Assembly (NCBI GenBank): GCA_028554795.2
Contig: CM068827.1
Location: forward strand, 74,195,244-74,259,243
Direction: 5' to 3'
Length of the DNA stretch: 64,000 nucleotides
From: Sinohyriopsis cumingii
Taxonomy: Eukaryota; Mollusca; Bivalvia; Unionida; Unionidae
Shown: positions 1 to 64,000 of the stretch, piece after piece
How positions within the stretch are numbered: position 1 is the stretch's first letter
How the letters are laid out: each line of letters opens with the position of its first letter
Notes under the pieces: generated by a model
Database searches by the model: none
What the model saw: the letters and a program-made list of their open reading frames with translations, nothing else
What the model was told of the DNA's origin: nothing
Position numbers and translations under genes: made by a program

Positions 1-310
1 AGTGGTTAGAGCATCCGCCTCGGATGCGGGAGGTCATGGATTTAATGCCCGGCAGAGTCGTACCAAAGACTTACAAAAATGGTACTAACAGCTGCCTCAC
101 TTAGCGCTCAATATTCAGAGGTTAGTGTTAGGACTGGTCGGCCTGGTGTCAAGATAATGTGACTGCATGGGACATCATGCTACATGTCTGCGGCATGATG
201 CCCCAGTGCTAGACATCACTATAAACTGCTACATTGCAGACATTGTAGCGATATGACTGAAAAATTGTTAAAGCTACATTAAAAATTCAAGTCACACACA
301 CACACATAGA
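1..310 (+). repeat. tRNA-derived SINE, 5' end cut by window edge
   Basis: The first 60 bases look like a tRNA: an A-box-like stretch (agtggttagagc), an anticodon-stem-like GCGG arm, and a degenerate B box near 38-50. A SINE body follows, ending in a (CA)n-rich tail near 290-320. The same head and body recur at 63023-63320, and head-only copies lie at 55872-56072. The B box is damaged (gatttaat instead of ggttcaat), so this copy is probably not transcribed. Family not named. Confidence 0.75.
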
Positions 311-1190
311 TAAACACACACATTGCTAAGGTGGCCATAATGGATGTCTTATAGGAAATGGTTTCATTTAGGACCAAGGAGACATCATTAAAATCACTTA
401 GCGAAAACCTCATATTTATATCAATTTCCATTCCAGAGCAGCAAGAACATGATTTTGTAATAGCTGCCATGGCAGTGAAATTATATGCTTGTGTGGCACC
501 ATTTTCAATTTAGACCAAATAATAATGATACGAAGTCTTCTGGTGAAAACCCCATGTCATTATGACTTTGCAATCTAAAGAAGTGATAACAACATTTTCA
601 TGATGGCTGACATGGTGGCCATATTGGACTTAAGATCAGTAATATTTTCATCATAAGAAGCCTTTAAGTGAAAACCCCATATTAACAGGAGAATCCTCAC
701 AGGAGTAGTAGCATAACAAGATTTGTGGTGGCCATATAGAATGGCCAAACAAAACCAATTTTATTTTGGACTAATTATACCATGGGATAAATGTGTGAAT
801 AAAGTTTGATAGCAATTCTCCTAGTAATTTAGGAGGCATAGCAAGAAGAAACTTGTGCTAATGGATAGACATCCGATGAATAACAGAAGACGGACAATAC
901 GCCATTCCATAAGCTTTTCTTGTCTATGACAAGTAGAGCTAACAATTAGAAATTAACAGTAATAGCTGTGTATGAAACAGTTCATTCTAATTTAAAATCT
1001 TGCTGGATCTACTATGTCATAAATGGCAAGAACTAAGCAGAAAGTCTTAGCGCAAAATGCAAGGGAAAAATATTTTCTTTGGTATGACATAACAAAAAGG
1101 ATAACAACAAAATCAACTTCAATGACTATTCTTAACCAATCCTCACAACAACATCAATGGCACACATTGCCCAATTTAAAAACAGTAGTA
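1..1190 (+). repeat. Left copy of the ~1.2-kb direct repeat that bounds the window
   Basis: This segment aligns colinearly with 63036-64000, starting in the SINE and running through unique-looking sequence to the shared end 'acatcaatggcacacattgc'. Substitutions are roughly 6-8% by eye, rising to about 15% over the first 60 bases. The right copy lacks two blocks of about 50 and 120 bases present here. By gene order this is DDX49 intron sequence between the exon at 5486-5574 and the next exon, which lies off the left edge. Part of the 300-930 stretch resembles dispersed molluscan repeats, so the match alone would not prove a segmental duplication. The DDX49 exon order supports it independently. 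Confidence 0.8.
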
Positions 1191-1293
1191 TTTGACACCA
1201 CCACCACCACCACATGACAAACATTTGCTACACCACCAGTGCCATATCTCATTATATATATTATTAGCCTTCCTACTATGACTGAATTGATAT

Positions 1294-1795
1294 AGCAATG
1301 GACAGGTGTATGGGTGATTTAGGACAGAAAAGAGCAATGGACAGGTGTATGGGTGATTTAGGAGAGAAAATAGTAATGGATAGGTGTATTAGTGATTTAG
1401 GAGAGAAAAGAGCAATGGACAGGTGTATGGGTGATGTAGGAGAGAAAAGAGTAATGGACAGGTGTATTGGTGATTTAGATGACAAAAGAGCAATGGACAG
1501 GTATATGGGTGATTTTTAGAAGAGAAAAAAAGTAATGAACAGGTGTATTAGTGATTTAGGAGAGAAAAAGAGTAATGGACATGAGTTTGGAGGTGATTTA
1601 GGAGACAAAAAGAGTAATGGACAGGTGTATGGGTGATTTAGATGAAAAAAGAGTAATGGACAGATTTATGGGTGATTTAGATATAAAAGAACAATGGGCA
1701 GGTGAATTGGTGGTTATGGAGAGGATACAGCAATGGACAAATGTATGGGTGATTTAGGAGGACAGAGTAATGTACAGATGTATTGGTGGTTAGGA
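1294..1795 (+). repeat. 39-bp minisatellite, about 13 copies
   Basis: The unit is 39 bases, 'agcaatggacaggtgtatgg' followed by gtgatttaggagagaaaag. Because 39 is a multiple of 3, the first copies are open on both strands, giving a 13-residue repeat on plus (MDRCMGDLGEKRA-like). Indels from about 1515 onward break the frames. I treat the ORFs as by-products of the repeat. Confidence 0.92.
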
Positions 1796-2495
1796 GATGA
1801 TAGAGCAATGGATGATTTGACATAGGTTATCAAATATCTCTGACATAACTGCAGTGGAGTAATTATGTGTAAAATAAACAAATGATGACAAAAAGGTTCC
1901 AAGTTTACCTGATACCATATTAGTAACAAGTGTGAGGTTGATATGAAGGAAAATGCAATTTCCCATACTCTGAACAATTTTATCTGTTAAAGAAAAATGG
2001 ATGGCAATTAGATACAAGTCATACAGTGTTTAGCAGATTATGTTTTGGCAACAAACAGTGGTATGATCTCTTCAGAAAAAAACCTTTAACATACTCTGCA
2101 ATTAAATTCACAACAGAAGACATGTGATGGGATTGGATATGAGATCACAGTACATGAGATGAATAGAAGGAAAAACATAGGTAATACAATATGATCCTTA
2201 CAAAGATATAATGGAAGCATCATGACAAAATAAAGAAAAGAATACTGAAAAAGGCATGTGATGCACCTCATAAGGTGTGAACCAGAGAAATATTTCATAA
2301 AACTATCAATAGAGGTTAAAACATGACATCTGGGATAAGGAAACAAACCACTGACTTACAATATTTCATTTGTGACCTTCACCTTGTAGCAGGGGAACTT
2401 TGAGAATATTTATCCAGTAACATGACTATTAGGAAATAACCTCCAATATCTTTGAATCCAGCCATATTCCTGATAGCTGAAAAACGTCTTTCCAT
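1796..2495. other. No gene recognised
   Basis: AT-rich DNA between the 39-bp minisatellite and the microsatellite. Short ORFs on the minus strand have no recognisable domain, no splice context and biased AT codons. It would be DDX49 intron if the gene model is right. Confidence 0.6.
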
Positions 2496-2554
2496 GTGTA
2501 TGTATGCATGTATGTATGTATGTATGTATGTATGTATGTATATATCTATCTATC

Positions 2555-2643
<89 letters not shown>

Positions 2644-2660
2644 AGAGAGAGAGAGAGGGG
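2496..2660. repeat. Compound microsatellite (ATGT)n-(ATCT)n-(AT)n-(AG)n
   Basis: A run of tetranucleotide ATGT units passes into ATCT, then about 35 uninterrupted AT dinucleotides, then AG. The short open frame across it simply translates the repeat. The AT tract is long enough to form cruciforms and to be a common assembly break or polymorphic site. Confidence 0.95.
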
Positions 2661-4330
2661 GGAAAGGGAAGTAACTCTTACAGACTACTTCCCTTGCTCA
2701 CACAGGGTGACCAAATGTATCCAAGTGAGTTTAAGCTTGAGCAGGACCTGTGATAGGATTTGCAGGGATCGATGGGAATGATTGATAGTAATGTGATTGT
2801 ACAAGTATTTTAGAAGAAAGACAATTTACTAAAACATTTTCTTCTCTATTCAGATGCCCATCAAGGTAATCTCAAGCCAGCTGCATCTGTCTTTCCTATG
2901 GGAAAAGGCACTTAGCTTCAATTCATCAGCTTGTTATGACAATAAATGTGTTAAAAGTGCCATTAAACTCCCCACAATTCTCCACTGAATAACTTATCAC
3001 ATTAACACTAGAAGAATAGGTACGAGGGCCTTACTGTGGTTCAAGTCCTACTTGGTCAGAAGGACACAAATTGTGTCCGTAAATGGAATACATCCAGCCA
3101 ACCCGTACGAAATAATTAGGCGGATTCCACCTGGAACTTAAGCAGACTCCAGGTAGATTCTGCCTAAAATGTTAAAAATCTGGTTAATACAAAGGCGGAC
3201 ATGGAAAATTTGAGAAGTCAAAGATGAATCCATCTAGAGTCCGTCTAACTCTAAGATGGACTTTTGTCAAATTCCTGCTATAAATACATCTTTAGGCATA
3301 ATTTTGGACTTTGTTGATTTTCCACCCACCATCTAGGTGGAATTAGGAACTTAGTCACTGGCATCTATTATATGAAAGAAGGAATCTGGACTTAGTTTAT
3401 TTTCTAACCAACATCTAGGCGGAATGAAGAACTTTGTCATTTACATCAGTTAAATAAGGCATAATTAGGACTCGGCTTTTGTGTTTCTGTAAAATTAAAT
3501 GACTGAAAATATAGTGATACTTTGTGATTGTAATATCACTGACAGTTCAATAAAAATGTCAATAAGATATAATAACATTTATTGTTTCTTGTACAATTTG
3601 AACGATTTTCAGCAACATTTATATTTCATGTTTCTGATAGCTGTAATTTTTGTTGTTTATTTTTTGCACAATTTATAACTTCTTTTTGCACAGCTTTCCT
3701 TGTTAAATTTCTTTTTCAACTTTGTTGTTGTTGTATTTTTGTTTAACTTCAATTGGATTTAACTGCCCTCAAACAAGTTTTCATATTGTTTTCCGTTTTA
3801 AAACATAATTTCGCTTTTCTCAGACCTGAATTTCCTCGATAGAGACCCAATTTTTAATATTGTCTCCGAAACTTTTTTTTTAATAATGCTCTATCCGGTC
3901 CCATTCCACAACGACCTTTCAAATAAGTATTTGTTCCGTTTATTGTTTAACAGAGGATCGTTGTATAAAGCTTTCTGATTGGTCAAAATTTGTAATTGCC
4001 CAATGAACCGTCGCGTAACAGAAACTGATGGGAAAGAGCATGTTTGCTAAACATGGCGATTCGAATTTTCGAGCGGGACAACAGACTGAATAACCATTTG
4101 AAAAATGTGCGGCAATGAGAATACCCTGAACACAAATTTGATGGGAACATAATTGGTCAGTCTGTATGAAAAATGAACGCCAGGACAAGCAGTTTGCTTT
4201 TTGTGCCATAAAGAGCTTTATAGTAGCGGCAAACGTGCTAAATAGGACAAGGAACTGAATCAGGAATCAGGATGATTTCGAAGTTATACAACTCCAAACT
4301 GATTAACTTCAGAATTTAAGGAGGGACAAC
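2661..4330. other. No gene recognised; short inverted repeat and GGCGGA-rich stretch
   Basis: At 2665-2695 an inverted repeat pairs aagggaagtaact with agactacttccctt, possibly the end of a small element. From 3110 to 3430, motifs such as aggcgga and tccacctgga recur at irregular spacing without a clear unit. The ORF on minus 3940-4209 has no recognisable domain. Confidence 0.45.
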
Positions 4331-4369
4331 GTGTAGATCACTGGTGGGAATTGTTGCCAGATATCCATG

Positions 4370-5335
4370 TCTATAAAAGAGTGCATTTCCGATGTGAAAT
4401 CATGGATGACATGTAACAAGCTGCAGATGAATGATGATAAAATTGAATCCATTCTGATTACAAATAAGGACTTCCTCATTCACATCCTTTACCTCAAACA
4501 ATAAATATCAGCAACACCAACATTAAATTCACACAGTCAGTACAAAACCTAGGTATTATTCTCGACAGCACTCTCACTGCACCAACATGTCATGAACAAA
4601 CGCAAGGCTGCATATCTTGTGCTGAGATGCAACAGCTACATTTATCTTTCAATTATCTTTCAGTTGATGCCACTAAAATAATTGTGTGTTCCTTAGTGCT
4701 TTCAAGACTGGACTATTGTAACTCAGTTCTGTCTGATTCGTCTCAATATCTACTCCAGAAACTTCAAAAAGTTCAAAACACAGCTGCTGAATCATAATTA
4801 GAGTACCATGATCAGAGCACACCTCCGCTGCTCTGTACCCTATACTGTTTATCCATTCGATCCAGAATCAAACACAAAATTTGTTCAATGTGCTATGTTT
4901 TACTAATGGGCTCCAGTCTAACACACCTATCCAAACTCACCAATGTTTACACACCAGCAAGATACTTACACTCCTCTTCTTACACTCATATTCTCATTAT
5001 TTCCACTATGAAAATCTAGTCATATGGACAATGTTCTTTTGCAAACCAGGGCCCGAATTGCCCACTGAACTTAGACATAAAGACACAGTGATTTCATTCA
5101 AGAGCACTCTTAAAACTCAAACTGCAATTTCACTTGCAGGAACAGATTTAAAGACCTAATAATGTTTTCTTACCTTACAATGTTTCCTTACCTTAAATAT
5201 TTCAACATGTTTTCTGTTTTCTAATTTCATGGTGTTTGTTTCTGTAATCATGTGCTATTGAGTTGTCCAATGTTGTAAACTGCTTCTAAAGATTAGGCAC
5301 TATAGAAAGTCCTCATTATATTATTATCATTACAT
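4370..5335 (+). pseudogene. Decayed CR1/L2-like LINE, 3' end of reverse transcriptase plus tail
   Basis: Conceptual translation in shifting frames gives the C-terminal end of a non-LTR retrotransposon reverse transcriptase. Visible motifs are VKSWMTCNKLQMNDDKIE at about 4390-4450, LGIILDSTL near 4550, and SRLDYCNSVL with LLQKLQKVQNTAA near 4700-4790. A YPILYWLSIRSRIKHKI-like motif sits near 4838-4880 and an FKSTLKTQ motif near 5098. The 3' end closes with the characteristic 'attaggcactatagaaagtc' and an ATTATT repeat. Frameshifts and stops show that it is dead. It is a 5'-truncated copy; its tail matches the fragment at 59155-59235. Confidence 0.85.
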
Positions 5336-5485
5336 GAGCACAAAACCTCAAGTCCAAATGTTAATGGGAGACCGACAATGTCCTAACATAAAACACCAAT
5401 CTGAACATAGATGTATAAATCCTAACCATGAATTGATATGAAAAGTGACTTTTGATGGAAAGTGACCTTTATAAGTTGTTCTTAC

Positions 5486-5574
5486 TATCTCCGCTTCTCT
5501 TCTGGCCACAGCAACCTCTGTCAAGATCTTTAACACCTCCTTCTCCTCTGTCTTGTATTCTATCATTTTGGCAT
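5486..5574 (-). CDS. DDX49: DDX49 exon: C-terminal extension after helicase domain 2
   Basis: An 89-bp exon on the minus strand: acceptor ...tattttgaaag at 5575-5576, donor GTAAGA at 5480-5485. It encodes N-AKMIEYKTEEKEVLKIL then TEVAVARREAEI, which matches the segment just after the helicase core in animal DDX49 (Dbp8 family, a nucleolar RNA helicase for small-subunit pre-rRNA processing). The phase (2 nt, then 29 codons) fits the end of the exon at 15912-15986 exactly. It ends in phase 0, as needed for the exon type at 62615-62686. That next exon of this copy would lie off the left edge. The intron upstream is about 10.3 kb and full of transposon remnants. Confidence 0.88.
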
Positions 5575-5695
5575 CTTTCAAAATATAATTCAAAGTTAAA
5601 GATGTGTACAATGACTATACTAGACCAGAAAATAAGCATTTGGACTAAATTGTAGTCCTGATAATCAAGTAATATGCATTGATCTTCAATATGTA

Positions 5696-5909
5696 GATTC
5701 TATTGGAATTTACTTTATACACAGAGTACATGACTCAGACACTATAACAGGATTAATTACAGTGTTTTATGACAAAAACTAAACTTTATTTTAAAGGTTA
5801 TGATTCTATTGGAATTTACTTTATACACAGAGTACATGCCTCAGACACTATAACAGGATTAATTACAGAGTGTTTTATGACAAAAACTAAACTTTATTTT
5901 AAAGGTTAT
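5696..5909 (+). repeat. 106-bp tandem duplication, two copies
   Basis: Copy 1 is 5696-5801 and copy 2 is 5802-5909. They are nearly identical: one substitution in 'catgactcagacac/catgcctcagacac' and a 2-base insertion (acagtg/acagagtg). It lies in the large DDX49 intron. The 74-residue ORF over it is a repeat product. Confidence 0.93.
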
Positions 5910-6089
5910 GATTTAAATACAAAATGCCCGATGTTGATTGATAGCTTAAATTTGGAAGTCAGACTGTTTAAAAATAAAAGTATGAAAAACTAAATTCTGT
6001 AAAATAGACTGAATTTGAACTTTAACACATTTTATTTGTGTTGGTATCAGAATTAATAAAAGACATTGTGAAAAGGTCAAAAGATTTAA

Positions 6090-6430
6090 CAGAAATAGCA
6101 TGGGCTTTTGAGAGATGATATCCTGCTTCCCAGTTTTCGCTGGAAGAAAAAAGGTGCTTATGTGTGCCACAACTTGTCTCTGTACATTTTCAAGAAGTGC
6201 TTGCGTACACGAACAGGATCTTGCATGGTCACCGCTCTCAACAGGTCTATGGGAGAGAGTGAGCAAATGATGACTTTGATTGGCAACAGATGGTAACCTA
6301 TGTGTAGCTACAAGGCCTGGTTGTTTCAAGAGGACCACATAAACATCCACACTGAATAAGAAATAGCTTGGGTCGATGGAAAGGGCATGCAACTTGCTCA
6401 CCTTGCATGCTGATCCAAATGTTATCTCGA
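6090..6430 (-). pseudogene. DIRS-like tyrosine recombinase fragment
   Basis: Within a 151-residue minus-strand frame (5946-6401), residues near the start read KLHALSIDPSYFLFSVD, then VLLKQPGLVATHRLPSV, then the HRPVESGD / CTQALLENVQRQ region. These line up with the conserved 'ELHALS...PGF...LCPVRAL..Y' blocks of DIRS-type recombinases. The upstream residues ACKVS replace the usual RVGE-like catalytic arginine context. The downstream part of the frame is ordinary AT-rich sequence, so the true recombinase similarity ends near 6100. Confidence 0.75.
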
Positions 6431-6749
6431 AACAGGTTTTGTATCATCATAGCTTTATCAAATTGTGGGCTAAAGTTTTAAATTTATTTGAACTCAGCCA
6501 TGTTAAGACCCAATACTAATTCCATTTTGGAAAAAGAGGGAAGGATTTTGGTCAGTTGAGATCAAAATTGGCTAAAAGATCAGTTGATCTCTATCATGTT
6601 GAATATCACATCTACTATGATGCCAGAATATCATTGAGCAGTAGCATTTGAGTGTAATTGGGGTCAACTGTTCCTCCTTGAAGAGCCAGAGAAAAAATTC
6701 ACCAGTTGAAGGATTGAGGAACTAAGAGTGATGATGGTATTGATAAGGC

Positions 6750-7770
6750 ACTAGTCCCTGAAAACGTGCCTTTCCCTCATAAGTAAGGCTACAGAGTGGA
6801 GAAGATTTGGGTTGGCCGGAATCTTCATGGGCAGATCTGTTGCAAGATCGAGTAGATTGGTACCCCAGGACGTGTCCCCTCTGAGAGGGCTATCAAAATC
6901 ATCTTGCATTTCTGACCCTGAAACTTCTGGATTATTTGTGGTACCAAGACCATGGGAGTGTAAGCAAATCCCCACAACCCCTCCCAACTAATTGACAGAA
7001 TATCCACACCCCAAGCTTCTGGATCAAGAAATGGATAGACAAAAGAAGACACCTTGTGGTTCCAACAAAAAAACTGACCATCGGATGTCCACAAAGTACA
7101 CAGATGTGAATAATGACTGACTGATGTAGAGAACATTCCGTATGAATGACTTGATCTTTCATGGATAGAATGTCTTTAATATATTGAGTCTGCTGGAAAT
7201 ATGTCTGATCTGTATGTTGATAAGAACGTTGTCACACCAATGCAAAAACTGCCAAATCAGAACACAGGTTGGGTTATCTGGTGCCCCCAACCCCACCCCC
7301 ATCTAAGTAGGTAGGTTACCACGACAGAATTGTCAGACAAAATGAGGACCATTTTGCCTGATAGTCGATCCTTCCTGTAGTTTAAAGGCATTGATGACAA
7401 CCTTAATTTCTAAAAGGTTCATGTGGAGAGGCCACTCCAATCCCTCGTGCTGCTGGCAGTAGTGAAGTCCAGCAACAGAAGGGCATTGTTACATACCATT
7501 ATGACTGTTTGGGGCTTCTCCAGCAGGATCCCCATGGTCAGCCAAAATGGGATACACCCTTGATGCAGGAATCATCATATCTAGGGAGTAATCATGACTG
7601 GATGATTGAGGGGACTTGAAAAGGGGCGCCAATATGCTAGGAACATCATCTGTACGGGCACATAAAATGATCAAGTCTGCCACCTCAATGAATAGTTTGA
7701 GGAGTTCCAAGAACTCTCTCACTTTAATCCAAGTCCTGTTGTACAATTTACACTGTCCATTTTTTGATGA
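6750..7770 (-). pseudogene. DIRS-like RT connection and RNase H fragment
   Basis: Across three frames the minus strand reads LDMMIPASRVYPILADHGDP (connection, near 7560), then HMNLLEIKVVINAF (RNase H entry, near 7420), then a CIGVTTFLSTYRSDIF-like segment. It continues with FVYPFLDPEAWGVDILS and WEGLWGFAYTPMVLVP, then KMILIALSEGTRPGVPIYS (7060-6850). These are the hallmark blocks of the DIRS RNase H region, including the 'DALS.W.GL.AYAFPP...L..RVL' signature. Frameshifts and stops separate them. Confidence 0.78.
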
Positions 7771-8199
7771 AAAAGCATATCTCCTTTTGTAGAAAGGATT
7801 CTTCTGATCTGATGGTATATCCATGAATGGGTATAGGAGGAAATGGGAGGGGGTTGTATAAATGAAATCTAAAGCCCCTCTGAAATGACCTGGATCCCCC
7901 ACTCATTCTGAAGGAATAGGGTGATCCTGTGAGCATGAAATTATGAGGGTAAGTTCCTGAGCTGCTTGCCTCTGAACATCTTCAATTCTTCCTCCAAAAC
8001 GTAAATGATGAAGCTCGAGTGACATGGACTGCAGACATGCATCACATCATATTAGGTCGAAGTTGGCAAAAAGCAGTCAATGATTGGCCATGAAATGGTG
8101 AGCTGCCCATTAAATGACTTTAGCAATTCTAGCCATCACCTTCCAAGAGTGGTCACTACCGAATTTCTCTGCAAGTCAGAAAATTGCCAATGAGGACAA

Positions 8200-9217
8200 A
8201 CTAAATATTGAAGACATAGCAACTAGGTTTCAGACAAGCTTTGATATGGCATGGAAAACATTTATAAAACAAAGAAGCAGACATATGAGCTGCTGCTAGA
8301 TTTTTGTCAAGGGTTGGGAGCTCAGTGCTGAAGGCATCTGAGTGAGCTTTATACCAGCACGATGAGAATGTCACTGGTACTTGGCTTTCCACAAAGAAAG
8401 CCTTAGAATTCCCTGGATCACCAATTCTACCTGATAGATGGTCATTGATCTCCTTAAGTTTTAGCAAAATGGGGAAAGAGCTGCAAGGATGGTGCTTTTC
8501 CTCCTCGATGATTCTTTAACGTTATAGTTTTCAGTAGCTGTAGGTGGTGGCAGGCATTCTGAAGTTGCCAACACCCTATACATTTCCTCAACCGTGGCCT
8601 TGAAGTTAATGCCAGTCCATTCCATTATCAGATCTTAAGTACAGCTGATGTGTAGAAACTTCGTCATACTATATACATGTTATGTAATGTTCTGGTACTG
8701 CTTGCAGCTCTGGATAAGCCATATCAGGTGGAATCGATGGATCAATTCTATCCTCTTTGAAAATGTCACTATGTCTCCCATGTGGATAAGCAGTGAACAT
8801 AACCAAGTCCAGTATTGCCAGAACGGCTGGCTGGTTTCCCTGGCGTATGGTCAGCCTGGGTGCTGGAAATATAGAAGACAGTCGGCCTCTCCAAGGGCCT
8901 AACTGGACAGACCAATTTCTCACTAAAATCTCCATCATAGTAAGGGTAGGTCGCAGATGGTGCAGCGAAATGGCTGGATCTGTCACTAAGATCTCAGTAA
9001 ATTCTAACTGACTGGACTGTTTTATCAAATAAATCCCCATGCTCAGATGGCTGAACAACAGTGACTGTGAGGCAATATTATGAAATGGGTCCAACGGACC
9101 CAGTACAAACCCCATGTGCCCGGACTTACAGGCCCAAAGGCCATGCTTGAACATGGGACACTCACTCAATGAGCCAGAAAACAATTGTGTCACTCTCTCC
9201 TGGACCAGATAACACAT
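8200..9217 (-). pseudogene. Probable gag region of the DIRS-like element
   Basis: Two minus frames (8669-9217, 182 residues; 8201-8467, 88 residues) precede the RT/RNase H remnant in element order. The second contains LDKNLAAAHMSASLFYKCF, which resembles helical gag segments of DIRS elements. Similarity is weak and the call depends on the neighbouring domains. It may include unrelated frames. Confidence 0.4.
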
Positions 9218-9220
9218 CTA

Positions 9221-10415
9221 TTCGAAGGCGGACATTTATACCATCTCAACATTATTCTCCTCCACTGCCAATGATATTGATGTGGCGGGCGGGTGGGGGG
9301 GGGAGGGGGCCAGCGTACACAACAAGACTTGCAATGGAGGTTATCTTGGGATGTTGTTATGTGTATTTTATTTAATTGTTTCTCTGTTAGTTTTCATTTT
9401 TTTCCACTACATGCTATTGTAAAATAACACTGTGTACTGGATTTTACCTTGTCTAGAATTTAGTTCAGTTCTGTTTCACCTGATTGACTTAAAAAAAAAA
9501 TTTTGTTTATTTCATTGATGTAAACAACTAAAAATAGCTTCATTGTCCTCTATGGATAAATGAAACTTTCTATCTAGTTACTAACCTTGTTTCAAAATCA
9601 GTGACAGTTTTGGTAAAAACTTTCTTAAAATTTATTTTTAATTATTTCTCAGAGTAAGAATCAGTGAGTCAAGTTCATACTTGGAGTACATAAGGTGTAT
9701 TATATTCCATATGCTAACAGTCTTCTGTTTGATTCTAGAAATAAATAACTTTACCCTCATCCAGGGATGTATTTTGCATCATAATCAGTCGTATAACTGA
9801 TGCTATGTTAGAACTTTTCATTAATAGGACTTGTGTTTAATATTTGTTGGATCATTTTTGGACTTAATTTGAAATACCTTAATTTTTCCCTTAGTATTTC
9901 AGAGAAATAAATTATTTGTTAAATTTTACAAAGCTTGTTGTCTTCACTCTTTTCTGTAACTTAAAGAGCATAGACTCGTAACAATGTATAGTGAGGACAT
10001 CAATGTTATATTTTCTTGACTTATTCCATCGTTCCTTCCTTTTTGATGCCTTCTTGACTACTGTAGCCCAGACTTGCTCTGTCCATGTATTATATACACT
10101 GCATGCCATGGATGATGTACACTTAGTACTTTAGATACCAGAGTCATCATTGTCTGCCTTTGCATTGATCTTTTTGCATCTATTTGACAATTCTACAGAA
10201 ACAACAAAGAAAAAAAAAAGCATAAATGAGCAATTCAGCATGTTACTAACTCATTAATTCCACCCTCATTACTAATGGAGTAGGTGAAAATAGTGTTGTG
10301 CTAACTCATGAATGACAACATGAGCACAACAACTGCATATTGTAATGTTGTCTTAAGTAGACAAAGTCCGTAAAGGTGACAAAGTCACTAAAATTAGGAA
10401 AAAATTGTAAAAATA
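9221..10415. other. No gene recognised
   Basis: DDX49 intron sequence. A G-rich run of about 25 bases lies at 9285-9310 (gcgggcgggtggggggggga) and could form a G-quadruplex. The rest is AT-rich with poly-A/T runs. Confidence 0.55.
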
Positions 10416-11972
10416 CAGTGGAACCCTGCTATAATGCGATCACTGAGGTTAAAAAAATTTGGATCATGTTAATAGCAGGGTCACATTAATGCAGGGTTTT
10501 ACAGTATTTTACTTTATAAAGAGAACAACGCATTGGCACATATATGTTTATTCATGTCTAATGTATATCATGAATAGGGTATCAACACCATTTACTATCA
10601 TGCCGTCGTGGCATGCAATTCATCCATAATGCATGTAATTCCATTGAAAAATTGCACAGATTTAAAATATTAAATAATTTTGTCACAGATCACTGTGTCT
10701 AAATTCAACGTCTAATATAAACACTGTTTACTTACCAATTGATGTTGAAACCGTCGTGGCTTGTAGTTAATCCATAATACATGTAATTCCATTGCAAAAT
10801 TTGTATACATATTTAAACTATTCAGTAATTTTGTCATAGATCATTATGTGTCTGAATTCAATGGGAAAAATTAACAGCAAAATTAGGTTAAGAAAGATGA
10901 CGCACACATGTGGTTCATTACATTCCAAGGTCTATGAACAGTACCTGTACAAATTTCAAACTGCTATAATTTTATCATATGCATTTCCGTGTACCTTTAT
11001 CCATTGTAAATTTCCAATAATTAACACTTGTATGCCTATTCACTTGAACGACTACAGCAATAATAATTAAAAAACAACACATGCTTCAAGTATGCATATA
11101 ACGTTTACTTCAGATTTTGTGAATATCAAAAGAAGCGTGAAAAATACTTTTATAAAGATTTTTAAGCTGAATGCACGTACAATTTCATACCCTTTCAATT
11201 TCCAGCTAATGAACAGGACATTATTTAGTGGTCAACTGATTGCGTCTAATAACACCGCACGGCCCACCAAACATGTTGGCGGTTTTCATGTTTTTTAAAT
11301 TGTGAGAATCTTTCATCAACCACCGCATTGTCTGCTGCTTGGTTGTGTATGCGGTTAAAGAAGAAACACATGTCGGCTATTGTCTGAGGAACAATTGTAT
11401 ATGGAATTAATTAAAGGCAATCAAAGACGACTTACTGGCTTTACTCATGGAACAGTTCCAATAATGTTTATTTAGGCATAACACTTCAAAAACCTGGTGA
11501 AATTGTTATGTTTCAGAAGCAACACCACGATCGCATTATATTGGAATTCATAAGTGAATTCTTCCCCCAAATGATAATAAACATTTTACACATTATTTCT
11601 CGTACTTTAAAAAATATTTCTGGGTACGGAAAAATGCATATACATGTATTTAAAATTTCAGGAACCATGCCACGATCATATTATATTCGCATTCAAACAC
11701 AATCTCCTATCCAAAATGATAATAATTTTTTTAATACACTATTTCACATACTTTAAAAAAATATTTTTCCAGGTACGAGAAAAATTTCAGGAACCACGCC
11801 ACAATTGTATTATATTCGAATTTACACACGATCTCTTCCCCAAACTGATAATATATTTTTTATACACTATTTCATGTACTTTGAAGAAAAAAAATTCATG
11901 TCCGAATGAATATATGAAATTTAGGGAACCACGCCACAACCACATTATATCCTTATTCGCGGGGTTGTACTG
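10416..11972. mobile_element. Pogo/Tigger-type inverted-repeat element or nested pair, non-autonomous
   Basis: The left end is TA|CAGTGGAACCCTGCTATAATG. A second end-like sequence in opposite orientation closes at 10504 (gcagggttttacag|TA), giving an 89-bp hairpin-like mini-element. A further end in the right orientation closes at 11972 (gcggggttgtactg|TA), whose reverse complement starts CAGTACAACCCCGCG. CAGT termini and TA target sites are typical of pogo/Tigger families. No transposase was found inside. Whether the unit is 89 bp, 1557 bp or nested cannot be decided by eye. Confidence 0.6.
11500..11960. repeat. 129-145-bp tandem repeat, about 3.3 diverged copies
   Basis: Copies are anchored by 'ccacgatc/ccacaatt...attatatt' at 11525, 11670, 11799 and 11934. 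Each runs through a '...ccaaatgataata..' block and an 'acactatttca...tactttaaaaaa' block. The array ends 12 bases before the pogo-type right end at 11972, so it may be subterminal repeat sequence of that element. The long plus ORF at 11644-12096 reads through the repeat and is not considered a gene. Confidence 0.85.
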
Positions 11973-12696
11973 TACCTGTAGAAGAATGATTGTCAGACAC
12001 GATAAATACCAATTTAAAGTTGGATGGTCTAATCCTAACACTAAGATAGCTTGGATCTTTTGGGGTATAATGTACATGTTATCAGTTAAGCAGTGAGCTT
12101 AAAAACTAGCGACACCTGGTGGGAGCTAGGGGAGGTAATGGGCAAGCTTATTGCCCTTTGTCTAGATACGCTAGACAGGAAAAGATATTTTCGTCTTTAG
12201 TAGATCTGGATTCACAAAGCAGCAGGCTTATATCCATAAGTTATGTTAAACTGATTGGGGAATGTATGTGAAGGAGAAACACAGATTTCTTTCAGTCATA
12301 AAATTTTTTTCAAGATAAACAAAGATTTTTTCCTGTGGTTTAAGTTACCCAAAGATAAAGCAGAAGTTAAATTCAAAATGTATGCAATTTTTATACTCAT
12401 GAATGAGGAATGAAATAAATACTTCCAAATTTATCTTGTTTAAACGAGTGTGAATATATTTATTTTATTGTAAAAGATACAATCATTCACATACGATGGA
12501 AAGAGTCAAAAAAATTTAATGTTACGATACATCATTGCTTACAAGTTGATTGTTTTTGGCAAACTACTTAGACCCTGACCTGTCAATTCATAATGCATAC
12601 ATGCCAACCTTGAGAGAAGTATATGCATACTTTTTGCTATTATAAGTGGCAAAAAAGTGTAATCTGTGCATAAAAAGTATAATCTATATATTATAT

Positions 12697-13214
12697 GGCA
12701 TAACTGAAGTACACTACATGAAAAATGTACATTTAATTTTGCTACTAACATGGATCTACAGCAAGGCAAAACTGGGCAAAATCAATGTGGATTAGAACCA
12801 GAATTCAAACACAAAACATTCTGATAAATTATTTATATTCAACACTCACCATAACTAGTCTACATGTCTAACTTTTGCTAAATGAATGTGAAGTTCACAA
12901 ATTCTGCAATTAGATCGACCTGTTGGTCTAAGCAATGAGCGTGATGACTCTCATTGGCATAACTGAAGTACACTGCATGAATAATGTACATTTAATTTTG
13001 CTACTAACATGGATCTACAGCAAGGCAAAACTGGGCAAAATCAATGTGGATTAGAACCAGAATTCAAACACAAAACATTCTGATAAATTATTTATATTCA
13101 ACACTCACCATAACTAGTCTACATGTCTAACTTTTGCTAAATGAATGTGAAGTTCACAAATTCTGCAATTAGATCTACCTGTTGGTCTAAGCAATGGGCG
13201 TGATGACTCTCATA
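12697..13214 (+). repeat. 259-bp tandem duplication, two copies
   Basis: Copy 1 is 12697-12955 and copy 2 is 12956-13214, beginning ggcataactgaagtacact. Only a handful of differences are seen (ctacatgaaaa/ctgcatgaata, gatcgacc/gatctacc, atgagc/atgggc), about 98% identity. It is intronic to DDX49. Confidence 0.94.
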
Positions 13215-15911
13215 TTTTTCTTTTCAAATTTGTAAAGCAGTGTTGATTTGTCTTTTTTTTAATCACACATGTCTTGATATTTAAAAAGACCCATCTGCTC
13301 TAAGAATTTTCATACACAAGTCATACCTTAAAAGATCTGGGATCATTTTCTTTAAAAATACACACTGGTCTGCTAACCAACTTGATTATCAATACAAGAC
13401 TTTGCCAGACAGAGTTTCAAAGCAAAGTAATATATCTGTATTTCTTTATCTTAATTTAGTTTTTAATGTACCAGAAAAGCATAATCCATATACAGTCAAG
13501 CACAAGATATAATTAGGTGTAGAAAAGAACATAATGATTACACCAAATCATAATGGTTGGAATGCATGATAATGCACCAACAGATCTGGGTCTGTTCAGC
13601 ATGGTTTACTAATTATTCCTAACAAACAACATAGATCCAGATCTGCTGGTTCAATATGCAATGATAGGTCTGGGTCCGTTTAGTTTGCAGCTAGACTCAA
13701 CATAGAAGTGAGTAAAGATGGTAAATTGACACTTGACACTCAATCTAAATACAACGACTGGTCTCCAAACAATCCTTAAAATTAAGGCAACTCCCATTCA
13801 TCTGCCTTATTATATATTTTCGGTATTTTCTCATATTTTCAGTAGATAAGGTCATACTGAAGTTAGACTTTTGCAAAAACACTTCCATCAGTGTGAAGTA
13901 GTACTATATTAGTTTACAGAGATACTGATGACAGAATAACCCCAAATTCCTATTTGAGAATTTTGAAGCAATGTTCAATGCAATGCTGACATTTGAGTTT
14001 TAGCAGCCTGTGGAAATTGTAAAGAAGAACATGATTACCAATGAAGGAACTCTCAGTTTCAATTATGCTTACAAGAAAGAAAAAAAATTCTGGATGATTT
14101 TTGGAAATGGTTTTTGGAAGAACATGAAATTTTGCTACTTGAAAATAAAATCATGTTTAAATGTGGTGCAAGAAACCTAGTTAGTAACAAAATTAAACAA
14201 AAACCGAACCTAAGGTAGTAAAATGCAAACTGTACATCACAGTGATCTACTTCTGTGGAATGGGTGTGGTATTAATAGAGATGCATAAGATTATATAGTT
14301 TAATGATTCTAACATGAATAGAGATTGAGAAATAATCTTAAAAACATAACACTGACCAGACACTGAAGCATGGAAGGTAGGTCACAGTGTACACACACAC
14401 ACGTACACAGAGGATAATAAAACCTATCTCATCTGGAGCTAAATATAAAATGTTACCCAAACTAGTAAAATGTGAAATGCTAATCACTGTAACATTTTTT
14501 GTGATAACAGTATGATACTAATAGAGATGCACAGAAAAACAGTTTGATGATTTTAGCATAAACAAAAGCATATGAAACAGACTTAAAACTCGAAATTTAC
14601 CAAAATGAATGAAGCATGACATATAGATCACTGTGACTTACATTTGTGATGACGGTGAAGTACACATTAAGATGTATCCCCAAATTTATGAATGTAAGTA
14701 TCATGGGATATATACAGGATGCAATAAACCCAGCTACTCATTAACTAAATGCAGAAAACTTAACCCTAGCCAGTAAAATGTGAAATTGAGGTCAGTGTGA
14801 CTTTTATGTGTGGTCCGGGTGTGATTGTAATAAAAGTACATAAAACAAAATAGTTTCGTGATTTATCTCTTGAAGAGAGTTTGCGAGATTGACAAATAAA
14901 TTTAAGTTTGCAAGATTGACAAATAATTTTAATTTGGGTAGGTACTATATGGCAACATTTTGGACAAATTTTCAAAAATTATTTAATCTGAGAAAACCAT
15001 GACCAAAAATTGATTAATATTGGAAAAACATAAAATAGCAATTGATCTTTGAAAATTATTTTGATATGATGTCAAATGCACATTCTGATGACATCACCTC
15101 TGACAATAAAATTGCCATTTAAGGTTGGAGTATTTTTAGAAAATTCAGGTGGTCTACATGCAACAACCAATTTCATATTTTTACAGAATATTAAGGCATG
15201 TACTAATAACCTGTACTAGAATATCACTTTAGTTGTCACATGTAGACCATGGGACAAAATGAAATATTCTAATTACATCAACATTTGTTGATATCTTGCT
15301 TCTCTATGATGATAGAAGTAGTGACTACATTTAAACTGACATTTCTGATACAAAGAACATAAAAAATAATTCTGACATAGAAAAGAGTTATTTTAATGAA
15401 ATATAGATGAAGAATATTTATTATTTATTTATGTAAGTTTCATCCTGAACTTATCATGGACCAAAATTGATTATTAGTGTACCTACCACTTTAATAAACG
15501 TCTGTGGAATATGAAATATGGGTCACAGTGACCTTCATCTATTATGATGTAGTAATCATCAAGATCATTCTCTTTACCAAGTTTCATGCTTCCAGGTATT
15601 TGAATAGTATATAAAAACTAAGCACAAAACTTCACAAGTAATATACAAATTATTTACATGTTTGTACCCATGCAGCATCTCAGTCCCCTCTCCAAGGGGT
15701 AGGTGCAGCAGAACCCACTCAAGACTCTTGCTTAGGATCTTGGAAGATAAGTGGACATTCAGTGAGGATGTATAAATAAACATACTTACATACGAACAAT
15801 AATGCTGAGATAGTACAACAACTTACCTCTACTTTGTAGATATAAGCTAAATTTGTTTCTTTAAAAATAAAATAAAAATCACATTTTTAACAAGTGTAAC
15901 AGCATACTCAC
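13215..15911. other. DDX49 intron sequence, no gene; dispersed repeat at 13556-13690
   Basis: AT-rich. At 13556-13690 the phrase 'gataatgcaccaacagatct' plus gggtctgttcagc recalls the ~100-bp repeat units at 42.2-42.6 and 52.0-53.1 kb. An inverted partial copy follows (gatccagatctgctgg). From 14160 to 14830, loosely similar phrases (gtaaaatgtgaaatgc..tcactgtgac, aatagagatgcataaaa) recur about every 200-300 bp, suggesting an old degenerate tandem array. Confidence 0.5.
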
Positions 15912-15986
15912 TGATAAATGCTTCGATTGCGTGTATCAGCTTGATGTCAAACTGTGTGACCAGTGTGATTGCCATACCAACACGCC
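15912..15986 (-). CDS. DDX49: DDX49 exon: end of helicase domain 2
   Basis: A 75-bp exon: acceptor tgaaatatttcag at 15987-16000, donor GTGAGT at 15906-15911. It encodes GRVGMAITLVTQFDI and KLIHAIEAFI, matching the last strand and helix of the DEAD-box domain 2 fold of DDX49, right after motif VI. Phases (2 nt in, 1 nt out) match the exons at 17287-17384 and 5486-5574. Ordinary splice sites, no defect seen. Confidence 0.9.
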
Positions 15987-17286
15987 CTGAAATATTTCAG
16001 TTGACATTTTCTCATTTATGGATGCCTCATACAAGTAAAATATTTTGCCTTGAAAGACCTTCATGATATCTTCAACATTATAATATCTATGACAAAACAT
16101 CAAAAAAAGTAAAATCTTTAATAACAATACGACTTGTTATCTTTGTAACTAATATAATTCTTCAAACACACAAATTAATTAATAGTTTTACATTCAGAAG
16201 CAGACTTTATTTGCTGACTCCGTATCTTCTTAAGTCTGAATATTCATAAAAATCCAAGTTTCTTAACTCCATCAACTGTAACTCTAGGAAACAGTTATTC
16301 TTAGAGGAGTAAATTTTCGACTAAATTTCGAACACTTTTTTTAGTATGTTTGTTAAAAAGAAAGGTTAAACTACACACATTTTTAAATCAGATAAATTTT
16401 TAAAGTTTGTGTTACATATAACACAATCCTACTTATTTCAAAATATTTTCAGAATGGTTTTCAAAATTTGGGCTGCTTTACCAGTAAAGCATACTTGCAA
16501 ATGAGATCTCGGGAAGGCACTTGTAAATTTGGGTTATATCTCAGTTTGGAATTCTGCATAATTTTCCTAAGAACTAAGGGTAATCTGAGTACCCAAATTT
16601 ATACTTTTAAAAAAGTGCCTTTCCACGGTATTTCTGTTGACTTGTATCTTTGTTACAGACCCATCAATAGTTCATTTAGATTAGGTACAACAATCCAACT
16701 GTGAAAATTTGATGGACAGTAATTAGATTGAAATATTATCTTTACAACTGAGTTAATGATGCTACGAAACCATTCACAAGTTATTTTTGGTCAAAACATC
16801 AATGGCAAAACATGCTGCCAGACTGAATCAGCATGCAAGGATCTCTGACTGGCTGTTTGTCAAAGCTCTGGATTGAGTGAATTTCATGTCTGGTAAGTTT
16901 TCACTAAACAACACACCAACTTACTATTATGACTAGACCATTTTTCAATCAGTTTTGGAACAATGTTTAGTTTATACTTGTAACTATTGTTGTCTTCGAT
17001 TCATAGAGTTTTAAAAGCTTTAGGGTGGCCTTACAAGCCACAAGATATTAAAAGGATTCATATATCAATCAGAAACTGGATTTGTAAATAGTTCTAATGT
17101 CTGATAAGTCTATCATAAAGAAAAAGTTTTTATTTTTAAATCTAACAAACCAAGTCCAAAACCAAGTGAAGATAGAAGTCCAATTCCATAACCTATATAT
17201 CACAGTTACGTGGAAGGTATTCTAGGTCAAAAAATGGACAAAGGTGAGGTGTAAGTATGAGATACATACTGATGACATTAAATTAC

Positions 17287-17384
17287 CTGCCCTAGCTGTT
17301 CTGCCAACCCTGTGTACATAGTTCTTTGGCTTATTTGGTACATTGTGGTTTATGATCAGATCTACTGTTGGAATGTCAAGACCA
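17287..17384 (-). CDS. DDX49: DDX49 exon: motif VI ([10 protein letters not shown])
   Basis: A 98-bp exon: acceptor tgtttttcag at 17385-17394, donor GTAATT at 17281-17286. It encodes [20 protein letters not shown] then [12 protein letters not shown]. This holds the GLDIP segment and motif VI (HRVGRTAR), which contains the arginine finger that contacts ATP in DEAD-box helicases. Its one-base phase joins the preceding exon as SR|G. Key residues are intact. Confidence 0.95.
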
Positions 17385-18924
17385 CTGAAAAACAAAAGCA
17401 TGTGAGAGACATACAATATTTTTCTATCTGTAAGATGTCCCTTCACAACCTGTGACTAATAAACTGATATGAGTAACTTCTTGATTTTGCAACACCAATT
17501 CCAGTTTAAGTACTCAGTTGATAATGGATATAATAATTTGCACTACTTTTTTTAAAATAATATGACAAGTCCCTCAAATATAAACTCTGCAAACTACCAG
17601 AACTGATGAAAAGCAAACCAAAACAACAAAACTAATTACAAAGTCTAATGCTGAATATAGGCAGGGATGATGTATTTTTGACCATGAATGCATTATGTTC
17701 CCTGATCAAAACAGAGACACAAAACCTGTGGATAAATATTGAGCATGGTTAGTTAATATGCAGAAGAGTTCCTAGATTTTATCCACCACTAGAAACAAGC
17801 TTGGGGGTGGTCATGGTGAGTCAAAGCTGTGGGTATAAAGTTAGGATTCAATGACAAAATGAGGAGGATGAGGTTCAATCGTATGATCCAAGATTTTAAT
17901 AACGGCTGATATTACTTAATTTATCAATTTTTAAAAATTACTATATTCATTTACATGTTGACAAGAGCAAATCACTCATTTCAATACCCAGTTTAAGTTT
18001 GCATCTAAAACGTTTCAAAGTTCTTCACTAAAATAAAATCACTTCAGACAACTGCATTAAATAGAAATGCCAACCCGTAAGCATGCTTATCAAGAATCCA
18101 AGCATAAATTATGGGGAATCAAGGCAGTTTGTCTTCAAGTCATTCAAAATCACAAACTTTTATACACTCTTCTTGTGAGCCTATATGTACTTGACATGTC
18201 AGTAATATTTATGATCCAGCGAGAATAAATGGTGTAACCATTGCTCCAGTTCCAGAACCCTAAATTCCTACATTCTGTACCAAAGCAATAACTATAAACA
18301 TTATTTTTCATCATTGGTTAAATGCATATTTCTTTTCTCATCTGTGCTGCTATTTCTCATCTAATTTCAGCAACTGGATTCCAGTCACGTTCAGTGCTTT
18401 ACATTTAGAAACTCCACTCTGTGTGCAAGTTGCACATATTGGTGCTTAAGGATTTTTCCTCATGTGTCCACAAAGAAAACTCCCACTGAAAATGTATCCC
18501 TAAATTTCATTAATATAATTAAGACTGTAGAACTGAAAAAATATGTATTCACTCTGGTAAATCTGGAGTGGTTGGCATCTCTGGGCCATGTTTTAACATT
18601 TAATAGGTAGTACAAGCATTCTGAACAATGCAGTGTCTCAGCTGTGAACAGTGTTATGAAGACACTGTACTTTCTGCTATAAAGACAGAAATCTTCACAT
18701 ACTAGGATACAAACTTTGGGCATGTATTGAAATTACACAAAATACTCAGTTTAATATTTTGACAAATATAGAATAAACTTATATGACTTTTGAAATTTTT
18801 AATACAGAACCTTCACATTGTTGTCACAGATGCCACTGATGTTGCTGCCAAAAAAGTAATACCTATATATTCACATTTACAGGTAAATAAAAATGCTACA
18901 TAATTTACAAAACCGGAGACTTAC

Positions 18925-19077
18925 CGACTGGCTACATCTGTGGCTATGAGAATTCTGGCTTGGTTTGACTTGAACTTGGCCAGAGCAGCCAGTCTCTGTT
19001 TCTGTGTTATCATGGAGTGGAGAACAACACAGTCAAATCCAAGCTCCTCACAGACCATCCCCAAGATCTGGGTGTAC
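18925..19077 (-). CDS. DDX49: DDX49 exon: motifs IV-V (helicase domain 2)
   Basis: A 153-bp exon: acceptor ctttctgtctgcag, donor GTAAGT at 18919-18924. It encodes YTQILGMVCEELGFDCVVLH, SMITQKQRLAALAKFKSN and QARILIATDVASR. It holds the LHSM..Q..R.AAL..FK segment (motif IVa) and the motif V entry ILIATDVASRG that bind RNA and ATP in domain 2. DDX49/Dbp8 is favoured over other DEAD-box helicases by LHSM(I/M)xQKxRxAALAKFK. Joins its neighbours in phase. Confidence 0.95.
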
Positions 19078-19379
19078 CTGCAGACAGAAAGATCTAAGTC
19101 AAAACTGTACCAACCAACACGTGACAACCCATATATGGTTGCTATGAATAAGTGGCCTTCAAATGTAGGTATATAAGTCAACCTCAGTTAAAACATACTA
19201 CCATATAATGTAGCCTTAAAACATACTCCCATATAATGTAGCCTTGTGTATCAAATAAAAAAGCCCTGTCTAGAGTCATGCAGTTTTTATCTATTTCTAT
19301 TGCAATGCATTTAAACCCGTAATTCCCAGAACTACGTATAAAAGCTGACTGTATGGTTAATATACAAGGAGTGGGATTG

Positions 19380-20500
19380 CATGTCAAGCTCATTATTATT
19401 GCATTGCTGTAAAATGTGACCATGACCCCAAGGTCAAAAGGTTGAGAGAGCATGTCATACAATAAATTGTCTCAGCCTCATAATAATGCATTCAAAATAT
19501 GAAGACAATTCATCAAAGGGTTTAGGAAATGTATTCAAATAAAAAAACTTTATCCAAGACCTTAATACACATTTTCCATGAGTGTGACCTTGACCTAAGG
19601 CCACACAGCTTCATAATGATTCATCCCAAGTATGGAAAACACCATCAATTGCTTTTGGAAACAAACAAATTAATTTTTAAAAAAAACTTAAACATCAACA
19701 CAAATTTATGACTGACTTTGATCCCAAGCTCATATGGAGTGAAGGAGCACATTGCAGAATGTCTATGCTTCAAAATGATCCCTTCCAGGTATGAATAAAT
19801 TATATTAGGTAGTTTAAGAAAAATTAGCTAACGAAAACAGTTTATGAAAACCATAATGCAAGTTTTCTATGACAATGACCTCGACCTGAGATTAAAAAAG
19901 TCAAGAAGCAGCCATGTAGTAGAATGAATTGTCTTAGCTTTGCAATGATGTATGCCAAGTGTAAAGAAAATCCATCAAGAAGTTAAGGAAATATAAGTAA
20001 ATGAAAAATTGTTCAAATGAAAACCATAAGACAAGTATGCTATGTCTGTGACACTTAACCCAAGGTAAAGCGGCATGTTACAGAATGCATCATCTTAGCT
20101 TTAAAACGATTCATGCTAAGTATGATGACAATCTGTCAAGAAGTTTTAGAAATATAGGCAAATTTAAAAACTTTAACCAGAACCTTCATGGAATTTTTCT
20201 GACCATGATATTGATTCCAAAGTCACTGCATCATGGATGTTTGCACGCATGTCACATAATGCATTGTCTTAGCTTCATTAGTATTTATTCAAAATAAAAT
20301 GAATATCAATCAAGGGGTTAGGTAACATAACAAATTTAAACATTTCAACCAAAACATCAAATGATAGTTTCTATGACTGGGACTTTGTCATGGAATGATT
20401 TGTGTTAGCTTCATATTGATTCCAGCAAAGTATGATAAGAATGTATCAGAAGGTTTAAGAAACATGTGCAAATGAAAAACCTGAATCAAAATCCTAAACA
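19380..20500. repeat. Degenerate ~130-170-bp tandem array with TGACCTTGACC motifs
   Basis: About seven units, anchored by 'ttagctt(t/c)..aatgattcat..aagtatg' at roughly 19470, 19600, 19767, 19932, 20090, 20262 and 20403. Each contains a 'ccatcaagaggtta-like..aaatg' block, an 'aaactttaacc' block and a 'tgaccttgacct' or derivative block. This resembles repeat families widespread in mollusc introns (general knowledge). Located in the DDX49 intron between the exons at 18925 and 21704. Confidence 0.75.
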
Positions 20501-21271
20501 AATTGTTCCTATCCCACCTACAAGAAAAGTGACGGCCATGTCTTGCATCCCAGTAACAAAGGGTTGACAGTAAATTTGTCCTACTGTACAGGACTTGATT
20601 GCACAGGCAGCTGTTACTTGCAGGTGGTTGCTTTTATGGATTAGACTGCACACTAAAGGCCTGAAAATTGCTGGTTATTGTAGATTTTAAAATTACATTA
20701 AATTGGTACTGATATTAAACCTCCAGCTGTTCTTTAAAACCAATATGGTTCTCGTAGATAAAATGGTCACAATGTATCTGTTTTAATAGAGTATTAAACA
20801 AACATTTAAAAAAATCAATGAGTTTTACCTTCATTCTATTCCTTATTTGCATTTAGTTCTGCTATTTGTATTGAAGAGAACAAATAGTTCTGACCATGGC
20901 ATTGTTCTTTGACATCAGTTGTTATTTAGTTTATTTCAGTCATGAGCTCATTAAAACCTTGTTTCATGGAATAACTTAATTACTGTAAAATGTGATTTCA
21001 AGGGGCCTTGATTAAATAGTGCATTGGCTTTACTGTTTTCTGGTTTTGGATTTCATGTATTGCTCCATTAGGTACAATTGTTTGTGGTCAATTACTAAAC
21101 CCATCCCAATATTTTGGTTTCCTTCACCTAACAGACTATACCCTATAAACACATCGTTTGCTGTGCTTGCTCGTTTAAATTATACAAATTTCATCATAAC
21201 AAGAGGAGGAAGACAAAAAAGACAACAACAGAAACTGGCTGTATACTATAATACATACTGACACAATAATA

Positions 21272-21546
21272 CACTCCCTCGCTTATAAGGCCCTTCATTT
21301 AAAATAGTTTCAGTTATAAGTCATGTATGGTCACTTGTCCCATTTCATTAGGTGGTAGTAAATTCAAATTTATAATAATGAACTTTAATTCTAAGGCAGT
21401 CTCACTATAAGGCTGTATACTCTATAACTCCTATGGACAGCATTATAATGAAGGAGTACTGTATAATGTATTTCATTATTAGGCAATCCCACTATAAGGC
21501 ACTATACTCTATGGCTCCAATAAAATGTTATAACAAGTGAGCACTG
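21272..21546. mobile_element. Pogo-type MITE, 275 bp
   Basis: The left end TA|CACTCCCTCGCTTATAAGG pairs with the right end, whose reverse complement begins CAGTGCTCACTTGTTATAAC. Both are flanked by TA. Internal phrases (cactataaggc..atactctat) occur twice, so the element has subterminal repeats. No ORF. It is intronic to DDX49. Confidence 0.65.
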
Positions 21547-21703
21547 TACAAAGAATTTATGCTTCAATATCATTGAACAAAATAATCTATTATTTGACCT
21601 GAAAATTAGTCGCAGGATTACAATCTTATGTATACCAGTATAACTGACACCAAAATATATACCGATTTCTCATCTCCTTTCAAGGATGTTAATTGTGACC
21701 TAC

Positions 21704-21844
21704 TTGCATGTGCTTGTAAATATCATAATGGAACTTTTGGGATGAGCCTCTGAGTATTTGTCCAGGATGTGCATCATGTAGGCATCCTTTACATCAGCTG
21801 GTATAAGAACATAATGCTGCTCCAGGCTCTCCACTGTTGCTACC
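21704..21844 (-). CDS. DDX49: DDX49 exon: start of helicase domain 2; most 5' exon found in this copy
   Basis: A 141-bp exon: acceptor ttttgcttag at 21845-21854, donor GTAGGT at 21698-21703. It encodes VATVESLEQHYVLIPADVKD, AYMMHILDKYSEAHP and KSSIMIFTSTCK. It matches the interdomain linker, the conserved 'QxYxLxPxxVKDAY' segment and motif IV (IIFT.TCK) of DDX49. It joins the next exon as K|YTQ. I could not find the exons for domain 1 (Q motif, motif I GSGKT, PTRELA, DEAD, SAT) on the minus strand to the right. This copy may be 5' truncated, or those exons may have escaped the eye. Confidence 0.93.
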
Positions 21845-22776
21845 CTAAGCAAAACAAAGAGGAATTCAATCTAAATTCGCAAAACATAGGCCCTGCTTTT
21901 AAAAGTAACATTTCAAACGGACGACATAATGAGTTCACGCTTCAAAGACACTTTTCTTTTGTAGACCTTGTAAACATTATCTCTTTGCAGTTTTCAGTTG
22001 CAACTGACTGAAATAGTCAATGAATTAAACTAGAATGAAATTTCACATATAATACACATTATGTCCCAATCGCATTTGTAAGGGGACCTGCTATGTACAT
22101 TGTTTGAAGAGGTGATGTGGGTCTTGGCTTATCAATGATGATAACACTACCCAAGTACACATAAAGACATCATGATAGCCTTATTCAATTATTGATGATA
22201 AAACTAATCAAGTACATATAAAGATAAGATAATGGCCAGATCCTGATAAAAGATAATAAAAAACATGAGGCCCAACTGGGCCTGATATCACGCACCTGTC
22301 TTGCATATCTAACAAGTTGACCATATTACTAAGCAAGCTTATGTAGTATTGTAGAAACACAAACTGTAAACTATCTCTCAAACTTTACATAATGTCAATT
22401 TTACCTTTTTTTACAACACTCTCATTAAAATTATTCCAAAGATAAAGGTATAACAATACGCACATCTCTTGCATACAATCAAAGTCATCCAAAAATATTT
22501 AAAAGCTACATTTACTGACAGAGTTTTAATTTGTAGTCCACAGTCACATAGTTTTCACACAAGCTGAAATTATGGCCATATTTCTTTAATATTAGTAATT
22601 AAATTTTGAATTAAGGAAAAAACATATCTGGGTATTTATTATTAAAAGCTAACGTCACAAACTATAAAATTTAAAGTAATTTGCAAGTAATCTCATTAAT
22701 ATTTGATTGCCATAAAATAATTCAAAATACGTATGATAAGATATTATCTTTAAAAAGAAACTATGAATTGGACTTA

Positions 22777-22935
22777 CTAGTGTCTGTTTTATCGGCGACT
22801 TTATTCCCTTCCCGCTACTTCAACTTCTGTAATGATGCATTGCTCACGATCCAACTGCGCATGCGTCGAGGCATGCCATTTCCGAACATGCGTGAATGGC
22901 AAAGTGTAAAGAGATTGTGTATGAAAATACAGCGG
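22777..22935 (-). promoter_or_regulatory. Possible GC-richer promoter patch with NRF1-like site
   Basis: Around 22855-22870 the sequence 'ctgcgcatgcgtcg' is close to the NRF1 consensus found in housekeeping promoters. On the minus strand a stretch of about 100 bp follows and ends in a good donor (ACTA|GTAAGT at 22777), which could close a non-coding first exon. No ATG-led frame links it to the DDX49 exon at 21844. It could also serve a plus-strand transcript. Speculative. Confidence 0.25.
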
Positions 22936-22946
22936 TTCCAGTAATA

Positions 22947-22968
22947 TGTGTAAACCCGGGTTTACACA
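22947..22968. other. 22-bp perfect palindrome
   Basis: The two half-sites TGTGTAAACCC and GGGTTTACACA meet at CCCGGG with no spacer. Each half contains a GTAAAC/GTTTAC core like a forkhead site. It lies about 85 bp from the NRF1-like site. Confidence 0.9.
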
Positions 22969-25900
22969 CGTCTCTAAAGTACCGGCAAATGACAGTCCAA
23001 AGTATAATTTTTTCTTCGTGAATGTAAATGTACATGTTTGGCAAGTAAAGACTTGAATCGGGTAACCATTTGACTTTTAAGTCCCCATTTGTTGGTGTGT
23101 ATTCAACATCTGGTCTTCACTTGGTAGCAGTTACAAACACACAACATGTACACGCACACACACACACACACACACTAAAAACCACCGGAATAAGGAGGTA
23201 TGACACGTAATGTTTCACTCAATTACTTTCTGGAAATATCTCCATTTAGTTACATTAGTAATTTTAGTAGCTTGTTTTTAAAAGTAAATACGTCAACATA
23301 TATTGGTGACAAATTAATGAAAACGAAATATGATATAAAAGTGACGTAAAATAATGTATCACTTTAACTCCTGTTTTTGTTCTGTTCATCGATCATTCAG
23401 TCACACTGTAACCAATACAAATTAACAGCACATAGACACAATTTCAGTATTAAAAACAGTTCAGTCTGTCATTTAGTTTGAACCCTGTTTCTTCATTTGA
23501 TGCGCCTTGATTAGGAACAATTACTTTACTCCATTTTTGAAATGGTTATGTGTCTTGTTCACAATGTCTTTAAATTTCATTATCATGCGTCATTTAAATT
23601 AATGCTTTGGCAGATATATAATATGTAATTATATATTTATGTGATCATTAATAACAATAAATTAATGAAAGGTTCAAAAGCTCTGCTTTTAGTTTGAACA
23701 ATTGTTACGGAATTATGTATCATCTTTGGAATTTATGATATAATTTCATTGAGACTACGAAGTTATATTTTTGTATTGCTTAATTCAATGGTTAGTACTA
23801 TCGTAAAAATACATTTGTACTGTGTAGTAAAGTTTTATTTACAAGGTCTCTAAGGTAAAAAAGCAACTAAATGTAAGGGAAGATGACACATGAGTACTGA
23901 TTGAGGTTAGTGTAAATGAGAGTGGGAAATCAGTGTGCGTTTGACAGAATAACTTTGAGAAAATGAGGATTGTCTGAAATAGCCAATGAATCCACATTTA
24001 CTTGATTGAATATGTAGATTATTACAAGCCATATGATTGGTTAATGGAAACATCAGAGGATGGAATATATTAGCGAATAAAGAACCCAATCTACATTCAA
24101 GAAAGCCAACAAAATGACCAAAAGGAGAAAGAAGAAACAGAAATTAGTGAAAAGAGTGAAGAGCAAACAACCATAATGCATGAAAAGATGTCCAGCAGGA
24201 CGAATGATAATGAGAAAACAAGAGACTCTAGCATTGCTTTTGGAGCGGAATGTGTATGTGTAGGAGGAGATGATGACCTTTGGAAAACCAGAGTCACATT
24301 GAGATCAAAGAGACAAAATACAAACACTTTGACCTTCATGCGCAAGATTGCTTACTCAATATTCTAGGACTGTACATCAAATGGATGCATCTTTGGACTA
24401 ATTGTTACAAGAAATTTGATGAATGAATAAACTTATTCGAGGATGCATACTAAATTTTCGAATTCATAAAAGGTATGAGAAAAAAATGTAAATCAAACCA
24501 AAGACCTAACAATAATTATAGTAAAACAAGTAGGCGTTAGTGCAATAACATATTACTGCGTGCAATGGATTTGAAATCCACTTTGTGGACATCCTTTTTT
24601 CTGACCTGAACTTCCACATTTTCTATCATGACCCAATACATCTTGAGACAGAGGGTTCTAGAACCCCAGTGTCATGGGTTTTTAGAGAACTCTGGATCAG
24701 CGGGTAAGTACAATGTGTAAATTTATTGCTTAAACATAGATGGAATATACATTACAGATGCTGAGTCAGAAAATAATGGTCCATCATCGTAAACCGAAGA
24801 ATGAATTTGAAAGAGTATTGTAATAAATTTAGAGTATGCGTACTTGGTTATTGCGCCCCCTTTAAGGGAATTTTTAGATTTGTGTGATTACTTGTGAGAT
24901 TTTTGGAATTCGGCGCCATGGAAATATTTCTAGCCCGAAATAATGAAATAATTATTAGGAGCAAACGTCAGGGAGTGAAGTGTAGTGGGTTTCCATGATG
25001 TCATGGTTCACTAGTAGTGAATTCCAACCAAAACCGAATGAATGTCCCTGTCGTGAAATAGTCCATATTAAAATCTAGTGGTATACATTGGTAGCGTGAC
25101 GACAAGGACAGTAATTACGGTATTAAACCGGTAAATTACGCAAGGGAATCAATAAAAAGGGACTTGGCAGACACCGTTTATGTCGCCATGTGGGCGAATA
25201 TGGTGCAGTTATATTGACGAAATGTGCCTGGAAAGCATACATTGACTGGCCTAAGGTGGCGGAGTTAAAATAGTTCCCATTTTTAGGGAGTACTCATGTA
25301 CTAAGGCGTGAACGGTTGGCAGTACGGAAATATGATGAAGGTAAAACATGCAGATGTGCGGTTGATAGATAGTTGGCAGTTTGGTCTATCTGTGGTCTTG
25401 CATTAATAAGAGGAAAATTTATGTATAGAATGTACACGTCGGGCTTTCTAATTTACAACTGAAGTTGTATGGAAGTCTTTGGAAAGTCGGGGTAAACTTA
25501 AGACTTCTAGCGAGAATCACGCCAGGGTTTGACAACCGCTCGGTCAAGTAAATACCCGTGTGTGTGTAACAGTATTATAACAGGAGAAATGGACAAAATT
25601 TCGTCCACTCAATGATTTGCATGCACCTGTATTGGTGTAAGGGTCGATTTTAATTAATATTTATCTCCAGTCTCAACCAACTGTTTATATGTTAGTAAAA
25701 GTGTCATCATCTACAAATGAAAAAGGTTTCGAGCAAGCTTGTGGCAGATTTTTCTATCAATATACAAAGAAAATATACTTTGGGAAAAACCTGAAAGAAT
25801 GTACAGAAGAAATGTAAATATTCATTTACAAAATTACTTTTATGGTCGGAGGGTTCGTTGGTATCAGGTCACCGTTATTTCTGTGAAGATTAACAAGGAC

Positions 25901-26781
25901 GTGTCACCACAACATATTGTCCGACCTGTAATTCTCTCTGTGCTAGGTCTTTCCGAATGAAAATCTAACATGTGACTGATCTAACTAGGACATCCATTTT
26001 ATTATCACTGCACTTGACGATCTTTGTGATATCCAATTAGGGAAGAGTTGCATATAACATGTCATTCGGCTAAACGCAAAAGAATGAAAAGTCCAAAATG
26101 TATTTTATTGTTGCAAGTCAGAGAGCTATCATAATGGTTGACGACAGAAACGTGTAAAATGGTAGAAATCTGAATACGGAAAGATGAAAACAAAAGTCGT
26201 ATGGCGTCTAATTAAAACGTTTTGTCCACAATTTGGATGACCAATATTTGCTTTCAAAGCTTTTAAGTCAAATGCAAATTCTTGGCGAATGAACAGGTCG
26301 ATGGAAGAATAGATAGATGGACCAATAACCTGATTTATATAGGGTCAAAAAACATGATATTGTGAATCTCATAACGATAATGTGTTTCAAATATGCAAAT
26401 CGCTCATACAAGCTGCCAATATATAAATGGTTCTGAGGACCATAGATACCACCGTTATTGTCTGCAGTAAAGAACAGAGGAGTAAACTGAGTGGGTCGAT
26501 AACTGTTAGTAATCGAGGTTAACGTAATTTGCTGCAGACAAAAAATCATAACGTACAGGATATTTGACTTTTATTTATTAAAAATAATAAATTGGTTGAA
26601 GAATTTAAAAAATACAAATATAGCATGTTAGGTTCTAATCATTATACTGCTCTTTGTCACATTAAAGCTTTAAAAAAAAAACTTTTAAAGAATTTTCGGA
26701 ATATTAATGGGGTTACGCATACTTCTGACTTATTAAGTATTCCGCATTTTGTCATTTAAAAATAGTTTCATTAGAATTATC

Positions 26782-26817
<36 letters not shown>

Positions 26818-28385
26818 TATCAAAACTTGTATATTTCATTAAGTTATTGTAATTGTATACATGTATCCTGGGTCGATGAGCCTGTTTTGGAACAGTATTA
26901 ACGCCTTTCCTTCAACAAGTATCAACAAGGGAAAAACTCTACTGATGTTACTGGATAATTATGCAATGGAGAATTTCACTGATCACTGTCAGAAAGGTCA
27001 GCGGAAATGTAACATTGAGTATACTTCTAATTGTATACAATTTGATATATTTAATTTAGTTTATGCTTCTTGCAGGCCACCTCCATTGAGAATGTTAATA
27101 CTCTGGAAAACTAGCTGACTGTAATGCAGCAAGACAATTCAAATGTTATTTTAATTTATGGAGTCCAAACATGCCGTAAAGTGGTATAACCTCTTGTAGC
27201 TAGGGTCAGGGGAGTAGTCGTATTGTAAAACCTGACGTGTCAAAGCGCCATCTTTTGTCATAATGAGGCATGATTGTATGCTACCTTCCCTGATGCTAAC
27301 TTGCAACATGCTTGATACTACATTATAGTCATGATTTTAGAAGGTGCGATCTGTTATAAAGAATGGACTATGAGAATATTTTGACGTTACGATGTTGCCA
27401 ATGCAAAATCTGTGCAATGAAGAACAATATCAACAGTTGGAACGATGTAACGTGTGTTGTAGCAAGTTGATAAATAGAATATTAAAACTTGTAATAACTT
27501 GCATATCATTTGCCATACCACAAACTAAAGAATCAAGCAGCTGGCAAACGTCAAGATACAATGATGCAGAATGAAAGTAGATCTAAGCACTTGCAGGCAG
27601 TTATTTACAGGTTGCATCAATGAAGAATAGAAAATTCATGACTAGAATTATAAAAGTAGATCTTGTAAGCTGACATTTACAATAATGCATAGAAAGAATA
27701 GAAAATACATGCATATAATTTTGGCCGTAATTCCCATCCATACACATCACCTGGGTAGTTGTGCGAATTGTAATGTGTGCACTGATATTGACGTAATTGA
27801 TAAAAGAAACGATAAAGCCTTTGTTTAACTTTGCAGTTTTCGTTGCAGAGATGCATATTTATCTGCCATTCCTACTGTCGGCATCATGGATGTTGCCATA
27901 GGCTTTTTCATCTCCTACTGCCATAATGTGTATTTGCTGTTCCACATTGGACTTGGCAGAACTATTTTAATGATTCAGTATTGTTTGTCTCATCTGCAAA
28001 TGATGAATACGACAAGCATTAAAGGCACATGAACTAAGCATATGCGTGTGTCTTTAAACATACATAAGGACTGGTGACAATGTCAGAAAGGCTCTGTATA
28101 AACAGAGTGTATTTGCCATCTATCACTTTTGCTGGCAAAAATGTCAAAAATTACAAAATTACACACGACGTCACAGTGTATAATCTAAGTGTCACATGTG
28201 ACGTCGCGCCTTAGCTCGGTTGCGGAGTGGGGATTAACTTGTGGTAGATTTACGATAGGCCTTCGTAGGTGGAAACGAGTACACTTGTTATTCCACAAAA
28301 AGACTACGTTCACCGAAATTCTGGTCCATGATGTCGAGTGAAATCAGAATCCATTGGATGAAATACTTAAATTTGCAGGAATTAC
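22969..28385. other. No gene recognised; microsatellites at 23152-23176 (CA) and 26785-26815 (AG)
   Basis: AT-rich anonymous DNA. Small ORFs (for example minus 24097-24345 and plus 25739-25960) have no domain or splice support. The 24.9-25.6 kb stretch is somewhat less AT-rich but holds no long frame. If the tandem-duplication model is right, the junction between the two units may lie somewhere in 22-58 kb. Confidence 0.5.
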
Positions 28386-28465
28386 CTCAGTATATATCAC
28401 AGAAACACACCCAACATTAGCCTTCATCCGTTCGAGTGCAGCATAGTAAGTCAGCTCTGTATATG
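28386..28465 (-). CDS. Candidate internal exon, unknown protein
   Basis: An 80-bp block bounded by a strong acceptor (ttttatcaatttcag) and a donor (GAG|GTAATT). The open phase reads YTELTYYAALERMKANV and GCVSVIYTE. I do not recognise the family. With the two blocks at 29576 and 30015 it could form part of one minus-strand gene, but the phases of 28386-28465 and 29576-29739 do not join directly. Confidence 0.35.
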
Positions 28466-28979
28466 CTGAAATTGATAAAACTTAATCATCTTCAGGCAGT
28501 TTTGCCGATTCAGAAACGTTCTATGCACCTGAACTTCACGTTGTTAAAATATTTTCTGTATAATAAAGCAAAAATAACACACACAAAAGAAGGAAAAAAT
28601 AACTTCCAGAGCTAGTTCTTTCTTGCCCAGTCATAAATGCATATAAAGTTATCAACCAATGGGGGGTGGGGGGTAGAAGAGTTAAATAATGCGATCTTCA
28701 CAAACACTATTATGCAATATATAATTGGAATGGTGGAATGATTTCCAGAAGATTTGGAAATTTGTTAATCTTACGCGTTAGCTTGGTTCTAGGCGGCTTG
28801 ACAACATATATTTTTATAAGAAAGACGAAAGCCGCGTTCAAGTAGAGATAATTCACGTTTCATTTGAACATTTTAATATTTCCTGTGATACTTGATAGTG
28901 ATTATAGTATATATTGCATATACATATCAACGGATCATTCAAGAATTGCGACAATACGCCAGTACACGGTTTGGCGCGT

Positions 28980-29560
28980 ACAAATACTAGACCATGCAGT
29001 CAAAAAGACCATGCAACCTTTATCTCTACAACCTGGCTCCAACTATTTGCATGTACATATGAGAACTCTTGTACACAGAAAAACACTTATTATCCCAATT
29101 TCACAAACTAAGGCGGAAAATCATACTGTTCCAAAAAATTTGATACAACAAAACCACAGAATATCACCTGGATTGAAAAATGAATTGAAATTTTACTTGC
29201 CCTTTAATCAGACGTGCGACTATTAACAAACTCGTCAAGGAATCATGTAATGGGTATTGCAGAATTGAATCTGTTTTAGGATCGACATTGAGAGTTCACA
29301 CAACAACTGCTAGATCTGATGGATCTAAACATTCTTCAGCTTTGACCATTATCCTATTTAAAGGTACACGCGCTAGTGCTATTAACATTTTCAAACATGG
29401 TTACACTCGTTTTGGTGTTCTACAAGAAGTCCGTAAGAAGTCCATAAGAAGTCCGTCAGGTAATCATGTCAGTCATCAGGATCTAAATCAGGAAATATAT
29501 TCTCTATTCGACATAATATGGCCGCCTGCATCAAATTTGAAACAAGAAACAAGTCACTGA
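28980..29560 (+). pseudogene. Coding-like remnant in two plus frames, unknown
   Basis: A frame ending near 29222 (GLKNELKFYLPFNQTCDY) passes by a -1/+2 shift into a second frame from about 29224 to 29560. The second reads INKLVKESCNGYCRIESVLG, STLRVHTTTARSDGSKHSS, then INIFKHGYTRFGVLQEV. Codon use looks protein-like and the break is abrupt, which suggests a frameshifted gene or transposon piece. No family recognised; chance cannot be excluded. Confidence 0.3.
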
Positions 29561-29575
29561 AGTAAACTGAAATAC

Positions 29576-29739
29576 CTTGTTTTCAGGAAACCAAACGCAT
29601 ATCTTCCACCCTTGTGAAAAGCAAGAGGACATGAGGAACCAATCTTAAAGACTTTTAAGCCGTCTGATTTCTGTAACCACATTTCCAGTGTCCCATAAAT
29701 TTGCTTTTTTAGCAACGGTATTTTCAGACTTGCCATATT
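29576..29739 (-). CDS. Candidate internal exon, unknown protein
   Basis: A 164-bp block with acceptor ttacaacataattcag and donor AAG|GTATTT. The longest frame reads NMASLKIPLLKKQIYGTLEM, WLQKSDGLKVFKIGSSCP and LAFHKGGRYAFGFLKTR with no stop. A second frame on the same strand is also open for most of the block. Not recognised. The 77-bp tandem duplication just upstream (29750-29903) disturbs the acceptor region. Confidence 0.35.
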
Positions 29740-29749
29740 CTGAATTATG

Positions 29750-29903
29750 TTGTAAGTAACGTTGTGGATGTCCTCCGTGCCAATACCATTCAAGTGTGTA
29801 ACAGCGTTTTACATTAATGAATCCTGTTGTAAGTAACGTTGTGAATTTCCTCCATGCCAATGCCATTCATGTGTGTAACAGCGTGTTACATCACTGAATC
29901 CTA
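29750..29903 (+). repeat. 77-bp tandem duplication, two copies
   Basis: Copy 1 starts at 29750 and copy 2 at 29827, both beginning ttgtaagtaacgttgtg and running through 'ccattca(a/t)gtgtgtaaca' to 'gaatcct'. About 88% identical by eye. Confidence 0.88.
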
Positions 29904-30014
29904 AAGTTTGTGCACTGTCATAGCAACAGAAAGCAGTAGAGAAACTGATTCCCTGTCATTTCGCAATTACGAGGATAATTTTAAAGACAAACACAAATAT
30001 TTCCAGATACTTAC

Positions 30015-30108
30015 TAAATAGGAGTTCATGTTTTTTAATGTATGGTTCACTGAAGAAACGAACGGTAAAACGCTGTTCATCACTTATCCCGGTGCTGTCG
30101 CAAGGGTC
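30015..30108 (-). CDS. Candidate internal exon, unknown protein
   Basis: A 94-bp block bounded by acceptor catcattgcctag and a near-perfect donor GTAAGTAT. The frame reads DPCDSTGISDEQRFTVRFF then SEPYIKKHELLF. Splice sites and residue composition are convincing, but I do not recognise the protein. It lies just upstream of the other two candidate blocks on the same strand. Confidence 0.4.
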
Positions 30109-30654
30109 CTAGGCAATGATGGTCTATGCCACAGTAGTGCTGTTTACTAGTATTTATAGGTTACGGCATTTATATGGGAAAATATGAACAAGTTTTCCAG
30201 AGAAATACTACACGACCTTGCAGAGTGAATTATTTTGCACTCAAAAAACGAGTTCATAATTTCCCATTAAAATGCAGTAACCTTTTTATTTTATGCTCAA
30301 ATTGTTTAACTAAATAAAGCTTAACAATAAAACAAATTACAAGAAATGTAATTTAATTTATTTTTTATACCAAAACAAATTCATAACCGTAGTTTCATCT
30401 GTACACAATAACAGTATTCGTACGCACATCGATCCGCCCAGCGACCGTTTACCTTAGTCGCGCGCTCTACATCAGTTTAAAAATACATGTCGTTTTTAAA
30501 GTCATCTTGTAAATAAATGCGCGTGGATTTTGTTTCTGTGTTGATCCAACTAAATTCTGCTTTTTTATTATGAGGGGCTGGATTATTTGGTCAACTCAGT
30601 GAAATATGGTGCAAGGATTACCACTGGAAATGTAGGCTTCTCGAAATTGCAGTA

Positions 30655-31550
30655 TAGCGTCTGTTTGTATCAGGTTTTGCTGTCCAATCTGAAGAAGTAA
30701 GAAAGTACAATTTAAGGAAATTCATGATGCAATAATATATATTTATTGCCATTTTTATCATCAGCTAAACAAAACATGCTTATGCCCTGTCACTTGCATC
30801 TAGCTGTAGGAGGGACCCCAGCTACGACCTGCATCATACAGTGTGTCATCTATCGCTAGCCCAACATTGTATCAAAATAGTCACACGGGAAAAATTGAAA
30901 GCAGCTGTTGTTTGACACTCCATTTACTCAGCGGAAATAAAACTTTTTTGTCGTCTTGGATCATTGGTTCTGAGGCTTTTAGTTTCCTACCGAAATATTC
31001 ATTTACATTTGTTTCTTGTATTTTGACACTCTTGTAAAATGGCATGTCTCTGACAAATATGCTATAGCTCTTGGCCTCAATATGCTTTTTTATGCTATAT
31101 TGTTTAGACCCTTTAGAGCACTCGTCATATTTTTAACCGTTCTATTTGCGAAAAGATATGAATATTCTCTTAAATAGTTGTTTCACTGATAAGAAAGGTA
31201 GTTTCAATTATTGCGTTTTTCACGTTTGTTGTTGACATTGCGAATACCACATTCATTCGTTTGCTTCCTTGAAAGTTTAGTTTCTGGCTCAGTGAACTCG
31301 CCCACATCTTCAACTTTTTCATTTATACTTTCAAACGGACGAAACAGCTGCTTTAGTTCAGTCACAAACAAATTTAATCAACCAAAACCTAAAGCGTCTT
31401 CTATCCGAGTGTACATGGTTTGTTTACAAAGTAGTTCCGAATACATGAAACTATCATTAGGCGTGCACTATGAAGGTGTTCAATATCGTAGAATACTGCA
31501 TTCTGACAATGTTTATGTAACGGGGCCAAAAATGAGCATTTAATAACAGA
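30655..31550 (+). repeat. Diverged segmental duplicate of 56500-56965
   Basis: Shared blocks are 'agaa..taagaaagtacaattt..ggaaattca..atg' (30694/56526), 'attgccatttttatcatcagctaaa' (30746/56580) and a ~200-bp block from 'ctgctttagttca' to 'atgagcat' (31349-31541/56759-56963). The segment between blocks is much shorter in the right copy. The ORF at 31211-31543 overlaps it but is not conserved in the other copy. Confidence 0.75.
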
Positions 31551-34320
31551 TGGTTATTTGGTCAATGTGAGCACTTAAATGAAAGTTATCATCAGACCTA
31601 GGCACGGTCTCCAAGACTAAAAAAAAACAAATATCAAAGTGTGTACAAAAGATACAGTATCACACACTATATACTGAATCTATTGTTTTTATTTGTGTTC
31701 CTCAGTTTCCCATAAAGATCTAAAGAGTCATTTGTATTGGATGTGCAGAGAGGCACAATTCTGCCTTAAATAGCTACAAACAAGTAAAGATCTGATTCAG
31801 ACAAGGAGTATATTTTCAATGATTACTATCTATTTCTAAAAATGCAATCAGTACAGCTATTGCTAGAAAAGGATTAAAGTATACAATCATAGAATCACAT
31901 TTTAATAGATGTTGCAAAACTGCTCCTCTGCTTTTATTTGATTAATTTTATTTCGAAACACTGAATCTCAATTTTGTTACTACTAGGAGCTTGAATATTT
32001 CCGTGCGTTGGTTAACCATGCATTCAAAATTAAAGAAAGCCAATATTAAATGTAAAAAATAACTCACAATAGCAACTTACGTTTTTTCTATGCTACACAA
32101 ATCCAAGAACAAGTGATAAATTCTGTACGACAAGTGATGTTTCAAAAGTCACAAGTTTGGGAAAAGTGGATGAAAATATAATGACGTGCCATCAAATATG
32201 GATGAAGATACAAACATACAGAAATCTTTAAATAGTTGTTTCCATAGCATATGCGATTAACAGTGATGGAAGAAATCTGTTATAGCTCTCATTGAATCAG
32301 TTTTCTTGGTCAAATGTTCGTGCATTTGGCGGTTGGGCGGATGTCAGCCAGGTGCAATGTGTACACTTATTGCTTTTCTTTTGCATAATTTACTCATTGT
32401 GGTTTTCAAACCCTGATAAGACAACAGTTTTAATTGCATTAGTTGGTAAATATAAGGAAGATTTCCGTTGGTCAGAACATAACCACATGATCAAACCAAG
32501 CTGCGTTTATGTGTCTCTATTTTAAACCATCTTAAAAGAGAGTCACTGCAAGCAAAGCGAAGATCGAAAAGAAGGCATACACACTTCATACCTTTAAAAT
32601 GAAACAAAAAATCTTGCTGGGTGTATATTTTCTTCTGAAAATTGAATCAATAGCTTGTAACGGAATCAAATAATAAATCTTTGTATTTTCTGAAAATGAA
32701 TAATTCTTTCTTTGACTGGATTTGATTTGAATCTGGCAAAAATAATGTTGCATGTCCATGAGATCTTGCACTTTTGTGCTTTCATTATTCTGCAAGTGAT
32801 TCTTGTTTTCGAAATAGCCGAATTCCAAAATATTTGCTGAATTCACACATAGAGACAATAAACACACCGATTCATGAATATCTGACATGCCTTCTGAAGC
32901 AGACGATATTTTACAAGCTGAGTTATCAAGTAGTCCGAACGAATCAGCTAAGTTATAGCCATTTGCCAGTGGAACACCCGAAAGATCACAAAAATAAAAC
33001 TAATTAAATTTCACAAAGACGAACGATGACTAGAAACAAAATGATATAAATTTTTGACATAGTATGATCTTTTATGTAGACCTGTCTTTTAGAGCTATGA
33101 AACTCAGCATCTATCAGGAGGAACATCGGGGCTACAGCACTTTCACAACGGCTCTTTACAAATGAAATTAAAACTATAGGTAAATGGATATAGGGATTGG
33201 AAAGAGAGGGTTCAAAGGCTAAAATTATAACAATTGGATCCATAGTCCTACAGTGTAAGATGCCGACCCTTAGAGTTAGTATGTGGAGGTGGAGGTGGGT
33301 GGGAGATACATCTCGCCCATCGTCCATCGTAAGTATCAGAGTCGATGTCTTACTTTGTTTGACTGCTGGACCATGATCGTTATAACCATTTACCGTTAGT
33401 ATTAATTTCAATTGTAAGTACACTCTGTAGGTAGAAGACGTGTTAATGAACACCAAAATATATTTAAAGACATGAAAATTGGTTTTCTACGTGTCAGGAG
33501 AATAATGATTCAGCAAAGTCGTACATTACAGCATCAAATTCAAGAGTCATTTGCATGTCAAACAAAACAACGCATCCTTTGCTTTCAATGTTGAACTTCT
33601 CTCAGAACACATATGCCAAGTTAGATAAAATATCAAGACCACGCTGTAGAATGTTCAAAACCTTAGATAACCTACCATCGGTAGAATTGCCTGTTTGATG
33701 CTAACGTATCTATTACGTTGTTGATGTCATACAAATAGCTACGTAGCAGAAGCCCCGCAACAAGAATTCACACATTAAGTAAAGCTCTAAGACAGACTAG
33801 AGTTACATCTTTGAAAAAGCATAATAAAAATAAATGAATTAACAACATTATAAGAAACTCTAATTATAAGAGTTTAATGTTATTTTATCTGATCTTATCT
33901 TGGTATAAGCTGTCAGTTGCCGACTTACGCTGCTCTCATAACGCCCATCAAACGTTATTTCCTGTGGGATTCAGCAACTAACAGTTTATAACAATATAAC
34001 GATCAACTCGGGAAGAAAAAGATTAAACTCCTTAATATGTTACCCTGTCATGTTTCGGTGCATCGTGTTAAATGTCAGAGCTATATACCGTTAAGAAACC
34101 TGAAATACGGTTTTGCCTTGTTTCCATTTTAAAGAATGTTCACCGGTTTGCTTTGCAACAACATTCCTCATCATCTGTTGATAGTCCTCGTAAAAGTAAC
34201 AAAGAACGTGCATTGTATGAGTTGAGAGGAATATGTACATTAAGATAAAAATCCTGGAGACGAATGCATCTGCATCAGGAATCTGTTTCTAATCACGTTC
34301 AATCGCAAGTATTACATCTA
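31551..34320. other. No gene recognised
   Basis: Anonymous AT-rich DNA. The largest frame (minus 33004-33456, 150 residues) has no recognisable domain, no flanking splice signals and low-information composition, so I do not call it a gene. Confidence 0.5.
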
Positions 34321-34508
34321 TGACAAAATACGTAAGTGATTGTCCCTAATTGTCATTGAGCTTATGCTTGTGATTGCTCTTTTAGTTTATAATATTCAAA
34401 CTCTAGAAAATTTATGACAAAATACGTAATTGATTGTCCCTCTTTGTCGTTGAGCTTCTGCTTGTGATTGCGTCTTTAGCTTATATTCTTAAACAGTCAA
34501 AAACGTTT
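34321..34508 (+). repeat. 94-bp tandem duplication, two copies
   Basis: Copy 1 starts at 34321 and copy 2 at 34415, both 'tgacaaaatacgtaa(g/t)tg' followed by attgtccct, gtcgttgagctt, tgcttgtgattg and ttta. About 85% identity. Confidence 0.85.
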
Positions 34509-34849
34509 ATCTATATAATTTAACAATACGCTTCAATTTATCTTACATAAAGGGATAGAGACAGGATGGAAATACGACATGTTATATAAAAATATATACG
34601 GTTAGAGATTCCACTTGTAAAGATGCATGTATACAGACCAAATAGAGAAAACCCAAAATTGTATTCCTGATATAAAAAACAAATAAAAAAACAAACATTT
34701 AAGATCTTAAATAGTTATACTGTAACTGGATGAGACTTTACATTAGACAAGAATTAAAACTCTGACACTTACAATTGTATAAATGTAAATAATACAACGG
34801 CAAAAAAAGTTCTTTTTTTGATACTGGTATTAAATATAGTGTTTTAAAT

Positions 34850-35574
34850 ATCTGGAGGGAGATTTAGACCAGTGACGGTGGCGGTCCTGGGTGATCTGAA
34901 GCTTGGGTACATTCCTGCTTTTCTGAAGTCTCCTTTAAGTTTATCTTGTGAACAGAACTGACGAATTTCATGACAAAAGCCGAAAGAAACCAGGTCTTAT
35001 TTAAGTCTCGATTTTTGTGAATGTTGCTAACGTACTAAATTATTGTTTCTGTTATATGGCCCGTCAATGATACAACTTGTTGGTTGATCTTGTCCTCTTA
35101 TGTAATAACCATCTGATGGGCCTTTTCCTCGCCTCACTACATTATACTTTGGTTTTTCTTAGAGTCCCAGGTTGTAAACGATATTCCTAAGAAGCTGAAT
35201 GCATTGATCCATCGCATTCTATTTTGCCTTTCTCGATCTTTAACGATCGTTTTTTTTCTGTGCCTTGTTCAGCGAGTTATGTTGGTCTTTCAAAATATTT
35301 TTTGAACCAGTAGAACAGACGATGGACCTGTGTTTAAACTGAACAGGGTCTGGTGTCCACGTTTCCTAATGTTTTTGCATATTGCCTGACTATCATCTGA
35401 GACATTGGGAAGACTTGTTGAATCATATATTCCATGCAGTGGAACTATGCATCCTCCTCTTCCTCAGTTAATACCTTCTGGGGTCAATATTGGTAGTTAT
35501 TATTAACACTTCGTATGTGATCGTCAACAGCCTTGACGAGGATCCCAAAATATCTGGACGCTTCAGTGACTGTC
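34850..35574 (-). pseudogene. Pogo-like transposase remnant (HTH region and C-terminal end)
   Basis: One minus frame from 35574 reads MTVTEASRYFGILVKAVDDH (a psq-type helix-turn-helix), then KVLTEEEED, FHCMEYMIQQVFPMSQMI and VRQYAKTL. It continues with FYWFKKYFERPT (the CENP-B/Tc5 type DNA-binding half) and EKKRSLKIEKGK. The frame contains at least four stops (near 35494, 35455, 35350 and 35290). Further down the strand, near 34900-34940, a KLKGDFRKAGMYP motif matches the end of pogo-type DDE domains. The catalytic core between them looks deleted. This explains an otherwise blank interval. No intact termini identified. Confidence 0.7.
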
Positions 35575-35606
35575 ATTCTACCTCTCTTGACTACAAAAAT
35601 AACAAT

Positions 35607-35798
35607 CTCTAGCTCAGAAGTCTCAACTCAAACCACCTTGAGTGCCGCTTGAGGGCATTTTCGATGAACTAAGGGGCGCACCACCTTTGTTATATCTAAT
35701 GACACCTTGTGACGCCAATCATTTTTCCGGCCACAGGAAACGACTTGGCAGGCCTCATGCGGCCAGTGGGCCACGTGTTTGAGACCCTTGCTCTAGCT
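35607..35798. mobile_element. hAT-type MITE, 176 bp, with perfect 8-bp target duplication
   Basis: The element spans 35615-35790. Its left terminus CAGAAGTCTCAA and right terminus (reverse complement) CAAGGGTCTCAA form imperfect terminal inverted repeats. It is flanked by identical 8-bp direct repeats CTCTAGCT at 35607-35614 and 35791-35798. An 8-bp target duplication and CA-GGTCTCAAA termini are characteristic of hAT elements of the Charlie type. No coding capacity. Confidence 0.88.
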
Positions 35799-36770
35799 CA
35801 TCAATTCATAGCTCTGCCTTTTTGGCTTTATTGATTTTGGACGTAGAGAAAAAATACGCGTGTGTGTGATAGGGAGTTTCACTTCATTTTATATCTTAAA
35901 ACAAAATGTAACTTATTTTATTTAATGATGTATGATATAAAATATGAATAATCTACTGATGTGTCCAAGTGACTCATTAATTCCACAGAAGGATAGTATT
36001 GGCAAATAGAGAATGCGTATTCGATTTTGTTTTCAACCATACATAGCTAGAATATATTTGTGTGTAAATTGCCATATTTTAACCTACAAAAATAATTTCT
36101 GCTTTAGTCTGTCCACAAGGTTACAGGACTATCAACTGGAAAAAAGTTAATACATGCTTGCACTATCATAAGAAGTACTTTATGAAAATGTGACTAATTT
36201 ACTAAATACCGTTGTCATTAGGGTATAGTAAATATAAGGGACACAATTCAAACAGGTCTAAGTTAGTGGATGACAAGGGCAACTACTCTGTGTCTAATGC
36301 TGGAAGACCTCACAGTACTAATTCAGTTCCCAAAGTAAAACCTATACAAACACAATGCTATTAAAATTCAGTAACATAAAATGGGTGAGTGCTCATGATC
36401 AAAACTATATTTATCAGTAAAGATGAAACCTGGATGTCAGCCTCTGTGTTGAGGAAGGGATATGAACCGCGGAATTTTCTGGACCTGCATGTGTTTGAAA
36501 CATGTGCTTTCAATTCCACACCAAAGAGTCAAGCGCTAATGTTTTTAATGAGTGTTCAAAACTCAAGACTGGTAAAGGACTGAAATTCCATCAATAAAGC
36601 AATGTCTCTATTTTTGTCACTTACAACTAGGATAAGCTCTCAAACGATTCATTTTCCTAAAACGTAACTTACATTATTAACCAATCTTGGTCAGCCAAAC
36701 CCATATATACTTTATTTTATGTTCACTCATCTCCAGGCTGGTTCACATTTTTCCATATCATTAGTACCGT
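35799..36770. other. No gene recognised
   Basis: AT-rich DNA. The 64-residue plus frame at 36389-36583 has no domain. Confidence 0.5.
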
Positions 36771-38213
36771 GTGTCAGGAAAAGACCATAGTACAGGAAAT
36801 GAGATTAGCACGTGTGGATACTGGGTACTAGAAACAGACGAGAGAACAAGACGTGACATTAAAATTTGGACCTAAAGAAATAAGACAAGTGGTATTATTT
36901 ATTTATGATAGGGCATGATTAAAAGTAAGATAGCTGTTTTCTTTTGTTTGAGTGGGTGGATAAATGTCATTTGCTTTAAGTGACAACCGCAAAACATCAC
37001 CGACAGATGAAACGTGTCAAAATGCCATTCCTCTCCGGAGAGCAACAAACATGCATATGAAATTGGGTTCAGTTTTATTTCTTTTCAGCTTGCCTATTGC
37101 ATTTAGAGCTTTTTATGGTTTGGTCTCATTGTCTTTTTATTTTCTTCTTCTAAATTTACCGATCGTAAGTTACGTCATGCAGGACTGGGTTTTATAGTCT
37201 CTAAACATTTATTAACAAAATTTAAAAAATATTAAATATTATAGGACTGACCTTTTCAATGTTACAATGAAAATGATCTTTCAAAAGGAAACTAAAAGCA
37301 AAACCTTGGGAGAAATTTTATACTTCACTGCTCCATGATCGGATTACATACAGAAAGTAAAGAACACATTTAAAATGTAAAATTCTGCTATCATTTTGTA
37401 TAAAAATGTGTTCATTTGGTTAATATATCACCTGTTGATTCCTTATAAATGATTAGCTTTTCTTTGAGAGAGTACTGATAACAATTATTAGAATTAAAAT
37501 ATCATGTTAATTTTTATTCTTTTACGAAATAAATATAATGACCCCCAGAAAATTCAATTGCCTTACGACTACAGTCTGTTGGAGGAACTTAGAGGAAAAG
37601 TGTAAGTGAATGGTCAGGGTTGGACTAAAAGGCAAGCGAATGGTCAAAGTAAGATGAAAAAAATGCAATCAAATGGTCATTTATATAAAAGAATTCACGA
37701 AATTGGCCAATGTTAGATGAAAAATACAAACGAATGTTAGTATTAGATGACAAAGCAAGTAAATGAGCAATGTTAGATGAAAGCTCAAACGAATTGTCCA
37801 AGTTTGATGAAAATTTCAAGCAAATGGTGAACGTTAGACGTAAAATGCAAGAGAATGATGAAAAGTTAGATGCAAAGTCCTAGCAAATGGTCCAAGTTAG
37901 TTGAATCATGCAAACTACTGGTCAATATCAGATGGATTTCAAGAAAATTGTCAAAGTTAAGTGAAAAATGCAGAGGACATCAATATGACACACATGAACC
38001 TATACACATCTACCGGATCTCTTTTTCTATACCAAAGCGACCTATTTATTGTATTCTTTCTTTGGTTGGGCGGTAATTCAATACAAGCCGGTTTTAGCTT
38101 GAACCTGTTCAAGGCCGAACGATAAATTCGTTTCAAATATTAGCCTTTTATTCAAAAGGATACACTCGGGTAAGTTAGTAAGTTAGAACCTCGAGTATGC
38201 ATGTATCATCTTC
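36771..38213 (+). repeat. Duplicated TLR 5' flank, distal copy
   Basis: Begins 'gtgtcaggaaaagaccatag' and ends 'atgcatgtatcatcttc'. The same ordered blocks reappear at 38214-39115: the 'accatagtacaggaaatg' block, the 'gtttgagtgggtgga' block with 'aaacatcaccgacaga', the gttagatgaaaa minisatellite, and the 'ggtaattcaatacaagc..gttttagcttgaacct' block. Both copies run into 'cctcgagtatgcatgtatca'. The distal copy has extra sequence at about 37060-37580. Confidence 0.85.
37590..37990 (+). repeat. Degenerate ~31-33-bp minisatellite
   Basis: Repeats of roughly 'gttagatgaaaaatgcaagc' plus gaatggtcaaa, with many substitutions and small indels; around 11-12 units. A second block of the same unit lies in the proximal copy at 38645-38850. 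Frames on minus 37625-37819 merely translate the repeat (SSN.D.S.. pattern). Confidence 0.85.
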
Positions 38214-39115
38214 GTGTGTCCGGAAGAGACCATAGTACAGGAAATGTGATTAACACGTGTGGATACTGCGCAAAAGAAACAGACGAGAGAACAAGACGTG
38301 ACATTCAAATTTGGACCTAAAGAAATAAGACAAGTGTTATTATTTATCTTATTTATCTTATGATAGGGCATGATTAAAGGTACAATAGCTGTTTCCTTTG
38401 TTTGAGTGGGTGGACAGATGTCATTTGCTTGAAGTGACAACCGCAAAACATCACCGACAGACCCAACGTGTCAAAAGTCATTCCTCTAGGGATAACAAAC
38501 GAATTGTCCAAATTATGATAGGGCATGATTAAAGGTACAATAGCTGTTTCCTTTGTTTGAGTGGGTGGACAGATGTCATTTGCTTGAAGTGACAACCGCA
38601 AAACATCACCGACAGACCCAACGTGTCAAAAGTCATTCCTCTAGGGATAACAAACGAATTGTCCAAATTAGATGAAAATTGCAAGCGAATGGTGAACGTT
38701 AGACGAAAACTGCAAGAGAATGATGAAAAGTCAGATGAAAAGTCCAAGCGAATGGTCCAAGTTAGTTTGAAACGTGCAAACGACTGGTCAATATGAGATG
38801 GAAATGCAAGAAAATTGTCAAAATTGCGTGAAAAAAGCAGAGGACTTCAATATGACACACACCTTACGAACATATAGTCTCCTACCGATCCTGCGGATCC
38901 TCTTAGTCTATACCAAAGCGTAGCTACTGTATTGTTTCGTTTTTTGGAGCGGTAATTCAATACAAGCTGGTTTTAGCTTGAACCTCTTCATGTATGTAAC
39001 TAGGAACATATTTAAAAGGACAAACGATGAATTCGTTTCAAATATTAGCCTTTTATTCAAAAGGATACACTCGGCTCAGTTAGAACCTCGAGTATGCATG
39101 TATCATCTTCATAAG
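38214..39115 (+). repeat. Duplicated TLR 5' flank, proximal copy
   Basis: Starts 'gtgtccggaagagaccatag' and ends about 75 bp before the TLR ATG. It carries all blocks of the distal copy plus an internal perfect 155-bp tandem duplication. Because it ends so close to the coding start, the duplicated DNA probably contains the TLR promoter region. No clear TATA box was pinned down. Confidence 0.85.
38361..38670 (+). repeat. 155-bp tandem duplication, two identical copies
   Basis: 38361-38515 and 38516-38670, both starting 'tgatagggcatgattaaagg' and ending 'gaattgtccaaatta'. No difference seen by eye. The identity implies a very recent event or an assembly error. Confidence 0.95.
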
Positions 39116-39192
39116 TACGAATTTGTTTCTTTCTGATCAGTGAAATTCTCAACACACATACAAACAACGCACTAAATCGAACTGTGTTTGAA

Positions 39193-41304
39193 ATGATTGG
39201 CGTATTAACACTTCTTCTTCTTGCTTTCCTTCATTTTTCCCTCGGCTATCATGAATGCCAATCAGAAATGCCGAAATTAGCCGAAACGTTGCGTTTGTAT
39301 AACACTGAGGTTGAATATATAAGTGTGGAAGGGGAATCAGTTGTAATGAGAGTTGATAACAGTTCCAGTGAGAATGATTCACTGCAGTTAATACATCAAT
39401 ACGGTGTTATGGCATCCTTTCCAGCCAATATATGTAAATACACAACGTTAGTAAAAATTGATTTGTTGGAAAACAACATTAGGTACATTAGCAATATATC
39501 GTGTCTGATACGTCTCGAGATTCTAAATTTGAAAGGAAATGATTTGAGGAGTCTTTTAAATACAACGTTTGTGGGCCTGAAACAATTGATAGGTCTGGAC
39601 GTTTCAGAAAATAAAATTATGGAAATAGAACCATATGCATTAGTTGGTCTGGACCTGAACATCTCATATATGAACGCAAGTAGCAACAGTCTCACATCAG
39701 TAGATATCACCAACATAGTAATGAGCGGACCGTTCTGTATCAGGGACTTTAGCAATAATCAGGTGAGCGAATTAACAAATTTGTTGGATATTGTCTTTGA
39801 TACAAATAAAACGTACGGTCCTGGATTGGTGAAACTGAAAGATAATCCATTTTTAACATGGCCGGAGTTCGATAAGCTTGGCGTTCCAAATTTAGTTCAG
39901 CTTGGTGCTCTCTATGACCTTGCTTTTAATTTTCAGGGTGCTAATTTCACATGTGACTGCAAAATGGAACCATTTCTCAGTCTTGCCGAAGAAGTGATCC
40001 AAAGAATTTGGACAAATGTGTATGATGTTAATTGCACTAACCCGCCTAGCTTGAAAGGCCTTTCAATAGTGAACTTGACAAAGAATGGTCATTTGGATGA
40101 ATTTGTGTGTCCCATCAACGTTGAAAAAGGCTGCCCACTTAGATGTAACTGTACAGAACAGCCTAAAAAAAGCAGGTTAACAGTCGACTGCCAACACGTT
40201 GGCTTAACTAAACTTCCTGATCATCTGCCAAAAACTTCGTTTTCATATGAATTATATGTGTGTAATAATAACATATCTGTATTAGATGCAAGGGATTATT
40301 TGAAAAATGTTTCCGTTCTAATGATCTGCAATAACGAGCTTCAAAGAATAGATGTAGCAGCAATAGACGTGTTAAAGAATATCACTAATCTGTCTCTGGC
40401 AAATAACGGGGGATTTCTACAAAGCCTACCCAAATCTATTCAGTATCTACCTAATAATTCGTTGGATTTACGTAATTTAATCATCTTCTGTGACTGTGAC
40501 ACCATCTGGGTATCCGAATGGTTGCAGTTTCGCCAAGTGGATTCGGACACTGTCTACTGCCATACAGAAAGTTACGGCCGTTTAAAAGCCATTGATTTCA
40601 AACACGTTCATGGAGATAAATGTAAAGTAAAAGATTTTACAACCATGATCATAAGCATCTGCATTGCTGTCGTTTCAATACTTATCATATTGACTACTGT
40701 GATAAGTTACAAATTTCGGTACGAACTTAGAATTTTACTACGAAGACAAGACAATTCCGTATGTGAATTCAAATACGATGTTTATATATCCTTTGATGAG
40801 AACAACGATCGCTTATTCACATGGGTGAAAAAAATCCTCGTGCCTTATTTGGATAATTGCGGCTATCGTACTTACCTTCCAGTGAGAGACTCTCGGCCGG
40901 GAGACATTATTGAGGAAGATGCTCAAAATGTACTACACGAGACGAGGTGTTTTCTTGTCATAGTGTCATCCAGTTATCTTTGCCAGCAGGGTCGACCGCG
41001 GACCGAGATTGAATGGAAGTATGCCTGGGACCTGTATGTCAGGGACAAATATAGGAAAATCGTAATGATCAACTTTGACCACCTACCTGCGAGCCGTGTA
41101 GATTCCCCGAAAATCAAGGCTTTTATCAGGGTAAGGAAGGCGCTTGACTTCAAAAACAGAGACGGGATGCATCTTAATGACATAGCCAGAGCGGTCGGAC
41201 ACAAAAGAAGAATTAATCGACCGTGTGTTCCGCGTTCTGCGTTCCGAGCCATAGTGTTAAGGCACAGACCTAGAGTAAACATTGAACTATCTGATCTTGC
41301 GTGA
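39193..41304 (+). CDS. Toll-like receptor, intronless, multiple-cysteine-cluster type
   Basis: A 703-residue type I membrane receptor. The first ATG is at 39193; an in-frame GTG at 39184 lies upstream but is not a likely eukaryotic start. Visible order: signal peptide (residues 1-18), LRRs (about 60-245), LRRCT with FTCDC (251-310), LRRNT GCPLRCNC (312-350), short second LRR block (350-430), second LRRCT CDCDTIWVSEWL (431-478). A transmembrane helix (483-505) and a TIR domain (about 523-670) follow. The TIR has box 1 YDVYISF, BB loop RDSRPGD and the CFLVIVSSSYL strand. The FW of box 3 is not evident (ALDF instead). The two-LRRCT layout is that of protostome and Drosophila Toll-type receptors. 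By family it senses ligands and recruits MyD88-like adaptors through the TIR domain; the ligand is unknown. No splice sites interrupt the frame. Confidence 0.97.
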   Translation: MIGVLTLLLLAFLHFSLGYHECQSEMPKLAETLRLYNTEVEYISVEGESVVMRVDNSSSENDSLQLIHQYGVMASFPANICKYTTLVKIDLLENNIRYISNISCLIRLEILNLKGNDLRSLLNTTFVGLKQLIGLDVSENKIMEIEPYALVGLDLNISYMNASSNSLTSVDITNIVMSGPFCIRDFSNNQVSELTNLLDIVFDTNKTYGPGLVKLKDNPFLTWPEFDKLGVPNLVQLGALYDLAFNFQGANFTCDCKMEPFLSLAEEVIQRIWTNVYDVNCTNPPSLKGLSIVNLTKNGHLDEFVCPINVEKGCPLRCNCTEQPKKSRLTVDCQHVGLTKLPDHLPKTSFSYELYVCNNNISVLDARDYLKNVSVLMICNNELQRIDVAAIDVLKNITNLSLANNGGFLQSLPKSIQYLPNNSLDLRNLIIFCDCDTIWVSEWLQFRQVDSDTVYCHTESYGRLKAIDFKHVHGDKCKVKDFTTMIISICIAVVSILIILTTVISYKFRYELRILLRRQDNSVCEFKYDVYISFDENNDRLFTWVKKILVPYLDNCGYRTYLPVRDSRPGDIIEEDAQNVLHETRCFLVIVSSSYLCQQGRPRTEIEWKYAWDLYVRDKYRKIVMINFDHLPASRVDSPKIKAFIRVRKALDFKNRDGMHLNDIARAVGHKRRINRPCVPRSAFRAIVLRHRPRVNIELSDLA

Positions 41305-41760
41305 GTATTCGTGAGCTATAAAACTGATGGTATGCCAGAAGACCGTGACAATGCCGAAAACAACACTTCGTGCTACAACCCACGGAATCGTATCATTAAA
41401 AAAATTTCACATATTGTATATCTTTTGATGATGAGTTTGAGCTAGAATTGTATCCAAAATTCACAAACAAAACGTAATATTTTATTGAGATGATGGTTGG
41501 CGTTGAGATCTGTTTTGGTGGAGAAGATCCCGAACTTTTAAATATGTGCTGTTTGTTTAAAAAATATGAATATGTATTTTCAGGATATTTTGGAAAATTA
41601 CTTGTATTGTGCGTTAGTCATTGCCAAACTTTGCAGGCAATACGGATAAAAAATTTTTTTTTTGTTTTTTTTTGGCGCAATGGTTATTTCTTGTACATCA
41701 GTACGTTAAATTGTATTTGCCTTAATATTTCCATCATCAATATGGCAAGGATGGATACCA
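41305..41760. other. TLR 3' flank, no feature fixed
   Basis: No canonical AATAAA close to the TLR stop was recognised. The 109-residue plus frame at 41490-41819 runs into SINE sequence and is rejected. Confidence 0.4.
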
Positions 41761-41767
41761 TACGTGT

Positions 41768-41965
41768 TGTCCTGTCTGCGTGGGTTCGAGTTTCGGGTTC
41801 GGCCAATGTGGGTATGTGAGAAAGCTTGGCAGTAGCTTCTTGTGGGTCGGTGGTTCTTTCCGGAGTTTTTCTGGGTTCTTCCTCGACCATTAATACTGGT
41901 CGCCATATATAGCCTATCCTACACTGAAAGGTAGAGTTAAACCCTGCAACAACAACAGCAATACT
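41768..41965 (+). repeat. tRNA-derived SINE (GTTGTTGT-tail family), 5' truncated
   Basis: B-box-like gggttcgagtttcgg is followed by 'ggccaatgtgggtatgtgag' and aaagcttggcagtagcttct, then 'ggtggttctttcc..ttcttcc..accattaatactggtcgcc' and an 'aaccctgcaacaacaacagc' end. The same body occurs in inverse orientation at 60964-61196 and 61283-61532. The A-box half of the head is lost here. Confidence 0.85.
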
Positions 41966-42199
41966 TGTTGTCCATTCCCATGCTTATTCAGCCATGCTGA
42001 TCAAGCTAGTTTTAATAACTGCGTTATGGCGTAGAGCACGCTAATTTGATGATCGGAGCTTTCCGAAATGGTTGAAATCTATATGACCAAAGTCATATAA
42101 TTCCACCGGTGACTCGAAGAAGTAACAATATTATTTCTTCGATTTCGCTAGTCTCCATTATCGATGTCTTAGAATACTGATATACTTTTCCTTTCATAT

Positions 42200-42600
42200 T
42201 ATTATCCAGTACTGTTTTGGGTTGGTGTTCATCCCACATGCATCTGTATACAACGATCATCGAACTGTTGACAGCGTAAATCCATATACAACAGCCGGTC
42301 TGGATCTATGCTGTCCGTGTTACTTACTTGTTCCACATTTTGCTCTCCTTGTTATTTCAGGCCAATAGACTTTGATGATCATGCACCAGCAGATCAGGGT
42401 CTGTTCAATCCATTCTACTTATTTAGGTCAAATTTGTAATATTTGTTATCGCAGGCATACAGTGTTGATTTTTAGGAGAAGCCTATCACACGATGCCAGA
42501 TCTGAATATGCGTTTTCGTTTTACTTATCATAATCAACGTTTTTGTCTACTTCTTATATCAGGCCGATATTATAGAGTTTCATGGTCAACGATTTTCTAT
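42200..42600 (+). repeat. ~100-bp repeat units with conserved 'ttatttcagg' borders
   Basis: Units read approximately '(t)tatttcaggccaatagact' + ttgatgatcatgc + accagcagatcagggtctg and are repeated about four times with strong divergence. The same family occupies 52030-53080. Each unit begins after an acceptor-like polypyrimidine-CAG, so they could be relics of duplicated exons. The translations (such as DDQ.YHA.PDL.L) match no family I know. Confidence 0.6.
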
Positions 42601-43115
42601 AACGCATTCCTTCTTTGACTATATCCCAGTTGAACACTTGAAAATCTCCATTAGAAAAAAATATTGGATTGTAAGAAAAACTGTATATTTTCTGAAAATT
42701 TATTTCAATGAATGATTTATCATAGCTTTCATCTGTCTATAAAACCTTTGCACACAGTTCCAGTGTTGTCTTTCACATACCTGAATTGTACGTCAATAGG
42801 TTGTAACTATATCCCTGTTTTATACAAGCACTCTTTTATTTATAGATTTGAATCCGTTCTTTTATTATGTCTCGACATTACACAATCATCACAGCCAATT
42901 AAGTCGTAATCATTATGTTGAAGCATAGTATTTCTGAAACAGGTTAGAGTTCAGTATTTGAACTTTTGAAAACTCTTACGAGATACTTCAACAAGCTTTT
43001 AAAATGCATTTGGGCATGTGTTTGCTTTGAAATTCAACTATATAATTGCTTTCTTTCAAGTGTACTTCCTATGGTAAGTAGTTGTATAATGTCTTCCAAA
43101 TGTAGACAATGCGCA
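42601..43115. other. No gene recognised
   Basis: AT-rich anonymous DNA; the 65-residue frame at 42712-42909 is unsupported. Confidence 0.5.
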
Positions 43116-43116
43116 C

Positions 43117-43117
<1 letters not shown>

Positions 43118-43159
<42 letters not shown>

Positions 43160-43197
43160 TGTGTGTGTGTTTCTTTGTGTGTGTGTGTGTGTGTTTA
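43118..43197. repeat. (GT)n microsatellite with TTT/TTCTTT interruptions
   Basis: About 80 bases of GT dinucleotides in three blocks. The 106-residue ORF across it is a VCVCVC repeat translation. Confidence 0.97.
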
Positions 43198-43429
43198 TTA
43201 TTTATTGTTGTAAATTGGTGAAATTCATGAGTTTACACACGAACAAAAGCGGACAACCCTTGAACCATACAAAACATGATTTGTAGAAAGGTCCACGTTT
43301 ACACACTTGGTGCTTGTGTCGTGATATTGGAATGTATCTTTCCTCCAAGGCTTTATACTCCCTTTAGAGATTTTGATTAGGTGCTAATAATAATTTTTCA
43401 TACTCGTAGAAGGTATTCAGGAAAATTTT

Positions 43430-44640
43430 GTTCATGAGTAACCCGGACTCAATTCTGTGACCCATGGTCAGTTAATTTGTGTACAGGTCAGCCTCTCCAA
43501 AGGCCGCAAGTTAGCTTAATACAAGAACTTCACCGTAAATTTATATTTAGAACATTTTAAATTAACACATAATTCATGAGGATATGTACACAATGGAAAG
43601 TTCAGTACAAACAAAAGAAGGCAATTTATAGACTAATAAAAGTGTAATATGATTTATCATCCTGTGGAGGAACTGACTGACAGACACGCAGGACTGGAGA
43701 ATACTAAGTGTGCATTACTATTAGTATAAAATAAAAATGGAACAAAAATGCATCGGAAGCTAGGAGTACTGGCACTGAGTGGGGAAGCTAACAACTCCCT
43801 TAAACACATACCAGAGGAACATGAAAAGCAAAATAGAAGTCTGAAAATGTATTGCTGCGAATGGAATCAAATGTTCACTAAAAAATAATTTCAAAACTTT
43901 TAACTTAGAAAAACATCAAAACTGAGATTTGTAGAAATAACATTTTTTAAACATAAATGGTGAAATAAGCTTTTCATCATAATATGTTTAGATTATGAGG
44001 AACAGACTGGCGTAGAAATGTTGCTGATGTTGAAAGTGATGTACATCTGAAATATCAAAACATGTGTTTTGATGCATGACCTTATTTGTGAACGCTATCT
44101 TATACCTTTGAGTAAATGTATGGAATCACGGGTCTGTCACCTTGATTGCTGTATTATCAATTAACAATAAATATGTTACCTGAACAATGATATTAATACT
44201 GAGGTCTTCCTTTAATTAGCTGTAGGGTTAATGATCCATTCGGTGTTCAAACTGTACCAAAATACACAAAGTACACTAACGTCCTGAAAATAAACCGTTC
44301 ATGAAAGACCTAATGATGATTATTGTCAGTTTTATTTGCAGGAAAAAGTGAGTCCTTGTTGTCTATGATGTCGCACTGTGTGAAGTGCCAGTTGTTTTTA
44401 ATAATTGTATTAGTTCTTAATTCTAATTAATACCTTTATATTGTTTAAGTATGACCCTTCTCTTTGATGTCCCATTTCCCCTGTCTGCTTGTTTTGTGTC
44501 GATAATTACACTCGTACTTTGCTTTAACTGATAGTTCAAACTACTTATGTAAATATATCCTAATTGTCCGTGTTGTAAAATTGTCTCCAATCTTCACATT
44601 TTGGTCGAACGGTGCGTCCTCAGTTTTAAATGATTGTTGA
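43430..44640 (+). repeat. Diverged tandem duplicate, left copy
   Basis: Shared ordered blocks with 44870-46494: 'gtgaccca..gt..cagcctctc' (43458/44883), 'acctgaaatatc...gatgcatga(c/t)cttattt' (44047/45755), 'attatcaattaacaat' (44153/45825) and 'ccttgttgtc(t/c)atgatg' (44351/46118). Divergence is high (perhaps 25-35%), so this is an old duplication of about 1.5-1.7 kb. Confidence 0.55.
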
Positions 44641-44869
44641 GACAATTTATGGAAATATTACATGATTGCCCGTAATGAACCATAGCTTACATTCTCGAAT
44701 CTTCGCTAGCAAAGTTTCAGATATGTTAATCCCGTCCACACCTTGGTGGATCGAGCAGATATTTCTGGAATCAGATTACAATTATTAGTTAGAATTTGAG
44801 CATTATGGTATGACTGAGTGTGTATCTCAGCGACAGTGGACAGTGAGTAACGAGACATCGATGATGATC

Positions 44870-46494
44870 CGGTAGTGAAATCTGTGACCCAATGTACGGT
44901 GCTTTGTTTATTGCCCAGCCTCTCAAACAATGCCTGATAACTTATGAAAAGAACTTTACTGTGAGGTCATCATTGAAGGTACTTTAGAATGAGATATGAT
45001 TTATTATCATTTGGACACAAAAGAAAGTTCAGTACTGAGAAACAAATGTAGAGAATATGTAGGAAAATTAATTGTGTTCTGATTCCTTCTGTGCTTGGGT
45101 CTATAAATTTCATTGGATGAGGCGGCAATCCACCTCATCCAATCAAAATTATATTGTTCGAATTTGAACACTTATCCTGCATGATCGAGACAAGGAGATC
45201 ACATAACTTGACTGGACTCAAAAATAAGCAAATTTCCACTGCCGGTACGTGTTTGCACAAATACCTTTCACTCAAAGACACATGTAGTGACTTCACATTG
45301 GTAGTAGTCACACTTTCGATGTTAAACTTATAAAGTATCCTTTTGAAGTAAATTGCCTCCGATGTACAATACACCATTGTTTAGTTGGAATTAAATACTA
45401 AGCGAGGCAACTCATGAAATAGATGTCGTTGGAACAAAGCTTTAAAATAGCTACTAAATCCAACAAGGTGTAGATAGGGTTAACACATCGGAACCTTGGC
45501 TAGCGAAAATGACATTCTCGATGTATCTGTAAATTATTAAGCACGTCTTTCGTTTTTCAAGATACTATAAATGTGTATTTAATAACCAGAGAAGTTAACA
45601 AACTTTATTTCTAATAAATATAATATAAAATTAATACGATGAAAATAGTATAAGTGCAATAATAATAATAATGATAATCAGATTGAAATGCCATGAATGA
45701 TATAATGATTTTATGTTTTCTGAAACGGGCTGATAGTATAAATTTTTAATCACACCTGAAATATCACAAAAGACATTCTGATGCATGATCTTATTTATAC
45801 ACAGGCTATCACATTACTGTATGAATTAGCAATTAACAATTGATGTACTACATAAGGAAGGGATAATCATGTTGTGATCATCATTTGTTTCTGGAAAGGA
45901 TCTAGGATTATACAGCAAATCACTATTACATCGGTTTGCACTATCGTCTAAATATGAACTGTCCATGTAAGACTTCGTGTGGGTTTTTTTACACTTTAAT
46001 TTGCAAGTAAATGGGAATTGCAATTATTCACAGCGTAACATTGTCCACATCTCCGTGGTTTTATCAGTAGTGCGCGTCTTTAGTTTTTATTGATAGCTCG
46101 GACTAGATGTGTAAACATGAATTCCTTGTCCATGATGTACCAATGTCCAGATTCTCCAGGTTCTTGTTAATAGTGTGTGTCCTTAATATGCATTGACAGT
46201 TCAGATTACATTTCTAAACATGTATTAGGTGTCCATGACGCACGAATTTCTACAGTCTCCTTGATTTCGTTCATAGTGTGCGTCCTTAGATTGTATTCAT
46301 AGTTCAGACTAGATGTGCAAACATGTCCACGTTGTCCATATTGTACCAGTGGTCACAGTCCCACTGTTCGTGTTACTATTGTGCGTCGCTAATATGTATT
46401 GATAGTTCAGACTATGTCCTCGTTGTCAATGATATACGAATTTCCAGTCTCCTTGATTGTATTAATAGTGTGCGTACTTAGTTTGCATTGATAG
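44870..46494 (+). repeat. Diverged tandem duplicate, right copy
   Basis: See the left copy at 43430-44640. This copy ends in the 103-bp array and is abruptly followed by the CACTGG transposon at 46495. Small minus-strand ORFs (44706-44930, 45135-45377) are not conserved between the copies. Confidence 0.55.
46050..46494 (+). repeat. 103-bp tandem repeat, about 4.3 copies
   Basis: Unit anchors 'tagtgtgcgtccttag' fall at about 46071, 46174, 46277, 46380 and 46469 (last spacing 89). Each unit continues 'tattgatagttcagacta', 'aacatgtcc', 'tgtccatgatgtac' and 'ccagtctccttg'. The array ends exactly at the left terminus of the next transposon. On the right of that element the sequence does not resume the unit clearly. 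Confidence 0.88.
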
Positions 46495-46756
46495 CACTGG
46501 TCAACAGTGAAATCATTACTGACTTGAAAAGGCCCTAATCTGTAGTATTTTGGTGTGCCGAACACGAATATAACCGTGAAAAATTTGTATTGGCTCTCGT
46601 TTTGAAGATATTCATATACCTCATTTTCTATGTTTCACTGTGTAAATTTCTCCAGTAGGACTGCAGCAACATCCGGAATAATGATGTAACATTGCATAAT
46701 ACCATCATGCTCACATCATCCACAGTTGATTGCATCATTTTCTGATGCAATGCAGT

Positions 46757-46870
46757 ACTAATGCCATGCGGCTGCTGAAGTAAGTTGACGTCAGCAGTGT
46801 ACTATACATGTGTAGGCCTATTATACTAATGCCAGGCGGCTGCTGAAGCTGACGTAAGCAGTGTACTATA
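46757..46870 (+). repeat. ~67-bp imperfect direct repeat in transposon promoter
   Basis: 'actaatgccatgcggctgct' + gaagtaagttgacgtcagcagtgtacta (46757-46803) recurs as 'actaatgccaggcggctgct' + gaagctgacgtaagcagtgtacta (46825-46870). A perfect CRE palindrome TGACGTCA lies at 46786-46793 in the first repeat and a mutated TGACGTAA in the second. Confidence 0.88.
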
Positions 46871-46875
46871 TAAAG
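46867..46875 (+). promoter_or_regulatory. TATA box of the transposon gene
   Basis: TATATAAAG, 114 bp upstream of the ATG at 46989, predicting transcription start near 46900. With the CRE-like repeats just upstream this is a coherent promoter for the element's gene. Confidence 0.65.
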
Positions 46876-46988
46876 CCCAATCAGATAGGTTCAGCATTTA
46901 AAATGTTTTAGACGTTGTGCGAGACAGTTCAAGTTACTGTTACATAAAACTTATTATTTTATCCATTTACGTACAATAAAGAACAGTA

Positions 46989-48985
46989 ATGCCTCGAAAG
47001 TGTGTTAATACCGCGGACAATTTTTGCTATATTTGTGGGGAAGTGACATTTGCCAACCAGAAGAAAAGTATCAATTCTCAAGTGAAGAAGGCATATCATC
47101 TTTACTTCGGATGCAAGGTTGGTGACCAAGACAAGCCTTGGGCTCCGCATATATGCTGTGCTACATGTACAACACAGCTTTCACAGTGGTTGAATTGCAA
47201 AAGGTCATCAATGCCGTTTGCAGTCCCAATGGTGTGGAGAGAGCCAAGCAACCACCTAAATGACTGTTACTTCTGCTTGGTTCCTCCTCTTTCCGGCGGA
47301 ATAACGAAGCGAAAGAAGTCGAGAATAGTCTACCCAAACATTCCGTCTGCATTGAGACCAGTTCCACATGGTGAGGGACTTCCTATTCCAGAACCTCCAG
47401 CAGAATATTCTCTTGATTCATCTGACGAAGACAAAGGTGAGTCGACCTGTTCTTCTCCTGGTCCATCAGCATGCAGTGATCCAGATTTTCACTGTGGTGC
47501 ATCATCAACCCCACACAGAATAACACAGGAAGAACTAAATGACCTGATTCGTGATTTGGACTTATCAAAGAACAAGGCAGAATTGCTAGGATCAAGACTC
47601 CAACAATGGAATCTTCTAGAAGAAGATGTCACAATTACTGCATATCGAAAGCGCCACCAGCAATTGGAGCCTTTCTTCAGAAAGGAAAGTAATCTGATAT
47701 TCTGTTCCGATATTGAGGGCCTCATGAATGCTTTAAAAATCACTCATGACCCACAAGAATGGAGACTATTTGTGGACTCTTCGAAACTGAGTCTCAAGGC
47801 TGTGCTTTTGCACAATGGAAACATTCTTCCATCTATTCCAGTAGCGTATGCTGTCCACATGAAAGAGACATACGATAACTTAAGGCAGCTACTGAATTCC
47901 ATTGAGTATAACAAGTACAGCTGGCACCTCTGTGGTGATTTGAAGGTAGTTGCCCTTTTAATGGGACTGCAGCAAGGATATACAAAATACATGTGTTTCT
48001 TATGCGAGTGGGATAGCCGAGCAAGGGCCTCATGAATGCTTTAAAAATCACTCATGACCCACAAGAATGGAGACTATTTGTGGACTCTTCGAAACTGAGT
48101 CTCAAGGCTGTGCTTTTGCACAATGGAAACATTCTTCCATCTATTCCAGTAGCGTATGCTGTCCACATGAAAGAGACATACGATAACTTAAGGCAGCTAC
48201 TGAATTCCATTGAGTATAACAAGTACAGCTGGCACCTCTGTGGTGATTTGAAGGTAGTTGCCCTTTTAATGGGACTGCAGCAAGGATATACAAAATACAT
48301 GTGTTTCTTATGCGAGTGGGATAGCCGAGCAAGGGAAATGCACTACATGAGGAAGGAATGGACTCACAGGCAGAATGTAGCCATTGGAGAGAAGAATATC
48401 CAACACCCAGCTCTGGTTGAGGCTCAGAAAATCTTGCTACCACCCCTTCACATCAAACTAGGTTTGATGAAGAACTTCGTGAAAGCCATTGACCGGACTT
48501 TGCCAGCATTCCGATACCTGCATGAAAAATTCCCTCGACTCAGCGAAGCAAAGATTAAAGAGGGAGTTTTTGTGGGTCCTCAGATTCGAGAGCTTTTCAA
48601 AGATGACCGGTTCAACAACTTGCTGGAAGGTGACGCGAAACAAGCATGGAATGCTTTTCGCCTAGTTTCTACAAACTTCCTCGGAAATGTTAGGGCAGAA
48701 AACTATAAGGAACTAGTAGAAGACATGTTGATGAAGTATAAGAAACTTGGCTGCAATATGTCTCTAAAGATTCACTTCCTTCATTCCCATTTGGATTTCT
48801 TTCCTAGCAACTGTGGTATTGTTAGTGATGAACACGGCGAACGTTTTCATCAAGATATCGCAACAATGGAACAAAGATACCAGGGAAAATGGTCCACTAC
48901 AATGCTGGCTGACTACTGCTGGACACTCCTCAGAGATGCTCCCGAACAGCTGTACAAGAGACAGGCGAAGAAATCTAAGATGTAG
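46989..48985 (+). pseudogene. Zinc-finger transposase-like gene broken by a 308-bp internal duplication
   Basis: Starts MPRKCVNTADNFCYICGEVT, with a cysteine-rich N-terminus (CYIC, HICCATC, DCYFC). A VWREP motif, an acidic Ser/Glu linker and the core follow: ITQEELNDLIRDL, KAELLGSRLQQWNLL, LFVDSSKLSLKAVLLHNG, HLCGDLKVVALLMGLQQG and CFLCEWDSR. The second part (to 48985) reads PLHIKLGLMKNFVKAIDR, GNVRAENY, NMSLKIHFLHSHLDFFP, SDEHGERFHQDIATME and WSTTMLADYCWTLLRD. I recognise this as a family found in many copies in aphids, Hydra and molluscs, usually labelled uncharacterised. VDSSK, CGDLK and DEHGERFHQD are candidate DDE-type acidic residues. Removing one duplicate (308 nt, not a multiple of 3) would leave about 562 residues. 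As it stands the frame ends at 48035 in the duplicated junction. Codon quality and lack of other stops suggest recent activity. Confidence 0.85.
47716..48335 (+). repeat. 308-bp perfect tandem duplication inside the transposase-like gene
   Basis: Copy 1 is 47716-48023 and copy 2 is 48024-48331. Each begins AGGGCCTCATGAATGC, and the third AGGG at 48332 marks 4-bp microhomology at the junction. No mismatch was seen over 308 bases. It shifts the frame and makes the gene end as ...RARAS. Confidence 0.96.
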
Positions 48986-49202
48986 TCAATGACTTGATTT
49001 TTTATAGGTAGGCTATTACAGTTGACCTTTTACTATTGGAATGCATTTCGTTATGTAAACATTAATTTCTTGCAGATTACAAAAAAACTAGAGCCAATTT
49101 TGCAATTTGACTGTCATATTCGTGTTCAGCACATAAAAATTGATAAGAATTGACTAATTTTATTTCAGTAACATGACTTTTGTAAAAATTTGTTGTCCAG
49201 TG

Positions 49203-52020
49203 TAGACTAAGTTCCATATCTGAGTCCTGGATATCCAACAAATATAAGAATATGCGAGTTTATGTGCATGTGTGTGTTCAGTTGTTCCCGTATGTTGGCT
49301 GCATGAAGCACAGAAAGAATCAGTGACTAAATTAATTCTGAAAAGACAATATATCGCTAGCTAATTTTCTGATGATAATTCTCTATTCAGGCCATCTAAT
49401 GTTAAGAGATAAACGAGTACTTGTCTGATAATTCAGTGTTCCCAATATTCGACAAACGTTCATAATTTCCTTGATTGTTATGGTTCTCACATTTTCTTTC
49501 AGTGAAGTACTGATTGGTAATATTGTGTACAATCCTTTTTTTGTGACGGTTTATCACTGATATAACTCTTAGACTAGAAAATATGATAATTAGAGAAAGC
49601 GTAGTGGAATATAAGTGGAATCTTTAATGCTAGTATACATCAGCGATATCCCTGTTCTCGGATTTCTGTGTTTTGTAATATGTAAATTTACAACCAGGTG
49701 TGATAATGTTTTGTGAATGTCACTTTTATTCAGCAGATCACATTACATTCCATTATCGTTTGAACATGCTGTCAATGTTAGACATGCTGACCTTTTTTTG
49801 ACGTACCGCATGCTATTTTTGCATTTGTTTTGGGCCGATGAAGTGTAGACCAAATAGGGTCAGCCTGAATAACTATTCACACCTAATGCACATTGCACCT
49901 CTCTCTCTCTCTCTCTCTCCCTCCATCTTCTATTTCAGATATATATTTTGCCAATCACAATTACCTCCTAATAAAGAAAAATCTAACTTCTTGAACTTTT
50001 ATCTCAGGTATAAATGTTGACAATGGTGATAATTTTATGATCTGTTTAAACTATTAAGTCACAAGAACTTGTTTTCAGTCCTAATGCCATCGTATATATT
50101 TACTTACTTCAGCCAGTGCAATATGCTAAACAACAAACTGTTGATATTACATAATATAATGTTTCAAATTTACTTTATCAACAAGGATAATATCAATATT
50201 TTTTAAATTACCACAAGAAGACTCAGATGAAATTGCAAACTTGTTGATGTGTTTCCCTTCGTTGAAACATGTTAAATTTAATCGCACTTCTCTAATTTCA
50301 ACGTCATACGTAATACGGATGCGATCGTTTGTGCCAATAATGAACCACATCAAATTCTCAAGAATGCTATATGAGTGACAGATACATATATCAACGCTGT
50401 GGTATTTTTAGAGGTCCTTACATTCAGTTATATTCACACTCAGATTTCATTGGTATATGTTCGTGGCGAATAATTCTAATGACAATGCTAAGGTCGATGC
50501 AGTGACTTGTAATCTGCACATTTTCCAACCTGCATTTCTGATGTGAATTATGGCCGCTAGAGAAAACTTCGAGGTGTTCCAAATGTTGCAGTACCTTGCA
50601 CAAGATTTTCATCTAGACCGATATTCACACATTTGGGAAAATATCACACCTTCTTTGGGTTGTAGTCAGGGTTTGTTTTTTGCTTATCATCTAAATGCAA
50701 AATTGTTCGGAATTAGGTTTCATTTTGGTCTTGCCTGAATATTGAATAGCGGGGTCAACGTCCGGATTTTGTGTTAAACGTTTGGATTGTAGTTTGTGCA
50801 AATCAGATACTGTTAGAAGGCCAAAATACTTTGTTTTTTTCAGAACTATTTTTCGTATTTATTCTTTGAATCAGGAATTGTTGCAGATTACTTTTTGAGA
50901 GAATATTTCATAAAAATAAATAATTGTGTTTGCTGTTTGCTGTTTGCGAAATTCTGTCAAAATCTCTGCGACATGTAGCTTTAGTTTTATACTTTCATGA
51001 TCAACATGCTTGTGTTGACAAATTTGGAATATAGCGTAGACAAGATAGAACTTCTGTCCATTTACCGTAAGCTGAATTTAAAGAAAAACAAATTTTCCCG
51101 TAGTATATGAATTGAAAAAGAATTTAAACACGCTTTCGTTTTTTAATTTTTTCGTTTTATTTCATGACTTGCGCTTCATGAGACAATCAGGGAATACAAA
51201 CATAACTGGATCCTCCTCAAGTTGATCATTCAACATAAAAAATTAATGAAACAAAAATGAAAGAGAGTTCATTTAAAGAATGACGGTTAGTTATTTGATG
51301 TTTGCATGGACTATATTAGGTCAACACTGAAGAAATAGATCTCAGTCAACGGTTAGCGTCTCAATACTTTTATTACACGATGCAGTCAAACGTCTTCTAA
51401 ACAGCCATCCGTAGAAGGAAACCAAAACTCCAATATAGATTTAATTCGGTGATTACTAGGAAACTGTCTTTCAAGAGTCGTATCTAAATGTTGTACCATG
51501 TATCGTTCACTTTTTTGGTGCTGGTGGCGGCGTGGTCAAATGTTTGTTAGGTTTCGGTTGACGATGGCAAGCAATGCTTTGATTGAAGACTCAACATGCA
51601 GACTCTGTTCTTCTTCCGCTGATATTCAGCTGGAATTATACATACGGGAAAATAACTGACTAAGTACACACATACACGTGTGTGGCTTAAATTAGTTCCT
51701 TTTGGACTCGGACATTGTGGTAGTGGTCAAAATGGTTAGTGGTGGGATATGTTTTACAAATATATAACATTTCTGACAGGCAATAGCGGTAACCAGTATC
51801 GTTTGAATTTTCTCGAGCACACATTAGTGGAAAGCGAGACAGAGCAATAACTTTTCCAGTGACAATGTTGGCAGCATTGTCGTCAAGATTTATAATTTTT
51901 TTATTTCTCATTTCCATATATTTTCTAAGGTCTTTGATATATTAAGCATAATACTTGGCAGGAATAATTATCAAGCTAAGACAATTCATTCTACATCATG
52001 TTTTACCTTTCATTTTATCT
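49203..52020. other. No gene recognised; (CT)n at 49898-49922
   Basis: Anonymous AT-rich DNA. The small frames at 50147-50738 and 51687-51917 are unsupported. At 51470-51600 a few phrases ('gaagactcaacatgcagact', 'gctgatattcag') recall the 52-kb repeat family. Confidence 0.5.
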
Positions 52021-52029
52021 TCGGGCCAA

Positions 52030-53080
52030 GATCAGAGTTATAGAATATATGCATTAAGAAGCTGGTGAACGTTGTTCCATTCGCTTTGTTATTTCAGGAT
52101 GACAATATAGATTTTGTTGGACGGAACTCTCATGCGAAACAGAACACGTTCTATGCTCTAAGTTCTTTCCCATTGTGGTCTACATTTTGTTCAGATTATT
52201 TCAGGCAGACAGTATAGAACGAAAAGTGAACGATACATGGTACAACATCTAGATAGACTTTGGTGTCATGCACCGGCAGATCAGGGTATGCTCTATCCAT
52301 TCTACTTATTATGGTTAAATTGTGTTCTACCTATTAAGGCATGTAGACAGAGTTCACTTCGATGATCAAACCTATCATGCGATACCAGATCTGGATCTCC
52401 GTTTTCTTTCTACTTACGATGATCAACATTTCTTATTTCAGGCTGATATTACAGTAATACCTCGTGCATTCGCGTTTCTGGATTCGCAAATTCACGGATT
52501 CGCGAAATTTTCATTGGTACATGTTTTCTTTATTTTATTGAATTGTACCTTCGTTATATGACTTCTGTGACATATGAAGTTTACCTAGTTTACTTTCCTG
52601 ACAATGACAAAGAAAACGTCAGTCATTAAGTTTACAGTCCCATTCGTTACTTGGTTTTACCTTACTGTGAGTGCAAAAGAAAACGGCAGCCAATGAATTA
52701 GTATAGGGGTAATATTAGTATACATGTACCGTACTGTAAATGCGCTAGTGTGGCAAATACCCATTAGGCGATACTGTACTCTATTTTTACGTCAACCATT
52801 TATTTCTCTTTTTAAGGGTAATGTATTAAGCTAACTTTTAAATGAAATTAAAGTGCTTTGAGAGCATGATTTGGGTCATATTTAGGGTTTAAACCCTAGA
52901 AATAAGCATTTATTAGCATTTTTAGTGACTCGTACCAAACATTCACGATTCCTCCTGATCCGCGACTGGTTCTGGAACCTAACCTCGCGAATGTTCGAGG
53001 TATTACTGTATAGAGTTTGATGGGCAGGCCTATCACCAGACAGCAGATCTGTGTGTACTCTGTTCGTAGTTGAGTTGGCG
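52030..53080 (+). repeat. ~100-120-bp repeat units related to 42200-42600, interrupted by a MITE
   Basis: Units start after 'ttatttcag' at about 52098, 52205 and 52441. The half-units 'gatgatcaaacctatcatgc' + gataccagatctgga (52360) and 'gatgggcaggcctatcacca' + gacagcagatctg (53020) belong to the same consensus. A 557-bp MITE splits the last unit at 52452. Confidence 0.7.
52452..53008. mobile_element. Pogo/Tigger-type MITE, 557 bp, with TA target duplication
   Basis: Termini CAGTAATACCTCG on both sides (inverted), extended to 23 bases with two mismatches, flanked by TA. The interrupted host sequence 'gatatta|tagagttt' is found uninterrupted at 42576-42590 (gatattatagagtttc) in the paralogous repeat. 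This confirms the boundaries to the base. Subterminal 'ttcgcg..ttcgcaaattcacggattcgcg' repeats lie near the left end. No coding capacity. Confidence 0.92.
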
Positions 53081-53258
53081 ATGTACACGTGTTATGTTAA
53101 CAACAGTTACAATTGAAGAATCATAAATTACTAAAGTAATTTCGGCATTTATTGTTTTTAGATTGGCCATTTGTGAGGAGGATTCTGCATATTTGCGCAG
53201 TAATGTAAAGTTTCTCTTTAGTCTGTTCTGATTATGCCTATGGATTAGGTACATAGTA

Positions 53259-54468
53259 CAGTGGTACCTCGGGTTACGAACGCCTCAGGTCACGAACAAT
53301 TCGGGTTACGAACAACAACTTCGAAAATTTTTTGTCTCGGGTAACGAACAGTGCCTCGGGTTACGAACGAAGGCGAGAGAGAGAGAGAGCAAGGTTTAAC
53401 GTTGGAGACAAACGATCGCGTACAGTACAAACGAAGGCCACGCAGTACTAACTCCCAACACCACTCCTCTGCTTCAACCCATCGACCAGCAAGTGATCTC
53501 CAACTTCAAGAAACTGTACACAAAGGAGCTCTTCTCAAGGTGTTTTCAGGTCACTAATGACACCGAATTGAATCTGAGAGATTACTGGAAAGACCACTTC
53601 AACATCCTCCACTGCATCAACCTCATTGACAAGGCCTGGAATGATGTCTCCACCCGTACCTTGAAGTCTGCCTGGAAGAAAGTTTGGCCATCGTGTGTAC
53701 CAGAGAGAGAAGAGTTTGAAGGATTAGAGGCAGACGCAACAGCTTTAGCGGATGAGATTGTGTCTTTGGGCAAAAAAATGGGCCTGGAAGTCGATGGCAA
53801 CGACTTGGAGGAGCTGATTGAGGACCACAGTGGAGAGCTCACTACAGATGAGCTTGTGGATCTTCAGAATGAACAGCTAAAGACATTAAAGGAGGAGCAG
53901 TCGTCCGATGATGAGGAGCCAGTGACCGTTTCAACTGCCAGGATTAAAGAAATTTGCAGCAAGTGGGCAGACGTCGAAGACTTCATTGTGAACCATCATC
54001 CAAACCAGCTTGTTGCTAACAGGGCAGTGAACCTGATGAATGATAACGCGATGGCCCACTTCAGAAAGATTCTCCAGCAAAGGAAGCGACAAATTTCCCT
54101 TGATAGTTTCTTGGTGCAGAAAGATTCCCAGTTGGCTGCCAAGAAACAGCGACAAGAAACTTCTGAAACTAATGATTCAGAATAGCAAACAAAGTGACAA
54201 ATTTCCCATGATCGTTTTCTTGGTAAGAAAGATGGACTAAATCTTTTTTTTTATTTTACATTTAATTTATATGGTTGTTTTCTTTCTCTTTATTTAATAC
54301 GTGAAGTACACGTACTCTTTGCGTTTTGTCAGGTAAACGACCGGATGTTAATAGAAAAGAACGATTCTTTCATTTTGAAGCGGATTGTCTTTATTTCATT
54401 GATTTCAATGTTTCGGGTTACGAACCGAGTACTGGAACGAATTAAGTTCGTAACCCGAGGTACCACTG
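53259..54468 (+). mobile_element. Tigger/pogo element, internally deleted, 1210 bp
   Basis: Perfect 23-bp terminal inverted repeats beginning CAGTGGTACCTCGGGTTACG, flanked by TA (53257-53258 and 54469-54470). Subterminal copies of 'cgggttacgaac' occur at 53300-53370 and 54414-54425. Inside is the 3' third of a Tigger transposase gene. The left ~190 bp joins directly to the last catalytic-motif region, so about two thirds of the gene is missing. The perfect ends suggest it could still be moved in trans and is young. Confidence 0.95.
53443..54185 (+). pseudogene. Tigger transposase, C-terminal part only
   Basis: The frame opens inside the conserved TPNTTPLLQPIDQQVISNFK motif (DDE_1, third catalytic Asp in QPxDQ; about 53452-53510), then KLYTKELFSRCF and DYWKDHFNILHCINLIDKAW. 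The acidic tail (EDHSGELTTDELVDLQNEQ, EEQSSDDEEPVT) and RKRQISLDSFLVQ follow, to a stop at 54185. This matches the end of Tigger/TIGD-type transposases. The N-terminal CENP-B/HTH domains and the first two catalytic Asp are absent. There is no in-frame ATG at the 5' end (a GTG occurs at 53493), so it is not an independent gene. Over 230 codons without a stop suggests recent deletion. Confidence 0.9.
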
Positions 54469-55745
54469 TACTTGTAATGTCCGTCCTTGTCATGCAGTTG
54501 CTAAACATCACGTTACATCCAATGGCATAGCAACTGCTCAAGCCACTATTCCAACTGCAGGGCGGTGGTGGGAGCCCAGGCATAGCTGAGCCAAAAATGT
54601 TTTGTAACTATGTAATGGAAATGGGAGTAGTGAAAGAAGATAGTATAGGGAGAATGGACTTCACTATTAAACTAGGAGGGTTGTATCGTTGGGACATTGT
54701 GTATTTAACATGGGGAATTTTAACATTGTACCGTAGGGACAATGGAAATTTAACATGGGAAACGTTAAAATAGGTGGGACTAGAGAGAGACAAAAAATTA
54801 TTGAGAATGTATAGGGACAATAGTAATGGAACAGGTGGTTGACCTCACTGTACTGTTTTTAGACAAGAAAGACAATCTTTTCGAGGCAATGAAGTGGCCC
54901 TGATAAGGGCCGTTGGTTTTTATGTTAACATCATTCCGTTAACACAGAGGCATTGCATAGTTTAAGTTTAAGCTAATCTATTGTACAATAGATTAAGTCA
55001 TGCTTATTGAATGTACATGAAAACAGTATAGGGATGTTTCCTATTTGTATTAATAATCAAACAATTAAAATATATGAAATAATGTGCATTTATTACAGTA
55101 CAAAGAAAACAAAGTAGCAAACAGAGAAGCAAACAAATCTTGGATTAAAGGGTCTCGGTCAATATATAGTATTATGCAAATGAGATTGGTGGATTTATTC
55201 ATTGTGTGATCAAGGGAGTTCATCTGGTATAAGTCCATTGTTTAAAATAATAATTGTGCAGCTTTGTAACTCTATCGCAAGCTGTGCATTTTGAACTGGA
55301 TACTCCCCATAATGTGTCAACTGTCTAGATAAAGGCATTATTCAGCACAAATGAATGACCTCTAAATTTCTGGTTGTTCCCCTTCCATGATGGCTGATTG
55401 ATTCTTCATATTTATCCAGTGAATGCTTTTTCTCCCACTATACGACATTTTCAAATCTCTTAGACTGTTTTGCCACACACACAATATGAAATTCGATCTT
55501 TTCAGCGTGGTCTCTTGTTTGTTTTTCTAGACACTTCAATATGCATAATTGAGATCGACAAAATTCAACATTGTGTATACTTTATTATTCGCTTAAAGGG
55601 TTACAGTCGCTTTACGTTCAAATTTAAATGAGATGTTTAGTATTAATTACACACCTGGCGAATGGTCATCATGAGCAGTATTATCTTACATACCACAGTA
55701 TACAAATAAGATAATCAGAAAACGATGAGATATCAAAGGAACTAA
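54469..55745. other. No gene; possible repeat at 54610-54830 and 22-bp palindrome at 54974-54995
   Basis: From 54610 to 54830 phrases such as 'gggacaatgg..atttaacatgggaa' recur three times, a short degenerate tandem repeat. At 54974-54995 the sequence TAATCTATTGT/ACAATAGATTA is a perfect 22-bp palindrome centred on GTAC. Confidence 0.6.
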
Positions 55746-55749
55746 AACG

Positions 55750-55778
55750 TACGTATGTATGTATGTATGTATGTATTT
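55750..55778. repeat. (GTAT)n microsatellite
   Basis: About seven GTAT units directly before the SINE pair region. Confidence 0.95.
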
Positions 55779-55871
55779 CGAACAGGTTTGCATATATGAG
55801 AAAGAAAGTCTGGTTGTTTTTATACAGCATATATTTCCTTTAGTTTCTTTCGTTCACTTTCCTGACCGCTC

Positions 55872-56072
55872 CGGAAGCCTAAGTGGTAAGAGCGTCTGCC
55901 TCGGACGCGGGAGGTCGCGGGTTCGAACCCCGGCCGAATCATAAACTTATTAAAAAAATGGTGCTACCAGTTGCCAAGCGAGAAAACTGTTAGTACCATT
56001 TTTGTAAGTCTTTGGTATGACTCGGCCGGGGATCGAACCCACGACCTCCCGCATCGGAGCGGTCTCAGGTGA
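55872..56072. repeat. Head-to-head pair of tRNA-SINE heads (inverted repeat)
   Basis: Plus-strand head 55872-55982 (A-box-like taagtggtaagagcg, B box gggttcgaaccccgg). Then a minus-strand head in 55985-56072 whose reverse complement reads 'ccgctccgatgcgggaggtc' + gtgggttcgatccccggccgagtc. Both belong to the family at 1-310 and 63023-63320. The arms are about 85 bases with a short spacer, so transcript or single strand would fold into a long hairpin. The B boxes are intact, unlike the copy at 1-310. tRNA gene status is rejected because the T-loop is followed by SINE body and the acceptor stem is not closed. Confidence 0.88.
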
Positions 56073-56499
56073 TCTGAGATAAGACTTTCTCAAATTAAAT
56101 GATGCAATAAGATTTCAGAGAATAAAGAAAACCTACCATGCTTTATAAAAAGATTAATAAAATATTTTTCAAACAAAAATAAACTGACATTTCGATACAT
56201 TATAATTTTCTATATTATAATTAATACATAAGTTTCGAAAGAAAACGGCGCTTTTGTCTACTTAAAATTGAAATTTGTGTATGAATGTACATTGCAACAA
56301 GTTTTCCATTTGATCTAGAATGAATAGATTTTGGTATTTTTGTCGATTCTACGAAATTTCGTTGAGTATGGACTGGATTCATCTGGGCAAACGTTTATTT
56401 CATTTTGAGTGCAGAAGGGAGGATGTAATTGCACCTATAATATAGTCGATATTACAGTACAATTTCGAAATGATTAATCAAGCTTGGGAAATCATGACA

Positions 56500-56965
56500 T
56501 GGCTCATGTAATTCGGATTTGCAGAACTAAGAAAGTACATTTTGAGGAAATTCAGAATGTAAAACTGTAAGTATATTTTTTGCCATTATTATTACCAGCT
56601 AAAGGAGACAGCTTATGCCTTTATAACTTGCAAATTATTTGTAGGTACCAAGAAATTTTATAAAATCTGGCGTATATCGCCATAATCCGAAACATTGAAT
56701 CAAAAAAGTTAACATGGAATGTAGCAAAGCAGCTGGTATGTGGCAGCCTACGAAACATCTGCTTTAGTTCATTCAGAAACAAATGTAATCAACCAAAATG
56801 TAAAGCGTCTGCTACACGAGAGTACATGATTTGTTTACAAAGTAGTTTCGAATACACTATTGGTCACACGTGTCGTGCGCGTGAGTGCAATATGAAGGTG
56901 TGCAATATCGCAAAATACTGCACGATTCTGACAATATAAAGTGAACGAAGAAAGAAATGAGCATA
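56500..56965 (+). repeat. Diverged segmental duplicate of 30655-31550
   Basis: Carries the same ordered blocks as 30655-31550 but lacks roughly 400 bp from the middle. 'gtttacaaagtagtt(t/c)cgaataca' is the best-preserved stretch (56832/31419). Confidence 0.75.
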
Positions 56966-58250
56966 AAACAATTAACTATTACTTGGGCAATGCATACCGT
57001 AGTCGCTGATCCAGAAATATCGTGTAGTCTAAACAGGTAGAGGAGTCTCTGTGACAGAATCCCTGGCAGGTGCCAAGAAGGATTTTTAGCAGATCTTTAG
57101 CATACTATGGAGCATCTAAACTGTAAAGAAAACGTTATGAAACATTCTGATTGTTTCATGCTCCTTTTCTTTGGGGTGTGGTGTGGTGTTGGAGCTTCTC
57201 TTGATGTCCTGACACCTTGCATCCCTGAGATAAACAGTGTCATATTATTTCATTTTGAATTGTATACAGAAAGGTTTTCTGTCCTTAAATAGTTTTAAAC
57301 TGCTCAAGATACCTGGTAAATAATGAGAAATATAATATTTAAAAAAATCAAAATGTACATTTACATCTACGATGAAACAATAATACTTAGCATGGTTTAC
57401 ACCATCCCATAGTATGGTCCAAATGACTTTTTAATATGTTGCAAATTAGCCTTGTCTGAATTCACTTACACCTGATGTATATATCCTGTGGTATTTTCTC
57501 TCATATTTGGACTGGTGGTGAAGAACTAGCTCAGTGTGAAGAGGTACATGTCTCACTCTCTCTGTACATGCATACATACATGCATGTATGCATACATATA
57601 TCCATGCATGCATACATACATGCATGTATGCATGCATACATACATACACTATACATACATACAATATACATGTACATACATATACACACACACAAACAGC
57701 TGTGATTGTGTCATATTTGGTGTAGGTCTTTCACTTCTGAACAGCTAACTCCAGCTGGAGAGCTAGCTGCCTCCTTACTATATATATACCAAAATATACA
57801 ATATGGATATCTGGCAGGGAAAGTTTGATGAAATCCGTGAATGAAACCCTTTTCCACTAGAGTTCATGAATGATATATTTATACATATTATATAGTTAAT
57901 ATCTGTAATAGCAAAATAAACTCTATACTATACTATAAATAAAATGATAATGGTATTATGTGCATGGTTTTTGTTCAAGAACCAAATGTGAAAGGTGAAC
58001 TTGCAGTTTGGCTATTTCCTATGCTTAAAACAGGTTCTGAGACATTGACTCTTGACTGAGATCCACTTCCTCAGTATTGCTTGATATAGTCAATTTAAAA
58101 GGATAAGTAACTAACCGTCAGTCTTGATCTGAACTCAGTTTCATTTATGTTTGTTTTTTAATTTTAGAAATAAGATTAAATTTAGGATGAATACATTTGC
58201 TCTATTATTTCCATATTTCTAAATCTGCAGGAGATAAATGTCTCTTTTTA
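56966..58250. other. No gene; CATA/CATG microsatellite at 57565-57690
   Basis: The CATACATG-type repeat gives overlapping His/Met/Cys/Tyr-rich frames on both strands, which are rejected as genes. The remainder is anonymous AT-rich DNA, 3' of the right-hand DDX49 copy. Confidence 0.6.
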
Positions 58251-58254
58251 CTTA

Positions 58255-58698
58255 TCAAGAGCCAGTCAGGGGTACCTTGTCAAGAGCCAGTCAGGGATAC
58301 CTTGTCAAGAGCCAGTCAGGGGTACTTTGTCAAGAGCCAGTCAGGGATACTTTGTCAAGAGCCAGTCAGGGGTACTTTGTCAAGAGCCAGTCAGTAGTAC
58401 CTTGTCAAGAGCCAGTCAGGGGTACTTTGTCAAGAGCCAGTCAGAGGTACTTTGTCAAGAGCTAGTCATGGGTACTTTGTCAAGAGCCAGTCAGGGGTAC
58501 TTTGTCAAGAGCCAGTCATGGGTACTTTGTCAAGAGCCAGTCAGGGGTACTTTGTCAAGAGCTAGTCAGGGGTACTTTATCAAGAGCCAGTCAAGGGTAC
58601 CTTGTCAAGAGGCAGTCAGGGGTACTTTGTCAAGAGCCAGTCAGGGTACTTTGTCAAGAGCTAGTCAGGGGTACTTTATCAAGAGCCAGTCAGGGGTA
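58255..58698 (+). repeat. 25-bp minisatellite, about 18 copies
   Basis: Unit 'tcaagagccagtcaggggta' + ctttg, with variants (ggatac, gctagtc, catggg) and one 1-base-short unit near 58645. As 25 is not a multiple of 3, three units make a 75-bp period that is open in several plus frames; these are not genes. It starts about 170 bp 3' of the DDX49 stop at 58867 (minus orientation) and so lies just beyond its poly(A) site. Confidence 0.97.
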
Positions 58699-58824
58699 AC
58701 AGACCAACAGTTTAAAATAGACAATATCAGCCAACATCACTGTAATGGTTGCTGTCAGAACTTTTAAGTGCTTTACAGCAACATAAATGACAAAAAGGAT
58801 AGGTTTAAGTTTCCCAACTGGAAT

Positions 58825-58830
58825 TTTATT
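58825..58830 (-). terminator. Polyadenylation signal AATAAA of DDX49 (right-hand copy)
   Basis: AATAAA on the minus strand, 37 bases after the TGA stop. A downstream T-rich region is not obvious. Confidence 0.6.
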
Positions 58831-58866
58831 GCACTTTTTTGTAACAAAATATTTGTAATAAAGATC

Positions 58867-58950
58867 TCAATTTTTCTTTTTGAAATGTTCTTTCCTCTTA
58901 AACTTTTCTTTTATTCTCTTCTTTTTGTTTTGTTCCTCTTGCTCAGGGTC
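58867..58950 (-). CDS. DDX49: DDX49 last exon (right-hand copy): basic C-terminus and stop
   Basis: Acceptor atttctttgtttcttcag. The coding part is 84 bp: DPEQEEQNKKKRIKEKF then KRKEHFKKKN and TGA at 58867-58869. It continues the basic tail of DDX49 in phase 0 after ...IILEGK from the exon at 62615-62686. It corresponds to the Lys-rich nucleolar C-terminus of the family. In protein order this exon comes after the one at 5486-5574, yet on the minus strand it lies upstream of all the middle exons in this window. It must therefore belong to a second gene copy. Confidence 0.9.
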   Translation of the reverse strand, partial: DPEQEEQNKKKRIKEKFKRKEHFKKKN

Positions 58951-59154
58951 CTGAAGAAACAAAGAAATCATGGCAACAATTAATATAAAAAGTTAAACTA
59001 TTCATGTAGATCCATTTTAAATTCCAATACTGAGCAAAACTTTCATAAACCTTACAGAAAATGGAAAGACTTTCTTTCTTTCATTATGTCTTCATCCTGA
59101 GAGTATGAAATTAAAGCTACATGTCTCCAAAATTTGGAGAATAACATAATAGAG

Positions 59155-59235
59155 GTGCTGTCTAATGTTGCAAAGTGCCTAGAGCTTCTAAAGATTAGGC
59201 ACTATACAAAGTCTTCATTATTATTATTATTAATC
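59155..59235 (+). repeat. LINE 3' tail fragment
   Basis: 'tgcctagagcttctaaagat' + taggcactatacaaagtcttcattattatta, the same tail as the LINE at 4370-5335. Only the last ~80 bases are present, a strongly 5'-truncated insertion within the last DDX49 intron. Confidence 0.85.
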
Positions 59236-60254
59236 GGAACACCTCATTCACTTCAAACATGCTGACAGGAATATGCATAGATTGCATGCATGTGCAGATA
59301 GCTAACCACCCTCAGAGGTATTATGCACCCCGAGCATATATTACTAAGATCTGCATACGATAGTGAACACCAAAAGGATATTTTACACTGAAAGTCGTGA
59401 ATTTTAAAGCAGTTAAACAAATATTAACTAATGCAAAGGTACTATAGCTCTGACATTAGAAATAATTACTCTTTTATCCAATGATGTTACGTGAAATATC
59501 TGCTGTATCATCTTAGTACAGCAGTTTGTCTGGCTTTTATATATGACCTTTATTCATCATAAACTACGTGAACTAATCTGAGTATACCATAGCAAAGGGC
59601 AGCTTTCTTTGTGTCACACCAAGGATATCGACAGGTCATTCTTGCAGATAGAATGGAATTATTACAGCTTTTCTATCATACTGGTTTTATATGGTCATAT
59701 TAAACAGTTTGGTTTAAGGCAGAGTCAAGAATGAACCCTGTAACCTTTTTGAAGCCATCCAAAAACTACAAACCCATTAACATGGATCCATTTTTAAACC
59801 AAACAAAAACAGTAACATGAAAAAGCTAATCCATCTATGTTCATCTGCATGCAGTACATCATGTTTACTTTCCTGAAGACTTTTGTGCCATTCTTCACTT
59901 TTTAATGTTTGAACACTGGCAACTGGCACAATATAGGCATATTTTGTAATGCAGTCCCACTGATCACTAATGCATATGAATTGTAAACAATATTTACTCC
60001 AAGAAAAGCATGAAAAATAAAATACAAAGAACTAATCAAAATATTGATAAGGACTTAACAACAAGAAGAAAATTTAACATTATATAATGAAAGAAAATGT
60101 TTTTGAAGGGATCAAATAAGAGCAAAGGTTACATAAATAAATAACAGACATATTGGGTTGGCCTAGTTGTCCAGACAGTTTGTGTTGAACCAGAAACAAA
60201 TGATCACATTCTAACTGATATGAAAGGACTGAAAGAATCACCAACCCATGAGAC
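59236..60254. other. DDX49 intron, no feature recognised
   Basis: AT-rich; no frame, repeat or exon was supported. Confidence 0.5.
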
Positions 60255-60735
60255 TATCACATTCTAACTATTGTGACAGGTAGTTCAGACTATCACATTC
60301 TAACTGATATGACAGGTAGCTCTGACTACCACATTCTAACTGATATGACAGGTAGTTCAGACTATCACATTCTAACTGATATGACAGGTAGTTCAGACTA
60401 TCACATTCTAACTGTTATGACAGGTACTTCAGACTATCACATTCTAACTGATATGACAGGTAGTTCAGACTATCACATTCTAACTGTTATGACAGGTACT
60501 TCAGACTATCACATTCTAACTGATATGACAGGTAGTTCTGACTATCACATTCTAGGTAGTTCAGACTATCACATTCTGATATGACAGGTACTTCAGACTA
60601 TCACATTCTAACTGATATGACAGGTACTTCAGACTATCACATTCTAGGTAGTTCAGACTATCACATTCTAACTGATATGACAGGTACTTCAGACTATCAC
60701 ATTCTAATTGATATGACAGGTAGTTCAGACTATCA
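60255..60735 (+). repeat. 36-bp minisatellite, about 13 copies
   Basis: Unit 'ctgatatgacaggtagttca' + gactatcacattctaa, with shortened units lacking 'ctgatatgac' near 60550 and 60645. A 12-residue period (MTGSSDYHILTD) is open on plus but is not considered coding. It lies inside the last intron of the right-hand DDX49 copy. Confidence 0.97.
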
Positions 60736-60963
60736 CATCCAAGGATGTTATTTCATCTGCACAAAAATCATAGGTGTTCCAAATGGGTATTTCAAGTGTT
60801 TTAACTCTCAAGTTCTAATTATGATATTCTGGCCTAACATTCCAAAATGATTTCCTGTTACAAAGATATTCAAGTACCTCAAACACTCATGTGATATATC
60901 ATGCAAACACATCAAAATCTATGTGAATTTTGGAGACAAGAGTCCCACTAATTGTTTTATCTC

Positions 60964-61196
60964 TATTTGTTGTTGCTGTTATAGAGATTAATGCCATTTT
61001 TCAGCACAAGATAAGCGGTGTATAAACGGTGGAGGAATAATCCAAGAAAACCCTGGAAAAAACCACCAACCCATGAGAAGCTACAGGCAAGCTTTCTCAC
61101 ATACCCACATTGGCTGAGACTGAAACTCGAACCATTGCAGACAGAGATGAGCTAGCAGTGATCTGTAATGGTGAGCGCTTTAGACCACACTGGATG
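60964..61196 (-). repeat. tRNA-derived SINE (GTTGTTGT-tail family)
   Basis: Runs from the ttgttgttgctgtta tail end to the head 'gagcgctttagaccaca' read in reverse. The body matches 41768-41965 and 61283-61532 but is more diverged (ccaacccatgagaagctaca). Confidence 0.85.
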
Positions 61197-61282
61197 TCTG
61201 CTAGTTCATTATTGATATTACCAATTAGGCTGAAGTAATGAACATTTTAACCTCTGCATTCGTACACATCCAGCTAGGCATT

Positions 61283-61532
61283 TGTTGTTGTATTTGTAGG
61301 GTTTAATGCCATTTTTCAGAACATGATAGATTATACATGGCGACCAGTATTAATGGTGGTGGAAGAACCCGGGAAATCTCTGGAAAGAACCACCGACCCT
61401 CGAGAAGCTACTGGCAAGCTTTCTCACATACCCACATTGGCCGAATCCGAGACTCGAACCCATGCAGGCAGAGGGGAGATGGCAGTGATCCGTACCGGAG
61501 AGCGTTTTAGACCACTCAGCCACTTGAGGCAC
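61283..61532 (-). repeat. tRNA-derived SINE (GTTGTTGT-tail family), most complete copy
   Basis: On the minus strand the head reads gtggctgagtggtctaaaac + gctc (A box, Ser/Leu-tRNA-like) and, after about 35 bases, gggttcgagtctcgg (B box). The 'ccaatgtgggtatgtgagaa' body and an acaacaaca end follow. It is full length, so it is the best template for the family in this window. The ORFs on both strands are SINE sequence. Confidence 0.9.
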
Positions 61533-61740
61533 TCCAGCTAAGCATTTTTATATCACAAGGAAATGTTTTTAAAAAAAACATCCAATTTTTCTTACTGAAG
61601 CAATGAAGTAGTGGACAATAGTGTTAGATTAATTAATGGGTAAATCATGTATTTTATGCATATTCAAAAGAAAATGATACAACTGAAATGAGATTTTTGG
61701 TTATAACTGTAGCTTGAAAATAGATATGAATGTGGTCATC

Positions 61741-62403
61741 CTATATGGGGCCATCCATTTAGTACGTAGACAAAAATCTGGCAAAGCTTGACCCTTTCCC
61801 TGTACACATACATACTTTTTTACATACAGGTGGTCTCCTATATTGACAGATATGGTACAAACTGAAATGAGGCATGTCAAAATGTTGTTTGCTGTATGTA
61901 CCAAATTAATTGCAACCTCTCCATTTTTTTTGACGGTATGCCTCACAAAGTAAAACTCCATCAATGAAGAGTTCTGTAATTTACTTCTGCTTGCTTTGGT
62001 TCCTAAATCACCTTCTTTTTACACCCCCTCACCAGCGTATGTATGCTTGATGCCCCCCCCCCCATTCTTTAGAATGGCTTATATTTAACCCATACAGAAA
62101 CAATCAAGGATTAATAATATTAAACGTGTTTAATAAAAGATAGTCCACCGATGTTGAATGTCTGGCTGCATCAAAGAAATAAGCTGTGTAACTTTAAAAA
62201 GTTTGTCCAGTGTCCAATAAAATTCAAATGCTTTCAGTCGAACAGGTTACGTATTAGACAAATTATTATCGATTCCCACCCCCCCCCCCCGTTTCCTATG
62301 CATAGGTACGTTATCAGTAGACCACCCCCACGCAAGCGTATATATTTGGGTTAAGACCCCCTCCCACCTCGATGCAAATGTACTAAACGGATGGCTCCTA
62401 TAG
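61741..62403. mobile_element. Inverted-repeat element with poly-C tracts, 663 bp
   Basis: The left end CTATATGGGGCCATCCATTT + AGTACGTAGAC pairs with the right end, whose reverse complement is CTATAGGAGCCATCCGTTTA + GTACAT. Long C runs lie at 62053-62064 and 62278-62291. A termini motif GCCATCC-TTTAGTAC plus C-rich flanks is recognisable from repeats widespread in arthropods and molluscs (general knowledge, superfamily uncertain). It is intronic to DDX49, about 210 bp from the exon at 62615. Confidence 0.7.
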
Positions 62404-62614
62404 TGTCACATAAACATGATACATGTAGTAAATTAAAGAGAGGTCAAATATAGGTGAGTAGACTCTCTAAACAAAACTACAGATAACATGGCCATTGTAA
62501 GGCTGCTAGGAAAGGAACTTAAAATAAATATTTACTTGCATATATAAAACATAGTAAAACTGATTATATTGTAGTGTCAAATAACTGAAAGAATAGCATC
62601 TGATATGTTATTAC

Positions 62615-62686
62615 CTTCCCTTCAAGAATAATTCTTTTTCTTTTGTTTATTTCTTTTTTCTCTCCAAAGTCTCCTTCATCAAGTCT
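62615..62686 (-). CDS. DDX49: DDX49 penultimate exon (right-hand copy)
   Basis: A 72-bp exon: acceptor gatattttttgcag at 62687-62700, donor AAG|GTAATA. It encodes RLDEGDFGEKKEINKRKR and IILEGK, matching the conserved '(F)xEKKEINKRKxxILEGKDP' tail block of DDX49. It is in phase 0 at both ends, so it would follow the exon type at 5486-5574 exactly. Its own upstream exons must lie beyond the right edge of the window. Confidence 0.92.
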
Positions 62687-63022
62687 CTGCAAAAAATATC
62701 AATTTTAAAATGTATTTTACTTTTCATGATTGCTTGATTGATGTCCAAATTACTATCATCAAAACAGGAGTCCTCAAAGAGACTGACAGTTTAATGGCCA
62801 CTATGATATTCCAGGAGTCCAATTTAAAACCATTTATTTCCTTCTTCAAGTAAGTATTGAAAACTATCATTGATATTTATGAGCAATAACAAGATTTTGA
62901 AATCTGCCTGCTGTTATGGCCTTTTTGGATTCAAGATCTACACCATTTTAAATCAATTGGTAAAAACTCCATTTGAATACAACCATAAACTAAGTAACAT
63001 TAACTTTAGTTTAATAATGGCT

Positions 63023-63320
63023 GCTAACGTGGCCTAGTGGTAAGAGCATCAGCCTCAGATGTGGGTGGTCATGGGTTCAATCCCCGGCAGAGTCATATCA
63101 AAGACTTACAAAAATGGTACTAACAGCTGCCTCGCTTGGTGCTCAACATTAAGAGGTTAGTGTTAGGACTGGTCAGCCTGGTGTCAGGATAATCTGACTG
63201 GGTGGGACATCATGCTACATGTCTGTGGCATGATGCCCCAGTGCTAGACATCACTATAAACTGCTACATTGCAGAAATTGTATGACTGAAAAATTGTTAA
63301 AGCTACATTAAAAATCCAAG
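63023..63320 (+). repeat. tRNA-derived SINE, full-length head
   Basis: A-box-like ggcctagtggtaagagc and B box gggttcaatccccggc (63076-63090), body as in 1-310, ending in a CA-rich tail. It supplies the left part of the SINE that is cut off at position 1. Confidence 0.85.
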
Positions 63321-64000
63321 TCACATACACACATACACATTGCTAAGGTGGCCATAATGGATGTCTGATAGGAAATGGTTTCATTTTGGACCAAGGAGAC
63401 ATCATTAAAATCTCTCAGTGAAAACCTCATATTTATATCAATTTCCATTCCAGAGCAGCAATAACATGGTTTTTTAATAGCTGCTAGAAATCATACAAAG
63501 TCTTCTGGTGAAAACCACATGTCAATATGACTTTTCAATCTAAAGTAGTGATAACAATATTTTCAAGATGACTGCCATGGTTTACAAAACCAATTTTATA
63601 TTGGACTAATTATACCATGGAATAAATGTGTGAATAAAGTTTCATGGCAATTCTCCAAGTAATTTAGGAGGCATAGCATGAACAAACTTGTACTAATGGA
63701 TAGACATCTGATGAATGACAGAAGATGGACAATAAGCCATTCCATAAACCTTTCTTGTCTATAACAAGTAGAGCTAACAATTAGAAATTGACAGCAATAA
63801 CTGTGTATGAAACAGTTAATTCTAATTTAAAAACTTCCTAGATCTACTATCTCATAAATGGCAAGAACTAAATGGAAAGTCTCAGTGCAAAATGCAGGGG
63901 AAAAATATTTTCTTTGGTATGACATAACAAAAAGGATGACAACAAAAGTAACTTCAATGACTATTCTTAACCTCACAACAACATCAATGGCACACATTGC
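63036..64000 (+). repeat. Right copy of the window-bounding direct repeat
   Basis: Colinear with 1-1190 up to the last base of the window. It lies in the intron upstream (on minus) of the exon at 62615, the equivalent intron to that of 1-1190. Confidence 0.8.

Follow-up and report, generated by a model that had tools for sequence, protein, structure and literature searches.

Genes and matching ends of the window

The window, the whole stretch of 64,000 nucleotides that was analyzed, lies at 74.195–74.259 Mb of C4 in its own assembly, that of the freshwater mussel Sinohyriopsis cumingii (Unionida), within a 149-Mb record, and it contains an open Toll-like receptor (TLR) gene and exons from two copies of the RNA helicase gene DDX49. 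All coordinates are window positions, with negative values in the left flank and values above 64,000 in the right flank; the flanks were read in the same assembly, where the chromosome sequence continues beyond the window on both sides. The TLR gene, T3, occupies 39193–41304 of the plus strand and encodes 703 aa with LRR and TIR domains. Two features of the window matched Rfam, a histone 3′ stem-loop and a tRNA-like sequence, both unrelated.

When Sinanodonta woodiana DDX49 (P0014, ACJMK2_043868, 458 aa) was used as the tblastn query with E up to 1, seven minus-strand exons spanning residues 223–458 were found, which in protein order lie at 21.84, 19.08, 17.38, 15.99 and 5.58 and then at 62.69 and 58.95 kb, the same order as in the original prediction (21.8, 19.0, 17.3, 15.9, 5.5, then 62.6 and 58.9 kb). 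Five of them belong to copy 2, a putative pseudogene: exons a (21704–21844, exon 6 of 12 and the last before the breakpoint), b (18925–19077), c (17287–17384) and d (15912–15986), whose limits were set by eye on the tblastn matches, and e (5486–5574), placed by tblastn and flank reading. Exons f (62615–62686) and g (58867–58950, the last exon, with the stop codon), both located by tblastn, belong to the complete copy 3. No exon for residues 1–222 was found in the window by this search; the first match nominally stretches to residue 178, but it does so across an intron with stops. The patterns of DDX49 motifs I, Ia and II are absent from all six frames of the window, and a loose motif Ib pattern gave one chance-like match, on the opposite strand, at 6862.

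The two ends of the window fall in the same DDX49 intron, between exons e and f, as originally predicted. Alignment matches 1–1170 (predicted, 1–1190), which lies in copy 2 and starts with a high-copy dispersed repeat, colinearly to 63036–64000 in copy 3. They differ at 79 of 965 aligned bases (8.2%), slightly above the 6–8% first noted, and the indels noted with it amount to five gaps (6, 12, 52, 130 and 5), every one in the right copy. Matching ends are also what a circular molecule of ~63 kb assembled with overlapping ends would give, but the ends diverge by the above 8.2%, and the 5′ half of DDX49 is absent from the window. Because the window lies inside the 149-Mb record and its flanks continue, this assembly cannot be read as the circle that had been offered as an alternative.

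A dispersed 1-kb repeat at both ends, with no duplication, might likewise be considered, since a high-copy element makes up at least 63100–63340 of the matching ends: all 40 scored candidates, the best 40 of 2033, match it. Whole-genome searches here score the best candidates only, and their counts are thus lower bounds. The rest of the end match is, however, largely locus-specific. Among the 40 genome matches listed for 63584–64000, only the two window ends are full-length; another is a 167-base inverted piece at C4:74103250, and the other 37 show 72–86% identity over ~200 bases or less. The homology, far from being confined to a dispersed 1.2-kb repeat at the ends, runs tens of kb on both sides, and together with the locus-specific remainder this refutes the dispersed repeat as a sufficient explanation.

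Layout of the tandem array

Between −145.4 and 84.2 kb the locus consists of three tandem units of a segmental duplication, ~71, 97 and 61 kb long; the predicted tandem duplication is thus borne out, while its constant repeat length near 63.0 kb is not. In each unit an open TLR gene on the plus strand precedes the 3′ half of DDX49, which lies on the minus strand, and only unit 3 continues into DDX49 exons 5 to 1, giving a complete gene. Unit 2 extends from −74221 to 22744, and its right end (1–22744 of the window) contains the part of copy 2 that starts at exon e and continues upstream as far as the breakpoint, where the homology to the right copy ends (22744 corresponding to 84194). Unit 3, delimited by chained homology, extends from 22745 to 84194, and its left two thirds (22745–64000) lie in the window. 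The copies are adjacent, colinear and in the same orientation, and the chained alignment of each pair covers 27–42 kb: 42,087 bases with 5.8% substitutions between units 2 and 3, 28,685 bases with 5.8% between units 1 and 3, and 26,821 bases with 8.2% between units 1 and 2. Unit 1, which was read on both sides of the 10 kb from −140,000 to −130,001, has local inversions. Across the DDX49 half, units 2 and 3 are offset by 61.2 to 72 kb; across the TLR half, by 97–100 kb. Comparison of the units also identified a young DNA-transposon-like insertion in unit 3 (46495–49202, plus strand) that is absent from the matching site in unit 1.

Units 1 and 2 stop at one common point, window ~22,730–22,744, in the DDX49 intron that separates exon 5 from exon 6. 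At junction J2 (22731–23140), this intron gives way to a dispersed repeat (~400 bp) along with an (AC)n run. This transition recurs at about −74222 (J1) and is absent from unit 3's own DDX49 intron. The left edge of the array lies at −145361, starting only at the (AC)n run, and the 4.6 kb read to the left of it gave no match to DDX49 at E up to 1e-3.

T3 has two tandem copies, T1 (−128.2 kb) and T2 (−60.6 kb). Among 64 TLR matches listed genome-wide, three are 80–82% identical, all of them in the array, and the other 61 are 26–58% identical; T1–T3 form one clade in the tree (support 99/96).

Copies of DDX49 and probable sequence exchange between them

Copy 3 of DDX49 is complete, with 12 exons. 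Beyond exons f and g, its exons lie in the right flank at 66.8, 77.4, 78.8, 80.5 and 83.3 kb, followed by five 5′ exons at 87.6–102.5 kb, so that exons e to 1 occupy 66.7 to 102.5 kb. In the left flank, copy 2 continues on the minus strand with exon f (−391 to −462) and exon g (−6343 to −6423). The second exon set expected to the right of the window is therefore present, and the positions foreseen for missing exons (near −400, 68.5, 78.9 and 80.3 kb) have their counterparts in the exon f at −391 and the right-flank series from 66.8 to 83.3 kb. Among the 50 DDX49 matches listed genome-wide, 20 lie at C4:74.10–74.30 Mb and the other 30 are 32–65% identical; pieces of residues 1–222 occur once each within the C4 locus in the whole-genome search of best candidates.

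Exons 1–5 are missing from copies 1 and 2. Copy 2 retains its introns, its exons a–g covering 28 kb as against 24 kb in copy 3, and has an in-frame stop in exon f. Copy 1 has a frameshift in exon f and has lost the stop codon of exon g, and exons b–d fall in a stretch that is absent from it. With introns kept and disabling lesions present, copies 1 and 2 are, as judged from their sequences, predicted to be unprocessed pseudogenes. Since the left copies are 5′-truncated pseudogenes, the single protein originally assembled from the seven window exons, whose splice signals and phases are indeed consistent by eye, joins exons a–e of copy 2 to f and g of copy 3.

Difference mapping located a putative gene-conversion tract between copies 2 and 3 at 16396–19756, over exons b and c. 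Strictly between 16,396 and 19,756 (~3.36 kb), the copies differ at two sites, and within an 8.9-kb block there are 11 gap-collapsed differences in 16,560–20,200 versus 264 in the remainder. Exons b and c are identical in the two copies, exon a agrees at 141 of 141 bases and exon d at 74 of 75. Unit 1 is without a segment matching the tract. Such a near-identical tract in more diverged paralogous sequence points to recent interlocus gene conversion. We do not claim constraint on the truncated copy 2 from its unchanged exons a–c: b and c are inside the tract, and the identity of exon a, whose 141 bases lie outside it, may be due to chance. Copies 1 and 2 resemble unprocessed pseudogenes in their retained introns, truncation, in-frame stop, frameshift and exon loss, but copy 2 differs in that part of it appears recently homogenized with the functional gene.

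These features bear on another alternative raised at the outset, an unmerged haplotig or false (heterotype) duplication, in which the assembler would have set divergent haplotypes of one locus in tandem. Heterotype duplication is a recognized assembly error, mainly with divergent haplotypes (PMC9516828). Here, however, three copies stand within a single assembly, and the units differ by 2.4–15% per aligned block, save two identical 75-base blocks, versus published k-mer heterozygosities of 0.92% for S. cumingii (PMC10969987) and 1.15% for Anodonta woodiana (PMC12048480). Moreover, two DDX49 copies carry different disabling lesions, and the conversion tract links copies 2 and 3. An assembly gap between copies is usual, though not invariable, in false duplications (PMC9516828), but no run of N occurs from −130,000 to 184,000. 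The copy number, the divergence, the common junction, the unit-specific insertions and the lack of N runs make a haplotig very unlikely.

Origin and significance of the array

We are highly confident that the window covers the unit 2/unit 3 junction of a three-unit tandem duplication, for which we propose the following origin. One tandem duplication of the segment from the TLR gene to the 3′ half of DDX49 would have been the founding event, creating a single junction. This junction would then have been copied by unequal crossing-over, or by a second, in-register duplication, to produce three units, later insertions and deletions would have made the units unequal in length, and gene conversion would pass sequence among the copies. 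The functional product is likely to be the TLR copies, with the truncated copies of DDX49 as probable passengers. The duplication looks real and of an ordinary kind.

Tandem duplication of immune receptor genes, including TLR expansions in bivalves, is a recognized phenomenon. The array resembles such expansions in its side-by-side open TLR copies, which are lineage-specific in the tree, but differs in that the unit also carries half of an unrelated housekeeping gene, with one common intronic breakpoint. In Sinanodonta woodiana, where the TLR and DDX49 locus tags are ACJMK2_043864 and 043866–043869, 043867 (TLR) and 043868 (DDX49) are consecutive, and DDX49 is numbered between TLRs 043867 and 043869. 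The TLR 043867 is of the same type as T1–T3. When consecutive tags are taken as neighbors, this suggests the same TLR–DDX49 neighborhood in Sinanodonta. The pair 043866/043867 nevertheless groups with itself (100/100), apart from T1–T3. A speculative and rather doubtful extension is that the TLR beside DDX49 underwent independent amplification in two or more lineages of freshwater mussels (T1–T3 and Sinanodonta 043866/043867), which would make this a recurrent amplification site, and that the passenger pseudogene still trades sequence with the working DDX49, perhaps from pseudogene to gene.

In the single library searched, we found no paper on DDX49 in bivalves, and none of the titles and abstract openings listed there on Hyriopsis cumingii, TLRs and tandem genes names the array. 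The order of exons read by eye had signaled a structural duplication, and the flanks turn the choice between circle and haplotig into a resolved layout: the immune receptor gene is open in all three units, and the helicase gene is whole in one and a broken remnant in the other two. For annotation, the locus is a warning, because merging exons of copy 2 with those of copy 3 can yield a false 3′ half. It is also a clean example of immune-receptor amplification that has carried along one half of a housekeeping gene, two units sharing a single junction, and the recent conversion tract could let pseudogene mutations reach the gene of a conserved RNA helicase.

DDX49 exons in and around the window

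Exons of the RNA helicase gene DDX49 were located in the window by minus-strand translation followed by a search with the Sinanodonta woodiana DDX49 protein (P0014). Seven minus-strand exons (a to g), which cover residues 223-458, lie in protein order at 21843-21703, 19088-18924, 17383-17285, 15990-15910, 5575-5486, 62686-62615 and 58953-58870, where coordinates are match limits and the first and third omit their extensions through the intron. The protein search thus confirms the permuted order reported in the original prediction. No exon for residues 1-222 was found in the window at E up to 1, and the motif I, Ia and II patterns are absent from all window frames. The tandem duplication proposed from this order is borne out by the flanks (numbered as the window continued), where the exons recur. 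Copy 2, which supplies exons a-e of the window, continues to the left with exon f at -391 and exon g at -6340. Copy 3, which supplies f and g, continues to the right with e, d, c, b and a at 66.8, 77.4, 78.8, 80.5 and 83.3 kb and with five further exons at about 87.7, 91.5, 92.3, 95.8 and 102.5 kb, up to residue 1. The number of units departs from the prediction, being three: in a third, leftmost copy (copy 1), exons g, f, e and a lie at -98516, -94864, -91012 and -77531.

The only complete DDX49 is copy 3, with 12 exons. Exons 1-5 are missing from both other copies. Copy 2 also has an in-frame stop in its own exon f; the single in-phase protein of the prediction concealed it by combining exons a-e of copy 2 with f and g of copy 3. 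In copy 1, exons b-d are missing too, exon f differs in length by one base, which changes the frame, and exon g is not directly followed by a stop. In whole-genome searches (2,904,868,851 bases, 1138 contigs), only the best candidates were scored, so that match counts are lower bounds. The HiFi assembly published for Sinohyriopsis cumingii comprises 1808 contigs totalling 2,904,942,185 bases, with 89.92% placed on 19 linkage groups (PMC10969987). At least 20 of the 50 DDX49 matches listed fall in 74.10-74.30 Mb of chromosome C4, and the remaining 30, 32-65% identical, are read as other DEAD-box genes.

The window ends are indeed colinear, as predicted, with 79 differences in 965 aligned bases and five gaps. 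At least 63100-63340 of this match is a dispersed repeat, since all of the best 40 of 2033 candidates match it. For 63584-64000, full-length matches among the 40 listed are the two window ends; one further match, at C4:74103250, covers 167 bases in inverted orientation, and the other 37 are 72-86% identical over about 200 bases or less. A circular molecule, which the prediction had allowed, does not fit this assembly, the window being C4:74195244-74259243 with flanks on both sides.

Limits and divergence of the units

Flanking sequence was read from -130,000 to +184,000 and from -150,000 to -140,001, and no N occurs in either part. Homology between copies 2 and 3 stops at 22744<->84194, and one and the same stretch of DDX49 intron gives way, at about -74222 and at 22744 alike, to a second sequence that the two sites share (the letters at the latter diverge at about 22,730), while unit 3 runs on at the corresponding point into its own DDX49 intron. 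From this homology end and the common transition, unit 2 is placed at -74221..22744 (97.0 kb) and unit 3 at 22745..84194 (61.5 kb). Unit 1 starts at an (AC)n run and extends from -145361 to -74222 (71.1 kb, of which all but 10 kb was read), so that the predicted constant period of about 63 kb does not hold. Unit 2 is longer because about 40 kb at about -57 to -17 kb, which has no chained match to its counterpart, stands against 12 kb at the equivalent place in unit 3. The stretch that corresponds to unit 2 at about 14.5-19.95 kb has been lost from unit 1, which also contains local inversions. The roughly 400 bases following each junction belong to a dispersed element with at least 38 genome matches; the two junctions are among the 15 that are nearly full length. 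Left of unit 1, 4.6 kb were read; they contain a decayed minus-strand TLR gene, matched best by Sinanodonta 043864 out of the six TLR sequences used as queries, and gave no match to DDX49.

Divergence, in substitutions per aligned base, is 5.8% between units 2 and 3 (42,087 bases; blocks 2.7-11%), 8.2% between units 1 and 2 (26,821 bases; blocks 4.5-15%, plus two identical 75-base blocks) and 5.8% between units 1 and 3 (28,685 bases; blocks 2.4-12%). The k-mer heterozygosity is given as 0.92% in Sinohyriopsis cumingii (PMC10969987) and 1.15% in Anodonta woodiana (PMC12048480). That the repeat is an unmerged haplotig, as the prediction had also allowed, is very unlikely.

Probable exchange among copies

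The closest pair of units differs from place to place, as would be expected from exchange among the tandem copies. In a profile of 300-base bins comparing 13846-22733 with 75273-84186 (copies 2 and 3), bins left of 16596 hold 7-19 differences, those from 16597 to 19596 hold 0-1, the next two 3 and 4, and those beyond 6-17. Counted by position, 16396 to 19756 holds 2 differences; with limits of 16,560-20,200, there are 11 versus 264 in the remainder of the block. Among 13 other blocks profiled, bins with 0-1 differences amount to one adjacent pair (units 1 and 3, near -116 kb) and a single bin (units 1 and 2, near -127.7 kb). Judging from this pattern, the near-identical tract of copies 2 and 3 probably arose by gene conversion.

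TLR genes and other features of the array

A transposon-like element at 46495-49202 (2.7 kb) has a left copy at -77487..-75088 (2.4 kb); the two are 99.8-99.9% alike, with short inverted CACTGG/CCAGTG ends and, by eye, 3-base target duplications (TAG, ATA), and the matching sites in other units are empty. The left copy has a 525-aa open frame that ends about 37 residues before that of the window copy, in which an internal stretch of about 308 bases is exactly duplicated in tandem, shifting the frame; two pieces of the latter frame gave no Pfam match. The window also contains a DDE_1 transposase fragment at 53400-54182 (+; Pfam E 5.8e-10) and, at 54870-54916 (-), a histone 3' UTR stem-loop match of 34.3 bits versus the family cut-off of 34. 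Two further TLR copies, akin to Sinanodonta 043869, lie to the right of the window at 121.8-123.9 kb (frameshifted, with stops) and 150.8-152.9 kb (open) and are 78.5% alike over a 4.9-kb alignment. On chromosome C17, at 33.6-34.5 Mb, TLR-like genes that are more distant (27-39% identical) form a cluster; many of them have long open frames, and several contain stops.

The TLR genes of units 1-3 (T1, T2 and T3) encode 702, 701 and 703 aa, and all are open. T3, which lies in the window, shares 82% identity with Potamilus streckersoni CHS0354_014355 and 80% with Sinanodonta woodiana ACJMK2_043867, which marks the source as a freshwater mussel. In the tree, T1-T3 form a clade (99/96) separate from the Sinanodonta pair 043866/043867 (100/100). 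Among the 64 TLR matches listed genome-wide, three are 80-82% identical, all within the array, and the other 61 are 26-58%. Pairwise dN/dS among T1-T3 is 0.56-0.65, which gives no indication that the average exceeds 1. The locus is most likely a real tandem segmental duplication of three units, which carries open TLR genes together with DDX49 pseudogenes as passengers.
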